NCBI GenBank assembly: GCA_019187405.1
Contig: JABAQZ010000014.1
Location: forward strand, 1 to 64,000
Length of the DNA stretch: 64,000 nucleotides
Reading direction: 5' to 3'
DNA from: Ignavibacteria bacterium
GTDB taxonomy: Bacteria > Bacteroidota > Ignavibacteria > Tepidaquicellales > Tepidaquicellaceae
Shown one piece after another: positions 1 through 64,000 of the stretch. Position 1 is the first letter of the stretch. Each line of letters starts with the position of its first letter. A program made the translations under genes and the position numbers. Below the pieces are notes generated by a model that had not been told where the DNA came from, searched no databases, and saw nothing but the letters and a program-made list of their open reading frames with translations.

Positions 1-66
1 TGACTGAATAAAGTTATATTGTGCATGGCTAGTGTATTTTGGTTATTGGTTAAACAAAAATACTTA

Positions 67-102
67 CTATGGATGTTTTCTTCCATAGACTAGCCTTTTT
101 TT
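67..102 (+). terminator. Possible intrinsic terminator with nested stem
   Basis: A 7-bp perfect stem (CTATGGA at 67-73, TCCATAG at 82-88) is followed by ACTAGCC and a run of seven T. The ACTAGCC at 89-95 can also pair with GGCTAGT at 27-33, giving a larger nested structure. It may end a gene lying left of the window. The extra outer pairing could also mean an attenuator, which cannot be judged without the upstream gene. Confidence 0.42.
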
Positions 103-219
103 ATTTCAACGTTTTGGACGGATGTGTAAATGACTTTAAATGACTATTTGATAAAATTTGTAATTAACCAGAACTTAGATCTTAATTCTAACCTATCAAA
201 ACCTCTCAAACCTTTAACA

Positions 220-270
220 GTGGCGTCAGGACTTCCGTCCTGACGCAAATACTTTTTCAAACTCAAAATC
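220..270 (-). repeat. REP-like palindrome with 51-bp direct repeat, copy 1
   Basis: Positions 223-246 form a perfect 10-bp stem (GCGTCAGGAC / GTCCTGACGC) around a 4-base loop that reads GGAA on the minus strand, a GNRA-type loop. The palindrome and about 25 bp of flank recur at 610-661. On the minus strand this copy holds the last codons and stop codon of the transposase remnant, so the REP palindrome sits across the 3' end of the gene thought to mobilise it. Confidence 0.85.
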
Positions 271-729
271 CCATTTGGTATTGACCTCAATTATACTATG
301 GTCTCCAAACATATAATTCCTTGCGCTTGAGTATTTCCAATCTTCCGGATTTAATACCAGTCCGGCTTTTACCGGATTGTAATGAACATAATTTACCTTT
401 GTCCTTAATACTCTATCGGTAATAATTACGACATCGTCAAATCTGTCCATCCAGAACTTAAAAGTCTGATTTTTATAACCAAGTGCATTTTGTCTAAGCT
501 GTTCAACAATTTCATTATAGCCATCCGCTTCCAGTAACTTTCTAATTTGGTTGAAGTAAATTTTTTAAAATCTCTCATGAAATCTGAAATGCTTTTTCCT
601 ATTTAATACAGTGGCGTAAGGACTTCCGTCCTGACGCAAATACTTTTTCAAACTCAAAATCATTACTGTTGTCGTTACGAAATAAACATGACCTTCCTTA
701 TCAAACAAACTTCTGTTTCTTAATCCCAT
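226..729 (-). pseudogene. REP-associated (Y1/IS200-like) transposase, broken
   Basis: Reading on the minus strand, an ATG at 729-727 behind a good Shine-Dalgarno (AGGAG at 742-738) starts MGLRNRSLFDKEG, the usual N-terminus of Bacteroidota/Ignavibacteria REP-associated tyrosine transposases. After about 23 codons the frame runs into a second copy of the gene's own 3' tail with its REP palindrome (610-661) and stops near 565. Homology resumes (GKSISDFMRDFKKFTSTK), shifts by one base, then continues in a frame that is open from about 450 to 226 (NYVHYNPVKAGLV, EDWKYSSARNY). The central segment that should carry the HUH metal-binding motif is gone. The protein cannot be functional. The family call is firm. 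That the tail replaced the middle of the gene is inferred from the repeat. Confidence 0.85.
610..661 (-). repeat. REP-like palindrome with 51-bp direct repeat, copy 2
   Basis: This is a near-identical copy of the unit at 220-270. The palindrome at 614-637 has one mismatch in its left arm (GCGTAAGGAC). It lies inside the transposase pseudogene where the catalytic centre should be encoded, so it probably marks the event that broke the gene. Confidence 0.85.
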
Positions 730-746
730 CGTATCATCTCCTTTAT

Positions 747-1140
747 TAAATTATCTGTGCAAGATAAGAATAGTTAAACTTCTATAAAATGTATTGCGTC
801 AGGACGAAAGTCCTGACGCAACGGTCTAAAGCTGAATGGAAACAAATATACCTATCCCTTAAGACCTCGTTACATTTCCGGTGAATAACATATCCTTTAA
901 CTCTTAATTTAGAAAGCGAACGATAGCATACAGTAACAGTGACCGGTCATAAAAACTTTATCCTCTCGTCCCCAATCTCCCCGCCGGATGGTGAGGCAAG
1001 CCTGTCACTCCTACAGCGGGTAAACCTTTGGCGGGAGATATCAGCAAATGAAAACTGTGCCTTACTTTAACAAAAAATCCCATTTAAGAAAAATCTAAAT
1101 ATTTCTCTAAAATTTTCGGTTTTGTATACAAAATATTAAA
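747..1140. other. Non-coding stretch with imperfect inverted repeats
   Basis: I see no credible gene here. Besides the REP palindrome at 795-820, an imperfect inverted repeat pairs ATCTCCCCGCC at 975-985 with GGCGGGAGAT at 1030-1039 around a 'gaggcaag' segment. A similar 'ccccgcc ... gaggcaagc' arrangement recurs at 3068-3097, which suggests a second small repeat family. Confidence 0.5.
795..820. repeat. REP-like palindrome, GAAA loop
   Basis: An 11-bp perfect stem (TGCGTCAGGAC / GTCCTGACGCA) closes a GAAA loop. It is the same family as the palindromes in and around the transposase pseudogene and is followed by 'acggtctaaa', which also follows the copy ending at 3198. Confidence 0.85.
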
Positions 1141-1171
1141 TTGTTACTTAAGATGTTTTAAATTAATTTTG
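1141..1171 (+). promoter_or_regulatory. Candidate Bacteroidota-type housekeeping promoter
   Basis: TTG at 1141-1143 and TAATTTTG at 1164-1171 are 20 bases apart, fitting the TTTG / TAnnTTTG pattern known for Bacteroidota sigma-70 promoters. It lies about 95 bases upstream of the SBBP-repeat gene. The region is AT-rich, so a chance match is possible. Confidence 0.3.
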
Positions 1172-1265
1172 TATAAACCCCAAAGGAAGATAAGATAATA
1201 CTCATACTCTCCCGGCAAATTATCTTAATCTCTTAAAAAATAAAGTATTTCTTAAATAATTTTTT

Positions 1266-2906
1266 ATGAATTACTTCAGGCAAATATCAATTCTTTTAAT
1301 CTTAATTCTAAATCATTTTTTTCAAATTACTGAAAGTATTGCTCAGCCACAACCTGAGTGGGTGCAGAGGTTTAATAGCCCTGAAAACTATGATGATAAT
1401 GTAACTGATATGGCAATAGATAAATCAGGGAATGTTTATCTGACAGGATATATCAATATAAGTTCGATAAATAAAGATTATGTAACAATAAAGTATAATT
1501 CATCAGGCATTGAACAGTGGGTAAGATACTATGACGGACCTGATCACAGAGAAGATAAATCCGGCGCTATTGCTGTTGATGAAGAGGGGAATGTTATTGT
1601 GACCGGGTATAGTTATTCATATTCTGAATATGATGACATTGTAACGATTAAATATAATACAACAGGCGATTCCATTTGGATAAGAAAATTTATTGGTGTA
1701 GGACATGTGAGTGATAGACCAAAAGCAATGAGTTTAGATAATTATGGAAATATCTTTATCACTGCTTCAGGAGTTACATGTGAATTATGTCCACCGGACA
1801 TTTTAACAATTAAATATAATATGAGTGGTAATATTATTTGGTATAGATATTACAACGGACCTACAAATGAATATGAAGATGTTCATGGTATTTATGTTAA
1901 TACGGATAACATTTATCTTGCCGGAAGAAGTGTAATAAATAATGTTCAGCACGGAATTATTTTGAAGTATGATTCAAATGGTGATTTCAATTGGGTATCT
2001 TCAGAAAATTCGGTATCTATATTTTATAGCGTAGGAGTGGACGATTCAGATTTTGTATATGCTTGCGGAAATACAGGAACCAATAATAATACGGACATAT
2101 CTATTACGAAATTTGATTCAGGAGGAACTCTAAAGTGGCATCGAACATACAACAGGTCTGATACAATTCCAAATCAAAATGATTACTTCAGAGCTTTCGC
2201 TTTGGATCATAACGGAAATTCTTATATTACCGGAGTCAACACAGATAATGTTCATAGATGGGATATAGCAACTCTTAAATATAACAGGTTCGGAGATACT
2301 ATCTGGACACGGATTTACGACGGATTGGGGACAAGCAATGATGAATCGAGATCAATTTTCTACGATAAATTCGGAAATGTATATGTTGCGGGAAGCAGTG
2401 ACGGCGGATTATTTACCAAATATGTTACATTAAAATACAGTTCAAACGGTAATTTAAGCTGGTCTGCTTTTTACAATAACAATAGTCCTTTCACTTCTCA
2501 TACAGCTTCAAAAGTATTATGTGATACATCCGGGAATGTGTATGTTACAGGACTTAGTATAGGAACTGCCGGATTAGACATTGCAACAATTAAGTATTCT
2601 TATCTACTCGGTTTTTCAAATAATTCATTGCTTACAGAACCTGACTACAAGCTGTATCAGAATTATCCTAATCCATTTAATTCAACAACAATGATTAATT
2701 ATTATATCCCCGTCACATCAGAGATTGTAATAAATATTTATGATGCTGCAGGGAAAATAGTTCAGATTCTGGTTGATGAATTACAGAATTCAGGATTATA
2801 TTCAATAAAATTTGATGGTTCGGAATTGTCGAGTGGGGTTTATTTTTATAGTTTATTAATAAACAATGTCACTATGGATACAAAAAAACTTATTTTAATA
2901 AAATAA
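1266..2906 (+). CDS. Secreted SBBP-repeat beta-propeller protein, T9SS-sorted
   Basis: The 546-residue protein begins with a Sec signal peptide (hydrophobic residues about 8-25, ending SIAQ). Roughly eight repeats follow, each with a strand like 'TIKYNSSG' and a 'GNVYVTG' element, the signature of SBBP (seven-bladed beta-propeller) repeats. The last 80 residues are a T9SS type A sorting domain: YQNYPNPFNSTT, a central INIYDAAGKI strand and the terminal SGVYFYSLL ... KKLILIK. It is therefore predicted to cross the outer membrane through type IX secretion and stay at the surface or be released. There is no catalytic motif, and its ligand is unknown. It stands alone, with repeat-rich non-coding DNA on both sides. 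Confidence 0.85.
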   Translation: MNYFRQISILLILILNHFFQITESIAQPQPEWVQRFNSPENYDDNVTDMAIDKSGNVYLTGYINISSINKDYVTIKYNSSGIEQWVRYYDGPDHREDKSGAIAVDEEGNVIVTGYSYSYSEYDDIVTIKYNTTGDSIWIRKFIGVGHVSDRPKAMSLDNYGNIFITASGVTCELCPPDILTIKYNMSGNIIWYRYYNGPTNEYEDVHGIYVNTDNIYLAGRSVINNVQHGIILKYDSNGDFNWVSSENSVSIFYSVGVDDSDFVYACGNTGTNNNTDISITKFDSGGTLKWHRTYNRSDTIPNQNDYFRAFALDHNGNSYITGVNTDNVHRWDIATLKYNRFGDTIWTRIYDGLGTSNDESRSIFYDKFGNVYVAGSSDGGLFTKYVTLKYSSNGNLSWSAFYNNNSPFTSHTASKVLCDTSGNVYVTGLSIGTAGLDIATIKYSYLLGFSNNSLLTEPDYKLYQNYPNPFNSTTMINYYIPVTSEIVINIYDAAGKIVQILVDELQNSGLYSIKFDGSELSSGVYFYSLLINNVTMDTKKLILIK

Positions 2907-2950
2907 TGAAAAATGTCAGAGGAAATTGATTTTTTTTATTCTGTATTATT

Positions 2951-3166
2951 ATTTAATTCTAAATCAACTTTCTAAAGCTGGGGCTTTGGAAAGAGAAGGC
3001 TTAAAATGTATTGCGTCAGGACGAAAGTCCTGATGCCATAGTCTAAGACCCAATTCTCCTTACCAAGCCCCCCGCCAAAAAACAGGCGAGGCAAGCAGCT
3101 TGGTAAGGAAATTTAATTCTAAATCAACTTTCTAAAGCTGGGGCTTTGGAAAGAGAAGGCTTAAAA
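2951..3166. repeat. Two 56-bp direct repeats 160 bp apart
   Basis: The segment 2951-3006 (from 'atttaattct' to 'gaaggcttaaaa') recurs at 3111-3166 with no difference seen. Each copy holds an imperfect palindrome (CTTTCTAAAGC / GCTTTGGAAAG) and is followed by a REP-like GNRA palindrome. A separate inverted repeat, CCTTACCAAGC near 3059 with GCTTGGTAAGG near 3098, lies between them. The unit looks like a composite of small palindromic repeats that has been tandemly duplicated. No gene is present between 2907 and 3309. Confidence 0.75.
3012..3037. repeat. REP-like palindrome, GAAA loop
   Basis: The stem TGCGTCAGGAC / GTCCTGATGC around GAAA has one mismatch relative to the copy at 795-820. 'gtctaa' follows, as in the other copies. 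Confidence 0.8.
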
Positions 3167-3175
3167 AATATATAA

Positions 3176-3198
3176 CGTCAGGACGAAAGTCCTGATGC
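3176..3198. repeat. REP-like palindrome, GAAA loop, decayed outer stem
   Basis: CGTCAGGAC / GTCCTGATG around GAAA; the outer stem bases are degraded compared with the copy at 795-820. It is followed by 'caacggtctaaaa'. With the copies at 223, 614, 795 and 3012 this makes five members within 3 kb. Confidence 0.75.
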
Positions 3199-3309
3199 AA
3201 CGGTCTAAAACGGACATGATAATATCCTTACAATAATAATCAGTTGTAAAGTTTTTAAATTGTTACACAGAATTTAAATAAGTAATTTATTCAAATTCAA
3301 AATTAATTA

Positions 3310-4671
3310 ATGAAAGAAAAAATACGAATTGCATCCGGGCAGGGATTCTGGGGTGACCTTGTGGATGCGCCATACAAACAAGCCACCGGCGGACCAGTTG
3401 ATTATATCATGATGGATTATCTTGCCGAAGTTACTATGTCTATTCTGCAGAAGCAAAAGCTTAAAGATCCGAATCTCGGATATGCGCGTGACATTCCACC
3501 TCTTATGAACAGACTTCTTCCCGTAATAAAAGAAAAAAATATTAAAGTAATCACAAATGGCGGCGGCGTTAATCCTTTTGCATGCAAAGATGCCATATTT
3601 GAAGCTGCTAAAAAACTCGGAATAAAAGAACTGAAGATTGGAGTTGTTTACGGAGATAACATACTCGATAAAATTGAAGACCTGATCATAAACGGAATTG
3701 AGCTTAACAACATGGAAACCGGTGAATCCGTCAAAACAATTCTTTCCAAAATCCTAAGCGCAAATGTTTATCTCGGCGCAGCTCCGGTTGTCGAATGCCT
3801 TAAACAAGGTGCTGACATAGTTATCACAGGAAGAGTTACAGATACGGGACTTACGCTTGCACCGATGATTTATGAATTCGGCTGGGACATGAGCAACTGG
3901 GATCTGATGGCTGCGGGAACCGTCGTCGGGCACATTCTCGAATGCGGCGGGCAGGCAAGCGGCGGAAATTTTCTCGGTGACTGGAAGAGCATCCCGGATC
4001 TTGCGAGAATCGGATTTCCTATAGCTGAAGCTTATCCTGACGGTACGGTCGTAATTACAAAACATGAAAATACGGGCGGAAGAGTTTCGGTTGAAACCGT
4101 TAGCGAACAGCTTGTTTATGAAATCGGGAATCCGAAAGATTACATCACACCTGACTGCATTGCGGATTTTACTTCGATTCATCTTGAAGACATTGGCGAG
4201 AATAAAGTTAAAGTTATCGGAGTGAAAGGATTGCCTGCGACTGAATTTTATAAGGTATCAATGTCATATTCGGACGGATACAGTGCATTCGGATCTCTTA
4301 CTTATTCATGGCCTGAAGCTTTGGATAAAGCCAAAGCGGCTGATGAAATTCTCCGGACCAGGTTAAATGATCTTGGTTTGAAATTTGATGAAATCAAGAC
4401 GGAGTTTCAGGGATACAATGCCTGCCACGGACCGTTGGCGAAAAACATTGAAGACTTAAACGAGGTTGTTTTAAGAATTGGAGTAAGATCCCATGACAGG
4501 AAGTCAGTCGAGAGATTCGGAATGGAGATTGCGCCTCTTATACTTACGGGACCTCCCGGCGTAACGGGATTTGCCGGCGGCAGACCGAAACCGTCGGATG
4601 TGGTTGCATACTGGCCTGCGTTGATTCCGAAGAGTGCGGTGAAGGCGGAGTCATTAGTTGAGGAATTATAA
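3310..4671 (+). CDS. AtuA-like protein (DUF1446 family)
   Basis: The 453-residue protein matches the acyclic terpene utilisation AtuA / DUF1446 family over its length. The N-terminal RIASGQGFWGD and MMDYLAEVTMSIL, the NGGGVNPFACKDA stretch, VYLGAAPVVECL, and DIVITGRVTDTGLTLAPM are typical. The family is often found with acyl-CoA carboxylases and is thought to act on carboxylated CoA thioesters, but the reaction is not settled. There is no signal peptide, so it is cytosolic. No carboxylase gene is adjacent, so the pathway cannot be read from context. The start at 3310 is the first ATG and aligns with the family N-terminus. Confidence 0.85.
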   Translation: MKEKIRIASGQGFWGDLVDAPYKQATGGPVDYIMMDYLAEVTMSILQKQKLKDPNLGYARDIPPLMNRLLPVIKEKNIKVITNGGGVNPFACKDAIFEAAKKLGIKELKIGVVYGDNILDKIEDLIINGIELNNMETGESVKTILSKILSANVYLGAAPVVECLKQGADIVITGRVTDTGLTLAPMIYEFGWDMSNWDLMAAGTVVGHILECGGQASGGNFLGDWKSIPDLARIGFPIAEAYPDGTVVITKHENTGGRVSVETVSEQLVYEIGNPKDYITPDCIADFTSIHLEDIGENKVKVIGVKGLPATEFYKVSMSYSDGYSAFGSLTYSWPEALDKAKAADEILRTRLNDLGLKFDEIKTEFQGYNACHGPLAKNIEDLNEVVLRIGVRSHDRKSVERFGMEIAPLILTGPPGVTGFAGGRPKPSDVVAYWPALIPKSAVKAESLVEEL

Positions 4672-4748
4672 ATTGCAAATCAGAAATTACAAGAATGAAT
4701 TTATAAATTTAACATTTTTAATCAGAGTCTAATTAATTATTTTTGATT

Positions 4749-4958
4749 ATGGAAAATGAAATTGTTTTCGTTACAGAGGAATCTTCTGACGGAGGATGGA
4801 CTGCAAAAGCTCTGGGTCATTCAATTTTTACTGAAGCAGACACGGAAATTGAATTAAAGAATAACATCAAAGAAGCTGTGCAATGTCACTTTGATGAAAA
4901 GGATGTTCCTACAATTATTCGCCTTCATTTTGTAAAAGACGAATACATAAAAGTATGA
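4749..4958 (+). CDS. HicB-like antitoxin
   Basis: This short protein (69 residues from the ATG at 4749) has the HicB-type ferredoxin-like fold pattern: an N-terminal strand, an EESSDGGWTAKALGHSIFTEADT segment and a helix of the form ELKNNIKEAVQCHF. HicB proteins bind and neutralise HicA. It lacks the C-terminal DNA-binding domain found in longer HicB proteins, so any autoregulation would need another route. It overlaps the downstream hicA-like gene by 4 bases (ATGA), the coupling usual for HicBA pairs. An upstream in-frame TTG at 4743 is possible but less likely. Confidence 0.75.
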   Translation: MENEIVFVTEESSDGGWTAKALGHSIFTEADTEIELKNNIKEAVQCHFDEKDVPTIIRLHFVKDEYIKV

Positions 4959-5199
4959 AACTGCTGCGGGATGTTTCTGCAAGTGAACTAATAAAAATAG
5001 TGAATAACCTGGGTTATAAAGTTACCCGTCAAAAAGGAAGCAATATCAGGTTGACTTGCTCCAAGCCAAATGTTAAACATCATATAACTATCCCAAATCA
5101 TGAACCTATTAAGACAGGTACTTTAAGCAGCATATCAGAGATTTATCAGATCAGTTAAAAATATCAAAAGATGAAATACTATCAAAATATTTTTCTTAA
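4955..5199 (+). pseudogene. HicA-like toxin, catalytic His lost and 3' end frameshifted
   Basis: The reading frame from 4955 (67 residues, stop at 5158) is HicA/YcfA-like: MKLLRDVSASELIKIVNNLGY, VTRQKGS, HHITIPNHEPIKTGTLSSI. In HicA the GSH motif supplies the catalytic histidine; here codon 30 is AAT, giving GSN. The normal C-terminal helix is missing from this frame but is readable one frame over from 5137 to 5199 (RDLSDQLKISKDEILSKYFS, then stop), which is what a HicA tail should look like. One base appears deleted around 5131-5137. Both changes point to an inactivated toxin left beside an intact antitoxin. Confidence 0.75.
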
Positions 5200-5229
5200 T
5201 AACAATTTTGAATTTAATATATATCAATT

Positions 5230-5661
5230 ATGAAATACTTTTTACTGCTAATTGCTTTAATACTCATCTCCGGATGCGGGACGAAAGGTTCTGAGAGTTA
5301 CGAAGCAGGCGTCAAGCTTTTTCAGGAGAAGAAGTACAATGAATGCATTCCCGAGTTTGAAAAAACCATATCGGAGAATCAGGAATTCGGCGAAGCATAC
5401 ATGTTCATGGGACGGGCGTATAATTCAATGCAGAAATATGACCAGTCAATTGATGCTTATCAAAAAGCTCTGGGTATTTTCAAGCAGGGAAAATTCAATG
5501 CCGGCGTAAAAAATCTCAGCGATGACAAAAAGATAAAACAGATCGAGGAAGTTTGGCTTCCATATTCACAGATACAGCAGAAGATTCAGAAAGGAATTCC
5601 GCTGACTGATATCGAGATTCAGAAGCAGGAAGAAATAATCAAGAAGCTCGATCCTCAATAG
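5230..5661 (+). CDS. TPR-repeat lipoprotein
   Basis: The 143-residue protein has a lipoprotein signal (MKYFLLLIALILISGC, cysteine at residue 16). Two tetratricopeptide repeats follow (SYEAGVKLFQEKKYNECIPEFEKTI and EAYMFMGRAYNSMQKYDQSIDAYQKAL), then a charged C-terminal helix. The charged residues after Cys (GTKGS) leave open which membrane it ends up in. TPRs mediate protein-protein contacts; the partner is unknown. It lies 28 bases upstream of the threonine dehydrogenase gene, with no evident functional link. Confidence 0.75.
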   Translation: MKYFLLLIALILISGCGTKGSESYEAGVKLFQEKKYNECIPEFEKTISENQEFGEAYMFMGRAYNSMQKYDQSIDAYQKALGIFKQGKFNAGVKNLSDDKKIKQIEEVWLPYSQIQQKIQKGIPLTDIEIQKQEEIIKKLDPQ

Positions 5662-5689
5662 TCATTAAAATAATTTTATCGATTCGTAT

Positions 5690-6640
5690 ATGGAAAAAAT
5701 TCTTGTAATTGGTTCAGCCGGGCAAATTGGATCTGAACTTACACTTGCACTGAGAAATGTTTACGGTGAAGGTAATGTATATGCAACTGATATCAGAGAT
5801 GCTCCTAAGGACATTAAAAAAACAGGTCCTTTTCAGCTGCTCGATGTGATGGATGACAAGAGACTGATACATTTTGTTATTCGATATAAAATAACACAGA
5901 TATATCTTCTTGCTGCGGTCTTGTCGGGTAATGCTGAAAGACTTCCTCTGCAGGCATGGGACATTAACATGCGGAGTTTGTTAAACATACTTGACTTAGC
6001 GAGAGAAGTAGGAATAAAAAAAATATTCTGGCCGAGTTCGATAGCTGTGTTCGGGCTTACCACTCCAAAGATAAACACGCCGCAGCTTACTTACACCGAG
6101 CCGAATACAGTTTACGGAATCAGCAAACTTGCCGGAGAAAGATGGTGCGAATATTATCATAATAAATTTAACCTTGACATCAGAAGCATCCGCTATCCGG
6201 GACTGATCAGCTACAAAACCGAAGCGGGAGGAGGAACGACTGATTATGCAGTAGAGATTTTTTATGATGCAGTAAGAAACGGGAAATACGAATGTTTTCT
6301 TAAACCCGATGCCACGCTGCCAATGATGTTTATGCCTGATGCCATCAGGGGAACAATCGAGCTTATGGAAACAGATGCATTAAAGCTGACTGTTCATTCA
6401 AGTTACAATCTCAGCGGCATAAGCTTCAATCCAAAAGAGCTATCGGATGAAATAAAAAAAATCAAACCGGGTTTTGAAATCACATATAAGCCGGATTTCA
6501 GACAAAAGATAGCCGAATCATGGCCTCAGAGCATTGATGACAGCAGCGCAAGAAACGACTGGGGATGGAAGCATGAATATGATCTTAAAAAAATGACAAA
6601 GATAATGTTGAAAGAAGTAACGGTGAAACAAAGAACATGA
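5690..6640 (+). CDS. SDR-type L-threonine 3-dehydrogenase
   Basis: The 316-residue NAD-dependent epimerase/dehydratase-fold protein has the Rossmann GSAGQIGSEL motif at residues 8-17 and the catalytic YGISK (YxxxK). The segment IRYPGLISYKTEAGGGTTDYAVEIFYDAV and the PMMFMPDAIRGTIELM stretch are diagnostic of the short-chain (UDP-galactose-epimerase-like) threonine dehydrogenase. It oxidises threonine to 2-amino-3-oxobutyrate, which the ligase Kbl then cleaves to glycine and acetyl-CoA. No kbl gene is adjacent. The protein is cytosolic and the start at 5690 directly precedes the Rossmann strand. Confidence 0.88.
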   Translation: MEKILVIGSAGQIGSELTLALRNVYGEGNVYATDIRDAPKDIKKTGPFQLLDVMDDKRLIHFVIRYKITQIYLLAAVLSGNAERLPLQAWDINMRSLLNILDLAREVGIKKIFWPSSIAVFGLTTPKINTPQLTYTEPNTVYGISKLAGERWCEYYHNKFNLDIRSIRYPGLISYKTEAGGGTTDYAVEIFYDAVRNGKYECFLKPDATLPMMFMPDAIRGTIELMETDALKLTVHSSYNLSGISFNPKELSDEIKKIKPGFEITYKPDFRQKIAESWPQSIDDSSARNDWGWKHEYDLKKMTKIMLKEVTVKQRT

Positions 6641-6665
6641 ACATTGAATTTTCTTAAGCATCTGA

Positions 6666-7562
6666 ATGATTAAAAATCTGCTTAGCTCCATACCACAGCA
6701 TAAGAAAGGATTAATTTTCATCAGCTTTTCAGCGTTGATGTGGAGTTCCGGCGGTCTGTTCATAAAAGTTTTAACTCTTGATGCATTTCAAATTTCGTTT
6801 TACAGATCGCTCATTGCCGCAATAACTATTCTTATTATTTCAAAATTCAGAAAAACCGGTCTGAAGTTCGAGTTTGATTTCATTTCAATAGCATGCAGCA
6901 TATTTTATTCATTGATACTAATATTTTTTGTAGTTGCTACAAAACTGACAACTGCGGCAAATGCAATTTTTCTGGAGTTCACTGCGCCGATTTACCTGCT
7001 TCTTCTCGAACCCATTTTTCTCAAAACGAAATTCGAAAAAAACAATCTGATTGCGCTTATAATCTGTTTTGCCGGAATGTCATTGTTTTTTTTTGGCAAA
7101 CTTGATTTAACAGATATTAAAGGTAATCTGTTTGCCATAGGTTCAGGGATAAGCTTTGCATTGTTTTCACTTTTTCTTAAATGGAAAAAACAGATTCATA
7201 AATCGGAAAGCACGATAATATACATTGTGACCGGAAATTTACTTGTATGCATATTCTGCTTGCCGTTTATTTATGATAAACTCTTTGTCAATTCAATGCA
7301 AATGTCGATACTTTTATTCATGGGAATATTTCAGATTGGCATCAGTTACATAATTTTCAATGAAGGAATAAAATACATTTCCGCTACTGAATCCATGATC
7401 ATTGCCATGCTCGAAGCAGTGCTGAATCCTATCTGGGTATTTCTTGGTGTTGGTGAAGTTCCAACCGCTTATTCCATGGCGGGATCAGTGATTATAATCA
7501 TCGCGATAATTTGGAGAAATTTTTTCATAAAGCCTGTTGAGAAAATAAGAATTGCAGATTAA
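6666..7562 (+). CDS. EamA/DMT-family transporter
   Basis: The 298-residue polytopic membrane protein has about ten hydrophobic helices arranged as two EamA repeats. The motif LMWSSGGLFIKVLTLDAFQISFYRSLIAA marks the first repeat; GNLFAIGSGISFALFSLFLKW and ESMIIAMLEAVLNPIWVFLGVGE mark the second. The family includes exporters of amino acids, metabolites and drugs, and substrate cannot be read from sequence. It starts 25 bases after the threonine dehydrogenase gene and may be co-transcribed, which fits but does not prove an amino-acid role. It converges on the PEGA gene. Confidence 0.85.
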   Translation: MIKNLLSSIPQHKKGLIFISFSALMWSSGGLFIKVLTLDAFQISFYRSLIAAITILIISKFRKTGLKFEFDFISIACSIFYSLILIFFVVATKLTTAANAIFLEFTAPIYLLLLEPIFLKTKFEKNNLIALIICFAGMSLFFFGKLDLTDIKGNLFAIGSGISFALFSLFLKWKKQIHKSESTIIYIVTGNLLVCIFCLPFIYDKLFVNSMQMSILLFMGIFQIGISYIIFNEGIKYISATESMIIAMLEAVLNPIWVFLGVGEVPTAYSMAGSVIIIIAIIWRNFFIKPVEKIRIAD

Positions 7563-7568
7563 CTTTTC

Positions 7569-8363
7569 TTAGTCAAAGAATAGAAAATAAATGAGGCCTC
7601 CGATTGCAAGCTGCATAAGTATAACTGATGCAATAAAGTATTTATCATTTTTATTTGACTCGTCGAGATAATATTTATCTCCGGTAATCAGATATTTTTC
7701 GTAATTATTATTGGATACATCCTTAAAGTTAACCGATAAAAAAGCTCCCGTAAGAGAGAGCGCTCCGAAGCCAAGAACATAGTATAAATTTCGTTTTGTT
7801 TTAAACTGTGTGCTTTTGTTTTTGCTTACAATATCATTCACGGTTTCTTTTCCTTTTGAAATTAAGTTAACCGTAACTCCTTTTTCAAAATTGTAATCGT
7901 CGAGATTAAATATAAAGTCTTTGAAATTAGACTTTTTGAAAGTTAAACTTCCAGACAGTTTATTTTCTGACAAAAATCTAAAAGGGGTTATTCCAAACAG
8001 CGAGTCATTGTAAAAAATACCGGCATCAAAGGGTATGGAATTAAAATAATAAAAATACTTAAAGTTTACTGATACCGAGGTATCAGCGGAAATATTTATA
8101 TCTGAAATGTAATTTTCATTTTCCCATCCGGAAAGAGAAAACGGATTAATGATACGAAGTTTATAACTGCCTTCTTTGACTGAATAATTTTCAAGCGGTG
8201 TGAGTCCTGCTAAAACAGTATCGAGATATACTCTCGCATTTTCCGGTTGTGAATATACATTCAGTTTGAAAGTATTTAATGTATCGGTAACTGTCAAACT
8301 GTCATCCCTGCAAAAAGCATTTTCAAAGAAGACAAAAATTAATATTAAAAAAAACACTTTCAT
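7569..8363 (-). CDS. PEGA-domain membrane protein
   Basis: The start is placed at the ATG at 8363 (MKVFFLILIFVFF), one base after the stop codon of the upstream PQQ-propeller gene, so the two are translationally coupled. An upstream in-frame ATG at 8396 would overlap that gene and place the signal peptide internally. After the signal peptide there is a clear PEGA repeat (LNVYSQPENARVYLDTVLAGLTPLENY) and a weaker second one (FNSIPFDAGIFYNDSLFGITPF). The C-terminus has two hydrophobic segments (YVLGFGALSLTGAFLSV and FIASVILMQLAIGGLIYFLFF). PEGA domains are thought to bind surface or cell-wall components; the role here is unknown. Confidence 0.75.
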   Translation of the reverse strand: MKVFFLILIFVFFENAFCRDDSLTVTDTLNTFKLNVYSQPENARVYLDTVLAGLTPLENYSVKEGSYKLRIINPFSLSGWENENYISDINISADTSVSVNFKYFYYFNSIPFDAGIFYNDSLFGITPFRFLSENKLSGSLTFKKSNFKDFIFNLDDYNFEKGVTVNLISKGKETVNDIVSKNKSTQFKTKRNLYYVLGFGALSLTGAFLSVNFKDVSNNNYEKYLITGDKYYLDESNKNDKYFIASVILMQLAIGGLIYFLFFD

Positions 8364-8364
8364 T

Positions 8365-9516
8365 TTATTTAAAACAGTAAACAAATTTATCGTCACTTGA
8401 TGTGAAAATATATTCTTTCCAGATGACTGCGGTTGTTTTCACTCTTCCTTCGCACAAATATTTCCAAAGTACTTTTCCGTTAGCGGCATTTATACAGTAA
8501 AAATAACCGTCATAAGATCCAATGAAGATTAAGTCTTTATGAAGAACGGGCGAAGCTGAGATTGTACCTTTTGTTTGAAAGACCCAATTCACATTTCCTC
8601 CTGAAGTATCGAGTGAATACACTTTGCCGTCGACTCCGGCAGTTATAACGGAGTTTTGATAAAAAGTACAGGATGACTGAAACTGCGTGGCGAGATCTTT
8701 TTCCCATATTTTATTTCCGGCAGTATCTACACAGTAAAAAATTTTATTGTCAGCGCCAAAATACAATCTGCCGTTTTTTAATGAAACATCAGAATACACC
8801 GGCGCGCCTGCATTGAATTTCCATAATCCTTTACCGTGCTTTGTTTCAAAAGCATACATAATGCCGTCAGTTCCGCCTAAGAACAACTTTCCGCCACTGA
8901 CAGCAGGACTTGTGTAAAAATCTGCGAGACGGTTTTTTAATCCTGATTTCCATATAATCACACCGTCACGAACATTAAGCTTGAATAAGCTGCCGTCAAC
9001 AGAAGCGACATAAATATTTTCTTCCAACAATACAGGAGATGACTCGATCCATCTGACATTTCTTGCCCATCGAACGTCGCCGCGAATCAGATTGTAGCTG
9101 AATATTGTATTGCCTTTGTTACCCGAAGATGTCGTTATAATATTATTGCCGAAAATCAAAGGAGCTGAAAAAGAAGATTCGCCTGTTACTGAAAATCTTC
9201 CCAGGCTTTTTCCGCTGAGTATGTCGAGTGCAAAGAGTTCACCGTTAAGCGTATTTACAAATACAACTGCATCGCTTACAGTCAGGCTGTTTTTGGACAT
9301 GCCGGCATCCACATCATGTGACCAAAGGAGATCAAAAGGAGGTTTAATGTCTGCAGATGATTTAGAAGTATTTGTTTTTTCGGGATTGCATCCTGCCATG
9401 AGCCAGTCTTCATTTTCATTAACTTCAATTGCTTTGTCAATGTTTAATGACTGGCATCCTGATAAGCCGGAAATTAAAATTAAAATATATAAAACAAATG
9501 TAACCTTAAAATTCAT
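8365..9516 (-). CDS. PQQ-like beta-propeller lipoprotein
   Basis: The 383-residue protein has a lipoprotein signal peptide (YILILISGLSGC, Cys at about residue 21). Roughly seven PQQ-like repeats follow, each with patterns such as 'SGKSLGRF', 'GDVRWARN' and 'NGKVLWKYL'. It resembles the BamB / outer-membrane assembly and 'pyrrolo-quinoline quinone' propeller families, but enzyme-specific PQQ ligands are not evident, so a scaffolding role is more likely than a dehydrogenase. It is followed immediately by the PEGA-domain gene, suggesting a two-gene envelope operon. The C-terminal SDDKFVYCFK closes the last blade. Confidence 0.8.
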   Translation of the reverse strand: MNFKVTFVLYILILISGLSGCQSLNIDKAIEVNENEDWLMAGCNPEKTNTSKSSADIKPPFDLLWSHDVDAGMSKNSLTVSDAVVFVNTLNGELFALDILSGKSLGRFSVTGESSFSAPLIFGNNIITTSSGNKGNTIFSYNLIRGDVRWARNVRWIESSPVLLEENIYVASVDGSLFKLNVRDGVIIWKSGLKNRLADFYTSPAVSGGKLFLGGTDGIMYAFETKHGKGLWKFNAGAPVYSDVSLKNGRLYFGADNKIFYCVDTAGNKIWEKDLATQFQSSCTFYQNSVITAGVDGKVYSLDTSGGNVNWVFQTKGTISASPVLHKDLIFIGSYDGYFYCINAANGKVLWKYLCEGRVKTTAVIWKEYIFTSSDDKFVYCFK

Positions 9517-9633
9517 TTTTACGAAATGAAATTACGGATTTTATTTTAATGAGGGTTGAATAAATACAGGCAACACTGCCTGCGTGAAAATAATTCTTAT
9601 CTTAACATCCGGGAAATTAACCGAGATAAAATA

Positions 9634-10959
9634 TTATTTAAATTTGTTTTTTAAAATGTCAAACAAATCCGGCTTGCCGATTTCTTGAAGGCTGTAATTG
9701 ACTCTTGTTGCTGGCTTTTTGAACTTAATCAGCCTTCTTAAATCAATCGGTGTTCCGATGATAATAGAGTCGCAAGGTACTTGATTTATGGTGTCTTCAA
9801 GATCTTTAATCTGTCTGCTGCCGTAACCCATTGCCGGGAGCAGATTTCCGATCGAAGGATATTTATCGAAAGTATCTTTAATGCTGCGAACGGCATAATT
9901 TCTCGGATCAACAATACTTTTAGCGCCGAATTTCTGAGCAGCAAGCGTACCTGCGCCATACTTCATCTCGCCATGAGTAAGAGTAGGACCGTCTTCAATG
10001 ACAAGCACATTTTTATTTTTTATGTTTCTGATATCGGATTCGTTTTCAAGCGATATAGGTGAAGCAGCTTCTATGATAACTGCTTTAGGATTATATTTTT
10101 CTATATTTTTTCTTACAGATAAAATATCTGCTTGATTTGCAGAATCAATTTTATTAATCACAATAATATCGGCGATGAGAAGGTTTGTAAATCCGGGATA
10201 ATAAATAAGCTCATGTCCTGGTCTGTGCGGGTCGAGCACTGTAATTACGAGATCAGATTTATAAAAAGGCAAATCGTTATTACCGCCGTCCCAGATAATA
10301 ACATCAGCCTCCTTTTCTGCTTCTCTTATTATAGCTTCATAATCATCACCCGAATAAATTATATTACCTCTGACTATATGCGGTTCATATTCTTCCATTT
10401 CCTCAATGGTGCAGTCATGTTTTTTCAAATCGGAAACTTTTGCAAATCTTTGTACTCTCTGCTTGCTAAGATTGCCGTATGGCATCGGATGTCTAACAGC
10501 AACGGTTTTAAGACCGAATGATTTTAAAATTTCGACAACTTTTCTAGAAGTCTGACTTTTTCCTCCGCCAGTTCTTGAGGCAACCACTGCGATAACGGTT
10601 TTTTTTGATTTTATTGCTGTCTGATCATATCCGAGCATTTTAAAAGAAGCTCCGGCTGCATTAATCATAGCACCTTTTGTCATTATATAATTAAAAGTAA
10701 CGTCTGAATATGAAAATACAACTTCATCTATTTTATGTTTTTTTATAAGTTCAAACAGCTTTTCTTCGGAAAAAATCGGAATACCCTTAGGATAAAGTTT
10801 TCCGCTTAAAACGGGCGGATAGTTTCTATTTTCGATATATGGAATCTGTGTAGCGGTAAATGCAACAACTTCATAAGCAGGATTATTTCTATATACTACA
10901 TTGAAATTATGGAAGTCTCGTCCTGCAGCTCCCATTATGATAGTTTTAATTTTATTCAT
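9634..10959 (-). CDS. Cyclic 2,3-diphosphoglycerate synthetase-like GTPase
   Basis: The 441-residue cytosolic protein begins with a Rossmann-like domain (IIMGAAGRDFHNFNVVYRNN) followed by a P-loop domain with VASRTGGGKSQTSRKV as Walker A at about residue 130. WDGGNNDLPF, DPHRPGHE and the NKID motif (about 270) identify the family annotated as GTPase or cyclic 2,3-diphosphoglycerate synthetase. In methanogens the archetype cyclises 2,3-DPG; in bacteria such homologues are uncharacterised and may do something else. The gene stands alone between the PQQ-propeller gene and the divergent bshA. Confidence 0.8.
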   Translation of the reverse strand: MNKIKTIIMGAAGRDFHNFNVVYRNNPAYEVVAFTATQIPYIENRNYPPVLSGKLYPKGIPIFSEEKLFELIKKHKIDEVVFSYSDVTFNYIMTKGAMINAAGASFKMLGYDQTAIKSKKTVIAVVASRTGGGKSQTSRKVVEILKSFGLKTVAVRHPMPYGNLSKQRVQRFAKVSDLKKHDCTIEEMEEYEPHIVRGNIIYSGDDYEAIIREAEKEADVIIWDGGNNDLPFYKSDLVITVLDPHRPGHELIYYPGFTNLLIADIIVINKIDSANQADILSVRKNIEKYNPKAVIIEAASPISLENESDIRNIKNKNVLVIEDGPTLTHGEMKYGAGTLAAQKFGAKSIVDPRNYAVRSIKDTFDKYPSIGNLLPAMGYGSRQIKDLEDTINQVPCDSIIIGTPIDLRRLIKFKKPATRVNYSLQEIGKPDLFDILKNKFK

Positions 10960-11107
10960 AAATCAGTAAATAATATTTTTTTGTTAATCAAAATTACTTA
11001 AATACAAGCAGAGATTTAAGACAAATTTGAATTAACTGATAAAAATCATAAATGAATTTCTCTTGAGGGCTTAATGATATATATTTGTTTCAAACATTAG
11101 CAATCAA

Positions 11108-12253
11108 ATGAAAATAGGAATCACCTGTTATCCAACATACGGCGGCAGCGGCGTAGTCGCTACAGAACTCGGGAAAGCGCTTGCATTGAGAGGTCATGAA
11201 GTTCATTTCATATCATATGCTATGCCTACAAGACTTTCGGGATTTATAGACAATGTATTTTACCATGAAGTGGAGATAAACAATTATCCTTTGTTTGAAT
11301 TCCCGTTATACAGCATTGCACTTGCAAGTAAGATGGTGGAAGTAACAAAGTTTATCGGTCTTGACATAATACATGCTCATTACGCGATACCTCATGCGAC
11401 CAGTGCGTATCTTGCCCGGGAAATTCTGAAATCGGAGAACAACAATTCAAATCAAATTAAATTTATCACGACACTTCACGGAACAGACATTACGCTTACC
11501 GGTCTTGAGCCAAGTTTTTTGCCTACGATGAAATTCAGCATAGAAAAATCAGACGGAGTTACGGCAGTATCTAAATTTCTAAAAGAAAAAACACAACAGC
11601 AATACAAGATAAACAAAGACATTGAAGTCATTCCGAATTTTATCGATATAAATAAATATCATCGTGAAGAAGACGAAAAAACGAAATGCTTTAAGAAAAA
11701 TTTTGCTCCAAATAATGAAAAGATTCTGATTCACACGTCAAATTTCAGACCATTAAAAAGAGTTCAGGATGTGATACGGATATTTAATGAAGTAAAAAAG
11801 AAAGTTGAATCAAAGTTAATACTTGTCGGCGATGGTCCTGACAGGGGAGACTGCGAAAGATTAAGCAGGGAGCTCGGAATTTTTGAAGATATAAAATTCA
11901 TGGGAAAGCAGGATGCACTTGTGGAGCTGCTGTCGGTTGCAGATATATTCGTAATACCTTCACAGTCGGAAAGCTTTGGTCTTTCAGCTCTTGAAGCAAT
12001 GGCATGCGGAGTACCGGTGATTTCATCGAGCGTGGGTGGACTACCTGAGTTAAATCTTCATGGCGAAACGGGATACATTGCTGAAATTGGAGATGTGGAA
12101 AGAATGTCGAAATATATCATAGAATTACTCTCAAATGAAAAGAGATATGAATTATTTTCCGGAAACGCTCGGAAGAGAGCTGAAGAATTAAGCGAGAACA
12201 ACATTGTTCCGATGTATGAGAAGTTTTATGAAAAGGTTCTCAACAGCAATTAG
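11108..12253 (+). CDS. N-acetyl-alpha-D-glucosaminyl L-malate synthase BshA
   Basis: The 381-residue GT4-family glycosyltransferase is recognisable as BshA from MKIGITCYPTYGGSGVVATELGKALA at the N-terminus, IIHAHYAIPHATSAYLA, TTLHGTDITL, the VIPNFID segment and the SESFGLSALEAMACGVPVISS donor-binding motif. It transfers GlcNAc from UDP-GlcNAc to L-malate, the first step of bacillithiol synthesis. Bacillithiol is the low-molecular-weight thiol of many Bacteroidota/Chlorobi and Firmicutes. BshB-type deacetylases are PIG-L family members. The PIG-L gene at 35546 has a signal peptide, so it is not an obvious BshB. No bshC is seen in the window. Confidence 0.93.
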   Translation: MKIGITCYPTYGGSGVVATELGKALALRGHEVHFISYAMPTRLSGFIDNVFYHEVEINNYPLFEFPLYSIALASKMVEVTKFIGLDIIHAHYAIPHATSAYLAREILKSENNNSNQIKFITTLHGTDITLTGLEPSFLPTMKFSIEKSDGVTAVSKFLKEKTQQQYKINKDIEVIPNFIDINKYHREEDEKTKCFKKNFAPNNEKILIHTSNFRPLKRVQDVIRIFNEVKKKVESKLILVGDGPDRGDCERLSRELGIFEDIKFMGKQDALVELLSVADIFVIPSQSESFGLSALEAMACGVPVISSSVGGLPELNLHGETGYIAEIGDVERMSKYIIELLSNEKRYELFSGNARKRAEELSENNIVPMYEKFYEKVLNSN

Positions 12254-12387
12254 CAGTCAGTACTCATAAATTTGAAGAAATAGTTTTGTAAAAAATTTTA
12301 TTGCTGTTCCTTTCGAAAGTGTGATCGTACAAACTTTTTTTTGGGAAAATGAATTACAAGGAGCGTTAAGATATTTTTATATATTTC

Positions 12388-12485
12388 TAGGTGTGGCACA
12401 TTTTGGATAATGGGAATAAAGTTTTGACAGAGCTGAAGACATTTGGTGATGGAAAATTTTTAAGAGAAAAAATGTGCCACACCTA
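12388..12485. repeat. Inverted-repeat element flanking transposase, left copy
   Basis: TAGGTGTGGCACATTTT at 12388-12404 is the reverse complement of AAAATGTGCCACACCTA at 12469-12485, enclosing about 64 bases. The right arm ends 8 bases from the stop codon of the transposase at 12493-13068. The same GTGTGGCACATTTT core forms another inverted pair on the other side of the gene. The interiors of the two elements differ, so the arms are the conserved part. Confidence 0.85.
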
Positions 12486-12492
12486 AGGGATT

Positions 12493-13068
12493 TTAAAGTA
12501 TAGATTTAATTTCACTTTTTGTCATAATTTCTTTTGATTTCAAATAAAAACTATCTTCAGTCAGATTAAATATTTTAACAGCAAAATTCTTGTTGCATAA
12601 AGTCCCTTTCCTTATACCGTAATAATCTCTGAAAGAACTATAATTCCAATCTTCAATATTATCAACCAAACCTAAGATTACAGGAAGCTGATGAATATAT
12701 TTAAAACAGATAAATGCTTGATTTACTGATTTGTTTATAGCTTTACAGTGTGTGTTTTGAGTAAAGAGTGATCCGGTACGCTTTTCCTGAACATTAATTG
12801 CTTTAGCATATGAACTTAATAATAACTTGACCCCTTCACTCAATAAATTTCTTCCTTTTTTATCAAGAGAAACGGTTTGGTTATTTGCATAAATCATTAA
12901 ATTAAATTGAGAAGGAAGTAAACAATAAGAAAGTAAATCACAATTCGGATAAATGTATTTTCGTATTTTTCTGAGAAAGTATAAATAGTTTTCATGATTG
13001 AAAAAAATATTCTGTCTGTTATTTCCCTTGTTGTATAAATGAAACAAGCCTCCTTTAGAAAATTTCAT
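12493..13068 (-). CDS. Y1/REP-associated transposase-like protein lacking the HUH motif
   Basis: The 191-residue protein has the family scaffold: FHLYNKGNNRQNIFFNHENYLYFLRKI at the N-terminus, an SSYAKAINVQEKRTGSLFTQN block and the C-terminal YIHQLPVILGLV, EDWNYSSFRDYYG. In active members the segment after about residue 50 reads PNHFHL, supplying the metal-binding HUH pair. Here it is PSQFNL (Gln54, Asn56), so both histidines are lost. The tyrosine of YIH is kept. The reading frame is otherwise undamaged and the gene is framed by inverted repeats within 10 bases of both ends. It is either a recently killed transposase or one kept for DNA binding; the sequence does not decide. Confidence 0.8.
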   Translation of the reverse strand: MKFSKGGLFHLYNKGNNRQNIFFNHENYLYFLRKIRKYIYPNCDLLSYCLLPSQFNLMIYANNQTVSLDKKGRNLLSEGVKLLLSSYAKAINVQEKRTGSLFTQNTHCKAINKSVNQAFICFKYIHQLPVILGLVDNIEDWNYSSFRDYYGIRKGTLCNKNFAVKIFNLTEDSFYLKSKEIMTKSEIKSIL

Positions 13069-13074
13069 GTGTTT

Positions 13075-13175
13075 ACGTGTGGCACATTTTTTACATTCAA
13101 TAAAATAAATCCGATAAAATAAACTTTAACTCAAACTTAAGTAAAAATATCACTATATAAAAATGTGCCACACGT
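13075..13175. repeat. Inverted-repeat element flanking transposase, right copy
   Basis: ACGTGTGGCACATTTT from 13075 pairs with AAAATGTGCCACACGT ending at 13175, with about 70 bases between them. The left arm starts 7 bases upstream of the transposase start codon. It has the same core as the element at 12388-12485, with CG instead of GG next to the core. Confidence 0.85.
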
Positions 13176-13184
13176 CCCTCACTC

Positions 13185-14567
13185 TCAAATTACTTTATTT
13201 ATCTTACCTCTCCTTATAAACTTTCCGTAACCTTTGCTGATCTTTTCTTTACCTTTATCAACTGCAATTTTACCTCTGAGCAGAACGGTCTCGACTTTGC
13301 CTTTAACTTCCCAGCCTTCATAAGCAGAGTAATCAACATTCATGTGATGCGTTTTATGAGATATAACATGCCTCGTTTCAGGATCAAACACAACCAAATC
13401 CGCATCTGATCCGATTCCGATTGTTCCTTTCTGTGGAAACATCCCGAATATCTTTGATGCATTCGTAGAAGACACTTCGACAAATTTATTCAAACTTATT
13501 TTTCCTTTTGTTACTCCTTCGGAATACAGAAGCTCCATTCTGTTTTCAATGGCAGGATGACCGTTGGGAATTTTTGAGAAATCTTTTTCACCCATTAGCT
13601 TCTTTTTCCATTCAAACGGACAATGATCCGTTCCGACTACCTGTACGAGCCCCTGATTGATACCCGCCCATAGTGTTTCCTGATCTTTTTTCTGACGTAG
13701 AGGCGGACTCATTACCCATTTAGCTCCTTCGAAATCTTTTTCATAAAGAGATGCGTCGAGTAGAAGATACTGAATACATGTTTCGACAAAAACTTTCTGA
13801 TTTCTTTCGGTTGCTTCGCGGACCTGATTAAGCGCTCCTTCGCAGGTTAGATGAACTATGTAAGCAGGCACATCCGTATAGTATGCCATATCGACAAATC
13901 TGCCTGCAGCTTCTGATTCAGTGATTTCAGGTTGTGAAAGATAATGATAAAGCGGAGAAAGCTTTCCTTCTGCTTTGTGCTTGGCAATTAAAAAATCAAT
14001 CATGTCACCGTTTGTAGCGTGCACTGTTACAATGCCTCCTTTGTCGCGAACTTCATTCATCAGACCTATCATCTGTCTGTCATCAATCATAAGTGCGCCT
14101 TTATACGCCATAAAAGTTTTAAATGAAGTGATGCCTTCTTTATTTATGAGTTCTATTATTTCTTTTTGAGTACTGTCATTGAAGTCGGTAACAGCCATGT
14201 GAAATGAGTAATCTCCGTAACAGTTACCGTCGGAGCGGCTTCGCCATTCATCGAGTGCAGACTTAAGAGATTTTCCCTGAGTCTGCAGTATAAAATCTAT
14301 TACCATTGTTGTTCCTCCGTGAAGTGCAGCGAGAGTACCGGATTCATAATTGTCGCTTGAGAATGTCCCCATAAAAGGCATATCGAGATGCACATGAGGA
14401 TCAATGCCACCGGGGAAAACCAGTTTACCGGATGCATCAATTGCTTCGTCTGCAACAAAGTTCAGATTTTTTCCAATGGTTGAGATTTTTTCTCCTTCGA
14501 TAAAAATATCAGCAATGTAGTCATCCGAAGCTGTGATGACTCTTCCGTTTTTAATTAAGATAGACAT
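13185..14567 (-). CDS. Dihydropyrimidinase (D-hydantoinase)
   Basis: The 460-residue cyclic amidohydrolase carries the binuclear metal site: HVHLD at about residue 57, the carboxylated lysine in SFKTFMAYKG at about residue 150, VTVHATN, YIVHLTCEGAL and the GTDHCPF aspartate. It hydrolyses dihydrouracil/dihydrothymine to N-carbamoyl-beta-alanine or its methyl derivative. It is 12 bases downstream of an NCS1 nucleobase permease gene, in one minus-strand run that also holds a class III aminotransferase, which supports reductive pyrimidine breakdown. Neither dihydropyrimidine dehydrogenase nor beta-ureidopropionase is in the window. Specificity for hydantoins instead of pyrimidines cannot be excluded. 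Confidence 0.9.
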   Translation of the reverse strand: MSILIKNGRVITASDDYIADIFIEGEKISTIGKNLNFVADEAIDASGKLVFPGGIDPHVHLDMPFMGTFSSDNYESGTLAALHGGTTMVIDFILQTQGKSLKSALDEWRSRSDGNCYGDYSFHMAVTDFNDSTQKEIIELINKEGITSFKTFMAYKGALMIDDRQMIGLMNEVRDKGGIVTVHATNGDMIDFLIAKHKAEGKLSPLYHYLSQPEITESEAAGRFVDMAYYTDVPAYIVHLTCEGALNQVREATERNQKVFVETCIQYLLLDASLYEKDFEGAKWVMSPPLRQKKDQETLWAGINQGLVQVVGTDHCPFEWKKKLMGEKDFSKIPNGHPAIENRMELLYSEGVTKGKISLNKFVEVSSTNASKIFGMFPQKGTIGIGSDADLVVFDPETRHVISHKTHHMNVDYSAYEGWEVKGKVETVLLRGKIAVDKGKEKISKGYGKFIRRGKINKVI

Positions 14568-14579
14568 TATAAATTTGAA

Positions 14580-16085
14580 TTAATTTTCATTTTGTGTTTG
14601 AATCTGTTTTTCGGAAACATAATTTCTCATTAATAAAAAATAAATCACAAATGAAACACCGAATCCGACGAACCATGCATAATTATACAGATTAGAAATC
14701 CAAAGAGGAAATGAATCTTTGTTTATTAGTTCAACGGTTACAAAAAATCCCGGAGCATTTGGCAGTATTCCCAGAAGAAGAGCTATGACAGCTGACTTAT
14801 TGTAACCTTTTATATAAGAATAAATCCCAGCAGGATTGAAAAGATCAGAAACCGAGAGTACTTTTTTTCTTATGAAATAATAATCTGCAATCATGATTCC
14901 TCCAACCGGTCCCAGAAGACTCGAATAAGCAATTAGCCATTTAAAAATATAACCATTTGGATCTTCGATGAGCTTCCATGGAAAAATCAGAACACCAATA
15001 ATTCCGGTTAAGTAACCGCCTTTCTTAAAATCGATTTTAGAAGGTGAAAGATGTGCAAAATCATTTGCCGGGCTGACGATATTTGCTGCAATGTTTGTGG
15101 CAAGAGTTGATATTGCAATGCAAATCATTGCTATGCTTACAAGAATTTTACTTTCGAATTTACCTGCAAGGACAACAGGATCCCAGATTGTATTTCCATA
15201 TATAATAACAGTAGCAGAAGTTACGACAACTCCAATAAATGAAAACATAGTCATAGAAGGAGGGAGTCCTATCATCTGTCCAATGACTTGTGCTTTCTGA
15301 CTTTTTGCATAACGGGTGAAGTCGGGAATGTTAAGTGAAAGTGTAGCCCAGAAACCAACCATTCCGGTCAATGCGGGAAAGAAAAAATTCCAGAAATCGG
15401 AAGGGGTATTAAATTTATCCGGTTGTGATAAAATCGGACCAAAGCCGTTGCTCGTAGAAACAGCCCAATAAAGAAGTGCAAGCGCGGAGAGAGGCAGAAA
15501 ATAAGCTTTGAATACCAGCAATTTTTTTATGCTGTCAACACCGAGATAAACAATGTACATATTTAAAAACCAGAATAAGAAAAAGCAAATTGCAGGACCT
15601 GTTTTTAATCCAAGCGCATCAGGAAAAATCTGCGGTAAATCTTTTAATGAAGGAATCCATGCGGCTGCCATCAGATAAACTGCAAAACCACCAATCCATG
15701 TCTGAATGCCAAACCAGCCGCAGGCAACGATAGCTCTCAACAATGCCGGTAAGTTTGCGCCTTTTGTACCAAAACTTGCTCTGGCAAAAACGGGAAACGG
15801 TATGCCGTATTTCGCGCCGGCATGACCGTTTAAAATCATTGGAATTAAAACAATGCTGTTTCCAAGAAAAATAGTGAGGATAGCTTGCCACCAATTCATT
15901 CCTCCGTCAATCAACGAGCTTGCAAGCATATAAGTAGGAATACAAAGACTCATGCTGATCCACAGTGCGGCATAATTCCAAGTGTTCCATGTTCTTTTAT
16001 CCGAAGTTACAGGTGCAAGATCCGGACTGTATAGAGAAGAATTATCACCGCTTAAATCTGAACTGTTTTGTTTATTATTTTCCAA
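14580..16085 (-). CDS. NCS1-family nucleobase/hydantoin:cation symporter
   Basis: The 501-residue membrane protein has about twelve helices. Its N-terminal region (DKRTWNTWNYAALWISMSLCIPTYMLASSLIDGGMNWWQAI) and GAKYGIPFPVFARASFGTKGANLPALLRAI are hallmark NCS1 segments, as in Mhp1 and PucI. It imports uracil, allantoin, hydantoin or a similar ring compound with a cation. Its place directly upstream of the dihydropyrimidinase gene suggests it feeds that enzyme with uracil, thymine or their dihydro forms. The substrate is inferred from context only. Confidence 0.88.
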   Translation of the reverse strand: MENNKQNSSDLSGDNSSLYSPDLAPVTSDKRTWNTWNYAALWISMSLCIPTYMLASSLIDGGMNWWQAILTIFLGNSIVLIPMILNGHAGAKYGIPFPVFARASFGTKGANLPALLRAIVACGWFGIQTWIGGFAVYLMAAAWIPSLKDLPQIFPDALGLKTGPAICFFLFWFLNMYIVYLGVDSIKKLLVFKAYFLPLSALALLYWAVSTSNGFGPILSQPDKFNTPSDFWNFFFPALTGMVGFWATLSLNIPDFTRYAKSQKAQVIGQMIGLPPSMTMFSFIGVVVTSATVIIYGNTIWDPVVLAGKFESKILVSIAMICIAISTLATNIAANIVSPANDFAHLSPSKIDFKKGGYLTGIIGVLIFPWKLIEDPNGYIFKWLIAYSSLLGPVGGIMIADYYFIRKKVLSVSDLFNPAGIYSYIKGYNKSAVIALLLGILPNAPGFFVTVELINKDSFPLWISNLYNYAWFVGFGVSFVIYFLLMRNYVSEKQIQTQNEN

Positions 16086-16113
16086 GTATCAATGAATTAA
16101 TTTTTTTAAAAAA

Positions 16114-16836
16114 TTATTCACGCATTCCCTGATTAATCCAGGCATTAATTAAATCAAGATTGCAACCCGAAAGTTTAGGAGCTTTTCTCGGCATTTGTTT
16201 AAAACCGGGCATGTGATTCACTGCACCGAAAAGTTTTCCTTCTGCTCCTTTTTTTTTAAGACTGGAATACGAATCCAGATTAAACAATTCATCAGGACCA
16301 TTTTCTGAATGACATTTGTAGCAATTCTGTTCAATGACTGGCATAACGTCGGCATAAGATACCTCAACCGTATCACAATCTGGAGTTAATGTTTCAACAA
16401 CAGCCGTTTCGATTTTATTAACTGTATCAGCAGAATCAATTTTGCACTTCGTATATAATGCACCTTCATTTATCCATTTCCCAATGATATTAATCTCATT
16501 TCCAGATAAAGATTGATTTGGAGGCGGAGGCATTCTGTCTTCATGAGAATCTTCTGTAATTTTCTTATAGATCTTACTTTTTTTAAGGTTATAGGGAATA
16601 ATATTTCTTCCCCTGTTACTTAATACAATATTTTCATAAGAATCGAAAACATAACCGTGTTTTCTAGTTTGAGAATCATGACAACCGCTCAATGCGCAGT
16701 TTTCCAAAAAAATCGGAAGCACTTCGCGTTCAAAACATATTACATCTGATGAATTATCTTTTTCATTAAAATCAAAAGCAAGACTGATTACAAATAAAGC
16801 AAAGATAATAGAAAGAACAGAAATTTTTATTGGCAT
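16114..16836 (-). CDS. Secreted diheme c-type cytochrome
   Basis: The 240-residue protein has an N-terminal signal peptide (ISVLSIIFALFVISLAF). Two cytochrome c-like domains follow. The first uses an unusual CX4CH motif (NCALSGCHD, about residue 42), the second a normal CYKCH (about residue 172). Each is followed by a likely methionine ligand (DRMPPPP and FKQMPRKAPKL) and an 'INEGA / INQGM' helix, the pattern of PSCyt-like 'cytochrome c domain' proteins. It is periplasmic or exported. It lies between the permease and a HAD-like gene in the pyrimidine block, with no obvious redox partner there. The CX4CH variant also occurs in the cytochrome locus at 50540 and 55306. Confidence 0.75.
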   Translation of the reverse strand: MPIKISVLSIIFALFVISLAFDFNEKDNSSDVICFEREVLPIFLENCALSGCHDSQTRKHGYVFDSYENIVLSNRGRNIIPYNLKKSKIYKKITEDSHEDRMPPPPNQSLSGNEINIIGKWINEGALYTKCKIDSADTVNKIETAVVETLTPDCDTVEVSYADVMPVIEQNCYKCHSENGPDELFNLDSYSSLKKKGAEGKLFGAVNHMPGFKQMPRKAPKLSGCNLDLINAWINQGMRE

Positions 16837-16847
16837 AAATAATTTAA

Positions 16848-17759
16848 TTAAGAAAATTCGGTAATAATATCAGGCAGTTCACTCACGCTGCTGACCAAAA
16901 ATGCAATGTTCTGTAATTCTTTCCGGCTTAGAAAATCTTTGACCCATTTCGGAGTATAAGTCTGAATTCTTTGCACAACTTTTAGTTCCGAAAAATCTTT
17001 ATGATTTAATCTTAAAAACAACGGCAGAGAGAGATCAAGTGAAAAGACATCTCCAATAACAAATCCCGGTTTTTCTTCAAGAAGTATATTGTAATAACTT
17101 TTTCTTCTTAGTGGCACGTTAATTTTTTCATTAATATTAAGTGATTCAGGAATATCAGAAAAGGTATCATCAACAACAAATTTCATGGCATCGCCTCTAA
17201 CACGGACAGCAGAACCCATTTCGGGTGATGCAATTATTCCGGCTTTTTCAAATACATGTTCAATTTTATTTGTTCTGGAATTTGATACTATAATAATTTC
17301 CGTTTCAGATAAATTTAATTTCTTGATAACATCCATTGCATCGCTTACCGGCTGAAGTTTGCCTTCTTCTTTGAACTTAGTCGTTGCAAGATAAAAGCAA
17401 TCCTGAGAAAAATCTGCAAGCGATTTATATTTTTTCAAAACAGAATCCCTGATTAGTTTTAGGGATTTAAGATAATCAGAATCATCAGACAAACCGGTTT
17501 TGTTAATGTAATCAAAAATAGCATTGTTATCTCCAAAGGGATCTTCATGATAAAAGCAAGCAACAGCTCCGTTATTATACCAGCCGAACAATTCAGGAGT
17601 TTTATTCATTTCATTTCTGCATTGAGCGAGAGTATCCGAAACAAATATTTTATTTTGGGAAGTTAAATCTGCTAAATAATTCAGGATGAAGTCCCAGACG
17701 TAGTCAGCTTCCTTTGCCTGATTTGTCCAAATGCCGTCGAAATCGGAAATAAGTTTCAT
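16848..17759 (-). CDS. HAD-superfamily hydrolase-like protein
   Basis: The 303-residue cytosolic protein starts with ISDFDGIWT, consistent with HAD motif I (DxDG). IIIVSNSRTN at about 175 fits motif II, and VIGDVFSLDL near the end of the fold fits motif IV (GDxxxxD). An insertion between motifs I and II forms a helical cap. Phosphatase activity on a small metabolite is plausible, but I cannot name a substrate. It is the second gene transcribed after the aminotransferase, 116 bases downstream of it. Confidence 0.6.
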   Translation of the reverse strand: MKLISDFDGIWTNQAKEADYVWDFILNYLADLTSQNKIFVSDTLAQCRNEMNKTPELFGWYNNGAVACFYHEDPFGDNNAIFDYINKTGLSDDSDYLKSLKLIRDSVLKKYKSLADFSQDCFYLATTKFKEEGKLQPVSDAMDVIKKLNLSETEIIIVSNSRTNKIEHVFEKAGIIASPEMGSAVRVRGDAMKFVVDDTFSDIPESLNINEKINVPLRRKSYYNILLEEKPGFVIGDVFSLDLSLPLFLRLNHKDFSELKVVQRIQTYTPKWVKDFLSRKELQNIAFLVSSVSELPDIITEFS

Positions 17760-17875
17760 AAAAAATTTTTCAAATCTAAGAAATTAATGATAAATGATAA
17801 ATGTTAAATGTTAAATTTCAATTGACTCATTATATTTTATTTCGGGATTAAAAATTTATCATCGAAAATAAAAAA

Positions 17876-19213
17876 TTAATCATCAACATATTCGTCAGCT
17901 ATTTTTAAAGTATTGGATATAATTTGCATCCCTTCGTCAATTTGTTCTTTGGATATGCATAACGGTGGAGCGATGAAAATATAATTCCATCTGCTCATAG
18001 TGTACATTCCTAGTTCGAATAATCTGGCAGTTACTTTATTCATAATATTCATTTCACTTGCAGGAGCATTCCATCTTGCCATCGGCTCTTTTGTTTTTTT
18101 GTTTTTAACAAGTTCAATGCATCCGAGCAAGCCAGTATTTCTGAAATCACCGATAGAAGGATGCATGCTCATCAACTCGGACATTTTTACATCTATATAT
18201 TTGCCCATTTGCTCTGCATTTTCAATCAGATTTTCTTCTTCATAAATTTTTAATACTGCATTTGCAGCCGCAAGAGAAACGGGATGTGCAGAATATGTAA
18301 GACCGAGCGAAAGAGGCTTATCGTCAAAGGATTTTGCAATTTCCTCCGAGACCATTATACCTCCGAGCGGAAGGTAAGCGGAAGTTAGTCCTTTTGCCAT
18401 ACACATTATATCAGGTACTACACCATGATTATCTATGCCGAACCATTTACCGGTTCTTCCAAATCCACTCATCACTTCATCGTCGATTGTAAGAAAGCCA
18501 TATTTATCAGAAAGAGATTTTACGCCATTCCAATATCCGGGAGTAAGTTTAATGCAGCCGGATGAACCCGATTCTCCTTCGAGAATAACTGCAGCAACAT
18601 TTGTTGGTCCTTCATATTGGACAATTCGTTCAAGATGAGCGAGAGCATTTTGAGTGCATTCTTCCGGGGTCTTGCTTTTCCACGGGCATCTGTAGAAGTA
18701 AGGGTTTTCCACATGAATAAAACCCGGCGCCTGCTGAGAATCAACGGCAAGTTTTCTTGGGTCGCCACCTGCAGAGAATGAGCCATAAGTAGCTCCATGA
18801 TACGATTGGTAGAGCGTTATAATTTTATGTCTGCCAGTATAAATTCTTGCAAGTTTTATAGCATTCTCGACTGCTTCGGCGCCGCCTAGAGTAAAGAATA
18901 CTCTGTTAAGATTGCCGGGAGAAATTTCCGAAAGTTTTTTGCCGACTTCTGCTCTGACAGAAGTAGTCATTCCCGGATAAACATAACTTACTTTTTCCAT
19001 TTGTTCCCGGACGGCTTGTATAACTTTAGGATGACCATGTCCGATGTTAACACAAACAAGCTGGGAGGAAAAATCGAGATACTGTTTTCCGTCTGTGTCA
19101 TAAATATAAACGCCGCTTGCTTTTTCAATAACAGGGGGGTTTATTCCTTTCTGTTTTGACCATGAGGTTAGAGTATGATCAAGAGTGTTTTGAATGATTT
19201 GATTTTTGTTCAT
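17876..19213 (-). CDS. Class III PLP aminotransferase (omega-amino acid:pyruvate type)
   Basis: The 445-residue enzyme shows the class III fold: SGVYIYDTDGKQYLDFSSQLVCVNIGHGHP near the start, FFTLGGAEAVENAIKLARIYTGR, YHGATYGSFSAGGDPR, the ILEGESGSSGC region and DDEVMSGFGRTGKW. The PLP-binding lysine is in MCMAKGLTSAYLPLGG at about residue 275. Members transaminate omega-amino acids such as beta-alanine or 4-aminobutyrate. Next to dihydropyrimidinase and a nucleobase permease, beta-alanine (or 3-aminoisobutyrate) is the likely substrate, yielding malonate or methylmalonate semialdehyde, which the MmsA-type enzyme at 36722 could oxidise. Substrate assignment is contextual. Confidence 0.85.
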   Translation of the reverse strand: MNKNQIIQNTLDHTLTSWSKQKGINPPVIEKASGVYIYDTDGKQYLDFSSQLVCVNIGHGHPKVIQAVREQMEKVSYVYPGMTTSVRAEVGKKLSEISPGNLNRVFFTLGGAEAVENAIKLARIYTGRHKIITLYQSYHGATYGSFSAGGDPRKLAVDSQQAPGFIHVENPYFYRCPWKSKTPEECTQNALAHLERIVQYEGPTNVAAVILEGESGSSGCIKLTPGYWNGVKSLSDKYGFLTIDDEVMSGFGRTGKWFGIDNHGVVPDIMCMAKGLTSAYLPLGGIMVSEEIAKSFDDKPLSLGLTYSAHPVSLAAANAVLKIYEEENLIENAEQMGKYIDVKMSELMSMHPSIGDFRNTGLLGCIELVKNKKTKEPMARWNAPASEMNIMNKVTARLFELGMYTMSRWNYIFIAPPLCISKEQIDEGMQIISNTLKIADEYVDD

Positions 19214-19295
19214 AAAATATTAATTCATATTTTTAAAATATAATTGAAAAAAAATTTGCAGTAAAAAAAATATTTCAGCGGATTGAATAAAATTA

Positions 19296-19721
19296 TTACA
19301 AGACTTTTTTAGCAAATTCATTTATTTCCTGTTGAAAAGTATGTTTTGTATGATATACGGACTGATTAGAGATATACTGATTTACTTTTTCGATCTGTGA
19401 TTCACTGACAGACAAAGCAAAATAACTTTTTTGCCAAGTAAATTTGGCTTCAATAAAATTATTCAGATTTACCCAGTGTGAAGTTTCACCTTTTATATTT
19501 TTAAAAATATCCGTGATTTTAAAATTTGGATTCAACAAGAACAATACATGAACGTGGTTGTTTTCCGCGCTAATATTTTTTATTTGGCATTTAAATTCAT
19601 TTTCAAATTTTAATTTTATTTTTTCCAACAATGCATCTTTAAAATTATCTAAGATTAAAGGCATAAAATCTTTTGTACCGAAAAAGCAGTGAATCCAGAT
19701 CCTTACAAACGGGTTAGTCAT
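19296..19721 (-). CDS. IS200/IS605-like Y1 transposase (TnpA family)
   Basis: The 141-residue protein has the size and motifs of TnpA: the HUH pair at His56-Val-His58 (NNHVHVLFLL), a WVN/FTWQKSYFALSVS block, and the candidate nucleophile Tyr116 in KVNQYISNQ, followed by HHTF-like basic residues (YHTKHTFQQE). All catalytic residues are present and the frame is intact, so it may be active. No tnpB is beside it. A 20-bp palindrome lies 26 bases upstream of the start and two more lie further upstream, pointing to an IS200-like or single-copy TnpA-REP arrangement in which the palindromes are the recognition sites. Confidence 0.85.
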   Translation of the reverse strand: MTNPFVRIWIHCFFGTKDFMPLILDNFKDALLEKIKLKFENEFKCQIKNISAENNHVHVLFLLNPNFKITDIFKNIKGETSHWVNLNNFIEAKFTWQKSYFALSVSESQIEKVNQYISNQSVYHTKHTFQQEINEFAKKVL

Positions 19722-19746
19722 GTTATTTTTATATTAAGTTAATGTA

Positions 19747-19766
19747 AAAACCGTTTAAACGGTTTT
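19747..19766. repeat. Palindrome AAAACCGTTTAAACGGTTTT, copy 1
   Basis: A perfect 20-bp palindrome lies 26 bases upstream of the IS200-like transposase start codon. Its sequence is shared with the copies at 19887 and 19952. Confidence 0.9.
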
Positions 19767-19885
19767 AAAAAAAATCAAACTTAAAATAAAAATTTCTTGA
19801 ATACAGAAAAATCAATTTTTAAATCTAATACAAAAAAATGCATTATCAAAAATATAGAAAAATAGCGAAAAGATATTCTTGATAC

Positions 19886-19983
19886 AAAAAACCGTTTAAA
19901 CGGTTTTTACACCCTTACCAGAGTCTACCTCTAAAAATCCCGGGTTCATAAAAAAACCGTTTAAACGGTTTTTACACCCTTAC
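19886..19983. repeat. Two 33-bp repeats with the same palindrome (copies 2 and 3)
   Basis: The palindrome recurs at 19887-19908 and 19952-19973, each time followed by 'acacccttac', giving two 33-bp repeats 65 bp apart. The second copy runs to the stop codon of the DUF1028 gene. Between 19767 and 19886 there is only AT-rich sequence with no gene. Confidence 0.9.
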
Positions 19984-21017
19984 TTTATCAATACTGCTCT
20001 CTTTGTCTCCAAATACCTATTTCCTTTTCCTGTGGATTCTCTAATTTCTATTCTGTAATAATATACTCCGCTGGGAAAATTATCTGCTATCCAATTAACT
20101 TCATAATATCCCGGCTGCAAATATTCATTAACAATTGTTTCTATTTTCTTTCCCATTGCGTCGTATATTTTCAGCGTTGTATAAAATTTTTCTCCATTTT
20201 TTTTTGAAGGCAAACTGAATTTTATTTTAGTACTTGGATTGAATGGATTCGGGTAATTTTGATCCAGACAAAATCCTTCCGGAATTCCTTCATTTGATAA
20301 ATGTACAGCCGTGATGAAATTATTATATAATATTTGAAGTGAATCAATCGGATCTCTTCCAATAGGAGTATTGTTTACATTCAAATGAAGATACAATGTT
20401 CCGGTTGTATCCCCAGGTCTGCCAACTCTGAGAAATGCTGAAATTGATGAAGTATTTCTCCCTGTACATCGGGTATCCGCACCAATAACTTTAGCACCTT
20501 GAAGAGATGCCATCAGTTTATCTGCAAGCGTCCCCTCTTCTCTTAAAAATCTTGACTTCATTGAATCAAGTATCTGCTGACTCAGAAGAATATTTCCCTG
20601 AATGCTGTATGTAGGTCCGATTATGTGATTTTTATAATTCAGACAGTTGATGCCCGTATAAGCAGCAGTCCTGCCGCCTCCTGTTAAATCAACAATTCCA
20701 TATTGTCTGATTGTAGGATTATTCTGTGCATCGTGGGCAATAAGAGAATCTATTATCTGCTGTGGTGATAATCCGAGTAGAAATAATGTTCTTGCATAAC
20801 TCTGATTGGAGGAAAGATAAGATGCCTGGGTATGAATTACACCGCGTCCCGGATGAACATCGCTTAAGATTATGCTTCCTGATATACAAGATGCTCCGGC
20901 GCTGCCAACTTCTCCGGTTACCGGATCAACAGCTACAATTGAAAATGTATCCTGAGAAATTGCAACCCCGTAATTAAAAATTATCATCAATAAAACTAAA
21001 AATTTAATTGTCTGCAT
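19980..21017 (-). CDS. DUF1028 protein with T9SS sorting domain
   Basis: The 345-residue protein has a signal peptide (LVLLMIIFNYGVAIS). An Ntn-hydrolase-like DUF1028 domain covers about residues 22-230: TFSIVAVDPVTGEVGSAGASCISG, GVIHTQASYLSSNQSYARTLFLLG and GADTRCTGRNTSSISAFLRVGRPGD. A T9SS type A sorting domain follows (DQNYPNPFNPSTKIKFSLP to ETKRAVLIK). DUF1028 members are putative hydrolases. The family fold and export are clear; the substrate is not. The stop codon abuts a palindromic repeat, so that element inserted right at the end of the gene. Confidence 0.85.
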   Translation of the reverse strand: MQTIKFLVLLMIIFNYGVAISQDTFSIVAVDPVTGEVGSAGASCISGSIILSDVHPGRGVIHTQASYLSSNQSYARTLFLLGLSPQQIIDSLIAHDAQNNPTIRQYGIVDLTGGGRTAAYTGINCLNYKNHIIGPTYSIQGNILLSQQILDSMKSRFLREEGTLADKLMASLQGAKVIGADTRCTGRNTSSISAFLRVGRPGDTTGTLYLHLNVNNTPIGRDPIDSLQILYNNFITAVHLSNEGIPEGFCLDQNYPNPFNPSTKIKFSLPSKKNGEKFYTTLKIYDAMGKKIETIVNEYLQPGYYEVNWIADNFPSGVYYYRIEIRESTGKGNRYLETKRAVLIK

Positions 21018-21077
21018 CTTATTTCCTCATTAAAATAAAATTAATTTTAAAAATGATAAATATAAGAAAATAATTTT

Positions 21078-22274
21078 CTAATCTTTATAAGGATCATAAA
21101 TATCCTCGCCCGCCATCGCTACTCCCACAGGTTTCAGTCTGTGCAGAATTTTAACTGTGTTCTGATGATAATTCAATACTTCATTCAGATTCTTATAGAC
21201 TTCAGGCGCTTCGTCTGCACCGCCTCCTCTTAATTCAATTCCCTTATCCCTTATGTCTTCTCTTACTTTTTGAAAATTTATTATACCTCCTGTTACCGAT
21301 ATTAGCTTTCCCTTTTTCCATTTTCTTTTTCCTGCTGCCTGAGTACGTGATAAAATCCTGCCTGCGCCATGGACTGTAGAGTACAATGCTTCTTTAGATT
21401 CATTGCAGTCAATTCCTTCAATGATGAATGAATTGTCTCTCATATTGGATCCAATAAACGATTGCTGTCCGGGAAATGCCGGAGTACATCCTTTTCTTAT
21501 CAGCCAGTATTTTTCTCCGAAATGCTCTTCCTGCCAGGCAAAGTTGTGATGATTGTGAACTTCAAACAATGATTTTGCGCCAACAATTTCCAAAACTTTA
21601 TTTACTACAATGTTTCTTCCTGCATAAGCATATTCGCCAGCAAGATTCATTGCTTCAATATAATCAATTCCAAGTTCTGAATGAATGTCAAGCAAAACCG
21701 GAGCCATATCCATGCTGTCAGCATTTTTTGGTTTGGATTCAAAACTTAATCCTTGAGCCAGTGCAAGAAACCCCATTGCTGTTCTGTGTCCGAAACCTCT
21801 GGAACCAAAGTGCACGCCAATCCATAATCTGCCTTTTTCGTCTTCAAATAAATCAACATAATGATTTCCGCTTCCCACAGTACCCAACTGTTCGCTTGCA
21901 AGAGTAATCATTTTCTTTTGCGGTTTGAAATCCGTGTTTTCAATTTTCTCTAATACGGGATGCTCAACAGGTTCAGGATTTACTCTGCCGATACCGAAAC
22001 TGATTTTTAAAGCAATTTCATCCATCACTTTTTTTACGTTAATGTCCTTTACATTCATATCTGTCATTACGGCTTTGTTGCCGCATGCAATGTCAAACCC
22101 GACACCGGAAGGACTGACATGATTTTTATAAGCTACCGCTCCGCCGATAGGCATACTGTAACCTACATGATGGTCGGCACAAAGCACTGCATAATCTGCT
22201 TCTTGGCTGCAATTCTGAATCTGCTTCAAAGCTGCAGGGTCAGTTTCTCCGTATGTTTTTATTTTTGCTTTCAA
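21078..22274 (-). CDS. RNA-splicing ligase RtcB
   Basis: The 398-residue protein carries the RtcB motifs: GVGFDIACGNKAV (metal-binding Asp and Cys), GSGNHYVDLFED, GVHFGSRGFGHR, HNHHNFAWQEEHFG, and STVHGAGRILSRTQA with the histidine that accepts GMP. The C-terminus GVAMAGEDIYDPYKD matches the family end. RtcB joins RNA 2',3'-cyclic phosphate or 3'-phosphate ends to 5'-OH ends using GTP and Mn, in tRNA or rRNA repair. No RtcA gene, archease or RtcR regulator is adjacent, so regulation differs from the E. coli sigma-54-driven rtcBA operon. Confidence 0.95.
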   Translation of the reverse strand: MKAKIKTYGETDPAALKQIQNCSQEADYAVLCADHHVGYSMPIGGAVAYKNHVSPSGVGFDIACGNKAVMTDMNVKDINVKKVMDEIALKISFGIGRVNPEPVEHPVLEKIENTDFKPQKKMITLASEQLGTVGSGNHYVDLFEDEKGRLWIGVHFGSRGFGHRTAMGFLALAQGLSFESKPKNADSMDMAPVLLDIHSELGIDYIEAMNLAGEYAYAGRNIVVNKVLEIVGAKSLFEVHNHHNFAWQEEHFGEKYWLIRKGCTPAFPGQQSFIGSNMRDNSFIIEGIDCNESKEALYSTVHGAGRILSRTQAAGKRKWKKGKLISVTGGIINFQKVREDIRDKGIELRGGGADEAPEVYKNLNEVLNYHQNTVKILHRLKPVGVAMAGEDIYDPYKD

Positions 22275-22414
22275 TATCGTTTAAAGTAAATTATCAAAAA
22301 TAAACTTTCAATTTTATTACAATATTTTGCTCTGACGGTTTATTCAAAAGGTTATGTATTTTATTTTGATGAATCAGTGACTAAGTTTATATTAATTGAA
22401 ATTAATTTAAAGTA

Positions 22415-24283
22415 ATGTCTCAAACAAGAATCAAGTGTCCTAACTGCGGTCAGGATATTAAGGTAGATGAAATTTTCGAACATCAGGCTGAAGAAAAATT
22501 CAGACAGGAATATGAAAAAAAACTCGCCGAACAAATTTCTACATTAAATAAAAAGAAAGAAGAAGCCGCTGCCGAAGTACTTAAGCTAAAGCGTATGAAA
22601 GAAGAAGAGGAAGATATTATAAGAAAAAGAGTGGAAAAGGAAAAAGAAAAAATAGCTTCCGATGCTTTATTTAAGGCTAAAAAGGATGTGGAATTTGAAA
22701 TGCTGAAAATAAAACAGGAAAACGAAATTAAAGCAAAGGAAAATCTGAATCTTAAGAAAAAGGAAGTCGAAATTTTAAATAAGGAAAGAGAGCTGAAGGA
22801 AAAAGCTGAACAGCTTGATATTGATCTTGAAAAGAAAATGATTGAAAAAGAAAAAGAGATTCGTGAAAAAGCAACAATGATAGAAAGAGAAAAAACCGAA
22901 ATCAGAAAAAGAGAGTTTGAAAAAAAGTTGGAAGAACAGCAGAAGAATATTGAAAGCTTGAAGCAGAAGGAAAATGAACTGCTTCAAAGAGAAAAAGAAC
23001 TTCGTGACTATAACGAACAAATTAAAACCGAAGCTGAAAAACAAATTAGACAAAAGCTGAAAGAAACAGAGGAACAGGCAAGATTGAGAGAAAAAGAAGA
23101 AATAGAAAGAGTTAACAGTGAATATCAGAAAGAGCTTGGGGATAAAATGAAAATGATTGAGGAACTTAAAAGGAGAGAAAACGAACTGATTAAAAAGGAG
23201 AGTTCACTGAAAGAAGAAAAAGAAATATTAAAAGCTGAAGCCGAAAAACAAATACAGTTAACGGCAAAAGAATCCGAAGAAAAAGCCGCCAGACGGGAAC
23301 AGGAAAAAAGCGAAAAAATACTGAATGAATTCAAAACTCAGCTCGAATCGCAAAACCGTCTTATTCAGGAATTAAAAGAAAAAGAAATTGAATTCAAAAG
23401 GAACGAGCTCGAACTTAAAAACAAAACCGAGCAAATGAAACTCGATACGGAAAGACAATTTCTTGAAAAGTCCAAAGAGATTGAAGAAAATGCAGTTAAA
23501 AGAGAAATGGAAAAAAATGAACTACGGCAAAGAGAATATGAAAAACAACTCGAAGAGCAGAAAAAATTAATAAATGAACTTAAGAAAAAAGCGGAACTCG
23601 GATCTCAGCAGCTTCAGGGGGAAATTCAGGAACTTGCACTCGAAGAATTTCTTCAGCTTACATTTCCGTTTGACGTTATTACGGAAGTGAAAAAAGGTGA
23701 AAGAGGAGCAGATGCAGTGCAGGTTGTGCGAAACAATCTGCAGCAAGACTGCGGAAAAATAATATATGAAAGCAAAAGAACAAAAGCATTCAGCGAATCC
23801 TGGCTTGAAAAACTTAAAGAAGATCAAAAACTTCAGCAAGCCGAAATCGCAGTACTTGTTACCGAAACAATGCCCAGAGATATGGAAAAATTCGGTCTGA
23901 GACAAGGTATCTGGATATGCAGCTTTCATGAAATAAAAAGTTTATCGGTTGTACTAAGAGAAATGCTCATAAGAATACATTCAGTAAAAGTAGTTCAGGA
24001 AAACAAAGGGGAAAAAATGGACATGCTGTACAATTATCTTACGGGAAGCGAATTTGTTCAGCAGATTGAAGCAATTGTCGAAGGGTTTACCGGAATGCTT
24101 AGCGACCTTCAAAAAGAAAAAAATGCAATGGAAAGAATTTGGAGCTCACGGGAAAAGCAAATAAGAAAAGTACTCATCAGCACTTCTTCAATGTACGGCT
24201 CCATTAGAGGAATTTCAGGAAATGTAATCGGCAGCATTAAAGCGCTCGAACTACCGGGTGAAAATGAAAAAGAGATTAATTAA
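22415..24283 (+). CDS. DUF2130 protein with zinc-ribbon start and long coiled coil
   Basis: The 622-residue cytosolic protein opens with a CPNCGQDI half-ribbon (one CxxC), then about 370 residues of highly charged Lys/Glu coiled coil. The C-terminal 200 residues are a DUF2130 domain: EIQELALEEFLQLTFPFDVITEVKKGERGADAVQVV, YESKRTKAFSESWLEKLKEDQ and AVLVTETMPRDMEKFG. The charge pattern of this last domain (D-V..E-x-K spacing) resembles PD-(D/E)XK nuclease folds, so a nucleic-acid role is possible but unproven. A single CxxC would need a partner to bind zinc. Confidence 0.8.
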   Translation: MSQTRIKCPNCGQDIKVDEIFEHQAEEKFRQEYEKKLAEQISTLNKKKEEAAAEVLKLKRMKEEEEDIIRKRVEKEKEKIASDALFKAKKDVEFEMLKIKQENEIKAKENLNLKKKEVEILNKERELKEKAEQLDIDLEKKMIEKEKEIREKATMIEREKTEIRKREFEKKLEEQQKNIESLKQKENELLQREKELRDYNEQIKTEAEKQIRQKLKETEEQARLREKEEIERVNSEYQKELGDKMKMIEELKRRENELIKKESSLKEEKEILKAEAEKQIQLTAKESEEKAARREQEKSEKILNEFKTQLESQNRLIQELKEKEIEFKRNELELKNKTEQMKLDTERQFLEKSKEIEENAVKREMEKNELRQREYEKQLEEQKKLINELKKKAELGSQQLQGEIQELALEEFLQLTFPFDVITEVKKGERGADAVQVVRNNLQQDCGKIIYESKRTKAFSESWLEKLKEDQKLQQAEIAVLVTETMPRDMEKFGLRQGIWICSFHEIKSLSVVLREMLIRIHSVKVVQENKGEKMDMLYNYLTGSEFVQQIEAIVEGFTGMLSDLQKEKNAMERIWSSREKQIRKVLISTSSMYGSIRGISGNVIGSIKALELPGENEKEIN

Positions 24284-24360
24284 TAAAAGTACACTTTACG
24301 ACTGAAGATTGAAAAGTTGATTAAGATCTCGATGAGATCAGCAATTTTTAAATTGAACTT

Positions 24361-25149
24361 ATGGATTTAATAGAAGCAATAGTAAACAGGAAAACAACAA
24401 ACACAGCTTTCGCTTTTAAAAAAGTTTCAAAAGAACACATCCGTTTGCTTATTAAAATGGCTTCACATGCTCCGAGCCATTTCAATTCGCAGCCGTGGAA
24501 ATTCATTGTAATTGAAGACTCAAAAATTATTTCCGCAATCGGTAAAATTGCAGGAGACTCAATGGTCAAGCTGATGGATGACGGAAGATTCTGGAAACAA
24601 TACCGAAAATATTTCAGATTCAGTGAAGAGGAAATTGAAAAGACAAAGGATGGTATTCATATAGATCACTTGCCTGCTTTTCTTAAACCATTTGCCAAAA
24701 CTATTTTTTCGGAAGCAGGCGGAAAGGTAATATCAAAATTTAAAGTTTCACGGATTCTCGGAAATGACGAGGAAAAACTTGTTGCCGAATCTCCGCTACT
24801 TTTTGTAATTTTATTGACAAAAGAAGAATATAAGAAAGATGAGTTATCAGGATTTTATTCCGTAATTTCTATGGGTGCGGTAATTCAGACATTATGGCTT
24901 GTTACAACATCAATCGGAATGGGAATGCAGTTTATTTCCACTCCCGGAGAGATACCTCAAAAGTGGAATGAAATTTCCCTCATGCTTGATGTACCTGATA
25001 ATTACGAAATGATGGCAATATTTAGAATGGGATATACTGTCCCCGATATAAAACGTCCGTCCATTGACTGGAAATCATCACAAAGAAAAGATGTGAGCGA
25101 GCTATCGTATTCAAACAGGTTTGGAAAAAATCCGGATTTTGTTACTTAA
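24361..25149 (+). CDS. Nitroreductase-family protein
   Basis: The 262-residue flavoprotein-type sequence begins LIEAIVNRKTTNTAFAFKKVSKEHIRLLIKMASHAPSHFNSQPWKFIVIED, the classic FMN-binding start of nitroreductases (usually RRS-R-F, here RKTTNTAF). The C-terminal half has SMGAVIQTLWLVTTSIGMGMQF and the MAIFRMGYTV end. Such enzymes reduce nitro, quinone or enone substrates with NAD(P)H. A longer middle insertion (residues about 75-145) is unusual for small nitroreductases. It may be co-transcribed with the small membrane protein 17 bases downstream. Confidence 0.82.
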   Translation: MDLIEAIVNRKTTNTAFAFKKVSKEHIRLLIKMASHAPSHFNSQPWKFIVIEDSKIISAIGKIAGDSMVKLMDDGRFWKQYRKYFRFSEEEIEKTKDGIHIDHLPAFLKPFAKTIFSEAGGKVISKFKVSRILGNDEEKLVAESPLLFVILLTKEEYKKDELSGFYSVISMGAVIQTLWLVTTSIGMGMQFISTPGEIPQKWNEISLMLDVPDNYEMMAIFRMGYTVPDIKRPSIDWKSSQRKDVSELSYSNRFGKNPDFVT

Positions 25150-25166
25150 TTTTATTCAGTAATTAC

Positions 25167-25466
25167 ATGAATCCTGAAATTTTTTTGTGGACAGGGTTTA
25201 TGATTTATTCAGTAAATTATTTAATCGGTTGGTTTCTCTTTTTCCGTATAATATCGATTGACAAAAGAATTCATCAGTATTTTTACTCTATATTAATACT
25301 GAATCTGACGATTTTGCTTTTTACCGAACTGATATTCAGCGAAAAAATATTTGTTATGCTTTCTCTGATCTGTTTGATAATACTTCCGTTTGGCAAGAAA
25401 GGCGGTATTTTTCATATTGCTGTCAGCAGTGCCGGATATATACTTTTTTCTTTACAGATTTTTTAA
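25167..25466 (+). CDS. Small hydrophobic membrane protein, unknown
   Basis: This 99-residue protein has three or four hydrophobic stretches (EIFLWTGFMIYSVNYLIGWFLFF, YSILILNLTILLFTELIF, KIFVMLSLICLIILPF, IAVSSAGYILFSLQIF). I do not recognise the family. It starts 17 bases after the nitroreductase stop codon on the same strand, and its start codon is the first ATG. The coding call rests on length, membrane-like composition and position. Confidence 0.55.
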   Translation: MNPEIFLWTGFMIYSVNYLIGWFLFFRIISIDKRIHQYFYSILILNLTILLFTELIFSEKIFVMLSLICLIILPFGKKGGIFHIAVSSAGYILFSLQIF

Positions 25467-25507
25467 AACACAAAGAAATAAAAACAAATATTTGAATTAC
25501 GGCGCTG

Positions 25508-25876
25508 CTATTTTTCTTTATTATTTTCTTCGTTTTGATTTTCATTCTGTGTTTCATGTTGAATTTGCCCTTCATCAGGTACATCCGGAACATCAATTTT
25601 TAAATCCGGTAAATCTTCATTCTGTGGAATGTTTTTCTGGATTTCTTCAATGATCTTCTTGTAAATTAATGAATCCTTCTTAACATCTTTAAGCGCTTCC
25701 CTTATTTCTTCTTTCATCTCTTTCATTTCCTTGTCAAGCTCTTCCTTGTTTAGATCAAGATTTTCTTTCAGTTCTTTGTTAAGATTTTTCAATTCTTCGT
25801 GAAGCTCTTTCATGTTCTTATCGAATTCTTCTTTGTTAAAGAAAGCAGTATCGCCTTCATGTTCAAATTTATACAT
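25508..25876 (-). CDS. Acidic/lysine-rich coiled-coil segment, probably the tail of the anti-sigma gene
   Basis: The frame encodes a highly charged helix (residues about 12-75, rich in KELKENLDL-type heptads) and an acidic C-terminus. It is in the same frame as the anti-sigma gene that ends at 25910. Between them lie one TGA (25912-25910) and eleven sense codons (DYKFEKLPEKN) before the ATG at 25876. The composition of the upstream protein's last 60 residues (coiled coil, KEIEKL, FDKN) continues smoothly across the TGA, and this segment repeats 'FDKN'. I think it is the 3' part of one gene split by a TGG-to-TGA change or by a consensus error. Confidence 0.6.
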   Translation of the reverse strand: MYKFEHEGDTAFFNKEEFDKNMKELHEELKNLNKELKENLDLNKEELDKEMKEMKEEIREALKDVKKDSLIYKKIIEEIQKNIPQNEDLPDLKIDVPDVPDEGQIQHETQNENQNEENNKEK

Positions 25877-25909
25877 GTTCTTTTCAGGAAGCTTCTCAAA
25901 TTTGTAATC

Positions 25910-27220
25910 TCAGTTTTTATCAAAATCATTGAACTTTTCAAGCCATTGAAGAGTATCAAAATTCAACTTTTCAATTTCCTTAAGATTCTCAAGATTTTTT
26001 TCAATGTCTTTCATCGATCTTTCAATATGTTTGTCAACATCTTCCTGAATTTTGTCAATCCAGACTTTCATTTTTTCATTGTCAAAAAATTCCAAGCTGT
26101 CTTTAGGAAGATTTACCGGCGGTGATACAAAGTTTGCTGCTTTATCGAAAAAATCATACTTGTATTTCACATCAACTATTGGAATGATATTTACCAAAGA
26201 AACGGCATCGGAAGGTTTTGCTGTTTTGATCAATGTGTTGACGCAAGCTTCAGCGCAATTACCGAAATCAAATTCAGCAAGAGCCTTTTTAAAAAGAAGG
26301 GATGAGTTTTCGTTGAATGGAGTACCGACTCCGATATTTTTCTTTGTCATTACGAAATTTCCTGCAGGAATAAAAGCATCTCTTTTATTGGACTTTATTT
26401 CTACGTTACCTGAATTAACATAGAGAAGTCCATCACCTGACGTATCAACCGTTAGTTTGAAGTTTCCTCTTGTATCCGAAGCAGTAGCGGACGGTAATTC
26501 CACAAAAAATTCTTTTTTATCCGATTTCATATCGGCTTCTATTGTTCCGTATTCAACGGCAATCCTGTTGTTACCGTCGCTTCCTTTTACAAACAAGACT
26601 TTTGTATTTGGTTCGATAATTACTCTTCCCAGACTCGCAATGAATAATTCTGCCTTGGAAGTATCGTTGGTTAATATAAATTGTCCTTCTTTAATGCTGT
26701 CATTCATGCTTACGGGTACATCTCCAATGAGAGGAGTTCCTTTAATCGAAGAAACCTTCCAGTAAGTTGGAAGTCCGAAGAAATTTTGATCTGCTGATTG
26801 AAGCCTTTCTGTATCAATGTTCTTTACTATGTAATAAAATGTGAAAATTAATAAAGCAGCAGCTATTCCTGTTAAAATGTATTTATATCTTCCAATAAAA
26901 CCGATATCCAAGTTTTCAGTTTCGTTTTGAGCAGACTCTTGGGAAGATTTGATATGTCTTTTAAAATCAATTTGTTTTTCAATTTTATTCCAGTAATTGC
27001 TTTTCTCATCATTTGACATATATAGATTATCATCAGACATATGACTTAGTTCTTTTATAATGTATTCATTTTTTTTAAGATAATCCGAACAAAAAGCACA
27101 GCTCTTAATATGTTCATCCATTAATTCTTTATCTTTAAGCTGAATCATTCCGTCAAGAAATTCATCAATAAGCAGTTCGGTTTCACTGCAGGTTGGTATA
27201 AAAATATTTTCCTTTTTCAT
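25910..27220 (-). CDS. Anti-sigma factor with zinc finger and FecR-like domain
   Basis: The 436-residue protein starts with a zf-HC2 anti-sigma domain (CSETELLIDEFLDGMI ... HIKSCAFCSDYL, residues 10-50). A single transmembrane helix (YILTGIAAALLIFTFYYIV, about 112-132) and a FecR-like periplasmic domain follow (PVSMNDSIKEGQFILTNDTSKAELFIASLGRVIIEPNTKV, about 165-290). The C-terminal part is a coiled coil. Its ATG overlaps the stop codon of the ECF sigma gene by 4 bases (ATGA), the standard sigma/anti-sigma arrangement. It should hold the sigma factor at the membrane until an envelope signal releases it. The frame stays open after its TGA stop codon (see 25508-25876). Confidence 0.85.
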   Translation of the reverse strand: MKKENIFIPTCSETELLIDEFLDGMIQLKDKELMDEHIKSCAFCSDYLKKNEYIIKELSHMSDDNLYMSNDEKSNYWNKIEKQIDFKRHIKSSQESAQNETENLDIGFIGRYKYILTGIAAALLIFTFYYIVKNIDTERLQSADQNFFGLPTYWKVSSIKGTPLIGDVPVSMNDSIKEGQFILTNDTSKAELFIASLGRVIIEPNTKVLFVKGSDGNNRIAVEYGTIEADMKSDKKEFFVELPSATASDTRGNFKLTVDTSGDGLLYVNSGNVEIKSNKRDAFIPAGNFVMTKKNIGVGTPFNENSSLLFKKALAEFDFGNCAEACVNTLIKTAKPSDAVSLVNIIPIVDVKYKYDFFDKAANFVSPPVNLPKDSLEFFDNEKMKVWIDKIQEDVDKHIERSMKDIEKNLENLKEIEKLNFDTLQWLEKFNDFDKN

Positions 27221-27777
27221 TTGGATAACTCCTCTCTTAATATTTTTCTTGCTTTGTGAAGATGAGCTTTTGAGGTTCCGATTTCAATATTCATCATCTC
27301 GGAGATTTCATTATGCTTATAACCTTCAATGTCATGAAGTACAAGAACGGCTCTGGCGTTTTCGGGAATTTTACTGATCGCTTTTTCAAGATCAATTCTT
27401 GAGTCAGTTTCTTGTTTTATCTGCGACTCAGTATAACCTGACTTATAACTCTCTTCTTTTTGAGAAATCCGGTTTTCTTTTCTCAGGTGCATAAGAAACT
27501 GATTTGCAGCGATCGAGTGCAGCCAAGTCGAAAACTTACTTTCAAATTTAAAAGTGTTAAGCTTTTCCCAGGCTTTAATGAATACTTCCTGGGTAATGTC
27601 ATCTGCAGTATGAGGATCTGCAGATAATTTCCTGCACAAAAAATTAATCTTGGAAACATGCTTCATAAACAGTTCTTTAAAAGCTTCGCCATTTCCTTGA
27701 AGAGAACTTTTTACCAGTTTTATGTCCTCATCAGGGTTTTTTACGATAAGATTTAATGAAACAGCTCCGGAACTCAT
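27217..27777 (-). CDS. ECF RNA polymerase sigma factor
   Basis: The 186-residue protein has sigma region 2 (FLCRKLSADPHTADDITQEVFIKAWEKLNTFKFESKFSTWLHSIAANQFLMHLRK) and region 4 (LEKAISKIPENARAVLVLHDIEGYKHNEISEMMNIEIGTSKAHLHKARKILREEL). This is the typical size and layout of group IV sigma factors. The coupled anti-sigma gene downstream should restrain it. Its regulon cannot be told from the window. It is divergent from ppk1, with a 330-bp region between them that contains two 42-bp repeats. Confidence 0.9.
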   Translation of the reverse strand: MSSGAVSLNLIVKNPDEDIKLVKSSLQGNGEAFKELFMKHVSKINFLCRKLSADPHTADDITQEVFIKAWEKLNTFKFESKFSTWLHSIAANQFLMHLRKENRISQKEESYKSGYTESQIKQETDSRIDLEKAISKIPENARAVLVLHDIEGYKHNEISEMMNIEIGTSKAHLHKARKILREELSK

Positions 27778-27889
27778 TAATTGTTTTCTTTATAATTAAG
27801 ATGCCACAAAATGAAAAATGGTTTATTTATATTAAGGTATAAAATATATTTTGTAAAAATAATTATCAAATTTTTATGAAAATCCACAT

Positions 27890-27975
27890 TTCGACAACAG
27901 AAGTCTAAGACTTCAGAAGTCGGATTAAGCAAATTCGACAACAGAAGTCTAAGACTTCAGAAGTCGGATTAAGCA
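27890..27975. repeat. Two identical 42-bp tandem repeats
   Basis: The unit at 27890-27931 is repeated at 27934-27975 (period 44). Each holds a perfect interrupted palindrome GAAGTCT-A-AGACTTC followed by 'agaagtcggattaagca'. They lie in the 330-bp intergenic region between the divergent ECF sigma and ppk1 genes. The remaining sequence there (27778-27889 and 27976-28107) is AT-rich with no other feature seen. The pair could be a protein-binding site or a small mobile repeat. Confidence 0.85.
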
Positions 27976-28107
27976 TGTCCGAACAACAGAAAAATTCAAT
28001 TTCTACACAAAATATTAAGTTTTATTTAATAATTTTCGCTTTTTAAAAATATAAAGAATTGCATAGAATCTATTAAAATTAAGATTTAAATTAAAAACCT
28101 TGAAATT

Positions 28108-30255
28108 ATGACAAAAATCAAATCTGAATATTTTATAAACCGCGAACTCTCTTGGATTGAATTCAATAAAAGAGTCCTTGAAGAAGCTATGGATAAAACT
28201 CAACCTCTCCTTGAAAGGCTCAAGTTTTTATCCATTTTCAGCACAAATCTGGATGAATTCTTTATGATTCGCGTTGCAGGACTGAAAAGACAGGTGAAAA
28301 GTGATGTTAATGAGTTCACTTCAGACGGCATGGTTGCGCAAGAACAACGTGATAAAATTTATGAAATACTTACACCATTAGTCGAAGAACAATACAGAAT
28401 TTTCAATCAGGAGGTAATACAAGAACTTGCTCAAAATGGTATAAATTTTATCAAATATGAAAACCTCACAGAAAATGATAAATCTGAAATTGATAAGTAT
28501 TTTGAAGAAGAAATTTTTCCGGTTCTCACTCCGCTTGTAATTGATAATGTGCATCCTTTTCCAAATCTTAATAACAGAAGTCTTGCTCTTGCGATTATTC
28601 TTGATGATCCTGATACTGAAGAATTTGAGGAGAAAATCTGTGTAATTCAGATCCCGAGCAATATATCAAGATTTTATTCAATTGAATCGGATGAACCTGG
28701 TGCAAAGTACAACTATATTCTTCTCGAAGAAATTATTAAAGCAAATGCTGAAAAACTTTTCCCGGGAATGAAGTTTATTGAAAGTTATGACTTCAGAATT
28801 ACAAGAAATGCAGATCTTGAACTTGAAGAAGAAGAAGCTGCTGATTTGCTTACTTTAATAGAAGAGGAAGTTAAAAAAAGACGGCTCGGAATTCTGGTCA
28901 GACTTGAGGTTGATAAAAAAATGCCGGACAATCTGCTGAATTTTCTAATTAACATACTCGAAGTTGAACAAAACGAGATTTACAAAATTGACGGTCCGAT
29001 AAATCTCGGTGATATGTTTGCTTTATATAAAATCGACAAGCGAGATCTGAAATACCAGCCCTTTACTCCGAGAATTTCATCCTACTTCAGAGAGAAGGAT
29101 GATTTTTTCAAAGCAATCAGCGAGCAGGATATTATGCTTCATCATCCATTTTATTCTTTTTCTTCGGTTAGTGAATTCATTGCGCAATCTGCAGAAGATC
29201 CGAATGTTTATGCCATTAAACTTACATTGTACAGAACCAGCGGAGATTCTCCTATAATTAAATCCCTCATTGAAGCTGCCGAAAACGGGAAACAGGTTAC
29301 TGCCGTTGTTGAACTAAAGGCTAGGTTTGACGAAGAAAACAATATTATTTGGGCTAGAGCTCTGGAAAATGCTGGAGTTCATGTGGTTTACGGACTTGTA
29401 GGATTAAAAACACATTGTAAAATTGCACTCGTCGTAAGAAAAGAAGAAAAAGGTATGAAAAGATATTTGCACCTCAGTACGGGAAATTATAATTCAGCCA
29501 CTTCAAAGATTTATACTGATTTCGGATTATTCACGGTTAATCCGGAGTTCTGCACGGATGCGTCAAATTTGTTTAACTATCTGACAGGATACTCAAAGCA
29601 TAACAATTATAAAAAGCTACTTGTCGCTCCTTTTAATATGAGAAGAAGATTGCTGAAAATGATTGATGATGAAACCAGAATGCAGAAGGAATTTGGAAAC
29701 GGGTACATTATTTTTAAAGTTAATTCAATTGTTGACGAGGAAGTTATTTTAAAACTTTATCAAGCATCAAAAGCCGGCGTAAAGATTGATTTGCTTGCAC
29801 GCGGTATTTGCAGACTTAGACCGAAAATCAAAGGTCTTAGCGACAACATAAATGTTTACAGCATTGTGGGCAGATTTCTTGAACACAGCAGGGCTTATTA
29901 TTTTTTTAATAACGGCGAACCTCTGATTTATCTCGGCAGCGCTGATGTCATGCAGAGAAATTTTGACAGAAGAGTAGAAATTCTTTTTCCGGTCGAGGAC
30001 AAAAGAATAAAAGCCGACATTTCAGAAATTCTCTTAATGTACCTTAAAGATACTGAGAAAACGAGAATTATGATGAGTGACGGAACCTACCTGAAGAAGT
30101 CAGAATTTCTGAAAGAAACTTCCGGACAGTTTGAAAACATAAACATTCAGGAGTATTTCGTTAAGAAAGTTATTAAGAAATACGAGAAGGAAATTAAACA
30201 AGAAGGCAGAAAGAAAATCTCTCAAAACGGAGTTCATAAAAAGCAGGAAGCTTAA
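28108..30255 (+). CDS. Polyphosphate kinase 1
   Basis: The 715-residue enzyme matches Ppk1 from the N-terminal domain ([34 protein letters not shown]-like) to the C-terminus. The catalytic regions include [58 protein letters not shown] with the phospho-accepting histidine, [22 protein letters not shown] and [14 protein letters not shown]. It makes long-chain polyphosphate from ATP reversibly. A basic C-terminal extension of about 25 residues follows the core. The gene is followed after 43 bases by carB. No exopolyphosphatase gene is nearby. Confidence 0.95.
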
Positions 30256-30298
30256 AAAAAAATCTTACATATCCGGTTTTTCATTTTACAAAATTTTA

Positions 30299-31792
30299 AT
30301 GCCAAAGAGAACTGATTTAAAAACAATTTTAATTATCGGCAGTGGTCCGATAGTAATTGGTCAGGCATGTGAATTTGATTATTCGGGAACACAAGCGGTT
30401 AAAGCTTTAAAGGAAGAAGGATACAGAGTAGTACTTGTAAATTCAAATCCAGCGACAATAATGACTGATCCTGAACTCGCCGACGCTACTTACATCGAAC
30501 CCATTACCAGCACATTCATAGAAAAAATCATCATAAAAGAAAATCCGGATGCAATTCTTCCAACAATGGGTGGACAAACCGCTCTAAATGCAGCAATGGA
30601 CCTCCATAACAAAGGCATTCTTGAAAAATATGGAATAGAGCTTATTGGAGCAAAAGTTGATTCAATAAGAAAAGCAGAGTCAAGGGAATTGTTTCACAAA
30701 GCAATGAATAAAATCGGTCTCGAAGTATCAAAAGGAGAGTTTGTAAAAAATTCTGAGGATGCCAAGAGATTCTTGGATACGACGGGATTTCCGATAATTA
30801 TAAGACCTTCGTTTACATTGGGAGGAACAGGCGGTGGTATTGCATACAACATCGAAGAGTTTGAAGTCATTGTAAATAAAGGTCTTGATGCATCTCCGAT
30901 CAGAGAAGTTTTGGTGGAAGAATCTCTTTTAGGCTGGAAAGAATTTGAATTGGAAGTTATGAGAGATGTTAACGACAACTTTGTGGTGATATGCTCTATC
31001 GAAAATTTTGACCCTATGGGAGTGCATACAGGTGATTCGATAACCGTTGCTCCTTCCCAGACTTTAAGCGACAGACAGTATCAGCAGCTTCGAGATGCTT
31101 CCAAAAAAATTATTTCGGAAATTGGAGTCGAGACCGGAGGTTCAAACATCCAGTTTGCAGTGAATCCGGATAACGGAAGAATTGTCGTCATTGAAATGAA
31201 TCCTCGAGTTTCCAGAAGCAGCGCGCTGGCTTCAAAAGCAACCGGTTTTCCCATTGCAAAAATTGCCGCTAAGCTTGCAGTCGGATATACGCTCGATGAA
31301 ATACCAAATGACATTACAAAAACTACTCCATCTTGTTTTGAACCTGTTATTGATTATGTTGTGGTAAAAATTCCCCGATGGGATTTTGATAAATTCAGAT
31401 CGACAAATCCGGACAATGACGTACTCGGAGTGCAGATGAAATCCGTCGGCGAGGTAATGTCTTTTGGAAGAAATTTCAGAGAAGCATTTCAAAAAGCAAT
31501 TCGCTCTCTCGAAAACGGTAGGGCAGGGCTTGGAAGCGACGGGAAAGATTTATATTCGTACGAGTATCTCGGCAATCTTGGAGAATCCGACAGAGAAAAT
31601 CTTAAGAACAAGATTTTGACAAAGCTAAAAACTCCAAGATCGGATAACATATTTCACATACGATATGCTTATCTTTTAGGAGCTGATACGGAAGAAATTT
31701 TTGTTTCTACAAAAATTGATAAATGGTTTCTTAATCAGATTAAAGAAATTGTTGAAACAGAAATCGAACTTCGTACTTACAAATTCAGCTAA
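30299..31792 (+). CDS. Carbamoyl-phosphate synthase large subunit, N-terminal half only
   Basis: The 497-residue protein equals the first half of CarB, normally about 1070 residues. It has the first ATP-grasp domain ([84 protein letters not shown]). It then enters the oligomerisation domain and stops within it, at [26 protein letters not shown]. The second ATP-grasp and the MGS-like allosteric domain are missing. Its stop codon overlaps the stop codon of the convergent ABC permease gene, so no room is left for the rest. Either the protein works with a separately encoded C-terminal half, as the split CarB of some archaea and Aquificae, or the gene was cut by a rearrangement or misassembly. Confidence 0.88.
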
Positions 31793-33468
31793 ATCCCGGT
31801 AATTGATTTATCAATCGTCTTTCTCGATACATATACTACCGCCATCACAACTGCAAACAAAAGCATTCCATAAGCAGCAGCAGCTCCGGTATTGTACATT
31901 CTTATTTGCGAGTATATTTCAACCGAAATGGTTTTTGTCGAATATGAGTATAGCAAAATTGTCGAAACAAATTCGCCTGCAGAATTAATAAATACAAGCA
32001 ATGCTCCGTTCAACACCGAAGGGAAAATTAGAGGAAATATTACTTTTCCAAAAGTAGTCATTTTTCCCGCGCCAAGTGAAAAAGACGCTTCTTCGAGAGA
32101 TGGATCGAGAGAATAAAACCCTGACATTGAAGATTGCATGAGAATCGGTATGTTCCTGATGCTGTATGCAAGCGGAATAATAATAAACGTGCCGACAAGC
32201 GGCGTAAAAGCGCCGAACAATACAGGTTTATTGAAACTGAGAATTAAACTCAAAGCAATTACTGTCCCGGGTATTCCATAAGGAATTGAAACAATGTTTT
32301 CGATGATGCTTTTGAATTTTGTATTTACTTTTGCAATAAGATATGCTGAACTGATACCAGCAATGAGAGTTATCAATACGGCAATTAATGACATCATCAG
32401 ACTGTTGTAAAACGGTTCGAAAAACTGAGGCTCGCTGAAAATCTTCAAGTAATTTTCCGGAGTAAATGATTCCGAAAGAAAATTTCTCATCAGAGAACCT
32501 TCGGGAATAAAAGAAAGATAAAGCAAAGTAAACACAGGAAGTATCAGCATTAAGGAAAACAGACTTATGATAATTGTTCCGCTGATGCTTGTTTGACTTC
32601 TGTGTGAAGAAAAATCTGTTCTCGGTACTCCTTTGTGTCTAATATCGAAAAGTTTTCCAGTTCGGTATCTTCTGAGTAATATAAAAAATATAATCGAAAT
32701 TATTGTAAGCAAAACTGCAATTGATGAAGCAAGTGAATTATCTCCGTTGATTTTTGCAAAATAAATTTCAGTCGTGAGAAATCTCTCCGAACCTCCGAAA
32801 ATAAACGGTGCGGAAAATGATGCCATACTTGCCATAAAAGTTATCAGCGATGCTCCAACAACAGACGGGATTAACAAAGGCAGAATCACTTTGAAAAAAG
32901 TCAACGTCTTTGATGCCCCCAGAGAATATGAAGCATCTATTAAGTTTGAATCAATTCTTTTCAATGCTGATGATGTGAAAAGATAAAACAGCGGAAAAAA
33001 AGAATATACATGCACGATTACTATCGCAGACCATCCGTCAAATTTGAATGACAACTCATTATGTTTGAATACAAGCTCAAGAAGATTTGCAAGCAATCCC
33101 TTTTCGTTTAACAGGAATAAAAATGAAACTACGCCGATGAGAGGAGGAGTTGCCAGTGGGATCATAAGAAGAGATGAAAAAAACGACTTAGTTCTGATTC
33201 TCTGAAAGTGAAGAATGTAAGCAAACACTAAACCCGTAATTCCGCTCAATGCAACGGTAATGAGCGACAGCAAAATTGAATTAATAGCTGCCTGGAAAGT
33301 AGTTTTGGTAAAGGCATTCAGAAAATTACTAAATCCAAAATTTCCATTTCCGTCATTTAATGCTGAACTTACCAATGTATAAAGCGGAAATAAAATATAT
33401 CCAATTGAAAAAAACAAAACGATGAACAGCAAAAAATATTCCGAAGCATCAAACTTTTTTTTCTTCAT
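31789..33468 (-). CDS. Ferric-type ABC transporter, fused double permease
   Basis: The 559-residue membrane protein has two MetI-like permease units of about six helices each, the arrangement found in FbpB/SfuB-type ferric iron permeases. EAA-loop-like motifs are seen at [25 protein letters not shown] (about residue 180) and [25 protein letters not shown] (about residue 465). The start overlaps the stop codon of the ATPase gene by 4 bases, so both are translated together. The stop codon overlaps that of convergent carB. Iron as substrate is inferred from the subunit architecture; phosphonate-type relatives have the same layout. Confidence 0.85.
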
Positions 33469-34496
33469 TCTACAACTCTGATTTTATCTGTGAGAAGTGA
33501 AAGACCTACCTCGTTACCTTTGGAAAAATTTTCCAAAACGGTATTAAGCGGCTGCATAGACTTTATAATATTTCCGTCAACAGATATCGTAAACTCATAG
33601 GCATAGCCCGTAAACAGAATTTCCGTAATTACTCCCTGTTTCAGCTCGGTAGATTTTACTGGTTTTATTTCTTCCTGCAGGATTACAAGTTTCTGGTTAT
33701 TATTAATTTCAATGTTGAATAATTTTTTACTTAAGACAGAGTCAAAAAGATTTGAATGACTGATGAACTTCGATACAAAGCTGTTTGCGGGATTGAAATA
33801 TATTTCTTCCGGCTTTCCCTGCTGCTGAATCTTTCCCTGATTGAGAACGGCTATTCTGTCCGAAAGCGCAAGCGCTTCAGACTGATCATGAGTAACATAA
33901 ACAGACGTAATCCCGGATTCACGCTGAAGGCGTTTAAGTTCATTTCGAGTTTCTTGTCGCAGAGAATAATCGAGATTTGACAAAGGTTCGTCAAAAAGAA
34001 TCAGATCGGGTTCGGTCACGATCACGCGGGCAAGAGAAACTCTCTGCTGTTCGCCGCCGCTAAGAGAGGAAACTTTTTCACCGGCTTTATGGCTGAGTAA
34101 GACTTTTTCAAGCACGGAGGAAGTTTTTTTTAATATTGTTTCTCTGCTCTCCTTTTTTACTTTCAATCCGTATGCAACGTTTTCCATTACGTTCATATTT
34201 GGAAACAAAGCATAATTTTGAAAAACAATTCCTACATTTCTTTTTTGCGGCGGCATGCTTGTTGAATCTATTCCCTTTATAAAAATTCTGCCATCTGTAG
34301 GAAACTCGAGACCGGCTATGATTCTGAGCAGCGTAGTTTTACCGCATCCGCTAGGTCCGACAATTGAAAAAAATTCACCCTGATTTATTTCAAGATTTAT
34401 TTTATCGAGAACGGCAGTCCCGTTAAATTCTTTTGAAATGTTATGTATTTTTAAATCGGACAATGAATGTGAGAGCTGTTTGATTTGAAAAGTCAA
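33465..34496 (-). CDS. Ferric-type ABC transporter ATPase
   Basis: The 343-residue ATPase has Walker A GPSGCGKTT (about residue 45), the Q-loop VFQNYALFPNMNV, signature LSGGEQQRVSLARV, Walker B LILFDEPLSNLD and the H-loop YVTHDQ. A C-terminal TOBE-like domain of about 90 residues follows, as in FbpC and PotA. It powers the adjacent fused permease and overlaps its start by 4 bases. The solute-binding protein gene lies 18 bases upstream, completing a three-gene importer operon. Confidence 0.88.
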   Translation of the reverse strand: MTFQIKQLSHSLSDLKIHNISKEFNGTAVLDKINLEINQGEFFSIVGPSGCGKTTLLRIIAGLEFPTDGRIFIKGIDSTSMPPQKRNVGIVFQNYALFPNMNVMENVAYGLKVKKESRETILKKTSSVLEKVLLSHKAGEKVSSLSGGEQQRVSLARVIVTEPDLILFDEPLSNLDYSLRQETRNELKRLQRESGITSVYVTHDQSEALALSDRIAVLNQGKIQQQGKPEEIYFNPANSFVSKFISHSNLFDSVLSKKLFNIEINNNQKLVILQEEIKPVKSTELKQGVITEILFTGYAYEFTISVDGNIIKSMQPLNTVLENFSKGNEVGLSLLTDKIRVVE

Positions 34497-34514
34497 TAAT
34501 GTACAAAAAATATA

Positions 34515-35543
34515 TCACTGTTTTGATTTTCCTTTAATTTCGGAATCCCATTTTTTCATCCAATCCGGTTCATTCTCTGAAATCAATTGCCAGTCGAGAT
34601 CCATCGTAATGTATGAAGCTTTGCTTATCCAGTCAGGCAGCCTGCTTTTTTCGATGTCTTTTCTTGCGGGTATTCTGTAATATTTTTCCGACTGTCTGAT
34701 CAGGCTTTCTGCCGATGTAACGAATTCATAAAACTCTTTTGCAGGTTCAGAATTCTTGGCGCCTTTTACTAACGCAATTCCATCAGTCAGGACAACAGTT
34801 CCGCTTTCGGGAAAATTATAACCGAAAGGATATTTATAAAGCGTCTTTTGTAAAATAATATCAGGCATATTCCATAAAGTTACAGCTTTATCATTTCCGG
34901 AAAGTTTAATATACATTTGTGTCGGATCGGCGGAATATGAAGATGTATTTTCGTCGAGCATTTTAAGCCATTCAAATCCATAAACTTCGCTGCCTGTTGT
35001 CTTAATTGAATTTGCAATCATTGCAGAAAAAATAACCCGCATTGTTCCCGATGCCATTGGATTTCTAATTACAATTTTATCTTTCCATTCCGGCGATATC
35101 AATTGACTCCAATCTTTGGGAGCATCCTGAGCAGCAAGTGTCTTGTCATTGAATGCAATTACCTGGGGCGTGAGGTAAGTTCCAAACCAGTACCCATCTA
35201 TGCTTTTTGATGCTTCGGGAATTCTATCAGCCCATGAAGGAACATATTTTTCCAGCAGTCCTGATTTTTCGGCTCTCATAAAAATAGTTGACGGCGCTCC
35301 CCACCAAACATCGCACAAAGGATTTTCCTTTTCTGTTCTTATTCTGTCAAAAATTTCTTGTGAACCCATATCGAGCCACTGTACGTCAATATCAGGGTGC
35401 AGTGTTTCAAACTGCTTTTCAAAATCAGAGAGCATTTCTTTTCCGTGAGGAGAATAGACGGTAACTTTTTTCCCGGAATTGCTTTTGCATCCAATAATCA
35501 AAAATGCAGTTAACACAATGATAAAGACTCTCATACAGTTCAT
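34515..35543 (-). CDS. Family 1-like solute-binding lipoprotein (ferric-type)
   Basis: The 342-residue protein has a lipoprotein signal (FIIVLTAFLIIGC). The mature part is of the FutA/FbpA-like type: KVTVYSPHGKEMLSDFEKQFETLHPDIDVQWLDMGSQEIFDRI, DVWWGAPSTIFMRAEKSGLL and the NFPESGTVVLTDGIALVKGAKN hinge. The tandem-tyrosine iron site of FbpA is not obvious; 'KYYRIPARK' near residue 300 offers one Tyr pair. Iron or an anionic compound such as phosphonate are both possible. Lipid anchoring matches a binding protein held near the inner or outer membrane. It is probably the first gene of the transporter operon, or the second after the PIG-L gene, which ends 2 bases upstream. Confidence 0.8.
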   Translation of the reverse strand: MNCMRVFIIVLTAFLIIGCKSNSGKKVTVYSPHGKEMLSDFEKQFETLHPDIDVQWLDMGSQEIFDRIRTEKENPLCDVWWGAPSTIFMRAEKSGLLEKYVPSWADRIPEASKSIDGYWFGTYLTPQVIAFNDKTLAAQDAPKDWSQLISPEWKDKIVIRNPMASGTMRVIFSAMIANSIKTTGSEVYGFEWLKMLDENTSSYSADPTQMYIKLSGNDKAVTLWNMPDIILQKTLYKYPFGYNFPESGTVVLTDGIALVKGAKNSEPAKEFYEFVTSAESLIRQSEKYYRIPARKDIEKSRLPDWISKASYITMDLDWQLISENEPDWMKKWDSEIKGKSKQ

Positions 35544-35545
35544 TT

Positions 35546-36496
35546 TCAGTATTCCTTTTTTGGATAGTTATTTATTTTAAGTTTGTCAAAAAGTTCTTTT
35601 ACTTTTTCTTTTCCGGATGGAGGATTTATGTCAAGATACCAATAGTTTTCAAAATCACCCTTGTTCATCTGTAACTGCATTGTGCCTTGTGATTTATGTT
35701 CGGCTATAAGCCAGTTGACGACAATTTTATAATTCAAGACATCCTTGTAACCGAATTTTTGAGTTCTGTCAAATTGAAAAGGGATTGTATCCGATGTGTT
35801 TGTAACAGAAAAATTTTCTAATCCTTTAAAAATAAATTGTACTGAATCATTTATGGATGATGTTGAAGTTGACAGCACAATTGGTCTAAGCAGTGAATCA
35901 ATCGAAAGCGCTGATTCGATTGCGAGAATAGCCGAAGCGCTGTGATGCGCATGAGTACCGAGAGTGGGCGTCATAATAAATACAAAATCATAATTTCCCG
36001 CAAGCATAATTTCTCTCAATCTGTTTTTTATAAAATTTACATCCCAGATATTGCTGTCGAGAATTTCTTTTATGAATTCGGTTGTAACATATCTGTGATC
36101 TTTTTGATTTAGATAAAAAAAGTTATTTATACCGATAATTTTTCCTCCGGCTTCTAATTCTTTTTTGCGGATTTCCGGAAGAAATTTTCTGCCGGTTTTT
36201 TCATCTGTAAGTTCAAGTCCGTAAATATCTTCCGCAAGCGTTGAATACTTGTAGCCGCCTTCTCCGTTTGTAATAAGCGCTATGTCAACAGTTCCTTTTA
36301 AATCATGAATTATTTTGTAATTTGTTCCTGCAAACAAAGCATCATCATCGGGATGCGCAATTACACAAAGTACTTTCGGATGAAATTCCTGAGAAAAAGC
36401 ATTTGTATATATTATGCAGATTATTAAGCACTTTAATAATGACTTAATCCGGTTAAAAAAATCTTCAGGCATATAAAATTTATATTGCATTAACAT
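35546..36496 (-). CDS. Exported PIG-L family deacetylase
   Basis: The protein has a PIG-L/LmbE domain: VLCVIAHPDDDALFAGTNYKI supplies the zinc-binding AHPDD motif, LITNGEGGYKYS follows, and THAHHSASAILAIES holds the third ligand region. Such enzymes remove acetyl groups from GlcNAc-type substrates. A hydrophobic stretch (SLLKCLIICIIYTNAFS) before the domain is a signal peptide, so this enzyme works outside the cytoplasm, unlike the BshB deacetylases of bacillithiol synthesis. The true start is uncertain: in-frame ATGs at 36496, 36490 and 36472 all precede the signal peptide, and 36472 gives the most ordinary signal peptide length. It is followed after 2 bases by the solute-binding protein gene. 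Confidence 0.8.
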   Translation of the reverse strand: MLMQYKFYMPEDFFNRIKSLLKCLIICIIYTNAFSQEFHPKVLCVIAHPDDDALFAGTNYKIIHDLKGTVDIALITNGEGGYKYSTLAEDIYGLELTDEKTGRKFLPEIRKKELEAGGKIIGINNFFYLNQKDHRYVTTEFIKEILDSNIWDVNFIKNRLREIMLAGNYDFVFIMTPTLGTHAHHSASAILAIESALSIDSLLRPIVLSTSTSSINDSVQFIFKGLENFSVTNTSDTIPFQFDRTQKFGYKDVLNYKIVVNWLIAEHKSQGTMQLQMNKGDFENYWYLDINPPSGKEKVKELFDKLKINNYPKKEY

Positions 36497-36721
36497 AGAA
36501 ATACATACTTTAATTTTCAAGATTTATTTCTTAAGCATTATTAAGAATATTTTATTCATTTCAAGAATGGAATTAAAAAAACTGCAAACAAAAATAATAT
36601 TTTGTTTAAACACAATTGTTATCGGCAATTAAATTGAAGTGAATTTTAAAATGAAAAAATTAAAGTTCCTTTTTTTTAAAAACCGAATAAATTAATTTGA
36701 AATCAAATAATTTTATAATTT

Positions 36722-38182
36722 ATGACTTCAGCATTCAAAGATGTAAAAAATTTTATATCCGGAAAGTTTTCAAAAAACGGGCATGAAACAATTCCCGTAA
36801 TATGTCCGCTTAACGGCGAAAAAATATCCTCGGTACCACTTTCCGGGAAGAGAGATCTTGATGAAGCAGTTGACTCGGCTTCCAAAGCTTACGGATCATG
36901 GTCAAATATTCCTGTTAAAGAGCGGGTACAGGTATTTTACAGATATAAAACTATCCTTGAAAAAAATCTAAAGGAACTTGCGGAACTGACACACATTGAA
37001 AACGGTAAGACCATGGAAGAAGCAACGGCAGAAATTGAAAAAAGCATCGAGCTTACAGAATTTGCATGCTCGATACCGCAGTTGATACCCGGTGAAGTGC
37101 TGGAGGTAAGCGCTGGAGTTGAATGTAGAATTGAGCATAAGCCTCTTGGTGTTGTAGCTTCTATTGCACCTTTTAATTTTCCTCACATGGTGCCTCATTG
37201 GACAATACCCAATGCAATTGCACTGGGAAACTGCATGATATTAAAGCCGTCAGAGCAGGTTCCTATTTCATCGAACAGAATTGCCGAAATGCTGAAAGAA
37301 GCCGGGTTACCTGATGGAGTATTTAATGTTGTAAACGGCGACAGAAAAATTGTAGAAGAGATATGCGACCATCCGGGCATCCGTGCAGTTTCTTTTGTGG
37401 GATCGACTAAGATAGCAAAAATAGTTTACATTAGAGCCACATCAAATCTAAAGCGGTGTCTTGCTCTTGGCGGTGCAAAAAATCATCTGATTGTATTGCC
37501 GGATGCTCATCCAGAAATGACAGCAAGCAACGTTGCAGCTTCGATGTCGGGATGTGCCGGGCAGAGATGCATGGCAGCATCGGCAATGGTTGGAGTTGGT
37601 AATGTTGACGATATAATAAATAAAATTTGTGAAGAAGCCGGTAAAATTATTCCCGGAAAGAATCTTGGTTCGGTGATTTCAAAAGCCGCAAAGGAGAGGA
37701 TTGAAGGCTACATTACAGATGCGGAAAAACAGGGAGCGAAAGTATTAATAGACGGCAGGAATGCGGTAGTTAAAGGAATGGAAAACGGGTTTTATGTCGG
37801 ACCGACGGTAATTGATTTTGTAAAGCCTGATATGGCAATTGCAAAAGAAGAAGTTTTTGGACCTGTGATTTCTATTATAAGAGCAAATGATTTGGACGAA
37901 GCGATACAAATTGAAAACAGTTCAGAATACGGTAACGCGGCATCGGTATTTACGCAAAGCGGAGGTGCGGCAAGATATGTAATGGAAAAAGCCAGCGCAG
38001 GAATGATTGGAGTAAATATAGGAGTTCCGGTTCCCAGAGAGCCGTTTTCGTTTGGAGGATGGAATGAATCTAAGTTTGGAGTTTGCGACATTACAGGGAA
38101 AAGCTCAATAGAATTCTGGACACAGCAGAAAAAAACGACTACCAAGTGGAATCCCGAAGCCAGAAAAAACTGGATGTCATAG
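36722..38182 (+). CDS. CoA-acylating (methyl)malonate-semialdehyde dehydrogenase
   Basis: The 486-residue aldehyde dehydrogenase matches MmsA/IolA. The catalytic Cys283 is in GCAGQRCMAAS; IAPFNFPHMVPHW and FNVVNGD are typical; and the C-terminal GVPVPREPFSFGGWNESKFGVCDITGKSSIEFWTQQKKTTTKW is diagnostic. It converts malonate or methylmalonate semialdehyde with CoA and NAD to acetyl- or propionyl-CoA. It is 17 kb from the dihydropyrimidinase/aminotransferase block but catalyses what would be the next step of beta-alanine and aminoisobutyrate breakdown. The gene is monocistronic by spacing. Confidence 0.92.
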   Translation: MTSAFKDVKNFISGKFSKNGHETIPVICPLNGEKISSVPLSGKRDLDEAVDSASKAYGSWSNIPVKERVQVFYRYKTILEKNLKELAELTHIENGKTMEEATAEIEKSIELTEFACSIPQLIPGEVLEVSAGVECRIEHKPLGVVASIAPFNFPHMVPHWTIPNAIALGNCMILKPSEQVPISSNRIAEMLKEAGLPDGVFNVVNGDRKIVEEICDHPGIRAVSFVGSTKIAKIVYIRATSNLKRCLALGGAKNHLIVLPDAHPEMTASNVAASMSGCAGQRCMAASAMVGVGNVDDIINKICEEAGKIIPGKNLGSVISKAAKERIEGYITDAEKQGAKVLIDGRNAVVKGMENGFYVGPTVIDFVKPDMAIAKEEVFGPVISIIRANDLDEAIQIENSSEYGNAASVFTQSGGAARYVMEKASAGMIGVNIGVPVPREPFSFGGWNESKFGVCDITGKSSIEFWTQQKKTTTKWNPEARKNWMS

Positions 38183-38345
38183 TCATTGGTGAAATGGATT
38201 TTAAATGTGTGAAAGAAAAAATACTTCAGTTTAATATCATATATATTTGAGAACCGAATCTTTTAATTTTTGAATACATAATTTATTTTTTCAACAAAGC
38301 TTAATCAAAATATCTGAATACATAATTTAAGGAGTATATTTAGCA

Positions 38346-39560
38346 TTGGAGAGCAGGGTAATTTTGGAACTTGAAAAGAGTATTCAAAATTTAAAATCCG
38401 ATTTAAAGGAGAAATTTGATTTGCGGGATGAGATAATTAATTCGCTTTCAAATGAAATGGAATTAATATTGTCTAAGCTTATCAATCTTATGAAAGAAGG
38501 AAAGAGTGCTCACGAAAAATTTTTTTCCGATATAATACTAAATTCGGTAGATGCAATAATAGGTTTAGACAATGAATTCAAAATATTTTTGTGGAACAAA
38601 GGGGCTGAGCGATTATTTGGTTATGCGAAGAATGAAGTTATCGGAAAAGATTTTTCTATATTAATGCCCGATTATTTTTTAAAAAAAGGCGAAAGGGAAT
38701 TTCTGATTAATGAAGTAAAATCGAAAGGATTTCTTGCTAATTATGAATCGGAAAGAATTACTAAGTCCGGAGAAATAAAAAAGGTGAGCATTGCAAGATT
38801 TATGGTAAATGACGAGAAGAATGAACCCATTGGCTCGGTGGGAATTGTTCGCGATATTACTCATATAAAAAATCTTGAAAGGGATTTAAGAGAAAAGGAA
38901 AATCTTGCATTGATAGGGGAAGTTGTATCGAGCATAGCTCACAGTCTCTCAAATCCTCTGAACATTATTTCAGGCAATGCCGATTATCTTTTGTTTTCAA
39001 AGAAGGAGGGAGAAAATCAGTATGAGGAGCTTAAGACCATTCTTGACGAGACTACAAAAATTACAAAATCAATCAGGCATCTGCTGAATTTTTCACGTCC
39101 TTTAAATACAAATAAATCTAAGAATCAGATTAACATTATTTTAAAAAAGATTTTGGCGGAAATTAAATATCAGACAGTCAATAAAAAAATTAAAATCAAA
39201 GAAGATCTGAAAAAGGATTTACCGGAAATAGAAATTGACGAAGTTCAGATAGAGGAATGTATTAATAATATAATTACAAATGCTGTTCAGGCAATTCAAA
39301 CAACAGGAGAAATAAAAGTTAAAACAAACAGCAACGGAGAATTTATCACTCTTGAAATTTCAGATACGGGACAGGGAATTTCCGAAGAAAATATTTCAAA
39401 AATTTTTATGCCGTTTTTTTCATCGAAAGAATACGGAAAAGGCACGGGACTGGGATTGGCAATATCAAAAAAAATCATTAACGAACATAAAGGCAGTATT
39501 AATGTAAAATCAATACCCGGGAAAGGAACTAAATTTATTATAAAACTTCCCGTAAATTAA
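38346..39560 (+). CDS. NtrB-like sensor histidine kinase with PAS domain
   Basis: The 404-residue soluble kinase starts with a coiled coil of about 60 residues. A PAS domain follows (SVDAIIGLDNEFKIFLWNKGAERLFGYAKNEVIGKDFSILMP to VGIVRDIT, about residues 65-175), then a HisKA helix with His in SSIAHSLSNPLNII, and a HATPase domain (ITNAVQAIQ, ISDTGQGISEENI, GKGTGLGLAISKKII). It has no transmembrane segments, so the signal is internal, perhaps redox or oxygen sensed by PAS; ligands are unknown. The start is a TTG preceded by AAGGAG, and it is preferred because the next ATG would remove the coiled coil. Its gene is 4 bases from the NtrC-like regulator gene. Confidence 0.88.
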   Translation: MESRVILELEKSIQNLKSDLKEKFDLRDEIINSLSNEMELILSKLINLMKEGKSAHEKFFSDIILNSVDAIIGLDNEFKIFLWNKGAERLFGYAKNEVIGKDFSILMPDYFLKKGEREFLINEVKSKGFLANYESERITKSGEIKKVSIARFMVNDEKNEPIGSVGIVRDITHIKNLERDLREKENLALIGEVVSSIAHSLSNPLNIISGNADYLLFSKKEGENQYEELKTILDETTKITKSIRHLLNFSRPLNTNKSKNQINIILKKILAEIKYQTVNKKIKIKEDLKKDLPEIEIDEVQIEECINNIITNAVQAIQTTGEIKVKTNSNGEFITLEISDTGQGISEENISKIFMPFFSSKEYGKGTGLGLAISKKIINEHKGSINVKSIPGKGTKFIIKLPVN

Positions 39561-39564
39561 TGAC

Positions 39565-40917
39565 ATGAACGAGGGTTTAAAAATACTTGTAGTTGACGAC
39601 GAAGTAAATTCGACAAGGCTGATGAAAAAAATTCTTCAGCAATATGACTACGATGTAACCGAAGAAAATTCCAGCATCGCTGCAAAAGATTTAATATTGC
39701 AAAACGGGTTTGACATTGTAATATCGGATTTACAGATGCCCGATTTATCCGGGCTTGATCTGCTTAAAGCAAGTCCTCCCGATATTCTTTTCATTCTTGT
39801 AACGGGATATGGCTCGGTAGATTCAGCGGTAGAATCTATGAAGAACGGCGCATTTGATTATATAAACAAACCGTTTAGCCGCGAAGAATTTGTCTTCAAA
39901 GTTTCCAAAGCTGTCGAGAATCTGAATCTCAGAAAACAGCTTGCCCGTCTAAAGTCTCACGTCGGCGAAAATTATTCGTTTGGAAATATTATCGGCAAGA
40001 GCAAAAGGATGCAGAACATATTTGATCTTATAAAGAATGTAGCAAAAACAAATGTAAACGTATTACTTGAAGGACAAAGCGGAACGGGAAAAGAATTGGT
40101 TTCAAGATCAATTCATTTAAACAGTAAGAGGAGGGAAGGACCTTTTGTTGCAATAAACTGCAGCGCGATTCCAGATTCTCTTCTCGAGAGCGAATTGTTC
40201 GGTCATGTCAAAGGAGCATTTACTGGCGCTACAGATACACAGAAAGGTGTCTTTGAGCAGGCTCATGGCGGAACGCTGCTGCTTGACGAGATTGCGGAAA
40301 TGCCGTACAACCTTCAGTCCAAACTGCTTCGCGTAATCGAAAACTGGGAAATAAAACCTCTGGGAAGCGATAAAATAAAGACTGTAGATGTAAGACTCAT
40401 TTCAGCAACAAATCAAAATTTACATGAACTTATAAACCAAAAAAAATTCAGGGAAGATCTTTTTTACAGAATATCGACGGTAATGATTTCGCTGCCGTCT
40501 TTAAACGAAAGAAGAGAAGACATACCTCATCTTATTAACTTCATACTCAAAAAAATATCTGCTGATTTAAATAAAAGCATATCCATTGATGCCGAAGCGG
40601 TCGAATTACTCATAAAACATGACTGGAAAGGCAATGTCAGAGAGCTTGAAAATATACTTGAAAGAGCTGCAATTTCATTCAGCGGTGATAAGCTCAAAAA
40701 AATTGATTTCAAGTTTCTGAAAACAGATGATCAAAGAAAAGATGATACTTTCATTTCATTAGAATATGAAAATCTGAAAAAAATGGAAAAAGAAATTATT
40801 CTGAATGCATTAAATGAAAATAAATGGAATAAAGCCAAAACTTCGCTCAAGCTTGGATTGGACAGAAAGACTCTTTATAAAAAGATAAAAGAGTATAATC
40901 TTGAGGTTGAAGGCTGA
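39565..40917 (+). CDS. NtrC-family sigma-54 response regulator
   Basis: The 450-residue regulator has a receiver domain (VVDDEVNSTRLMKKIL, phospho-acceptor Asp in IVISDLQMPDLSG, KPFSREEF). The AAA+ domain has Walker A GQSGTGKE, the sigma-54 contact motif GAFTGA, Walker B GTLLLDEIAEM and the arginine-finger region REDLFYRIS. It ends in a Fis-type HTH (LKLGLDRKTLYKKIKEYNLEVEG). It pairs with the kinase just upstream and lies 140 bases before a strong sigma-54 promoter that heads the cytochrome locus, so it very likely activates that locus. The GAFTGA and AAA+ motifs show it needs sigma-54 RNA polymerase. Confidence 0.92.
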   Translation: MNEGLKILVVDDEVNSTRLMKKILQQYDYDVTEENSSIAAKDLILQNGFDIVISDLQMPDLSGLDLLKASPPDILFILVTGYGSVDSAVESMKNGAFDYINKPFSREEFVFKVSKAVENLNLRKQLARLKSHVGENYSFGNIIGKSKRMQNIFDLIKNVAKTNVNVLLEGQSGTGKELVSRSIHLNSKRREGPFVAINCSAIPDSLLESELFGHVKGAFTGATDTQKGVFEQAHGGTLLLDEIAEMPYNLQSKLLRVIENWEIKPLGSDKIKTVDVRLISATNQNLHELINQKKFREDLFYRISTVMISLPSLNERREDIPHLINFILKKISADLNKSISIDAEAVELLIKHDWKGNVRELENILERAAISFSGDKLKKIDFKFLKTDDQRKDDTFISLEYENLKKMEKEIILNALNENKWNKAKTSLKLGLDRKTLYKKIKEYNLEVEG

Positions 40918-40939
40918 TATTTTATGCAGATTACTGCTC

Positions 40940-40982
40940 AAATTCCAAATTGGCTAAAAAAATGTGGAATTTATCTACACTA
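40940..40982. promoter_or_regulatory. Candidate enhancer (inverted repeat) for the NtrC-like regulator
   Basis: AAATTCCA at 40940-40947 pairs with TGGAATTT at 40975-40982, centred about 98 bases upstream of the -24 element. NtrC-family activators bind inverted repeats at about 80-150 bases from sigma-54 promoters, which fits. Inverted repeats of this AT-rich kind are common, so this is only a candidate. Confidence 0.35.
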
Positions 40983-41058
40983 TTTAAAATTGTATTGAAA
41001 AATTTTTCAAAAAAAGGTTAAATCCACTAAAAAAAAGGCATTTCAAATTTATTGTTTC

Positions 41059-41074
41059 TGGCACGATAATTGAA
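41059..41074 (+). promoter_or_regulatory. Sigma-54 (-24/-12) promoter of the cytochrome locus
   Basis: TGGCACG at 41059-41065, four bases, then TTGAA at 41070-41074 matches the sigma-54 consensus TGGCACG-N4-TTGCA except that the -12 element reads TTGA. It lies 30-45 bases upstream of the first gene of the locus (41104) and 140 bases downstream of a gene for a GAFTGA-containing regulator. Spacing of the -24 GG and -12 motif is correct. Transcription should start near 41085. Confidence 0.75.
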
Positions 41075-41103
41075 AGGAATAAATTACCCAAGAATATTAT
41101 GCC

Positions 41104-41460
41104 ATGGAAAATTTCAGAATCCACATTATTTGTCAGAAACCTGAAATCTGCTCATTGATAAAAAAATCATTAACCCGATTGGGATTAAATGTATCCTGTT
41201 CGGAATCTGAAGGAATTTTTGAACAGCAATACATGAATAATGACATAAAGATCGATTGTATGATACTTGACAAAAAATTAAGTGATTCAGTTGCAGACAG
41301 AATGAATGCAAAAAATAAAGATATTTCATTTATTTATCTGCCATCGCTGGATATTGAAAAAAATGAAATTAATACTGACGATGGCAAAATTTCTGAACCG
41401 CTTAAAATAAGTGAGCTGTCAAATGTTATACAAAATATTTTAAGTCACAAAAGAGTTTGA
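41104..41460 (+). CDS. Degenerate receiver-domain protein
   Basis: The 118-residue protein has the secondary structure of a response-regulator receiver but lacks key parts. The N-terminal strand reads RIHIICQKPEI in place of a DDE-type acidic pair. The phospho-acceptor position may be the Asp in IDCMILDKKLSD. The usual Lys of KPF is not obvious: the segment is SEPLKISEL. Without the acidic cluster it is unlikely to be phosphorylated like a normal receiver. It is the first gene after the sigma-54 promoter and overlaps the 19-heme cytochrome gene (TGATG), so it is probably co-translated with it. It may be a pseudo-receiver that tunes the system by protein contact. Confidence 0.55.
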   Translation: MENFRIHIICQKPEICSLIKKSLTRLGLNVSCSESEGIFEQQYMNNDIKIDCMILDKKLSDSVADRMNAKNKDISFIYLPSLDIEKNEINTDDGKISEPLKISELSNVIQNILSHKRV

Positions 41461-43355
41461 TGCATCTCTTAAAAAATATTGCAGTAATTTCTTCATCAGT
41501 GATCTTGATTGTATCTGTGCTTATTTCAGCTGACAGATATTCAATCAGTTCATCCAAAAGCGCTGAAGTATGTCTCTCCTGTCATGAGGATGAAAGTCTT
41601 ACGATGGAGAAAGGCGGAAAAACCATATCAATTTATGTAAATCCTGCTGAGTATCAGAATTCAGTTCATGCCGGAGCAGATTGCGCCGATTGTCATTTAG
41701 GTTATAATCCGGACGAGATCCCTCATTCAAAAAGCATTCAGAAAGTAAACTGCGGAAGCTGTCATGATGATACTAAAGGTCTTGAAAACAGCGTGCATTC
41801 AAAAGTAAACTGTGCTGATTGTCATTCAAAGCATGGGATCAAACCGGTTAAGGAGATTGCGGAGAATCAGACAGAAAGCTGTCTCGGCTGTCATAAAGGA
41901 AAAAGCATCAGGCAGTTTTCGACAAGCATTCACAACAAGAAAAATACCGGCTGCAACGGTTGTCACAGCGGAGGACATGACGTAAAAAATATTCAGAAGC
42001 AGGAAGTAACGACAGTTTGCGGGAAATGTCATTCAGAAAGTAAAATGAAGTTCAGCAACAGCATTCATACTACTCTTACTAAGGCAGGGAACAAAATCAC
42101 GCCTATATGCACAGACTGTCACGGTTCACATCAGATATTAACCAGCAAGTATTCGATAGAGTCAGAAGCCTGTCTTAAGTGTCATCTTGATGAAAAGCAG
42201 TTTCCCGGAGAAAGTAAGGGCTCTGCTAAATTTGTAGCCGAGTATAAAACGAGTATTCATGCTGGTTTAAAAGGAGAAACTGAATCAGCAGGATGTACAG
42301 ATTGTCACGGCAATCATATGATTAAGGATCCGAATGATCCGGGGTCTTCCGTTTCGCGATACAAGCTAACCGAGACATGCGCAAAGTGTCACAGAGAAAT
42401 TGCCGAAGAATTTAAAAAATCCTCTCACGGTAAAGCTCTTAATGACAAAAACATTTCAGCTCCGACATGTGTAAGCTGTCACAATGAACATTCAATTAAG
42501 TCAGTTCCATTTTCGAATGAACTTTCAAAGCTGAATCAGGTTGAGACATGTCTTAAATGTCATGAAGAAGGGAAACTGCCTTATAAAAATTACAAAGGAG
42601 AAGAGGAGTTAATAAGCAATTACAAAGACAGTTACCATTACAAAGCACTGCAGGAAGGGAAGTTTGATGCAGCTACATGTTCAGACTGTCACGGTGCTCA
42701 TAGCATGGCAAAATTTGACGATCCGAATTCTCATGTTTATAAAAAGAACATTGCAATGACATGCGGTAAGTCAAATTGTCACACAAAGGAATTAAGCGAA
42801 TTTGAAGGCAGCGTTCATAACATTTCCATTATGAAAAATGAAAACTCCGATGCTCCAACCTGTACAAACTGTCACGGAAATCATCAGATACTCAATAAGG
42901 ACGAAACTGGCAACAGGATTGCAAGTTCAAAAGGAGTTATTCAGCTATGTTCGGATTGTCATAATTCGGTTGAGCTGAATGAGAAGTATGATCTTCCGAC
43001 GGGAAGGACTTCGTCTTATCTTGACAGTTATCACGGATTAGCGGTAAGAGGAGGCTCAAAGCTTGCGGCTGATTGCGGAAGCTGTCACGGAAATCATGAC
43101 ATAAAAGCATCAACTGATTCGGCATCGAGCATTAGCAAAAACAATTTAGCAAAGACTTGCGGAAATTGTCATCCCGGAGTGGAAGCAACTTTCTTTCAGA
43201 CAAAGATTCACATTGTTGACAAACGAGCGGATGCACCGGGTGTCTGGTGGGTAACGCTTATATATCTTTTATTAATTTTCGGAACGATTGGCGTTATGGT
43301 GTTTCACAATATATTGGATATAAGGAAAAAAGCAGCCGAGAGGCAGACAGAATAG
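41460..43355 (+). CDS. 19-heme c-type cytochrome with C-terminal membrane anchor
   Basis: I count eighteen CxxCH sites plus one CX4CH (CGKSNCH, about residue 423) in 631 residues, giving up to nineteen hemes, mostly as CxxCH-x-H-containing 'NCHGNHQI' or 'DCHGSH' repeats typical of the cytochrome c3/NapC-like superfamily. An N-terminal signal peptide or anchor (NIAVISSSVILIVSVLISA) and a C-terminal helix (WWVTLIYLLLIFGTIGVMVFHNIL) hold it at the inner membrane, hemes facing the periplasm. The ATG at 41460 overlaps the previous stop codon. The next gene is a b-type cytochrome, so together they form a probable menaquinol-oxidising complex that passes electrons into the periplasmic multiheme chain. 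Confidence 0.9.
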   Translation: MHLLKNIAVISSSVILIVSVLISADRYSISSSKSAEVCLSCHEDESLTMEKGGKTISIYVNPAEYQNSVHAGADCADCHLGYNPDEIPHSKSIQKVNCGSCHDDTKGLENSVHSKVNCADCHSKHGIKPVKEIAENQTESCLGCHKGKSIRQFSTSIHNKKNTGCNGCHSGGHDVKNIQKQEVTTVCGKCHSESKMKFSNSIHTTLTKAGNKITPICTDCHGSHQILTSKYSIESEACLKCHLDEKQFPGESKGSAKFVAEYKTSIHAGLKGETESAGCTDCHGNHMIKDPNDPGSSVSRYKLTETCAKCHREIAEEFKKSSHGKALNDKNISAPTCVSCHNEHSIKSVPFSNELSKLNQVETCLKCHEEGKLPYKNYKGEEELISNYKDSYHYKALQEGKFDAATCSDCHGAHSMAKFDDPNSHVYKKNIAMTCGKSNCHTKELSEFEGSVHNISIMKNENSDAPTCTNCHGNHQILNKDETGNRIASSKGVIQLCSDCHNSVELNEKYDLPTGRTSSYLDSYHGLAVRGGSKLAADCGSCHGNHDIKASTDSASSISKNNLAKTCGNCHPGVEATFFQTKIHIVDKRADAPGVWWVTLIYLLLIFGTIGVMVFHNILDIRKKAAERQTE

Positions 43356-43375
43356 ATAGATAAATTTATAATTCA

Positions 43376-44161
43376 ATGAAAACAAAGAGCGGTAAAAAAT
43401 ATTTACGGATGACATTAAACGAGAGAATTCAGCATTTCATTTTGCTGCTGAGTTTTATCGTGCTGATAATCACGGGTTTTGCATTGAAGTATCCCGAAGC
43501 TCTTTGGGTGCAGGCATTCAGAAATGTATTCGGCGAAAATGCATTTGAATGGAGAGGTGATGTACACAGAATTGCAGGCGTTTTCTTAATAGGAGTTTCG
43601 GTATATCACATTTTCTATTTGATATTTTCGGGCAGAGGCAGAGAATTTATGAGAGATATGTGGATCAAAAAGAAAGATATTACAGAAATGATAGATACTT
43701 TTAAATATTATCTGGGAAAGAAAGAAGATAAACCAAGATTCGGAAGGTTCAGCTATATAGAAAAGATTGAGTACTTTGCAGTTTACTGGGGAAATTTTAC
43801 AATGGTGTTAACCGGAATATTTCTTTGGTTTGAAAATATATTTCTTCCCGTAATAACGCCTGCCGGAATGGAAATAGCAACAGCCATACATTTTTATGAA
43901 GCAATACTTGCTTCGCTGGCGATATTGTTCTGGCATTTTTACTTTGTCATTTATAATCCCGATGTTTATCCAATGAACAAAGCCTGGTTAACCGGATACA
44001 TATCAAGGCATCAGATGGAAAACGAACATCCTCGGTGGCTTGACGAACTGGAGAATGCTGAAAGCAAAAAACAAAACGGCGCTGACAATTCTGAAAATGT
44101 AAATGAATTATCAGAAAGCGAAAAAGAAAAACTCTCAAAAGACGACTCAACCCAACTTTAA
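43376..44161 (+). CDS. Inner-membrane b-type cytochrome (cytochrome b561/FDH-gamma-like)
   Basis: The 261-residue protein has four transmembrane helices with histidines in the positions expected for two b-hemes: RIQHFILLLSFIVLII, GDVHRIAGVFLIGVSVYHIFYLI, EIATAIHFYEAILASL and LFWHFYFVIYN. It belongs to the cytochrome b/b6 N-terminal family seen in hydrogenase and formate dehydrogenase gamma subunits. The C-terminal 55 residues are a polar cytosolic tail (NADNSENVNELSESEKEK-like, low complexity). It directly follows the 19-heme cytochrome gene and should supply electrons to it from the quinone pool. Confidence 0.88.
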   Translation: MKTKSGKKYLRMTLNERIQHFILLLSFIVLIITGFALKYPEALWVQAFRNVFGENAFEWRGDVHRIAGVFLIGVSVYHIFYLIFSGRGREFMRDMWIKKKDITEMIDTFKYYLGKKEDKPRFGRFSYIEKIEYFAVYWGNFTMVLTGIFLWFENIFLPVITPAGMEIATAIHFYEAILASLAILFWHFYFVIYNPDVYPMNKAWLTGYISRHQMENEHPRWLDELENAESKKQNGADNSENVNELSESEKEKLSKDDSTQL

Positions 44162-44170
44162 TTTAAATTT

Positions 44171-44293
44171 ATGCCAAGTAAAAAGAAAATTGTAAGCGAT
44201 TTATCATCAAAGCCGAGCATCTATGTCCACAATTATGATCTCATTACGTCCTTGCTTAGTGAAAAAATTAAAAAACTAAATAAGTTTAAGTAA
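44171..44293 (+). CDS. 40-residue reading frame upstream of and in frame with the Rieske gene
   Basis: ATG at 44171 to TAA at 44291 gives a basic, soluble 40-residue peptide (MPSKKKIVSDLSSKPSIYVH...). It is in the same frame as the Rieske coding sequence: after the TAA the frame stays open straight into the Rieske Tat signal. It could be a separate small protein, an upstream leader that couples translation to the Rieske gene, or the true N-terminus of the Rieske protein interrupted by a stop codon. I recognise no homologue. Its first base is 10 bases after the preceding b-type cytochrome gene. Confidence 0.45.
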   Translation: MPSKKKIVSDLSSKPSIYVHNYDLITSLLSEKIKKLNKFK

Positions 44294-44299
44294 TTAAAA

Positions 44300-44770
44300 A
44301 TTAATATTAAATTAAGTATCGAAAAAAAGATTTTAAAAAAACAATCGAGAAGGGATTTTTTAAATTTCATTCTCGGTGTCGGATTAACGGGATGGATTGC
44401 AACCGTATTGTATTCGGTATATTCATTTTTTAAATCGCCTGAAATAAATAAGGCTGATCCTAACAGAATTGAATTAGGAAAAATTAATGAATTACCAGAA
44501 AACGAATTTAAAACATTTAAGCTTGGTAAAACTCCCGGTGTATTGATAAATAACGGCAACGGCGAGCTGAAAGCATTGAGTACGGTGTGCTCTCACATGC
44601 AATGTACCGTAAAATATTTAAAAGACGAAAAAATATTTTTATGTCCTTGTCATAGCGGTAAATATGACATAAACGGAAAAAACATAAGCGGTCCGCCGCT
44701 GCAGCCGCTGACGGAATTTAAAGTAATGCTGATTAAACAAAAAATAATTGTTTCAAGAATCCTTAAATGA
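44300..44770 (+). CDS. Rieske iron-sulfur protein, start codon unresolved
   Basis: The C-terminal part has the Rieske cluster motifs CSHMQC (usually CTHLGC) and CPCHSG, binding a 2Fe-2S centre by two Cys and two His, then the SGPPLQPL loop. Upstream in frame is a twin-arginine-type signal SRRDFLNFILGVGLTGWI with a membrane anchor, as in most Rieske proteins. From the TAA at 44291 to that signal there is no ATG, GTG or TTG. The first conventional start, TTG at 44408, lies after the transmembrane helix and would give a protein without signal or anchor. Start candidates are ATT at 44300, 44306 or 44330, or fusion to the 40-residue frame upstream. It partners the cytochrome b gene that overlaps its end by 4 bases. 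Confidence 0.85.
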   Translation: MNIKLSIEKKILKKQSRRDFLNFILGVGLTGWIATVLYSVYSFFKSPEINKADPNRIELGKINELPENEFKTFKLGKTPGVLINNGNGELKALSTVCSHMQCTVKYLKDEKIFLCPCHSGKYDINGKNISGPPLQPLTEFKVMLIKQKIIVSRILK

Positions 44771-45831
44771 TAACATCTAATAAACCGGATTATCAATCGG
44801 AGAATAATACAATAAGCGAGGATACCGGCGGTCAGAAGAAAAAAAATGCCGCATTGAATTTGGAATTCATAAATAATTATTCAGGCAGTGCTTTTATTTT
44901 TTTGCTAATTGTTCAAGTCGTTACCGGCATGCTGCTTGTGTTTTATTACAAGGGATATCCCGAGCTTGCATTCGAAAGCGTACTGCACATAAACTCAAAT
45001 GTAAATTCGGGATGGTTTATTAAATCTTTGCATACGGCAGCGTCGAATGCAATGATAATATGCTTAATGATTTACATGCTGACAATGTTTCTCGGAAAAT
45101 TATATTATGACAAAGAATGGAGCGTATGGATAACGGGATTTATTTTATTGCTGATTTCGGCTGCCTCTTTATTTACGGGAAAACTTCTTCCGTGGAGCGA
45201 AGCATCATATTACTCGACAATGACGGCTGTAAATTATATCGGTGAGATTCCTTTGGTCGGAAATTTTCTAAGAAATGTATTTACCGGAGGAGATAAATTA
45301 AGCAGTATTTCTCTTCCAAGATTTTACGGACTTCATATTTCTGTTATTCCGATAATCTTTATAATTACTTTAGTTATTCATCTAATGACATTGCATAAAG
45401 GAAAAGTTATCATTCAAAATGAAACTTTAAAAAATGGAAATGACAGATTATATTTTCCACAGACATTTCTTTTAAGAAACTTATTGATATGGGCATTAAT
45501 ACTTGCTGTCATGGTACCGATTTCAATTTATACTCCATGGGAACCGGGGAATAAAATGGATGAATTAATTTCCGAACCTAAATTTGAAAAACCCGGCTGG
45601 TATTTTAATTTCATGCTCGGCGGATTAAACGGAGGTGATTCCAAACTGAGCTCTGGCGGAGGAAATATTATTTCGAATATTTTTATTGCTGCATTTGTAA
45701 TTTTTGGGATTATATTACCATTCGTTGATAAAAACACCAAAGATGGCAAGAGAAGTAAGCTGGTATTGGCAGCAGGGGCAATACTTTTTTTATATTTTTT
45801 GTCAGTTACAATAATTGGATTTTTAAAATGA
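44767..45831 (+). CDS. Cytochrome b of a divergent Rieske/bc-type complex
   Basis: The 354-residue protein unites the cytochrome b N-terminal and C-terminal domains: about eight helices, with VVTGMLLVFYYKGYPELAFESV, SGWFIKSLHTAASN, GKLLPWSEASYY and RFYGLHISV. Heme ligands His89, His190 and His205 are seen. The fourth, expected 14 residues after His89, is Tyr103. The Qo-site PEWY motif is PGWY (residues 276-279), so the catalytic glutamate is missing. Helix D has the 15-residue His spacing of cytochrome b6 complexes. It is encoded between the Rieske and 11-heme genes, overlapping both by 4 bases, so the three probably form one complex in the inner membrane. Confidence 0.9.
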   Translation: MITSNKPDYQSENNTISEDTGGQKKKNAALNLEFINNYSGSAFIFLLIVQVVTGMLLVFYYKGYPELAFESVLHINSNVNSGWFIKSLHTAASNAMIICLMIYMLTMFLGKLYYDKEWSVWITGFILLLISAASLFTGKLLPWSEASYYSTMTAVNYIGEIPLVGNFLRNVFTGGDKLSSISLPRFYGLHISVIPIIFIITLVIHLMTLHKGKVIIQNETLKNGNDRLYFPQTFLLRNLLIWALILAVMVPISIYTPWEPGNKMDELISEPKFEKPGWYFNFMLGGLNGGDSKLSSGGGNIISNIFIAAFVIFGIILPFVDKNTKDGKRSKLVLAAGAILFLYFLSVTIIGFLK

Positions 45832-47297
45832 ATATTTCGGAGAAAAAAATACCGGTCAATAAAATTTTAAAAGTCATTTATTGCCTTTTATTTTCGGGAT
45901 ATGCTTTTTACTCCGCAAAAATTTATGCGCAAAATGTGAATCTGGAAAAAGAAGATATGTGCTATAATTGTCATGCCATACTCGAAGGCAGGCTGAAGAC
46001 GCCGGCTGATCTATATAAGAAGGATGTTCATTTTGAAAAAGGTATTTCATGTGCATCATGTCATGGCGGGAATTATAAGTCTGACGATGTTGATATCTCT
46101 ATGGATTCGACAGCAGGATTTATCGGTAAACCTGCACCGAACAAGATTGCCGGAATCTGCTCAAAATGTCACAGTAAACAATATTCAAAATTCAAAAACA
46201 GCGTGCATGGAAATTCTGTTTCGGGTAAAGGCGCTCCTATCAGCAGCTGCATTGTCTGTCACGGGATTCATGATATTTCTCCCGTTAAATCGGCGGATTC
46301 AAAAGTAAGGAGCACAAACATAGTAAACACATGCAATTCATGTCACGGGAATGCATCTATTATAAAAAGATACAACAAAAATTTACCCGTGAATCAATTG
46401 AAAGATTATAAGACTTCGGTTCATGGAAAAGGATTGCTAAAAGGAGACAGGAAAGTTCCTTCTTGTATATCTTGTCACAATCATCACGATATATTAAGAG
46501 TCAGCGATGAGAATTCACCCGTTAACAGAATTAATGTTATGGGTACCTGTAATAAATGTCACGGGGACAGTTTATATATGAGCGGATATAAGATTCCATT
46601 CGGTCAATATGAAAAATATAAAACGTCCGTTCATGGTAAAGCATTTCTCGAGCAAAAAAATCCGAAAGCTCCAGTATGCATAAATTGTCATGGCAGCCAC
46701 GGAATCAATCCACCGGGAACAGAAAAATTTTCCGAAGTTTGCGGAAGCTGTCATGTGATAAATGCACAGATGTTTAAGAATAGTCCTCATCATAAAGCGT
46801 TCAACGAAAAAGGATTAAATCATTGTTCGACCTGTCACAATCAGCATGACATAAATCATCCAACGGATGAAATGATTGGAGCCGGAGAAAAATCCGTCTG
46901 TGTAAAATGTCATAAGGATGATAAAGGAATCGAAATGTCAGTTTACATGAAAAAGATGATAGACAGTTTAATGAGTGAAGCAGAAGAAGCAAACATGCTT
47001 TTGGGATATGCAGCTTTAAAAGGAATGGATGTGCTTGATTCAAAAATAGACGATAATGAATTAAAGCAAATATTGATTACAAGCAGAACGTCAGTCCATA
47101 GTTCGGATCCAGAAATATTTAAAAGTAAAATCGAAGCAGGTTTTAAAATCACAGATGAAGCCAAAGACATTGCTGAAAAAGCTCAGAATGAATATTCATT
47201 AAGAAAGATTCTTCCCTGGATTTCGGTTTTTTTTGTTGCAGTAATTTTTGTATCGGGTTTATTTAAATTAAGAAAAAATAAAAAAGTAAAAGAATAA
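45828..47297 (+). CDS. 11-heme c-type cytochrome with C-terminal anchor
   Basis: Eleven CxxCH motifs lie in the first 375 residues, in a repeating 'CxxCHG-HDI' pattern with conserved SVHGKG/SVHGKAF spacers, which bring distal histidines. A signal peptide (YCLLFSGYAFYSAKIYA) precedes them. The last 115 residues are heme-free: an alpha-helical stretch and a transmembrane anchor (ILPWISVFFVAVIFVSGLF). It overlaps the cytochrome b gene, so it probably replaces cytochrome c1 or f as electron acceptor of the Rieske complex. Electrons would then leave for soluble tetraheme carriers or the outer-membrane conduits. Resembles the multiheme subunit beside bc-type genes in several Deltaproteobacteria and Ignavibacteria, by family knowledge. 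Confidence 0.88.
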   Translation: MNISEKKIPVNKILKVIYCLLFSGYAFYSAKIYAQNVNLEKEDMCYNCHAILEGRLKTPADLYKKDVHFEKGISCASCHGGNYKSDDVDISMDSTAGFIGKPAPNKIAGICSKCHSKQYSKFKNSVHGNSVSGKGAPISSCIVCHGIHDISPVKSADSKVRSTNIVNTCNSCHGNASIIKRYNKNLPVNQLKDYKTSVHGKGLLKGDRKVPSCISCHNHHDILRVSDENSPVNRINVMGTCNKCHGDSLYMSGYKIPFGQYEKYKTSVHGKAFLEQKNPKAPVCINCHGSHGINPPGTEKFSEVCGSCHVINAQMFKNSPHHKAFNEKGLNHCSTCHNQHDINHPTDEMIGAGEKSVCVKCHKDDKGIEMSVYMKKMIDSLMSEAEEANMLLGYAALKGMDVLDSKIDDNELKQILITSRTSVHSSDPEIFKSKIEAGFKITDEAKDIAEKAQNEYSLRKILPWISVFFVAVIFVSGLFKLRKNKKVKE

Positions 47298-47340
47298 TAT
47301 TTACAAATAATTAAATTTAAAAATTCAAAAAGGAGAAAAA

Positions 47341-47916
47341 ATGCGTTTCGGAAAAATGGTTACTTCTGTTTTGATTCTTTCATTCAGCTTGTTTTATTTC
47401 GGTGCGATAAAAATTGAAACCGATAAAAGCGAACAGTTTAAATATATCGGAGCCGATAAATGCGGAAGCGTATGTCACAAGGGTGATTCAAAAGGAAACC
47501 AATATGAGAAGTGGCAGAACTCAAAGCATTCAAAAGCTTTTTTAACATTACAGACTCCGGAAGCCGACAAAATTGCTCTCGACAAAGGATTCACAACGCC
47601 TGCCGCGGAGACGCCGGCTTGCGTAAAATGTCATGTGCTCGGCAAGGATCTGGATGAATCGGAGTTTACGGAAACTTTTGATAAAACCCAGGGAGTACAA
47701 TGTGAGACCTGTCATGGTCCGGGATCGGAATATAAAGGAATACTTGTAATGAAAGATAAAGAGTTATCAAAAGAGAAAGGTCTGATAATTCATAAAAATG
47801 ACAGAGACGTATTTTGCGCAACATGTCACAATCAGGAAAGCCCTACATTTAAGGGATTTAATCTTGATGAAGAATGGGAAAAAATTAAACATTTGAGACC
47901 TGTAACCGGACAGTAA
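47341..47916 (+). CDS. Tetraheme cytochrome c554-like carrier 1
   Basis: The 191-residue protein has a signal peptide (MVTSVLILSFSLFYFGAI) and four heme sites: a CX3CH (CGSVCH, about residue 41) and CVKCH, CETCH, CATCH. The spacing and the KWQNSKHSKAFLTLQ, AAETPACVKCHVLGKD, GVQCETCHGPGSEY and SPTFKGFN segments place it in the cytochrome c554/multiheme c family. Soluble periplasmic carrier between inner-membrane oxidases and outer-membrane conduits is the likely role. It has a strong Shine-Dalgarno (AGGAG at 47331-47335), rare in this window, implying high expression. Paralogues follow at 51542 and 52136. Confidence 0.88.
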   Translation: MRFGKMVTSVLILSFSLFYFGAIKIETDKSEQFKYIGADKCGSVCHKGDSKGNQYEKWQNSKHSKAFLTLQTPEADKIALDKGFTTPAAETPACVKCHVLGKDLDESEFTETFDKTQGVQCETCHGPGSEYKGILVMKDKELSKEKGLIIHKNDRDVFCATCHNQESPTFKGFNLDEEWEKIKHLRPVTGQ

Positions 47917-47955
47917 GATTTTTATTTTGCTTTCATAAGCCATAATAAAAGAACA

Positions 47956-49242
47956 ATGAAAAGAATAATTTACTCCTTATTAATTTTGATTTCATTATCT
48001 GATGTTTTGTATTCTCAATCAATAAATTTCAGAGTGAGTTCGTATTTTTATAGTTGGGAAAGAGCTGACAGTATCTATACTTCAAGCAAGACATCACATT
48101 TAAAAGGATATCAAAATTTACTGCTCGAAGCAACTCATAACAAATGGAGTCTTCACTCTCTTTTACAGACGGAAGAGGACATAGTAAATAAATCGGGCGA
48201 CGGGTTTAACTTCAGGATTTATAATCTTTATTTAAAAGGAAGCAATCTGCTGAATCTGTTTGATTTAAAATTGGGGAGACAGTATGTGTTTGCAGGTACT
48301 GGTAATTCGGCTATTGACGGAATTCACATTAAGCTAAAAGCCGGGAAGAGCAAGCAATATCAGTTTACTGGTTATGCAGGCGCGTTAACTGCGCTTGATT
48401 ATGAAGTAAAAAAATATCCGGAGCTGAATAAAAATTTTGCATTCGGCGCATTATTTTCCTATTACGGAATAAGAGGTATGAATGCTGCCTTGAGTTATTT
48501 CAAAAGAAATAAACAAATGGAATCCTATTCTGCATTAAGATTGGACAGTCTGTTTGTAACGCAAACGGTGGAAGTTGACAGAGATTTCCGACAGGATCAG
48601 CTTGCAGGTTTGGAGGTTAACTATACTTTACAAAATCATCTCAATGCTTATCTTAAAACTTACTATGATCTTAACTCCGGAAATTTATACCGCTGTGAAT
48701 TAAACGGCAGATATAAGATTGATAATATGGATTTTTCTCTTTCTTATACATACAGACAGCCATACATAAGATACAACAGCATATTCTGGGTTTTTCCTTA
48801 TGAAGAAAACCATGAATTGGAAGCCGGCTTCGATTATATATTTAAATCGGGATTGAATTTGTTCTGCAAAATAACGGATAATATATTCACCGAAGATAAT
48901 TCATTAAGACTTCAATTGGGAGTGAGCCACATGAATTATGGAATCAGTTATACCAATCAATCTGGATATGGAGGAAGCGCTAACGGCATCAATGCATATT
49001 ATTATAAAGAAATTATCAGGACTCTGCTTTCCGGTAACGTTTCGGTAAATTATTATAACTACGGAATGGGTAAATATTACAAGGAAAGGTTCGATGCATT
49101 TAGCGGAATGCTTGGAGTTACGTTAAGACCATTCCCTAACCTGAGTTTTGATGCGCAGGGACAGATTGTAACGAACAAAATAAGCAAATATGATATGCGG
49201 ATGTTGTTTGGAATAAATTACTGGTTATTCGAAAAATTTTAG
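47956..49242 (+). CDS. Outer-membrane beta-barrel porin of conduit module A
   Basis: The 428-residue protein has a signal peptide (LLILISLSDVLYSQS). The mature part alternates amphipathic strands, rich in Tyr, Asn and Gly (GYQNLLLEA, FRIYNLYLKGSNLLNLFDLKLGRQYVF, YGSGNIQNGI-like), and ends in a C-terminal aromatic residue (WLFEKF) as expected for insertion by the BAM machinery. No cysteine-heme sites. Its length and strand content suit a barrel of about 20 or more strands able to sheath a cytochrome. It is followed by 14-heme and 7-heme cytochrome genes and has a full-length paralogue of identical length at 52721, so it is the pore of an electron conduit. Confidence 0.82.
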   Translation: MKRIIYSLLILISLSDVLYSQSINFRVSSYFYSWERADSIYTSSKTSHLKGYQNLLLEATHNKWSLHSLLQTEEDIVNKSGDGFNFRIYNLYLKGSNLLNLFDLKLGRQYVFAGTGNSAIDGIHIKLKAGKSKQYQFTGYAGALTALDYEVKKYPELNKNFAFGALFSYYGIRGMNAALSYFKRNKQMESYSALRLDSLFVTQTVEVDRDFRQDQLAGLEVNYTLQNHLNAYLKTYYDLNSGNLYRCELNGRYKIDNMDFSLSYTYRQPYIRYNSIFWVFPYEENHELEAGFDYIFKSGLNLFCKITDNIFTEDNSLRLQLGVSHMNYGISYTNQSGYGGSANGINAYYYKEIIRTLLSGNVSVNYYNYGMGKYYKERFDAFSGMLGVTLRPFPNLSFDAQGQIVTNKISKYDMRMLFGINYWLFEKF

Positions 49243-49262
49243 AAATTATTTATTTAAAAAAT

Positions 49263-50528
49263 ATGAATGCCTTAAAAGTTTATTTGTTATTCTTCACGGG
49301 TTTTATTGTTTTGATTGTTTGCTTAGCATTCAAATTTAATGATACTCATGCGGGCTCGAATATCCATTCTGATTTCCCGAATAAAAAAAACAAAGCAGAC
49401 AGCAGTAAAATAATTAAGTTTGACCACAGGCTTCATATTAAAGATGTAGGAGCAAAGTGTCAGGATTGTCACACAAAAGTTTTATCATCTGAAGATTCGA
49501 GAGACAACCTTAATCCCGGCGAAAAAACATGTTCGACATGTCATGATGTAAAAGACAAGAAGGACTGTAAGTTATGTCATTATGAAGGAGTTTTTAAAAA
49601 ATTAAAATCAGTTAAGAGGGAAATTTATTTTTCTCATAAATTGCACATAGGGGAAGTCCAATGTACGTATTGTCATACAGATTTGGACAAAGTTAAATAT
49701 TCAAATTCAAACGGCACTGGAGCGGGATTTCCTTCAATGGAAAAATGTTATGATTGTCATAATAATAAAAAGGCGCCGAATAACTGCGATGCATGTCATA
49801 AAAATCTGACAAATTTAAAACCCAAGGATCATCTCGGCAATAATTTTTTGAACGAGCACAAAATATATTCCGGAGGTATCTCCGAAAAGAATAACTGTAT
49901 GATGTGTCATAGCGATAATTTTTGTCAAGTATGTCACAGTCCGCTGAAATATTCCGGCAACAATACACCGGAGAATTTTTATTCTCCTTATTATACAAAA
50001 GAAACAGCAACAAGAACCGACAGGGAAGCATTGCAAAAACTTACTACAAGGCATGTATTAAATTACCGGTTCATTCACGGACTTGATGCAAATCAGAAAG
50101 GCTTTGAATGTAAAACATGTCATGATCCGGTCGAGTTTTGTTCTTCATGTCATCAAAACAACGGAAGCATAGTAACCGGTATATTGCCAAACAGTCATCA
50201 GCAGCAAAATTTTACATCGTTTGGCGTCGGCTCGGGAGGAGGCTTGCATGCTGAGCTTGCAAAAAAAGATATCGAATCCTGCCAGTCATGTCATGATCCT
50301 GAAGGAAGCGATCCGACTTGTGTTAAATGTCATTTTGACAATGACGGCGTAATAGGTACAAATCCGAAAACGCATGATTACGGATTTTTAAAAGATGAAA
50401 AAGGAATATGGCATCAGACACGCGGAGCTAATTGCTACGTTTGTCATACAGATCCAAATTCTAAACCTGATGGAATCCCGGGAACAGGATTTTGCGGGTA
50501 TTGTCATGGAAATAATAATGCAAAATAA
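49263..50528 (+). CDS. 14-heme c-type cytochrome of conduit module A
   Basis: I count fourteen CxxCH motifs in 421 residues, starting at CQDCH (about 66) and ending at CGYCH (about 414). Conserved features include FDHRLH and FSHKLH (distal His), the close pair CMMCHSDNFCQVCH, CKTCHDPVEFCSSCH and CQSCHDPEGSDPTCVKCH. The N-terminal hydrophobic stretch (VYLLFFTGFIVLIVCLAF) is a signal peptide or anchor; the Cys at residue 20 is not in a good lipobox. Its size and place after the porin suggest that it threads the barrel or docks at its periplasmic mouth, comparable in role to MtrA/OmaB, with more hemes. Its paralogue is at 54025. Confidence 0.88.
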   Translation: MNALKVYLLFFTGFIVLIVCLAFKFNDTHAGSNIHSDFPNKKNKADSSKIIKFDHRLHIKDVGAKCQDCHTKVLSSEDSRDNLNPGEKTCSTCHDVKDKKDCKLCHYEGVFKKLKSVKREIYFSHKLHIGEVQCTYCHTDLDKVKYSNSNGTGAGFPSMEKCYDCHNNKKAPNNCDACHKNLTNLKPKDHLGNNFLNEHKIYSGGISEKNNCMMCHSDNFCQVCHSPLKYSGNNTPENFYSPYYTKETATRTDREALQKLTTRHVLNYRFIHGLDANQKGFECKTCHDPVEFCSSCHQNNGSIVTGILPNSHQQQNFTSFGVGSGGGLHAELAKKDIESCQSCHDPEGSDPTCVKCHFDNDGVIGTNPKTHDYGFLKDEKGIWHQTRGANCYVCHTDPNSKPDGIPGTGFCGYCHGNNNAK

Positions 50529-50539
50529 AATTTATTTTT

Positions 50540-51400
50540 ATGAAAAATAAATTACTATTATATCTGATTTTTTTAATGGCAGCCGTGACTGCAGGAATAT
50601 ACATTGGATGTGAAGAGACAACCGATAACCTGATTACAACTCCTACGTCTGCTGCGCATCCTTCGGGATGGAGAGATTCCAGCTCGACAAATTTTCATGG
50701 CAAGTTTATTCAGGATAATAAATTATGGAATTTAAAAAAATGTCAGGGCTGCCACGGCGCAGATTATAAAGGAGGCAGTACGGGAATGAACTGCAATACA
50801 TGCCATATCGAGCCGGGAGGACCGGAAAATTGCATGCTGTGTCATGGCAGCAAATCCGGCAACATCAATCCGCCAAAAGCATTGAACGGGAATACTTCAA
50901 TTGAATATTTGGGAGTTGGCATGCATGAATTTCATTTAGATACTACAAAATACTCTAAAAATGTAGAATGCAGCGAATGTCATAAATTATTTAACAATGT
51001 ATTCAGTGATTCAAATCATATCGGAAATATGCCTGATGGAATTGCCGATATTAATTTTGGAAGTCTGGCAAAGACTTCAATCGGCGGTGGGATTTTTCCG
51101 GTACCTGTGTGGAACAGAAGTTCTGGATCATGCTCTGAAGTTTATTGTCATGGTAATTTTAAAAACGGGAATAGAGATGCGATAGCTGTATGGACGGACA
51201 GTGCAAGCGTAAAATGCGGCACATGCCATGGTGATCCCAATACGGGAAATCCAAATCCAAAACCGAATGGGACTTTTGTACCGCCTCATTCTTCTACATT
51301 TACAATCAATAACTGTTATCTGTGTCATGGATCCGTTATTTCTAATTTGGGAAAAATAACAAATAAGAATTTACACGTGAATGGAATTATCAATTATTAA
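50540..51400 (+). CDS. 7-heme cytochrome lipoprotein of conduit module A
   Basis: The 286-residue protein has a lipoprotein-like signal peptide (LIFLMAAVTAGIYIGC, Cys at about residue 24). Six CxxCH motifs and one CX4CH (CSEVYCH) follow. The last CX4CH ... CxxCH pair (CSEVYCHGNF ... VKCGTCHGDP) is the domain first named from Geobacter (CxxxxCH...CXXCH). N-terminal lipidation and position after the porin suggest it is tethered to the outer membrane, probably on the cell surface as the terminal exit of electrons. Both sides of the membrane are formally possible. The paralogue is at 55306. Its gene ends the first module, 140 bases before the next. Confidence 0.85.
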   Translation: MKNKLLLYLIFLMAAVTAGIYIGCEETTDNLITTPTSAAHPSGWRDSSSTNFHGKFIQDNKLWNLKKCQGCHGADYKGGSTGMNCNTCHIEPGGPENCMLCHGSKSGNINPPKALNGNTSIEYLGVGMHEFHLDTTKYSKNVECSECHKLFNNVFSDSNHIGNMPDGIADINFGSLAKTSIGGGIFPVPVWNRSSGSCSEVYCHGNFKNGNRDAIAVWTDSASVKCGTCHGDPNTGNPNPKPNGTFVPPHSSTFTINNCYLCHGSVISNLGKITNKNLHVNGIINY

Positions 51401-51541
51401 TTATTAATTATTAGAATCATACAGTAGTAAAAAAAATTTTGATTTAATTTTTTAATATATGATTTTAAAGCTGTTTTATTATTAGCAAAAAATTGCTGAT
51501 TTAAAAATAATGCAGTTATTTTAAAAAGAGGAGACTTAAAA

Positions 51542-52111
51542 ATGAGAAAAAAAATTTATTTTGTTTTACCGGTCATTGTTTTCATCGGAATAATGTTTCT
51601 TACGGCATCTCACAATCCGCCATTGAACATATCCGGTGATTTTAAATATGTTGGAGTTTCGACGTGTGTCGGAGCATGCCACAAAACCGATGCTCAAGGA
51701 AAGCAGCTTGACATCTGGAAAGCTTCAAAGCACGCACAGGCATTTACGACGCTGCAGTCAGCGGATGCAGATAAAATTGCAGCAGACAAAGGATTCACGA
51801 CTCCTGCGGCAGAAACACCCGCTTGTGTGAAATGCCACGTGCTTGGGAAAGACATTGTCGAGAGTGAGCTGGAATCCACATTCGATAAAACTGAAGGAGT
51901 TCAGTGTGAGTCATGTCATGGTCCGGGTTCGGATTACAAGAAACTTTCCGTAATGAAAGACAAACAAAAGTCTATTGAAAACGGATTAGTTGTTCATACG
52001 GAAAAAGAAGCGTTCTGTACTCAATGTCATAATTCTGACAGCCCTACATTCAAGGGTTTCAATTATGATGAAATGTGGGATAAGATAAAGCATCCGAAGC
52101 CGGTAGAATAA
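51542..52111 (+). CDS. Tetraheme cytochrome c554-like carrier 2
   Basis: The 189-residue periplasmic tetraheme cytochrome has CX3CH (CVGACH), CVKCH, CESCH and CTQCH, and is closely similar to carrier 1 through FTTPAAETPACVKCHVLGKDI and GVQCESCHGPGSDYKKLSVMKDKQKS. A signal peptide (IYFVLPVIVFIGIMFLTAS) leads it. It heads the second conduit module behind the 140-bp gap, with a strong Shine-Dalgarno (AGAGGAG at 51527-51533). The gap may contain its own promoter, but I find no convincing one. Confidence 0.88.
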   Translation: MRKKIYFVLPVIVFIGIMFLTASHNPPLNISGDFKYVGVSTCVGACHKTDAQGKQLDIWKASKHAQAFTTLQSADADKIAADKGFTTPAAETPACVKCHVLGKDIVESELESTFDKTEGVQCESCHGPGSDYKKLSVMKDKQKSIENGLVVHTEKEAFCTQCHNSDSPTFKGFNYDEMWDKIKHPKPVE

Positions 52112-52135
52112 TTAATCGCTAAATGATTAATTAAA

Positions 52136-52702
52136 ATGAGCGCAGTATTTAAAATTAATTATGTGATTTTTACCGGAATAATTTCAGTTTTATTTATTCT
52201 TTCGGGTGAAAATTTATCCCGGTCAAAATATAAATATGTCGGCGTAAATACTTGCATCGGCGCATGTCATAAGTCGGAAGAGCAGGGAAATCAGTTTTCG
52301 ATCTGGCAAAACTCTGCTCATTCTAAAGCATTTCTTACTCTGCAGACCGAAAGAGCTGACAGCATTGCCAAAGCAAAAGGATACGAAACACGCGCAGCTG
52401 AAACTCCACAATGCGTGAAATGTCACGTTCTCGGGAAAGATATTGATGAAAGCGAACTTAAGGGTTCGTTTGATAAAGCGCAGGGAGTTCAGTGTGAAAG
52501 CTGTCACGGACCTGGATCGGAATACAGAAAATTATCCGTGATGAAAGATAAAGGAAGAGCTGTTGAAAAGGGGCTAATCATTCATACAGAAAAGGAAAAG
52601 TTTTGCATTCATTGTCATAATGAAGAAAGCCCGACTTATTTTGAGTTTAATTACGAACCAATGTGGGAGATCATAGCACATTACAAACCAAAAGAAAAGT
52701 AA
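52136..52702 (+). CDS. Tetraheme cytochrome c554-like carrier 3
   Basis: This 188-residue paralogue of carriers 1 and 2 has CX3CH (CIGACH), CVKCH, CESCH and CIHCH. Signal peptide: YVIFTGIISVLFILSG. It follows carrier 2 after 24 bases, which means the second module carries two c554-like genes where the first carries one. Divergence in the C-terminal region (SPTYFEFNYEPMWEIIAHYKPKEK) may set partner specificity. Function as a periplasmic shuttle is inferred. Confidence 0.87.
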   Translation: MSAVFKINYVIFTGIISVLFILSGENLSRSKYKYVGVNTCIGACHKSEEQGNQFSIWQNSAHSKAFLTLQTERADSIAKAKGYETRAAETPQCVKCHVLGKDIDESELKGSFDKAQGVQCESCHGPGSEYRKLSVMKDKGRAVEKGLIIHTEKEKFCIHCHNEESPTYFEFNYEPMWEIIAHYKPKEK

Positions 52703-52720
52703 TTTAAATCTTGAAAAGCT

Positions 52721-54007
52721 ATGAAACATATATACGTTTTTATTTTTATCTTTTTATCGGCAGCTGAGGTTTATTCTCAATCGGTTAATTTAAGATTAAG
52801 CACTCAGTTTTACAGTTGGGAAAGAGCCGACAGCATTAACGGATCCGAAAAGACTGCTCATCTGAAAGGTTATCAAAACATGCTTCTTGAAGTTTCAGGA
52901 AGCAAATGGAGCTTTAACACCCTTGCTCAAATAGATGAAGACCTTGTAAATAAAATCGGAAGAGGATTTGATTACAGATTTTATAACTTTTATCTGAAAG
53001 GTACAAATCTTTTTGATGTAATGGATCTTAAGCTTGGGAGACAATATTTGTATTCAGGAGTCGGAAGAGGAGCAATTGACGGAATATATCTTAAAGTTAA
53101 AGCAGGCAAGAAGAGAGAATATCAGTTTACAGCATTCGGCGGTGCATTAACTCCGCTCGATTATACTTTCAGCGATTACAAATCTCTCGACGAGAATTTT
53201 CTTGCAGGCGGGATGTTTCAGTACTTCGGCGTCCGGGATTTTAATGCATCACTAAGCTACATGAATAAACATAAAAAACCAGAGAGTTATACTGCAGTAA
53301 GAATTGACAGCGCATTTATGACGCAGGAGATTTTGATAGATACAGATTCGCCTGCAGATCAGCTGATTGGAATTGATCTGAATTATCTTTACAATAAAAA
53401 ACACAACTTTTTTGCAAAAGCCTATTATGACATTAACAATAAAGTTTTTTACAAAGGAGAAATCAATGCAAGCGTGGTTCTGACAAAAGAGCTGAGATTC
53501 TCGGCGATGTATGAATACAGAGAACCGCAGATCAGTTACAATACCATTTTCAGAACATTTAATTTCAAACAAAATCAGGAAATAGGCGCAGGGATAGATT
53601 ACACATTTAAGAACGGTGTTAATGCTTTTGGAAGAATTGCAAATGTGATTTACGATGATGACAACTCGCTAAAGTTTCAGCTGGGATTCAGTCATCCTTC
53701 TTTCGGATTGTCATATACGAAATACACAGGATATGCCGGATTTTCTGACGGAGCATACGGCTATTATTACAGACAGCTTGTAAAAGAAAGACTTTCGATG
53801 AATGCAGGAATCGGATTTTCAAGTTACAGAGTGAGTGAATACGCCACCGATAAAACGGATGTTCTAAGCGGGCTGCTCGGACTCACATTCAGACCGAATC
53901 CTCAATTCAGCATTGATGTTCAGGGACAGATAAACACTAACAGGATTTATAAGTACGATACAAGAGTGCTTGTGGGAATAAATTACTGGTTATTTAAAAA
54001 GTTTTAA
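52721..54007 (+). CDS. Outer-membrane beta-barrel porin of conduit module B
   Basis: The 428-residue porin is a full-length paralogue of the one at 47956, with exactly the same length. Shared blocks include FYSWERADSI, KTAHLKGYQNMLLE, FYLKGTNLFDVMDLKLGRQYLY, GAIDGIYLKVKAGK and the C-terminal GINYWLFKKF. A signal peptide (IFIFLSAAEVYSQS) and terminal Phe fit BAM-dependent insertion. Middle regions are more divergent than ends, so the two pores may differ in their cytochrome fit or outer loops. It directly precedes the 14-heme gene of module B. Confidence 0.82.
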   Translation: MKHIYVFIFIFLSAAEVYSQSVNLRLSTQFYSWERADSINGSEKTAHLKGYQNMLLEVSGSKWSFNTLAQIDEDLVNKIGRGFDYRFYNFYLKGTNLFDVMDLKLGRQYLYSGVGRGAIDGIYLKVKAGKKREYQFTAFGGALTPLDYTFSDYKSLDENFLAGGMFQYFGVRDFNASLSYMNKHKKPESYTAVRIDSAFMTQEILIDTDSPADQLIGIDLNYLYNKKHNFFAKAYYDINNKVFYKGEINASVVLTKELRFSAMYEYREPQISYNTIFRTFNFKQNQEIGAGIDYTFKNGVNAFGRIANVIYDDDNSLKFQLGFSHPSFGLSYTKYTGYAGFSDGAYGYYYRQLVKERLSMNAGIGFSSYRVSEYATDKTDVLSGLLGLTFRPNPQFSIDVQGQINTNRIYKYDTRVLVGINYWLFKKF

Positions 54008-54024
54008 TTCATAAAAACAATATT

Positions 54025-55275
54025 ATGAAAACTGCAAAGTATTATATTTTATTTCTTGCCGGAGTGATTACTTTTTTTAGCACAGCTGGATATTTTTTTA
54101 AGACCGGTAGTTTAAAACAAACCAACGGTAAGAATTTTTATGAATCGCAGGTTTATGACAACAGCAAGATTATCAAATTTGATCATAAACTTCATTCGGT
54201 GGATGCGGAAATCAAATGCGAAGACTGCCACTCAAAAGCTTTAAAGTCTGTAAGTTCAAAAGATAATCTTAATCCCGTGAAAAAAAACTGTGAAAGCTGT
54301 CACGACGTAAAAGATACAAAGCAGTGTAATCTCTGTCATTATGAAAATGTCTTTAAAAAACTCAAAGCATCTGACAGCGAGCTGAACTTTTCGCACAAGC
54401 AGCATGCAAAGGATAAGAATTGTACAGATTGTCATCAGGGAATTGAAAAAGTTAAATTTTCCAAAGAAGCATCAGCGGGATTTGCAAGCATGGAAAGCTG
54501 TTATTCATGCCATAACAATATGAAGGCATCAAACAACTGCGAATCTTGTCATAATAAACTTACAAATCTTGTTCCGAAAGATCATCTAAGAACAAATTTT
54601 CTGAATCAGCATAAATCGGCATCCGGAGTTAATGAAAAGAACAATTGCATGATGTGTCACAGCGATAATTTCTGCCAGGCATGTCATAGTCCTATGAAAT
54701 ACTCCGGGAATAATACAAGAGAAAATTTTTATGCTCCGTATTATACAAAGGAAACAGGCGTAAGGACGGACAGGGAGAAACTTCAGAAGCTGAATACAGC
54801 TCATGATCTGAATTATAAATTTACACACGGACTCGACGCCAGTCAGAAATCATTTGAATGCAAAACCTGTCACGATCCGGTTTCTTTCTGCGCATCATGT
54901 CATCAGAACGGAGGAGATCAGATAACGGGAATTGCTCCATCGAGTCACCTTCAGCCTAACTTTACAACCATCGGAGTAAACACGGGAGGCGGATTGCATT
55001 CAGAGCTTGCAAAGAGAGACATTGAGTCATGCCAGTCATGTCATGATGTGGAAGGAAGGGATCCGGTTTGTATCTCTTGTCATTTTGACAATGACGGAGT
55101 AAAAGGTACAAATCCGAAAACTCATGAATCGGGATATTTAAGCGATGACAAAGGTATCTGGCATGATACGAAAGGCGCGATATGTTATACATGCCATACG
55201 GATCCGAATGCAAGACCTGACGGAATAAGCGGAGTCGGTTTTTGCGGTTACTGTCACGGAAACAGCGGCAGATAA
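54025..55275 (+). CDS. 14-heme c-type cytochrome of conduit module B
   Basis: The 416-residue paralogue of the protein at 49263 has fourteen CxxCH sites in the same order, including the CMMCHSDNFCQACH pair, CKTCHDPVSFCASCH and CYTCHTDPNARPDGISGVGFCGYCH end. The N-terminal hydrophobic segment (YYILFLAGVITFFSTAGYFF) has no cysteine, which supports the view that neither paralogue is a lipoprotein. Distal histidines in FDHKLHS and FSHKQHA are retained. It is predicted to form the electron wire through or under the module B porin. Confidence 0.88.
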   Translation: MKTAKYYILFLAGVITFFSTAGYFFKTGSLKQTNGKNFYESQVYDNSKIIKFDHKLHSVDAEIKCEDCHSKALKSVSSKDNLNPVKKNCESCHDVKDTKQCNLCHYENVFKKLKASDSELNFSHKQHAKDKNCTDCHQGIEKVKFSKEASAGFASMESCYSCHNNMKASNNCESCHNKLTNLVPKDHLRTNFLNQHKSASGVNEKNNCMMCHSDNFCQACHSPMKYSGNNTRENFYAPYYTKETGVRTDREKLQKLNTAHDLNYKFTHGLDASQKSFECKTCHDPVSFCASCHQNGGDQITGIAPSSHLQPNFTTIGVNTGGGLHSELAKRDIESCQSCHDVEGRDPVCISCHFDNDGVKGTNPKTHESGYLSDDKGIWHDTKGAICYTCHTDPNARPDGISGVGFCGYCHGNSGR

Positions 55276-55305
55276 TTTTTTTTTTGAAGTTTAAAAATAC
55301 TGGTT

Positions 55306-56181
55306 ATGAAAAAAATAAATTTACTGTATTTAATTTTCACATTCATAATTGCAATTCCCGTAATTTATCAGGGGTGCAGCGAGACGGAAGATAATCTGGT
55401 TAATTCGCCCGAACTGCTGACACATCCGGACGGCTGGGCTGATACAGCTTCACAGAATTTTCACGGGAAATATATTTTTGACAATAAACAGTGGAATCTG
55501 AAATCATGCAGGAGCTGTCACGGCGGAGATTATGCCGGAGGAACTTCAGGTTCAACTTGTCTTACATGTCATTCGGCATCGGGCGGACCGCAGAATTGCA
55601 GGCTTTGCCACGGAGGTCTGCCGGGAAGATCGAGTCCTCCAAAAGCTTTGAATGGTGAAACTTCCGAAGCTTACATCGGAGTTGGGATGCATGTTTCACA
55701 CATGGACTCGACAAATTATTCAAAACCTGTTGTCTGCAGTGAGTGTCATAAATCATTAACAGAAGGTTTTGACAGTCCCGATCATATCGGTGATAATCCT
55801 GACGGAATTGCTGAAGTAACTTTCGACGTGCTGGCAAAGACGGAAACGTTTTATGAAGGCGGAAGTTTCATGCCGAATCCGGTATGGAATCGCGAAGCTG
55901 TTTCATGCTCAGAATCTTATTGTCATGGAACGTTTAAAGACGGAAATCTTATTGCGTCGCCTGTGTGGACAGATAAACAAAGCGTGAAATGCGGTTCATG
56001 TCACGGCGATCCGGTCAGCGGAAATCCTAATCCTATTCCCAATGGAAATTTCTTTCATCCGCATTATCCGGAATATACAATAAACATCTGCTATCAGTGT
56101 CATGGAGGAGTCATAAACAACGCTGGAGTCATTACTGCACCGGATTTGCACCTTAACGGAGTCGTAAATTTTAACGACTGA
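55306..56181 (+). CDS. 7-heme cytochrome lipoprotein of conduit module B
   Basis: The 291-residue paralogue of the protein at 50540 has a lipobox-like end of its signal peptide (FIIAIPVIYQGC), six CxxCH motifs and a CX4CH (CSESYCH) followed by VKCGSCHGDP. The blocks NFHGKYIFDNKQWNLKSCRSCHGGDYAGG and PPKALNGETSEAYIGVGMH are shared with module A. It is probably the outer-membrane-anchored exit cytochrome of module B. Its stop codon is followed by the terminator at 56220-56260, so it ends the locus. Confidence 0.85.
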   Translation: MKKINLLYLIFTFIIAIPVIYQGCSETEDNLVNSPELLTHPDGWADTASQNFHGKYIFDNKQWNLKSCRSCHGGDYAGGTSGSTCLTCHSASGGPQNCRLCHGGLPGRSSPPKALNGETSEAYIGVGMHVSHMDSTNYSKPVVCSECHKSLTEGFDSPDHIGDNPDGIAEVTFDVLAKTETFYEGGSFMPNPVWNREAVSCSESYCHGTFKDGNLIASPVWTDKQSVKCGSCHGDPVSGNPNPIPNGNFFHPHYPEYTINICYQCHGGVINNAGVITAPDLHLNGVVNFND

Positions 56182-56219
56182 TGTAAAGATTAAGCTACTG
56201 AATAATAAATTATAATTCT

Positions 56220-56260
56220 TCAGACTTCAAAAAGTTTAATACTATTGAAGTCTGATTTTT
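56220..56260 (+). terminator. Intrinsic terminator ending the cytochrome locus
   Basis: An 11-bp stem (TCAGACTTCAA at 56220-56230, TTGAAGTCTGA at 56245-56255) is followed by a T run. It lies 39 bases after the last cytochrome gene, bounding a transcription unit of about 15.2 kb from the sigma-54 promoter at 41059. Confidence 0.85.
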
Positions 56261-56358
56261 TTAATCATAAAAAATTAAAAATAATCTTAATTTAACCGAT
56301 TAAATTTACTATTTTAAAAATAATATATTTTCTCAAACCAAAATTTAACATTTCAAAA

Positions 56359-59307
56359 ATGAAATATTTCATTTCCACCGTTGTTATTTTATTAATTGGA
56401 TTAGTGATATTTAATTACGATAATTCCATTAACAGTCAAAATGATCTTTCGAGATATTATAGCGATAAAGATTACATCGAAGGCGAATTACTTGTCATGT
56501 TTAAATCAGAGACGGACATAGAAAGTTTTCTCAGAAATTATTCCGGTATTGGATTAACGTTAAAAGAAGTACTTGTAAGAGATATGAACATTTATCTTTT
56601 CGGGTACGACATTAATAAATCATCTTCAGTAGATGCTTTGCTTTCTGTAATGCGTAACAATAGCGTTGAAATAGCCCAGTTCAATCACAGATTTTATGAA
56701 AGAGTAATGCCTCCTGTTTTCCCAAACGATGCAAGGTTCGGCGAGCAATGGGATAAGCATAATACGGGACAGAACGGCGGAACCCCCGATGCTGACATTG
56801 ACGCACCGGAAGCCTGGGAAGTATCTACCGGCGGAATAACTTCGCTTGGAGATACGATAGTTGTTGCTATAGTTGACGGCGGTCAGCAGATAGATCATCA
56901 GGATCTGGATACTTGGAGAAACTGGGGAGAGATTCCAGGAAATTCAATTGATGATGACGGCAACGGATACATTGATGACATCAACGGTTGGAATGCGGGA
57001 AGCAACAACGGCACAATCCCTGCAAATCAGCACGGCACGCATTGTGCGGGAATTGCAGGAGCAAAAGGAAATAATTCGCAGGGAATTGCCGGCGTTAACT
57101 GGAAACTAAAAACCATGCCGGTTGTTTACGGTTCTGCGACCGAAGCAAATGCCGTGAAAGCTTACGGATATGTATTGAAACAAAGAAAGATTTATAATCA
57201 GACAAACGGAACTCAAGGGGCGTATGTAGTTTCGACAAATTCATCATGGGGAATCGACAACGGGCAGCCGTCTAATTATCCATTATGGTGTGCAATGTAT
57301 GACTCACTTGGAGTTGCAGGAATCTTAAGCGCAGGCGCAGGTCCTAATAACAACGTAAACATCGACGTTGTCGGAGATATGCCTACTACGTGTCCGAGCT
57401 ATTATATGATAGCAGTTACCAATACGACAAACACTGACGCAAAAAATTCCGGTGCCGGTTACGGACCGATTAACATGGATATCGGCGCTCCCGGAACGAG
57501 CATACTTTCGACGATTCCTACGAACAGTTATGGCAATCTTACCGGAACTTCCATGGCAACTCCGCAGGTTGCAGGTGCGGTAGGATTAATGCATGCCGCT
57601 GCGGGTTCGGTATTCATTCAACTCGGAAGATCGAGACCTGATTCGCTTGCAAAGCTTTTTAAAGAATATATAATGTCAACTGTTGATACGCTCCCATCAT
57701 TGCAGAATATAATTTTATCAAAAGGAAGACTGAACTTATCCAAGCTTGTAAATAAAGTGAAGATAACAAACGTTCCTGTTTTGAATCCGTTTAATCTTCA
57801 GTCGCCGACTACCGGCATAACCTTTACCACTTATCCCAATTCATCACAGACACTTACATTCAACTGGGACACATGCGCTACGGGAGCAGAATACAAATGG
57901 ATATTAGGATCGCCAACGATAGGAACGAGAGTGATGCAGATACTCACGGGAATAAATTCCATTACATTTACATCAGGTCAGCTTGACAACATGCTCGCAG
58001 GTTTGGGAGTAAATCAGGGACAGACATACGGAGCTCAATGGACAATTTATGCATACAGACAACTTCCGTCTGTTGATTCACTATCTGCAGCAAACGGACC
58101 AAGGGTAATTTATCTGCAAAGGGGAGTACCGCCTCTTACTTCTTTTAATCTGATATCACCTCCGTCCGGAATTACAGTTCAGACAACACCGAATGAATTA
58201 TCAAACATGACGACAGTGTGGTCTCGTTCAGGTCAGGGCGTAAAATTCAAATGGATGTTTGCTTATCCGAATTTCAGTTCACCAGCAAACATTAAAAAAA
58301 TAATTCAATCTGACAACAACGGATATGATACCGTTGCAAATATCAGAAAATCCATTCTTGATTCGGTTGCCGCAAACCTCGGAGCGGGAGTCAGCGATTC
58401 CATTACAGGGCAATGGAGAGTTTATGCATACAGTTTGAATGATTCGCTTGCTTCGACGCAGACGAATACGCTGACAATCAGAAGGCTTCCGATCAGCACG
58501 GTAATTATCGGAACAGGTACTGCGGATGAATCTTATCCGATAAACAGATATTACAATTATTACAGATGGCAGACTATTTATCTTGGATCTGAAATTAATA
58601 CGACGGGACAAATCAGAAAAATAAAGTTTTATCAGAATAACAGTGTGGGAGGAGTGACGAGTGAAAACCTGCGCGTATTCATGAAGCTTACCACAGACCA
58701 GCTTCTGCCAACGGGTAACTGGGATACAGTCGGTATGACTATGGTATTCAACGGTTCGATTACCAGCTTGTCTTCACCTGGTTGGAGTGAAATTAGTTTA
58801 TCAACACCGTTTATGTATAACAATTCACAGAATCTGATGATTGCGATATGCCGAGATTATCAGCAGTATGTCAGTACATATCCGAGATATGCATATTCAA
58901 GCACAACTTCAAATTACAGAACAAGGCGGGCACAGAGCGATACGCAGTATCCTGCGAGTCTGACGCAGAGCTATAACAGGGCAAACATTCAGTTAGAAAT
59001 CAACCTGATAACGGGAATGGAATCCAATACAGTTTCAATACCGCAGGTGTATTCATTATCGCAGAATTATCCGAATCCGTTTAATCCAGAGACGAAGATA
59101 AAATATTCACTGCCAAAGCAGTCTGTAGTGAAGATAAAGATTTACGACATGCTCGGAAAGGAAGTGATGACGCTTGTAAACGGTCAGCTGAATGCGGGAA
59201 GTTATGAAGCGACATTCAGCGGTGTCAATCTTTCGAGCGGTGTTTATTTCTACAAGATGGAGACGCCGGAATTTACGGACATTAAGCGCATGGTGCTGAT
59301 AAAATGA
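56359..59307 (+). CDS. Subtilase-family (S8) protease, T9SS-sorted
   Basis: The 982-residue protein has a signal anchor (STVVILLIGLVIF), an inhibitor-like propeptide (GELLVMFKSETDIESFL), and an S8 catalytic domain with Asp173 (AIVDGG), His225 (HGTHCAG) and Ser398 (GTSMATP). The usual oxyanion-hole AGN motif reads SAGAGPN, so the Asn is displaced, which may mean altered activity or a family variant. Two Fn3-like domains follow (about 480-740), then a jelly-roll-like region and a T9SS type A sorting domain (NYPNPFNPETKIKYSLP to IKRMVLIK). It is exported to the cell surface. The gene follows the cytochrome terminator and has its own 178-bp upstream region. Confidence 0.9.
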   Translation: MKYFISTVVILLIGLVIFNYDNSINSQNDLSRYYSDKDYIEGELLVMFKSETDIESFLRNYSGIGLTLKEVLVRDMNIYLFGYDINKSSSVDALLSVMRNNSVEIAQFNHRFYERVMPPVFPNDARFGEQWDKHNTGQNGGTPDADIDAPEAWEVSTGGITSLGDTIVVAIVDGGQQIDHQDLDTWRNWGEIPGNSIDDDGNGYIDDINGWNAGSNNGTIPANQHGTHCAGIAGAKGNNSQGIAGVNWKLKTMPVVYGSATEANAVKAYGYVLKQRKIYNQTNGTQGAYVVSTNSSWGIDNGQPSNYPLWCAMYDSLGVAGILSAGAGPNNNVNIDVVGDMPTTCPSYYMIAVTNTTNTDAKNSGAGYGPINMDIGAPGTSILSTIPTNSYGNLTGTSMATPQVAGAVGLMHAAAGSVFIQLGRSRPDSLAKLFKEYIMSTVDTLPSLQNIILSKGRLNLSKLVNKVKITNVPVLNPFNLQSPTTGITFTTYPNSSQTLTFNWDTCATGAEYKWILGSPTIGTRVMQILTGINSITFTSGQLDNMLAGLGVNQGQTYGAQWTIYAYRQLPSVDSLSAANGPRVIYLQRGVPPLTSFNLISPPSGITVQTTPNELSNMTTVWSRSGQGVKFKWMFAYPNFSSPANIKKIIQSDNNGYDTVANIRKSILDSVAANLGAGVSDSITGQWRVYAYSLNDSLASTQTNTLTIRRLPISTVIIGTGTADESYPINRYYNYYRWQTIYLGSEINTTGQIRKIKFYQNNSVGGVTSENLRVFMKLTTDQLLPTGNWDTVGMTMVFNGSITSLSSPGWSEISLSTPFMYNNSQNLMIAICRDYQQYVSTYPRYAYSSTTSNYRTRRAQSDTQYPASLTQSYNRANIQLEINLITGMESNTVSIPQVYSLSQNYPNPFNPETKIKYSLPKQSVVKIKIYDMLGKEVMTLVNGQLNAGSYEATFSGVNLSSGVYFYKMETPEFTDIKRMVLIK

Positions 59308-59336
59308 CCTGTCTGAAAAATATATAATTTGAAAAT

Positions 59337-59370
59337 TCCCGTTGTGAAAAATTACGACGGGATTTTTTTT
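59337..59370 (+). terminator. Intrinsic terminator after the subtilase gene
   Basis: TCCCGTTGT (59337-59345) pairs with ACGACGGGA (59354-59362, one G-U) and is followed by eight T. It lies 30 bases after the stop codon. Confidence 0.78.
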
Positions 59371-59491
59371 GAGGAAACAATCATATAAAATAATACACAA
59401 AATTTATTCAAATTTTACAAGGTAATCTTGAAACCGATTGATGTTTGAATAACATATTGATAAGTTGTTTTAACAATTCACATAGTATAAT

Positions 59492-60664
59492 ATGAGCAAT
59501 GAGAAAGCAAATTTTCTTGAACAGCTGAAATCAGGAATAAAAAGAAATACATTTATCAGATTAAAATTCGGCAAGTATAAAGGCGGCGATCCTGAATTTG
59601 AAACTTCAGTTGTAACAAGAATTAAGACCAAAGAAGGCGAAAGACTTTCGTTTAATTTCAAATACAGGACAAAGGATATCGTAAAAAATTATGAATTTGA
59701 AAAAGGCATTAAACTAACGGATGAAATTCTCGGGAAAGATTTCTTCAGCGCAACTTTGTTTACATCCGAAAAGGATTACACCATAGATTATTCAAAAAAA
59801 AGAATTCCAATACTACACACAAAAAAGCCATCTCTGCAGCAAGCCGAAATCAAACAGCACAATATTGAAAAATCAAGATTCATAAATTCATCAGCCGCGT
59901 ATCTGAATCTGCTCGGCATTACTTCACGTGAGGGCAATGTCAAGGCAGACAAATATGATAAGTTCAGACAGGTGGATAAGTTTATCGAAATACTTGATTC
60001 ATTAGTCAGGTCAGCCTCGGTTGCTGCCAAAGATAAAGTCAAAATTATCGATATGGGTTCCGGTAAGAGTTATCTTTCTTTTGCAATGTATGATTACTTT
60101 GCAAACTCATTGAAGAAACATACCGATGTGCTTGGCATTGAACAAAGAGAGGATCTGGTTAAAGTAAGCAATGATGCAGCCCGAAAATGCGGATATGACG
60201 GACTGAAGTTTGTAAAAAGAGAAATAGATAAATTTAAATTTGAGAAGACGGACATTGCAGTTGCTCTTCATGCCTGCGATATAGCTACTGATGATGCAAT
60301 TAAGTCGGCAGTCGATGCGGATGCGGAAATTATAATACTTGCTCCCTGCTGTCAGAAATATTTGAGAAAGCAAATGCGAATTCCGGATGAGCTGAAAGGA
60401 ATATTTAAATACGGAATACATGAGGAGCGGCTTGCAGTAATGCTTACCGATGGGCTGCGCGCAATGATGCTTGAATATTTCGGTTACTCAGCAAAGGTAT
60501 TTGAATTTATTTCTACCGAGCATACTGCAAGGAATACAATGATTACTGCGGTAAAAAAAAGTAAACTGGATATTAAATCAATAGTTAAAAAGCAGGAAAT
60601 TGAAGCGATAAAAAGTAAATTCGGTATAAGTAATTTTTATCTCGACAAAATTATGATATTGTAA
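59492..60664 (+). CDS. Class I SAM-dependent methyltransferase-like protein
   Basis: The 390-residue cytosolic protein has an N-terminal domain of about 130 residues (FLEQLKSGIKRNTFIRLKFGKYKGG...). The SAM-binding Rossmann part follows: KVKIIDMGSGKSYLSFAMYDYF as motif I, VLGIEQREDLVKVSNDAARKCGYDGLKFV, VALHACDIATDDAI and LAPCCQKYLRKQM. This last CC motif is typical of the Methyltransf_32 group seen in GSTCD-like and SAM-binding proteins of unknown target. Substrate unknown. No neighbouring gene gives a hint; it precedes ferritin by 69 bases. Confidence 0.78.
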   Translation: MSNEKANFLEQLKSGIKRNTFIRLKFGKYKGGDPEFETSVVTRIKTKEGERLSFNFKYRTKDIVKNYEFEKGIKLTDEILGKDFFSATLFTSEKDYTIDYSKKRIPILHTKKPSLQQAEIKQHNIEKSRFINSSAAYLNLLGITSREGNVKADKYDKFRQVDKFIEILDSLVRSASVAAKDKVKIIDMGSGKSYLSFAMYDYFANSLKKHTDVLGIEQREDLVKVSNDAARKCGYDGLKFVKREIDKFKFEKTDIAVALHACDIATDDAIKSAVDADAEIIILAPCCQKYLRKQMRIPDELKGIFKYGIHEERLAVMLTDGLRAMMLEYFGYSAKVFEFISTEHTARNTMITAVKKSKLDIKSIVKKQEIEAIKSKFGISNFYLDKIMIL

Positions 60665-60733
60665 AAATAAAATATCATTTCAAGTAAATTGTCAATTGTT
60701 TAAATTCAAATCAAAAAACTATCAGGAGAAAAC

Positions 60734-61237
60734 ATGCTAACAAAGAAATTGCAGGATGCATTAAACAAACAAATCAACAGGGAATTTTTTTCCGAATATT
60801 TATATCTTTCCATGTCGGCATATCTCGAATCAATAGAGATGGAAGGGTTTGCAAATTATTTCAATATACAGGCTCAGGAAGAACATTTTCATGCGATGAA
60901 AATGTTTAATTTTGTTCATGACAAAGGCGGAAGAGTAATACTCAAACCTCTTGGAGAGCCGAAGGCAAATTTTAAATCTGTACTTGAAGTAATAGAAGAA
61001 GCTCTCGAACATGAGAGATACATTACAAAAAGCATTAACGAGCTGATGGACGTGGCAATTAAGGAAAACGATCACTCCGTGAAAAGCTTTCTCGAATGGT
61101 ATGTAGATGAACAGGTAGAGGAAGAAGCCACAATGTCAAAACTCATTGCAAAGCTTAAGCTGATAAACGGTGAAGGGCTGGGACTTCTCACTTTGGACAA
61201 TGAACTCGGGCAGAGAAAATATACGCCGGAAGAATAA
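60734..61237 (+). CDS. Ferritin (non-heme, bacterial type)
   Basis: The 167-residue protein is a bacterial ferritin of the FtnA type: LNKQINREFFSEYLYLSMSAYLESIEMEGFANYFNIQAQEEHFHAMKMFNFV supplies the ferroxidase ligands (Glu, Glu-x-x-His), and EWYVDEQVEEEATMSKLI gives the second pair. It oxidises Fe(II) and stores Fe(III) in a 24-mer. Strong Shine-Dalgarno AGGAG at 60724-60728 suggests good expression. Its position 4.5 kb from the multiheme locus and its value for heme or iron economy make a link attractive, but there is no direct evidence. Confidence 0.93.
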   Translation: MLTKKLQDALNKQINREFFSEYLYLSMSAYLESIEMEGFANYFNIQAQEEHFHAMKMFNFVHDKGGRVILKPLGEPKANFKSVLEVIEEALEHERYITKSINELMDVAIKENDHSVKSFLEWYVDEQVEEEATMSKLIAKLKLINGEGLGLLTLDNELGQRKYTPEE

Positions 61238-61277
61238 AACCGATTAAGAGAGTAATTCCGGTTTTCATTATTTTTTA
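61237..61277 (+). terminator. Probable intrinsic terminator after ferritin
   Basis: AAAACCG-ATTA (61237-61247) pairs with TAATTCCGGTTTT (61253-61265) with a 2-base bulge, followed by a T-rich stretch ('cattattttttaa'). It lies at the end of the ferritin gene. The bulge and short pure T run make the call tentative. Confidence 0.5.
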
Positions 61278-61301
61278 ATTTAACAAAAGGAGAAATATAT
61301 A

Positions 61302-62633
61302 ATGAAAAAAGTTATATCAGTTATTATTATATTTCTGGCTTTTCAGAATAATGGCAATGCTCAAAGCGGATGGCAGATACAGCAAAGCAGTGTTAGTCTA
61401 AACTTAAAAGCAGTTTGCTTTATAAATTCCAATACCGGCTGGACAGCCGGAGACAGCGGAGTAATATTGAAGACGACTAACGGCGGACTTAATTGGATCA
61501 GACAAAACAGCAATACAAATAAACCTTTATCGCACATTACTTTCATTGATTCTCAAAACGGAGTTGCAGCCGGCAGTAGTTATGAATATAATCCATGGTG
61601 TTTTGAAAGACTTGTTATGCTTGCCACAACAAACGGCGGAACTGTGTGGAATGTAATCTTTGATCAGCTGAGCAGTAAACTGCATGACTTGATCTCAATA
61701 TCAAGTGATATGTATGCAGCTTATGAAGGAAGAGACATTCAGTGTCTTGAAACAACCGGATTCATTACTAAATCTTTAAACGGCGGATACAACTGGCTTT
61801 ATTCTCTCGGTACAAATTATGGTTACAAATCAATTTCTTTTATAAATGTTAATACAGGCTGGGCAACAGGCGAATATACTACTGATTTTGGATTAAGGGT
61901 CAAGCAGCTTATAAAAACCACAGACTCTGGATTAAACTGGTTTACAATCAGAAGCGATACAAATTTTTTTGTACCGGAAAGCAAGTTAAGATTTTATAGT
62001 CCGTCAACAGGTTATAAAATAAGCGGTTCTTTGATTAAAACCACTGACGGAGGTTACAACTGGTTGCTTACTGACAGCATGATGACTTTGGGAGTGAGGT
62101 CTTTTGCTTTCCTGAATCCGGATACCGGATGGTGTGCAGTTTCCGGAGGAAACATTATCAGAACAAACAACGGAGGAACATCGTGGAGTTTGCAAACTAA
62201 TTATCAAACTCATTCATTAAACTCCATTTATATGATTAATAAAGATACGGGATACATAGCTTGTTCAGGCGGCGTAATTTTAAAAACCATAACAGGAGGC
62301 TTGACAGGAACAGCAAGCATTACCGAAAATGTTCCTTCTACATTTAAGCTGTATCAGAATTTTCCTAACCCGTTTAATCCTTCTACAAAAATCATATTTG
62401 ATATATACAATAATTCAAATAGAACCGGTAAGAATGTTGTACTCATAGTTTATGATGTACTCGGTAATGAAACAGCTTTGCTGGTAAATGAATCGCTTAC
62501 AGCCGGAAGTTATGAAATAGATTTTCCGGCAAAAGAAAATAACGGAGAAAATAATCTTAGCGGAGGAGTTTATTTTTACAAACTTACAGTAGGAAATTTT
62601 TCAGAAACAAAAAGGATGATTTATTTAAAATAG
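61302..62633 (+). CDS. Ycf48-like beta-propeller protein, T9SS-sorted
   Basis: The 443-residue protein has a signal peptide (VISVIIIFLAFQNNGNAQ). About six 'KTTNGGLNW' or 'RTNNGGTSW' repeats with NTGW elements (VNTGWATGEY, PDTGWCAVSGG) form a Ycf48/BNR-like seven-bladed propeller. A T9SS type A sorting domain closes it (YQNFPNPFNPSTKIIFDI to ETKRMIYLK). It is expected on the surface or released. Ycf48-like blades in such proteins are binding scaffolds; the ligand is unknown. Shine-Dalgarno AAGGAG at 61287-61292 is good. Terminator 62668-62708 follows. Confidence 0.87.
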   Translation: MKKVISVIIIFLAFQNNGNAQSGWQIQQSSVSLNLKAVCFINSNTGWTAGDSGVILKTTNGGLNWIRQNSNTNKPLSHITFIDSQNGVAAGSSYEYNPWCFERLVMLATTNGGTVWNVIFDQLSSKLHDLISISSDMYAAYEGRDIQCLETTGFITKSLNGGYNWLYSLGTNYGYKSISFINVNTGWATGEYTTDFGLRVKQLIKTTDSGLNWFTIRSDTNFFVPESKLRFYSPSTGYKISGSLIKTTDGGYNWLLTDSMMTLGVRSFAFLNPDTGWCAVSGGNIIRTNNGGTSWSLQTNYQTHSLNSIYMINKDTGYIACSGGVILKTITGGLTGTASITENVPSTFKLYQNFPNPFNPSTKIIFDIYNNSNRTGKNVVLIVYDVLGNETALLVNESLTAGSYEIDFPAKENNGENNLSGGVYFYKLTVGNFSETKRMIYLK

Positions 62634-62667
62634 ATTTTTAAAAAAAAACTTTAGCTTAAGTCATATT

Positions 62668-62708
62668 AGCCGGATTAAACAAATTTTTCTAATCCGGCTT
62701 TTTTTTTA
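62668..62708 (+). terminator. Intrinsic terminator after the Ycf48-like gene
   Basis: AGCCGGATTA (62668-62677) pairs perfectly with TAATCCGGCT (62690-62699), followed by nine or ten T. Confidence 0.9.
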
Positions 62709-62773
62709 ATTGGCTTCTTCATTTCTAATCAAATCCGCATTCGCTATTTTACATTTAACAAAACTCACATTAA

Positions 62774-64000
62774 ATGGAAACAAAGACTTCTCATGAGATA
62801 AAGAGAAGATATATGAATTTTGACAGGAAGAGTTATGATAATGAAACTCTTCTGACATTATACAAATCGATCGTACTTCCGAGAATGATAGAAGAGAAGA
62901 TGCTTCTGCTTCTTAGAAAGGGAAAAATATCCAAATGGTTTTCCGGAATAGGACAGGAAGCAATATCTGTCGGAGTAACCTTAGCTCTCGATGAAGATGA
63001 ATATATACTGCCGATGCATAGAAATCTCGGAGTTTTTACTTCTCGCAATTTGCCATTAGACAGGTTATTCAAACAGCTTCAGGGAAAATACAACGGATTT
63101 TCAAAAGGGCGCGAACGCTCTTTTCATTTCGGCACAAATGAGCATCACATAGTCGGAATGATTTCACATCTCGGACCGCAGATGGGAATTGCAGACGGAA
63201 TTGCGCTTGCTCATAAGTTAAAAAAAGAAGATAAAGTTACGGCAGTGTTTTCCGGTGACGGTGGTACCAGCGAAGGAGATTTTCATGAGGCTCTTAATGT
63301 AGCTGCTGTTTGGAATCTTCCGGTAATTTTTGTGATTGAAAATAATGCATACGGTTTGTCAACGCCAATTGACGAACAGTATAAATGCAGTGACCTTACG
63401 GATAAAGGAGTAGGCTACGGAATGGAAGCATTGCAAATTGACGGGAATAATATTCTCACCGTATATGATACGATTAAAACTTATTCAGACTCGATTAAAA
63501 ATAATCAGAGACCTGTACTCCTCGAATGTAAAACTTTCAGAATGAGAGGACACGAAGAAGCTTCGGGAACAAAGTACGTACCCAAAGAACTCTTTGAAGA
63601 ATGGGCTAAAAAAGATCCGGTTGTTAATTATGAAAACTATCTGCTTGAAGAAGGGATTTTAAACAAGGAACTTATTGCTTCGATTAGAAATAAATTCAAA
63701 GCGGAAATTGAAAAAGCATTGGACGCTGCATTCAATGAGTCAGAAGCAGTATCTGATTCTTCAAAAGAGCTGAAAGACGTTTATGCGCCATTTAATCAGA
63801 AAATAATTTATCCTCAAACAGAAAAAAAATCATCCAAAAGATTTGTCGATGCAGTATCTGACGGGCTAAAACAATCATTGAAGAAGTATGACAATCTCGT
63901 TTTAATGGGTCAGGATATTGCCGAATACGGAGGAGTGTTTAAAGTTACCGAAAATTTTTATTCTGAATTCGGCAAGGAAAGAATCAGAAACACACCGCTT
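62774..64000 (+). CDS. 2-oxoacid dehydrogenase E1, fused alpha/beta, 5' part
   Basis: From ATG at 62774 the frame is open to the end of the window (409 codons, no stop codon). The alpha part has GIGQEAISVGVTLAL-like (IGQEAISVGVTLALDEDE), HRNLGVF, a TPP motif GDGGTSEGDFHEALN, ENNAYGLSTPIDEQ, and ECKTFRMRGHEEASG. The beta part begins around residue 355 (KRFVDAVSDGLKQSLKKYDNLVLMGQDIAEYGGVFKVTENF), so both subunits are fused, as in many Bacteroidota branched-chain E1 proteins. It decarboxylates 2-oxoisovalerate or a similar acid to feed E2. E2, E3 and substrate specificity lie beyond the window. Confidence 0.88.
   Translation, partial: METKTSHEIKRRYMNFDRKSYDNETLLTLYKSIVLPRMIEEKMLLLLRKGKISKWFSGIGQEAISVGVTLALDEDEYILPMHRNLGVFTSRNLPLDRLFKQLQGKYNGFSKGRERSFHFGTNEHHIVGMISHLGPQMGIADGIALAHKLKKEDKVTAVFSGDGGTSEGDFHEALNVAAVWNLPVIFVIENNAYGLSTPIDEQYKCSDLTDKGVGYGMEALQIDGNNILTVYDTIKTYSDSIKNNQRPVLLECKTFRMRGHEEASGTKYVPKELFEEWAKKDPVVNYENYLLEEGILNKELIASIRNKFKAEIEKALDAAFNESEAVSDSSKELKDVYAPFNQKIIYPQTEKKSSKRFVDAVSDGLKQSLKKYDNLVLMGQDIAEYGGVFKVTENFYSEFGKERIRNTPL

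Follow-up and report, generated by a model that had tools for sequence, protein, structure and literature searches.

A REP-associated tyrosine transposase pseudogene whose REP-bearing 3' end recurs where its HUH segment should be

Introduction

REPs depend on RAYTs (REP-associated tyrosine transposases), and how either of them moves is an open question. The question takes a concrete form at the start of a 64,000-nucleotide stretch of contig JABAQZ010000014.1 from an Ignavibacteria bacterium, referred to here as the window, where the 3' end of a RAYT gene, including its REP, is found a second time inside the same gene. How did the end of the gene come to lie within it, and what has become of the gene?

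The repeat and its source

A stretch of 54 nt occurs twice on the minus strand, at 217-270 and 608-661. The two occurrences are identical at 53 of 54 bases (BLAST E = 5e-22 within 2.5 kb). Both contain a REP hairpin, and the second is positioned inside the RAYT gene.

217..270, minus strand: copy 1, the REP-bearing 3' terminus of the RAYT gene, in the ancestral position; palindrome at 223-246 with loop GGAA; the G013 gene is arranged alike
608..661, minus strand: copy 2, the inner copy of the 3' end; REP at 614-637 with one stem mismatch; in place of codons 24-73 of the intact homologue

The initial annotation gave this repeat as 51 bp, at 220-270 and 610-661. The repeat is real, but its length is 54 nt. 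The hairpin of the tail copy folds with -12.7 kcal/mol (z -4.85) and that of the inner copy with -8.2 kcal/mol (z -2.58). The inner copy has a base change of its own and extends past the hairpin into about 24 nt of coding sequence. A 29-nt probe, made of the non-palindromic half (the coding flank) and the hairpin foot, is found at two places in the 64 kb, which are the two copies, compared to none expected in shuffled sequences. No third place with the coding flank and the REP together was found in the 3.78-Mb genome, where 40 of 52 candidates were scored, and the first 2400 bases of the window contain no other duplicated segment of the RAYT gene.

The tail is the old position and the inner copy the derived one, since the RAYT gene of a related genome, G013, also has a REP at its end, with the same surroundings. 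The loop of the hairpin points to the source. Eleven REP sites in the genome have at most one mismatch to the pattern; the tail and the inner copy share the loop GGAA, whereas the other nine have GAAA, which argues that the inner copy came from the tail and not from a dispersed REP. On this sequence evidence the donor of the inner copy is the gene's own tail. The earlier description of the inner copy as a copy of the REP-bearing 3' tail is thus borne out by the loop, the G013 context and the 53/54 identity.

The locus lies 220 nt from the contig end, as might be expected of an assembly or binning artefact. The first 127 nt of the window also form, in exact overlap, an end of each of two other contigs, C32 and C33; beyond them the three sequences diverge, so that these 127 nt are either the end of a repeat or a branch of the assembly. 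An exact overlap of 127 nt suggests that the assembly k was near this value, far above the length of the 54-nt repeat, and a collapse of the two copies by the assembler, which had been named as the case that would undo the observation, therefore looks unlikely. Furthermore, the base change in the inner copy and the second, independent frame shift of the gene both speak against an artefact, which we regard as the least probable of the explanations considered here.

What the gene has lost

The RAYT gene runs on the minus strand from an ATG at 729 to a stop codon within the REP. Its intact homologue in G013, a genome of the same family, encodes a protein of 205 residues (L041), which scores 105.9 bits against the NCBIfam model REP_Tyr_transpos (NF047646, cut-off 80) and matches the solved TnpAREP chain 4er8_A with an E value of 0.00035. 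The assignment of the gene to the RAYT family, made earlier from the letters of the window, agrees with this score. Two pieces of the gene survive in the window.

661..729, minus strand: N-terminal RAYT piece, 23 codons; 72% identical to G013 residues 1-25 over 655-729
226..599, minus strand: C-terminal RAYT piece; includes the tyrosine motif region (YVHYNP) and is split over two frames that change near 545-550; 58% identical to G013 residues 79-188 at 253-582

The G013 protein aligns to the window piecewise, residues 1-25 to 655-729, residues 73-99 to 519-599 and residues 79-188 to 253-582, with identities of 56-72%. Residues 26-72, which include the HUH motif (PSHIHF), have no match in the window, and translation of 129-760 in all three minus-strand frames contains no HUH motif. 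The earlier proposal that the HUH segment had been replaced is consistent with both results. Counted in codons against G013, about 150 nt (codons 24-73) have been replaced by about 64 nt. The identity of the lost sequence is what we infer from the nearest intact homologue, at only 56-72% identity.

The tyrosine motif region (Y..[HN]NP) is retained as NYVHYNPVKAGL in the translated C-terminal piece, P0001. This piece covers model positions 97-146 of REP_Tyr_transpos and scores 50.1 bits, below the cut-off of 80 because only part of the protein is present. A Pfam search with the window pieces gave a single match below cut-off, to Ribonuc_2-5A (15 bits, cut-off 23.3), which was of no use. The frame changes twice, once at the insert and separately near 545-550; the single frameshift of the initial annotation is correct if the insert is left uncounted, but not if it is counted. 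The window gene is, as judged from its sequence, a RAYT pseudogene and not a working member of the family.

Family, DNA and protein searches of the window's own genome found no intact close homologue, so that the comparison with full-length homologues from the same genome that had been suggested found no close partner. The best other match to the G013 protein in this genome, on contig C4, is 32% identical over residues 9-173. The suggestion that the event was self-limiting fits the absence of an intact close homologue, but the frame shift, rather than the insertion, may have been what killed the gene first.

Two other transposase stretches were noted in the window. A RAYT-like stretch at 12622-13062, 29% identical to the G013 protein, lies in an open frame of 210 residues. 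The interval 19297-19971 contains a second Y1-type transposase, with a minus-strand match at 19362-19703; upstream of it the palindrome AAACCGTTTAAACGGTTT has three exact copies, at 19748, 19889 and 19954, where 0.01 would be expected.

The REPs of the genome

The RAYT gene is flanked by inverted REPs, as is typical of a member of this family, at 223-246 in its tail and at 794-821 upstream. Further along the window there is a composite array.

794..821, plus strand: REP hairpin upstream of the RAYT gene, in the opposite orientation; loop GAAA; -15.1 kcal/mol, z -8.34
2953..3211, plus strand: composite REP array of two units, with REP cores at 3013-3036 and 3175-3198; also present on contigs C3, C31 and C38

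The hairpin foot is GTATTGCGTC or GTATTTGCGTC in nine of the 13 oriented sites. The remaining feet are GTATTGTGTC (two sites on C3), GTATAGCGTC (C31) and ATATAACGTC (window 3177). The canonical foot tetranucleotide GT[AG]G, in the form of GTAG or GTGG, was found in none of the 13. An assignment of the repeats to the CGTC type was considered and rejected, as CGTC is part of the stem here; in the accessible part of a survey of such repeats, no RAYT was found flanked by CGTC units (PMC3733652). Since no intact close RAYT homologue was found in the genome, its REPs look orphaned of their enzyme.

Contig C31 (L033, 1068-1133 in G000:C31) carries a piece of this RAYT's HUH region (THLHIIPLMKIGESISDFMRD), flanked on one side by a REP array and on the other by the end of an Rhs-like open frame. 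It matches window 568-604 at 36 of 37 bases.

Related loci

The survey of relatives comprises 110 RAYT-like loci (L041-L070 and L154-L233) at 109 places, L050 and L189 being the same place. It includes three further RAYT-like genes from the genome of the window and leaves out matches in G067, G070 and G079 and the G016 fragments described below. A profile built from seven homologues matches all 110 loci, 74 nearly in full and 36 in part. Six stretches beside the REP pattern in G019, G026 and G028 were also compared with the profile, and none matches.

With the window included, repeats are present on both sides of the gene in 72 of 111 loci. A scan for repeats that touch the gene body flagged 22 of the 111, of which 20 were read singly; the other two are L189 and the window itself. 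Most of the flagged repeats lie upstream of the true start and entered the count because each open frame was read from one stop codon to the next. A tail copied in place of HUH was found in none of the 110 surveyed loci. The check proposed earlier, a search for further copies in which the tail repeat occupies this very point, thus found none either among these loci or in this genome.

Several relatives have REP-like hairpins within the gene. In L172, L173 and L191 they are in frame and lie at the loop GKSISDFMRD, which connects the HUH strand to the helix that follows and is adjoined by the right edge of the inner copy in the window. In L171 one such hairpin lies nearer the conserved W and a second close to the N-terminus; that of L195 follows the tyrosine region. 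In L201 (G030:C24) the second half of a RAYT (290 nt), with its REP, is present in a tandem duplicate that is 99% identical.

In G016 (L150-L153; contigs C14, C258 and C294) a RAYT C-terminal fragment is contained in a REP-bounded element of about 450 nt, of which there are seven full copies; over 301 nt, five of them show an identity that the tool rounds to 100%. G016 yielded no longer homologue of the fragment. RAYT 3' ends have thus been multiplied there as REP-bounded units. It is conceivable, but quite improbable, that a RAYT 3' end with its REP is a mobile unit in this bacterial family, spreading as the REP-bounded element seen in seven full copies in G016, and that its landing in its own gene silences the source and acts as a built-in brake.

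Origin of the inner copy

At the left edge of the inner copy, ATGAATTTTGA in G013 and L044 corresponds to GGGATTTTGAG in the tail, and the edge is one base short of a perfect ATTTTGA join. At the right edge a few bases cannot be assigned with certainty to either source. By a test for microhomology, which is a weak one, the junction matches the tail better than other local positions do in one of 14 homologues (L048); in G013 the best match is elsewhere.

The initial annotation offered gene conversion or re-insertion of a REP unit. A clean insertion predicts neither the coding flank of about 24 nt nor the loss of about 150 nt of target; compared with G013, this target is absent, unlike the outcome of a clean insertion of the IS200/IS605 type. 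If an intact RAYT had nonetheless catalysed the insertion, it would have cut single-stranded DNA next to the REP of its tail and joined the released piece to the gene that encodes it, the target being lost at the same time or later. The relatives with in-frame hairpins at the same loop are in keeping with such an event, as are the REPs on record inside tnpAREP genes of subclass 2.4 in the available text of PMC6006769. The copied tail ends in CACTGT, which may be compared with the cleavage by E. coli TnpAREP at C|T beside a REP, as given in the part of PMC8266576 that could be read. The left edge, however, has no C|T dinucleotide and includes coding sequence past the hairpin, and the missing 150 nt of target count against insertion as well. 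We consider catalysis by the RAYT unlikely.

A switch of template, or slippage, at the REP hairpin, in either one step or two, is preferred to insertion by the RAYT because the copy carries a coding flank and because about 150 nt of the target are gone. The strong hairpin in the donor tail and the right edge beside the loop at which relatives carry hairpins also speak for it. Against it count the weak microhomology result, the left join that is one base off, the unassigned bases at the right edge and the 56-72% identity of the nearest intact homologue. We give it roughly an even chance. A polymerase would stall at the REP hairpin, switch template within the RAYT gene, copy about 54-60 nt of the tail and rejoin. 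In the single-event version the copying of the tail and the loss of the target would occur together. In the two-event version the tail would first be copied into the loop after HUH, where hairpins are found in frame in relatives, and the sequence between two short repeats, such as ATTTTGA, would then be deleted. Either way the nuclease activity would be removed, and we infer that the copying was by host DNA synthesis and not by the transposase. One step and two steps cannot be separated from one copy in one genome.

Two further routes to the same arrangement have to be weighed against template switching. The gene might have been duplicated in tandem and then suffered two deletions, the one fusing the N-terminus to the tail and the other eliminating the second copy's 5' half. 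RAYT 3' ends are indeed duplicated beside the gene in L050, L201 and L220, and the piece of window 568-604 that recurs beside a REP array on C31 (36/37 identical) implies that a second copy or a fragment existed. Such a history requires three events, however, and no other duplicated gene segment is present in the first 2400 bases; it is decidedly unlikely. Ectopic gene conversion, with the REP of the tail acting on one that already lay inside the gene, would agree with the intragenic REPs of relatives and with the near identity of the two copies (53/54), but it presupposes an earlier inner REP with homologous flanks, the tract in common is short and the lost target is left unexplained. Its probability appears to be very low.

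A RAYT broken by its own REP-bearing tail is a concrete route by which a REP family may lose its enzyme, and the product of template switching would leave the REP family of this genome without one. The case is that of one pseudogene in one draft genome.

Comparison with known systems

No published report of a RAYT active site replaced by the gene's own tail was found in the literature within reach, beyond which lie most subscription papers, figures and supplements. The insertion of hairpins into RAYT genes and the copying of RAYT 3' ends are already known; what sets the present case apart is the loss of the active site.

According to the accessible text of PMC6006769, cognate REPs lie in frame inside tnpAREP genes of subclass 2.4. 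By position the window gene is similar, with a REP within the transposase gene, in the loop after HUH and between HUH and Y. In subclass 2.4 the frame is kept and both HUH and Y are intact, whereas the window gene has a broken frame and no longer contains the HUH segment.

Four cases in which RAYT 3' ends have been integrated into BIMEs are described in the portion of PMC2817692 available to us. There, as in the window, the 3' end of the gene has been copied to a new place together with a REP; the BIME copies, however, are in a neighboring REP array and the window copy is inside the gene itself. The available part of PMC3686654 describes RAYTs that have become pseudogenes or have been lost, with decay of the REPs and REPs that are left orphaned. 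The window resembles this situation in having an inactive RAYT and leftover cognate REPs. It differs from it in that a likely cause of the inactivation is visible in the gene.

What the first reader, a model, noticed from the sequence alone, without database searches (positions are those of the whole stretch)
41059..56260. A 15-kb sigma-54-headed locus with 84 predicted heme-c sites, an apparent complete route from quinol to outside the cell
Seen: nine genes with 19+11+4+14+7+4+4+14+7 CxxCH-type motifs, two b-type cytochrome genes, a Rieske gene, two porin-like genes, all on one strand and in short spacing, between a -24/-12 promoter and a terminator. Known: porin-cytochrome conduits and multiheme quinol oxidases carry extracellular electron transfer in Geobacter and Shewanella. 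Inference: the locus packs inner-membrane, periplasmic and outer-membrane stages in one operon, in a lineage where such chains are barely described.
Basis: partly seen in the sequence, partly recalled or inferred. Interest (0 to 1): 0.9.

Follow-up and report, generated by a model that had tools for sequence, protein, structure and literature searches.

The report
Electron-export operon of an Ignavibacteria bacterium
A 15-kb stretch of a bacterial genome carries a gene set, conserved across the class Ignavibacteria, that looks built to carry respiratory electrons through both membranes to the outside of the cell, but in this genome one inner-membrane entry gene has been deleted and a second has lost residues it should need.

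Summary
In detail: 84 heme-c sites (78 CxxCH plus 6 CX3-4CH) in nine genes, with two cytochrome b genes, a Rieske gene and two outer-membrane barrels, all on one strand between a -24/-12 promoter and a hairpin terminator. The outer-membrane unit (tetraheme cytochrome, porin, 14-heme, 7-heme lipoprotein) is the conduit type already described in Ignavibacterium album (IALB_1840-1837) and is nearly class-wide: porin directly before the 14-heme gene in 72/72 relatives, lipoprotein cytochrome directly after in 78/78. The promoter is conserved 41-46 nt before the first gene in ten of eleven relatives, behind an NtrC-type regulator. So the electron-export reading is well supported as anatomy, and the outer half is not new. 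New here: inner-membrane quinol-oxidising modules of several kinds occur in different combinations upstream of one constant conduit. In this window the NapC-type 18-heme gene is reduced to a 40-codon scar, and the Rieske-partner cytochrome b has lost a heme-ligand His and the PEWY glutamate, so the 'complete quinol route' probably runs through the 19-heme/b561 pair. The genome also encodes a 9-heme cytochrome with a type IX secretion tail. Function is untested.

The parts
38346..39560 (+). sensor histidine kinase with PAS domain, upstream of the locus
   Evidence: PF02518, PF00512, PAS
39565..40917 (+). NtrC-type response regulator with receiver, sigma-54 activator and Fis-type HTH domains
   Evidence: PF00158 5e-70, PF00072, PF02954; GAFTGA motif present; same position in relatives
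41059..41074 (+). -24/-12 (sigma-54) promoter TGGCACGATAATTGAA, about 45 nt before the first start codon
   Evidence: conserved at 41-46 nt in 10 of 11 relatives with the same first gene
41104..41460 (+). 118-aa first gene, divergent receiver-like protein (no family match)
   Evidence: homologues at the same place in relatives
41457..43355 (+). 19-heme cytochrome with C-terminal membrane anchor (partner of the b561 gene; CbcA/CbcL periplasmic-domain type)
43376..44161 (+). diheme b561/FdnI-type membrane cytochrome b
   Evidence: PF01292 4e-18; histidines kept
44171..44290 (+). 40-codon scar: start codon plus the C-terminal end of a deleted 18-heme NapC-type cytochrome
   Evidence: (61% identity to residues 647-684)
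44294..44770 (+). Rieske protein with Tat signal SRRDFL; no ATG/GTG/TTG before the signal
   Evidence: PF00355; cluster ligands kept
44767..45831 (+). cytochrome b (b6 type plus subunit-IV part) with His-to-Tyr at the second helix-B heme ligand and PGWY in place of PEWY
   Evidence: PF00033 6e-35
45828..47297 (+). 11-heme cytochrome with C-terminal membrane anchor, constant partner of the Rieske/cyt b pair
47341..47916 (+). tetraheme cytochrome (c554 type), copy a
   Evidence: PF13435 2e-16
47956..49242 (+). outer-membrane beta-barrel, copy 1
   Evidence: AlphaFold2 pLDDT 87.5, about 24 strands; Z up to 19.8 to outer-membrane barrels
49263..50528 (+). 14-heme periplasmic cytochrome, copy a
50540..51400 (+). 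7-heme lipoprotein cytochrome (lipobox YIGC, CxxxxCH/CxxCH domain), copy a
   Evidence: PF09698, TIGR01904
51542..52111 (+). tetraheme cytochrome, copy b
   Evidence: PF13435
52136..52702 (+). tetraheme cytochrome, copy c
   Evidence: PF13435
52721..54007 (+). outer-membrane beta-barrel, copy 2 (49% identical to copy 1)
54025..55275 (+). 14-heme periplasmic cytochrome, copy b (64% identical to copy a)
55306..56181 (+). 7-heme lipoprotein cytochrome (lipobox YQGC), copy b
   Evidence: PF09698
56219..56262 (+). terminator-like hairpin followed by T7

Best explanation
The locus encodes a trans-envelope electron-export chain switched on by a PAS kinase/NtrC pair acting at a sigma-54 promoter. Menaquinol is oxidised in the inner membrane mainly by the 19-heme/b561 pair, which is built like Geobacter CbcL/CbcBA. 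Electrons pass to small tetraheme cytochromes and then through one of two outer-membrane conduits, each a beta-barrel with a 14-heme periplasmic cytochrome and a 7-heme surface lipoprotein, to an extracellular acceptor such as Fe(III)/Mn(IV) mineral, humics, an electrode or a partner cell. The conduit is a constant unit of Ignavibacteria; the quinol-oxidising entry modules vary. In this genome the NapC-type 18-heme entry was deleted, and the Rieske/cytochrome b/11-heme entry is kept but probably no longer runs a normal Q-cycle. Shown by sequence: gene content, conservation, promoter match, predicted barrel, scar, lost residues. Inferred: topology, direction, acceptor, electron path, and the functional effect of the cytochrome b changes.
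For: 84 heme sites, about two His per site and no CxxCK: electron-transfer rather than catalytic hemes. Porin directly upstream of the 14-heme gene 72/72, lipoprotein-like cytochrome directly downstream 78/78, tetraheme before the porin 61/67. Predicted outer-membrane barrel. Lipoboxes and signal segments. 14-heme gene in 153/245 sampled class genomes. Promoter at a fixed distance in 10 of 11 relatives. b561 histidines intact. Same gene order, 14-heme count and roles as IALB_1840-1837 (PMC4245776). Scar and lost residues.
Against: No expression, localisation or activity data. The 141-nt gap at 51401-51541 could split the cluster into two transcripts. No homologue of this particular conduit has been tested by mutation in the papers read. 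AlphaFold could not model the 14-heme protein (pLDDT 52), so its insertion in the barrel is not shown. The Geobacter ext operon, which has the closest named cytochrome b family (ExtP), is linked to selenite/tellurite and not to Fe(III) citrate (PMC5877670).
Confidence: 0.78

Rival explanations
1. The cluster reduces a soluble toxic oxyanion (selenite, tellurite or similar), as the Geobacter ext operon with Rieske, cytochrome b, porin and multiheme genes is thought to do.
For: The best NCBIfam match of the cytochrome b is ExtP (3e-40, below the family cut-off); the ext operon also joins Rieske, cytochrome b, multiheme cytochromes and a porin (PMC5877670).
Against: No rhodanese, selenoprotein ExtKL or ExtI-type gene was recognised in the cluster; the Rieske/cytochrome b part is absent from most relatives that keep the conduit (4 of 44 order genomes have it); the conduit matches the Pcc layout.
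Confidence: 0.08
2. Electrons run inward: the chain oxidises Fe(II) or takes electrons from a partner or cathode, with the b-type modules passing them to quinone.
For: Porin-cytochrome conduits and b/c modules are reversible in principle; CbcL relatives MtoC/MtrH occur in metal oxidisers (PMC6295460).
Against: Carbon fixation was not examined; the entry modules most like CbcL/CbcBA and ImcH serve outward flow in Geobacter (PMC12133095, PMC9129911); Ignavibacteria are reported in anode biofilms and among iron reducers (PMC7399161).
Confidence: 0.1
3. The cytochrome b with Tyr and PGWY is still a working quinol oxidase with unusual cofactor chemistry (this concerns one module and is compatible with the best explanation for the rest).
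For: The frame stays open over 354 codons despite about 65% divergence; the 11-heme partner keeps 11/11 sites; Qo-motif variants exist in nature (PMC9162462); another genome (G063) has PGWY with all four His.
Against: All 30 other homologues compared keep four His, and 29 of them PEWY; identity is 32-36% to relatives that share 64-83% with each other; the Rieske gene lacks a normal start codon.
Confidence: 0.25
4. The missing 18-heme gene is an assembly artefact.
For: The genome is a 38-contig draft; multiheme genes are internally repetitive.
Against: The scar keeps a start codon and an in-frame C-terminus that has its own substitutions; the flanks are in normal order; no other copy exists in a 98%-complete genome.
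Confidence: 0.1

Closest known systems
Ignavibacterium album pcc cluster IALB_1840-1837 (Shi et al. 2014, PMC4245776)
   Same: periplasmic cytochrome, porin, 14-heme 400-aa periplasmic cytochrome, outer-membrane cytochrome with atypical heme motifs, in that numbering order
   Different: here the conduit is duplicated and directly follows inner-membrane modules and a sigma-54 promoter; the IALB sequences themselves were not aligned here
Geobacter OmbB-OmaB-OmcB Pcc conduits
   Same: porin plus periplasmic plus surface multiheme cytochromes, Pcc layout
   Different: 14 and 7 hemes instead of 8 and 12; the I. album proteins are only distantly related to the Geobacter groups (PMC4245776)
Geobacter CbcL and CbcBA menaquinol oxidases
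   Same: multiheme c part plus FdnI/b561-type diheme membrane b part
   Different: 19 hemes, split into two genes; in many relatives fused as in CbcL (13-19 hemes)
Geobacter extHIJKLMNOPQS (selenite/tellurite) operon
   Same: Rieske, cytochrome b and multiheme cytochromes with a porin; ExtP is the best NCBIfam match
   Different: the ExtP model has 205 positions, here 354 aa with a subunit-IV-like part; no ExtH or ExtKL; the window's cytochrome b has lost canonical residues
Anammox Rieske/cytochrome b complexes with hexa/octaheme c subunits (PMC12954380)
   Same: Rieske and b6-like cytochrome b with a multiheme c in place of cytochrome f/c1
   Different: no NAD(P) oxidoreductase subunit seen; 11 hemes; next to an outer-membrane conduit

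Membership tests
Pcc (porin-cytochrome conduit) | outer-membrane beta-barrel gene next to multiheme cytochromes | tested here: met
   (barrel by prediction)
Pcc (porin-cytochrome conduit) | periplasmic multiheme cytochrome with signal peptide | tested here: met
   14 sites, N-terminal hydrophobic segment only
Pcc (porin-cytochrome conduit) | outer-membrane (lipoprotein) multiheme cytochrome, often with CX3-4CH sites | tested here: met
   lipoboxes YIGC/YQGC and CxxxxCH domain
Pcc (porin-cytochrome conduit) | the three proteins form a complex that moves electrons across the outer membrane | not testable with these tools
   needs purification and proteoliposomes
CbcL/CbcBA-type menaquinol oxidase | diheme b561/FdnI-type membrane subunit with conserved His | tested here: met
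   PF01292 above cut-off, TIGR01583 below its cut-off; His aligned with relatives
CbcL/CbcBA-type menaquinol oxidase | periplasmic multiheme c partner, fused or adjacent | tested here: met
   19-heme gene adjacent; fused form in relatives
CbcL/CbcBA-type menaquinol oxidase | oxidises menaquinol for extracellular respiration | not testable with these tools
   needs a mutant or purified protein
Canonical Rieske/cytochrome b (Q-cycle) complex | four His ligands for two b hemes | tested here: not met
   second helix-B His is Tyr
Canonical Rieske/cytochrome b (Q-cycle) complex | PEWY-type Qo motif | tested here: not met
   PGWY
Canonical Rieske/cytochrome b (Q-cycle) complex | Rieske cluster ligands CxH and CxxH | tested here: met
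   CSH and CPCH
Ext (selenite/tellurite) operon | ExtP above the curated cut-off | tested here: not met
   138 bits against a cut-off of 290
Ext (selenite/tellurite) operon | ExtH rhodanese and ExtKL selenoprotein genes | tested here: not met
   no such gene among those scanned from 36722 to 60664
Mtr (MtrAB) conduit | porin is an MtrB homologue | tested here: inconclusive
   no Pfam/NCBIfam match for copy 1; MtrB not among the listed structural matches

The most novel reading that the evidence does not exclude
Ignavibacteria own a class-wide, sigma-54-controlled electron-export system in which one constant outer-membrane conduit is combined with interchangeable quinol-oxidising modules and fed outward to cytochromes displayed by type IX secretion; in this lineage the Rieske/cytochrome b module has been rebuilt into a one-b-heme electron relay that no longer runs a Q-cycle.
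Probability: 0.22. Interest if true: 0.78.

Novelty: new variant of a known kind. Interest (0 to 1): 0.57.

Why it matters
It turns a vague 'Ignavibacteria may do extracellular electron transfer' into a defined, conserved operon with a predicted promoter, regulator and order of carriers, present in cultured relatives where it can be tested. It suggests that the outer-membrane exit is fixed while the quinol entry, which sets how much energy is conserved at a given acceptor potential, is exchanged or lost from lineage to lineage. The altered cytochrome b and the deletion scar give a natural test of which entry modules such a chain can do without.

Tried and rejected
AlphaFold2 of the 14-heme protein was poor (pLDDT 52) and was not searched further. 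MtrB did not appear among the listed barrel matches; this says little. Trees of the duplicated conduit proteins do not resolve whether copy a arose by duplication in this lineage or came with the Rieske module: 14-heme copy a is unplaced, porin copy 1 falls in the same group as copy 2 (96/94), tetraheme copy a pairs with a Rieske-bearing locus (95/83). The cytochrome b tree gave extreme branches (10 and 7.8), so only identities and motif states are used. No paper among those listed held PGWY. Nitrite, nitrate, tetrathionate or sulfite reductase readings were rejected: no such family above its cut-off apart from a 25-bit partial PF02335 match in the 11-heme protein, and no CxxCK; an NrfHA-like pair is elsewhere in the genome.
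Full report
What is there. The window lies in a 3.78-Mb draft genome whose nearest named relatives are Ignavibacteria. Between 41059 and 56262 all genes are on the + strand. Shuffled residues give 1.7 on average. There are about two histidines per site and no CxxCK, as expected for bis-histidine electron carriers and not for nitrite-reductase-like enzymes.

Regulation. A PAS histidine kinase and an NtrC-type regulator with GAFTGA sit just upstream. The site TGGCACGATAATTGAA at 41059 scores 11 of 12 against the -24/-12 consensus; in random 310-nt stretches from relatives a score of 11 occurs in 0.3%. More telling, ten of eleven relatives that share the 118-aa first gene have their best site 41-46 nt before its start codon; in the window it is 45. 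The exception (L093) has a first gene with a longer predicted N-terminus, so its start may be misplaced. At the far end a hairpin with T7 folds far better than shuffles (z = -4.8). A 141-nt gap at 51401-51541 means that a single transcript is likely but not shown; its folding is unremarkable (z = -1.8).

The outer-membrane unit. Each of two units has tetraheme cytochrome(s), a porin-like protein, a 14-heme cytochrome and a 7-heme lipoprotein. The porin has no family match above cut-off, but AlphaFold2 on 51 relatives gives a confident barrel of about 24 strands that aligns over most of its length with outer-membrane barrels (Z to 19.8); that shows the fold, not the function. The 14-heme gene occurs in 153 of 245 class genomes and in 24 of 29 of the window's own family; in a phylum-wide sample of 395 genomes 57 of the 58 matches are in the class, and the other is partial. 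In 80 loci with flanks up to 10 kb, the porin is immediately upstream in 72 of 72 and a lipoprotein-like multiheme cytochrome immediately downstream in 78 of 78 where there was room to see it. This is the layout that Shi et al. described for I. album: IALB_1840 periplasmic, IALB_1839 porin, IALB_1838 a 14-heme protein of 400 residues, IALB_1837 outer-membrane with atypical motifs (PMC4245776). The IALB sequences themselves were not compared here. Conduits in other Ignavibacteria were reported in PMC7399161. So this half is known in kind.

The inner-membrane units. The 19-heme protein (anchor at the C-terminus) and the b561/FdnI-like protein next to it correspond to the two halves of CbcL (PMC9129911); in many relatives they are fused. 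The histidines of the b subunit are aligned with relatives. Rieske, cytochrome b and an 11-heme membrane cytochrome form a second module, conserved in this order across the class but found in only 4 of 44 genomes of the window's order. Relatives add a third: an 18-heme protein whose N-terminus is NapC/NrfH-like, or a 7-heme protein that resembles ImcH (assignment by my reading; NrfH-like stretch). A fourth, an NrfC/NrfD pair with a 15-heme protein, appears in a few. In 49 loci with at least 9 kb upstream, the combinations seen are: CbcL-like plus 18-heme 14, CbcL-like alone 9, CbcL-like plus ImcH-like plus Rieske 4, CbcL-like plus 18-heme plus NrfCD 3, CbcL-like plus 18-heme plus Rieske 2, CbcL-like plus ImcH-like 2, 18-heme plus Rieske plus NrfCD 1, none within reach 14. 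These counts rest on BLAST labels and on flanks of limited length.

What is odd in this window. First, the 18-heme gene is gone. Between the b561 stop and the Rieske gene there is a 40-codon open frame, ATG at 44171, whose last 33 or so residues match the C-terminal end of the 18-heme protein (PSIYVHNYDLI...). No other copy, and no ImcH-like gene, was found in the genome; the only other NapC-type hit is an NrfH-like gene next to an NrfA-like one (my reading). All seven Rieske-bearing loci with full flanks keep a NapC-type gene; the window has none. Second, the cytochrome b differs at places where the family does not. Of 31 sequences, the window alone has Tyr in place of the second helix-B heme-ligand His, and only it and G063 have PGWY in place of PEWY. 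Cytochrome b is normally the best-conserved protein of this module (83% between G008 and G234, 64-66% to other orders), but the window's copy has 32-36% to the same sequences, less than its own neighbours (Rieske 38-49%, 11-heme 39-53%). The second Qo residue correlates with cofactor potential and quinone type, and replacing the Glu partly compromises turnover (PMC9162462). Third, the Rieske frame has no ATG, GTG or TTG before its Tat signal, though its cluster ligands are kept. The frames are open, so this is not simple decay; altered or relaxed function fits best. Whether the changes abolish activity is inference.

How it probably works. Menaquinol is oxidised by the 19-heme/b561 pair; electrons pass to tetraheme cytochromes and through one of two barrel/14-heme/7-heme conduits to the surface. 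The genome has an Alternative-Complex-III-like set (my reading of L188; NrfD match) and two heme-copper oxidases, so the Rieske module is probably not needed for aerobic respiration. It also encodes a 9-heme protein with a signal peptide and a type IX secretion tail (L187:6870-8954); proteins of this kind lie near the conduit in 12 of 80 relatives (PF18962 confirmed in six examples). They would make natural last carriers outside the cell. Direction and acceptor are inferred from relatives and from Geobacter.

Verdict. Anatomy confirmed, function likely, outer half already known in kind; the variable inner half, the deletion scar, the altered cytochrome b and the secreted cytochromes are what is new.

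Noticed in passing
L187:6870-8954 (own genome, contig C4 about 42869-44953); L142:6229-7830, L158:6330-7919, L139:1591-3675, L123:14110-16545, L080:6206-8302: Multiheme cytochromes (8-16 hemes) with a type IX secretion C-terminal tail, several directly upstream of the tetraheme-porin-14-heme-7-heme unit; no paper in the held library joined the terms type IX secretion, multiheme cytochrome and extracellular electron transfer.
   Followed up: partly
44171-44290: Scar of a deleted 18-heme NapC-type cytochrome: start codon and the last 33 or so residues kept in frame.
   Followed up: yes
L071:6340-7450 (genome G063): A second, separately diverged cytochrome b with PGWY in place of PEWY but all four heme ligands.
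   Followed up: partly
L091, L099, L101, L105, L106: A 15-heme cytochrome with NrfC- and NrfD-like genes inserted in the same operon, a further quinol module.
   Followed up: partly
56359-59307: Subtilase with a type IX secretion tail directly after the terminator; one of about 150 such tails listed in this genome.
   Followed up: no
L189:2238-4322: NrfA/NrfH-like pair elsewhere in the genome, suggesting nitrite ammonification.
   Followed up: no
41104-41460: The conserved 118-aa first gene of the operon looks like a degenerate receiver domain but matches no Pfam or NCBIfam family.
   Followed up: partly
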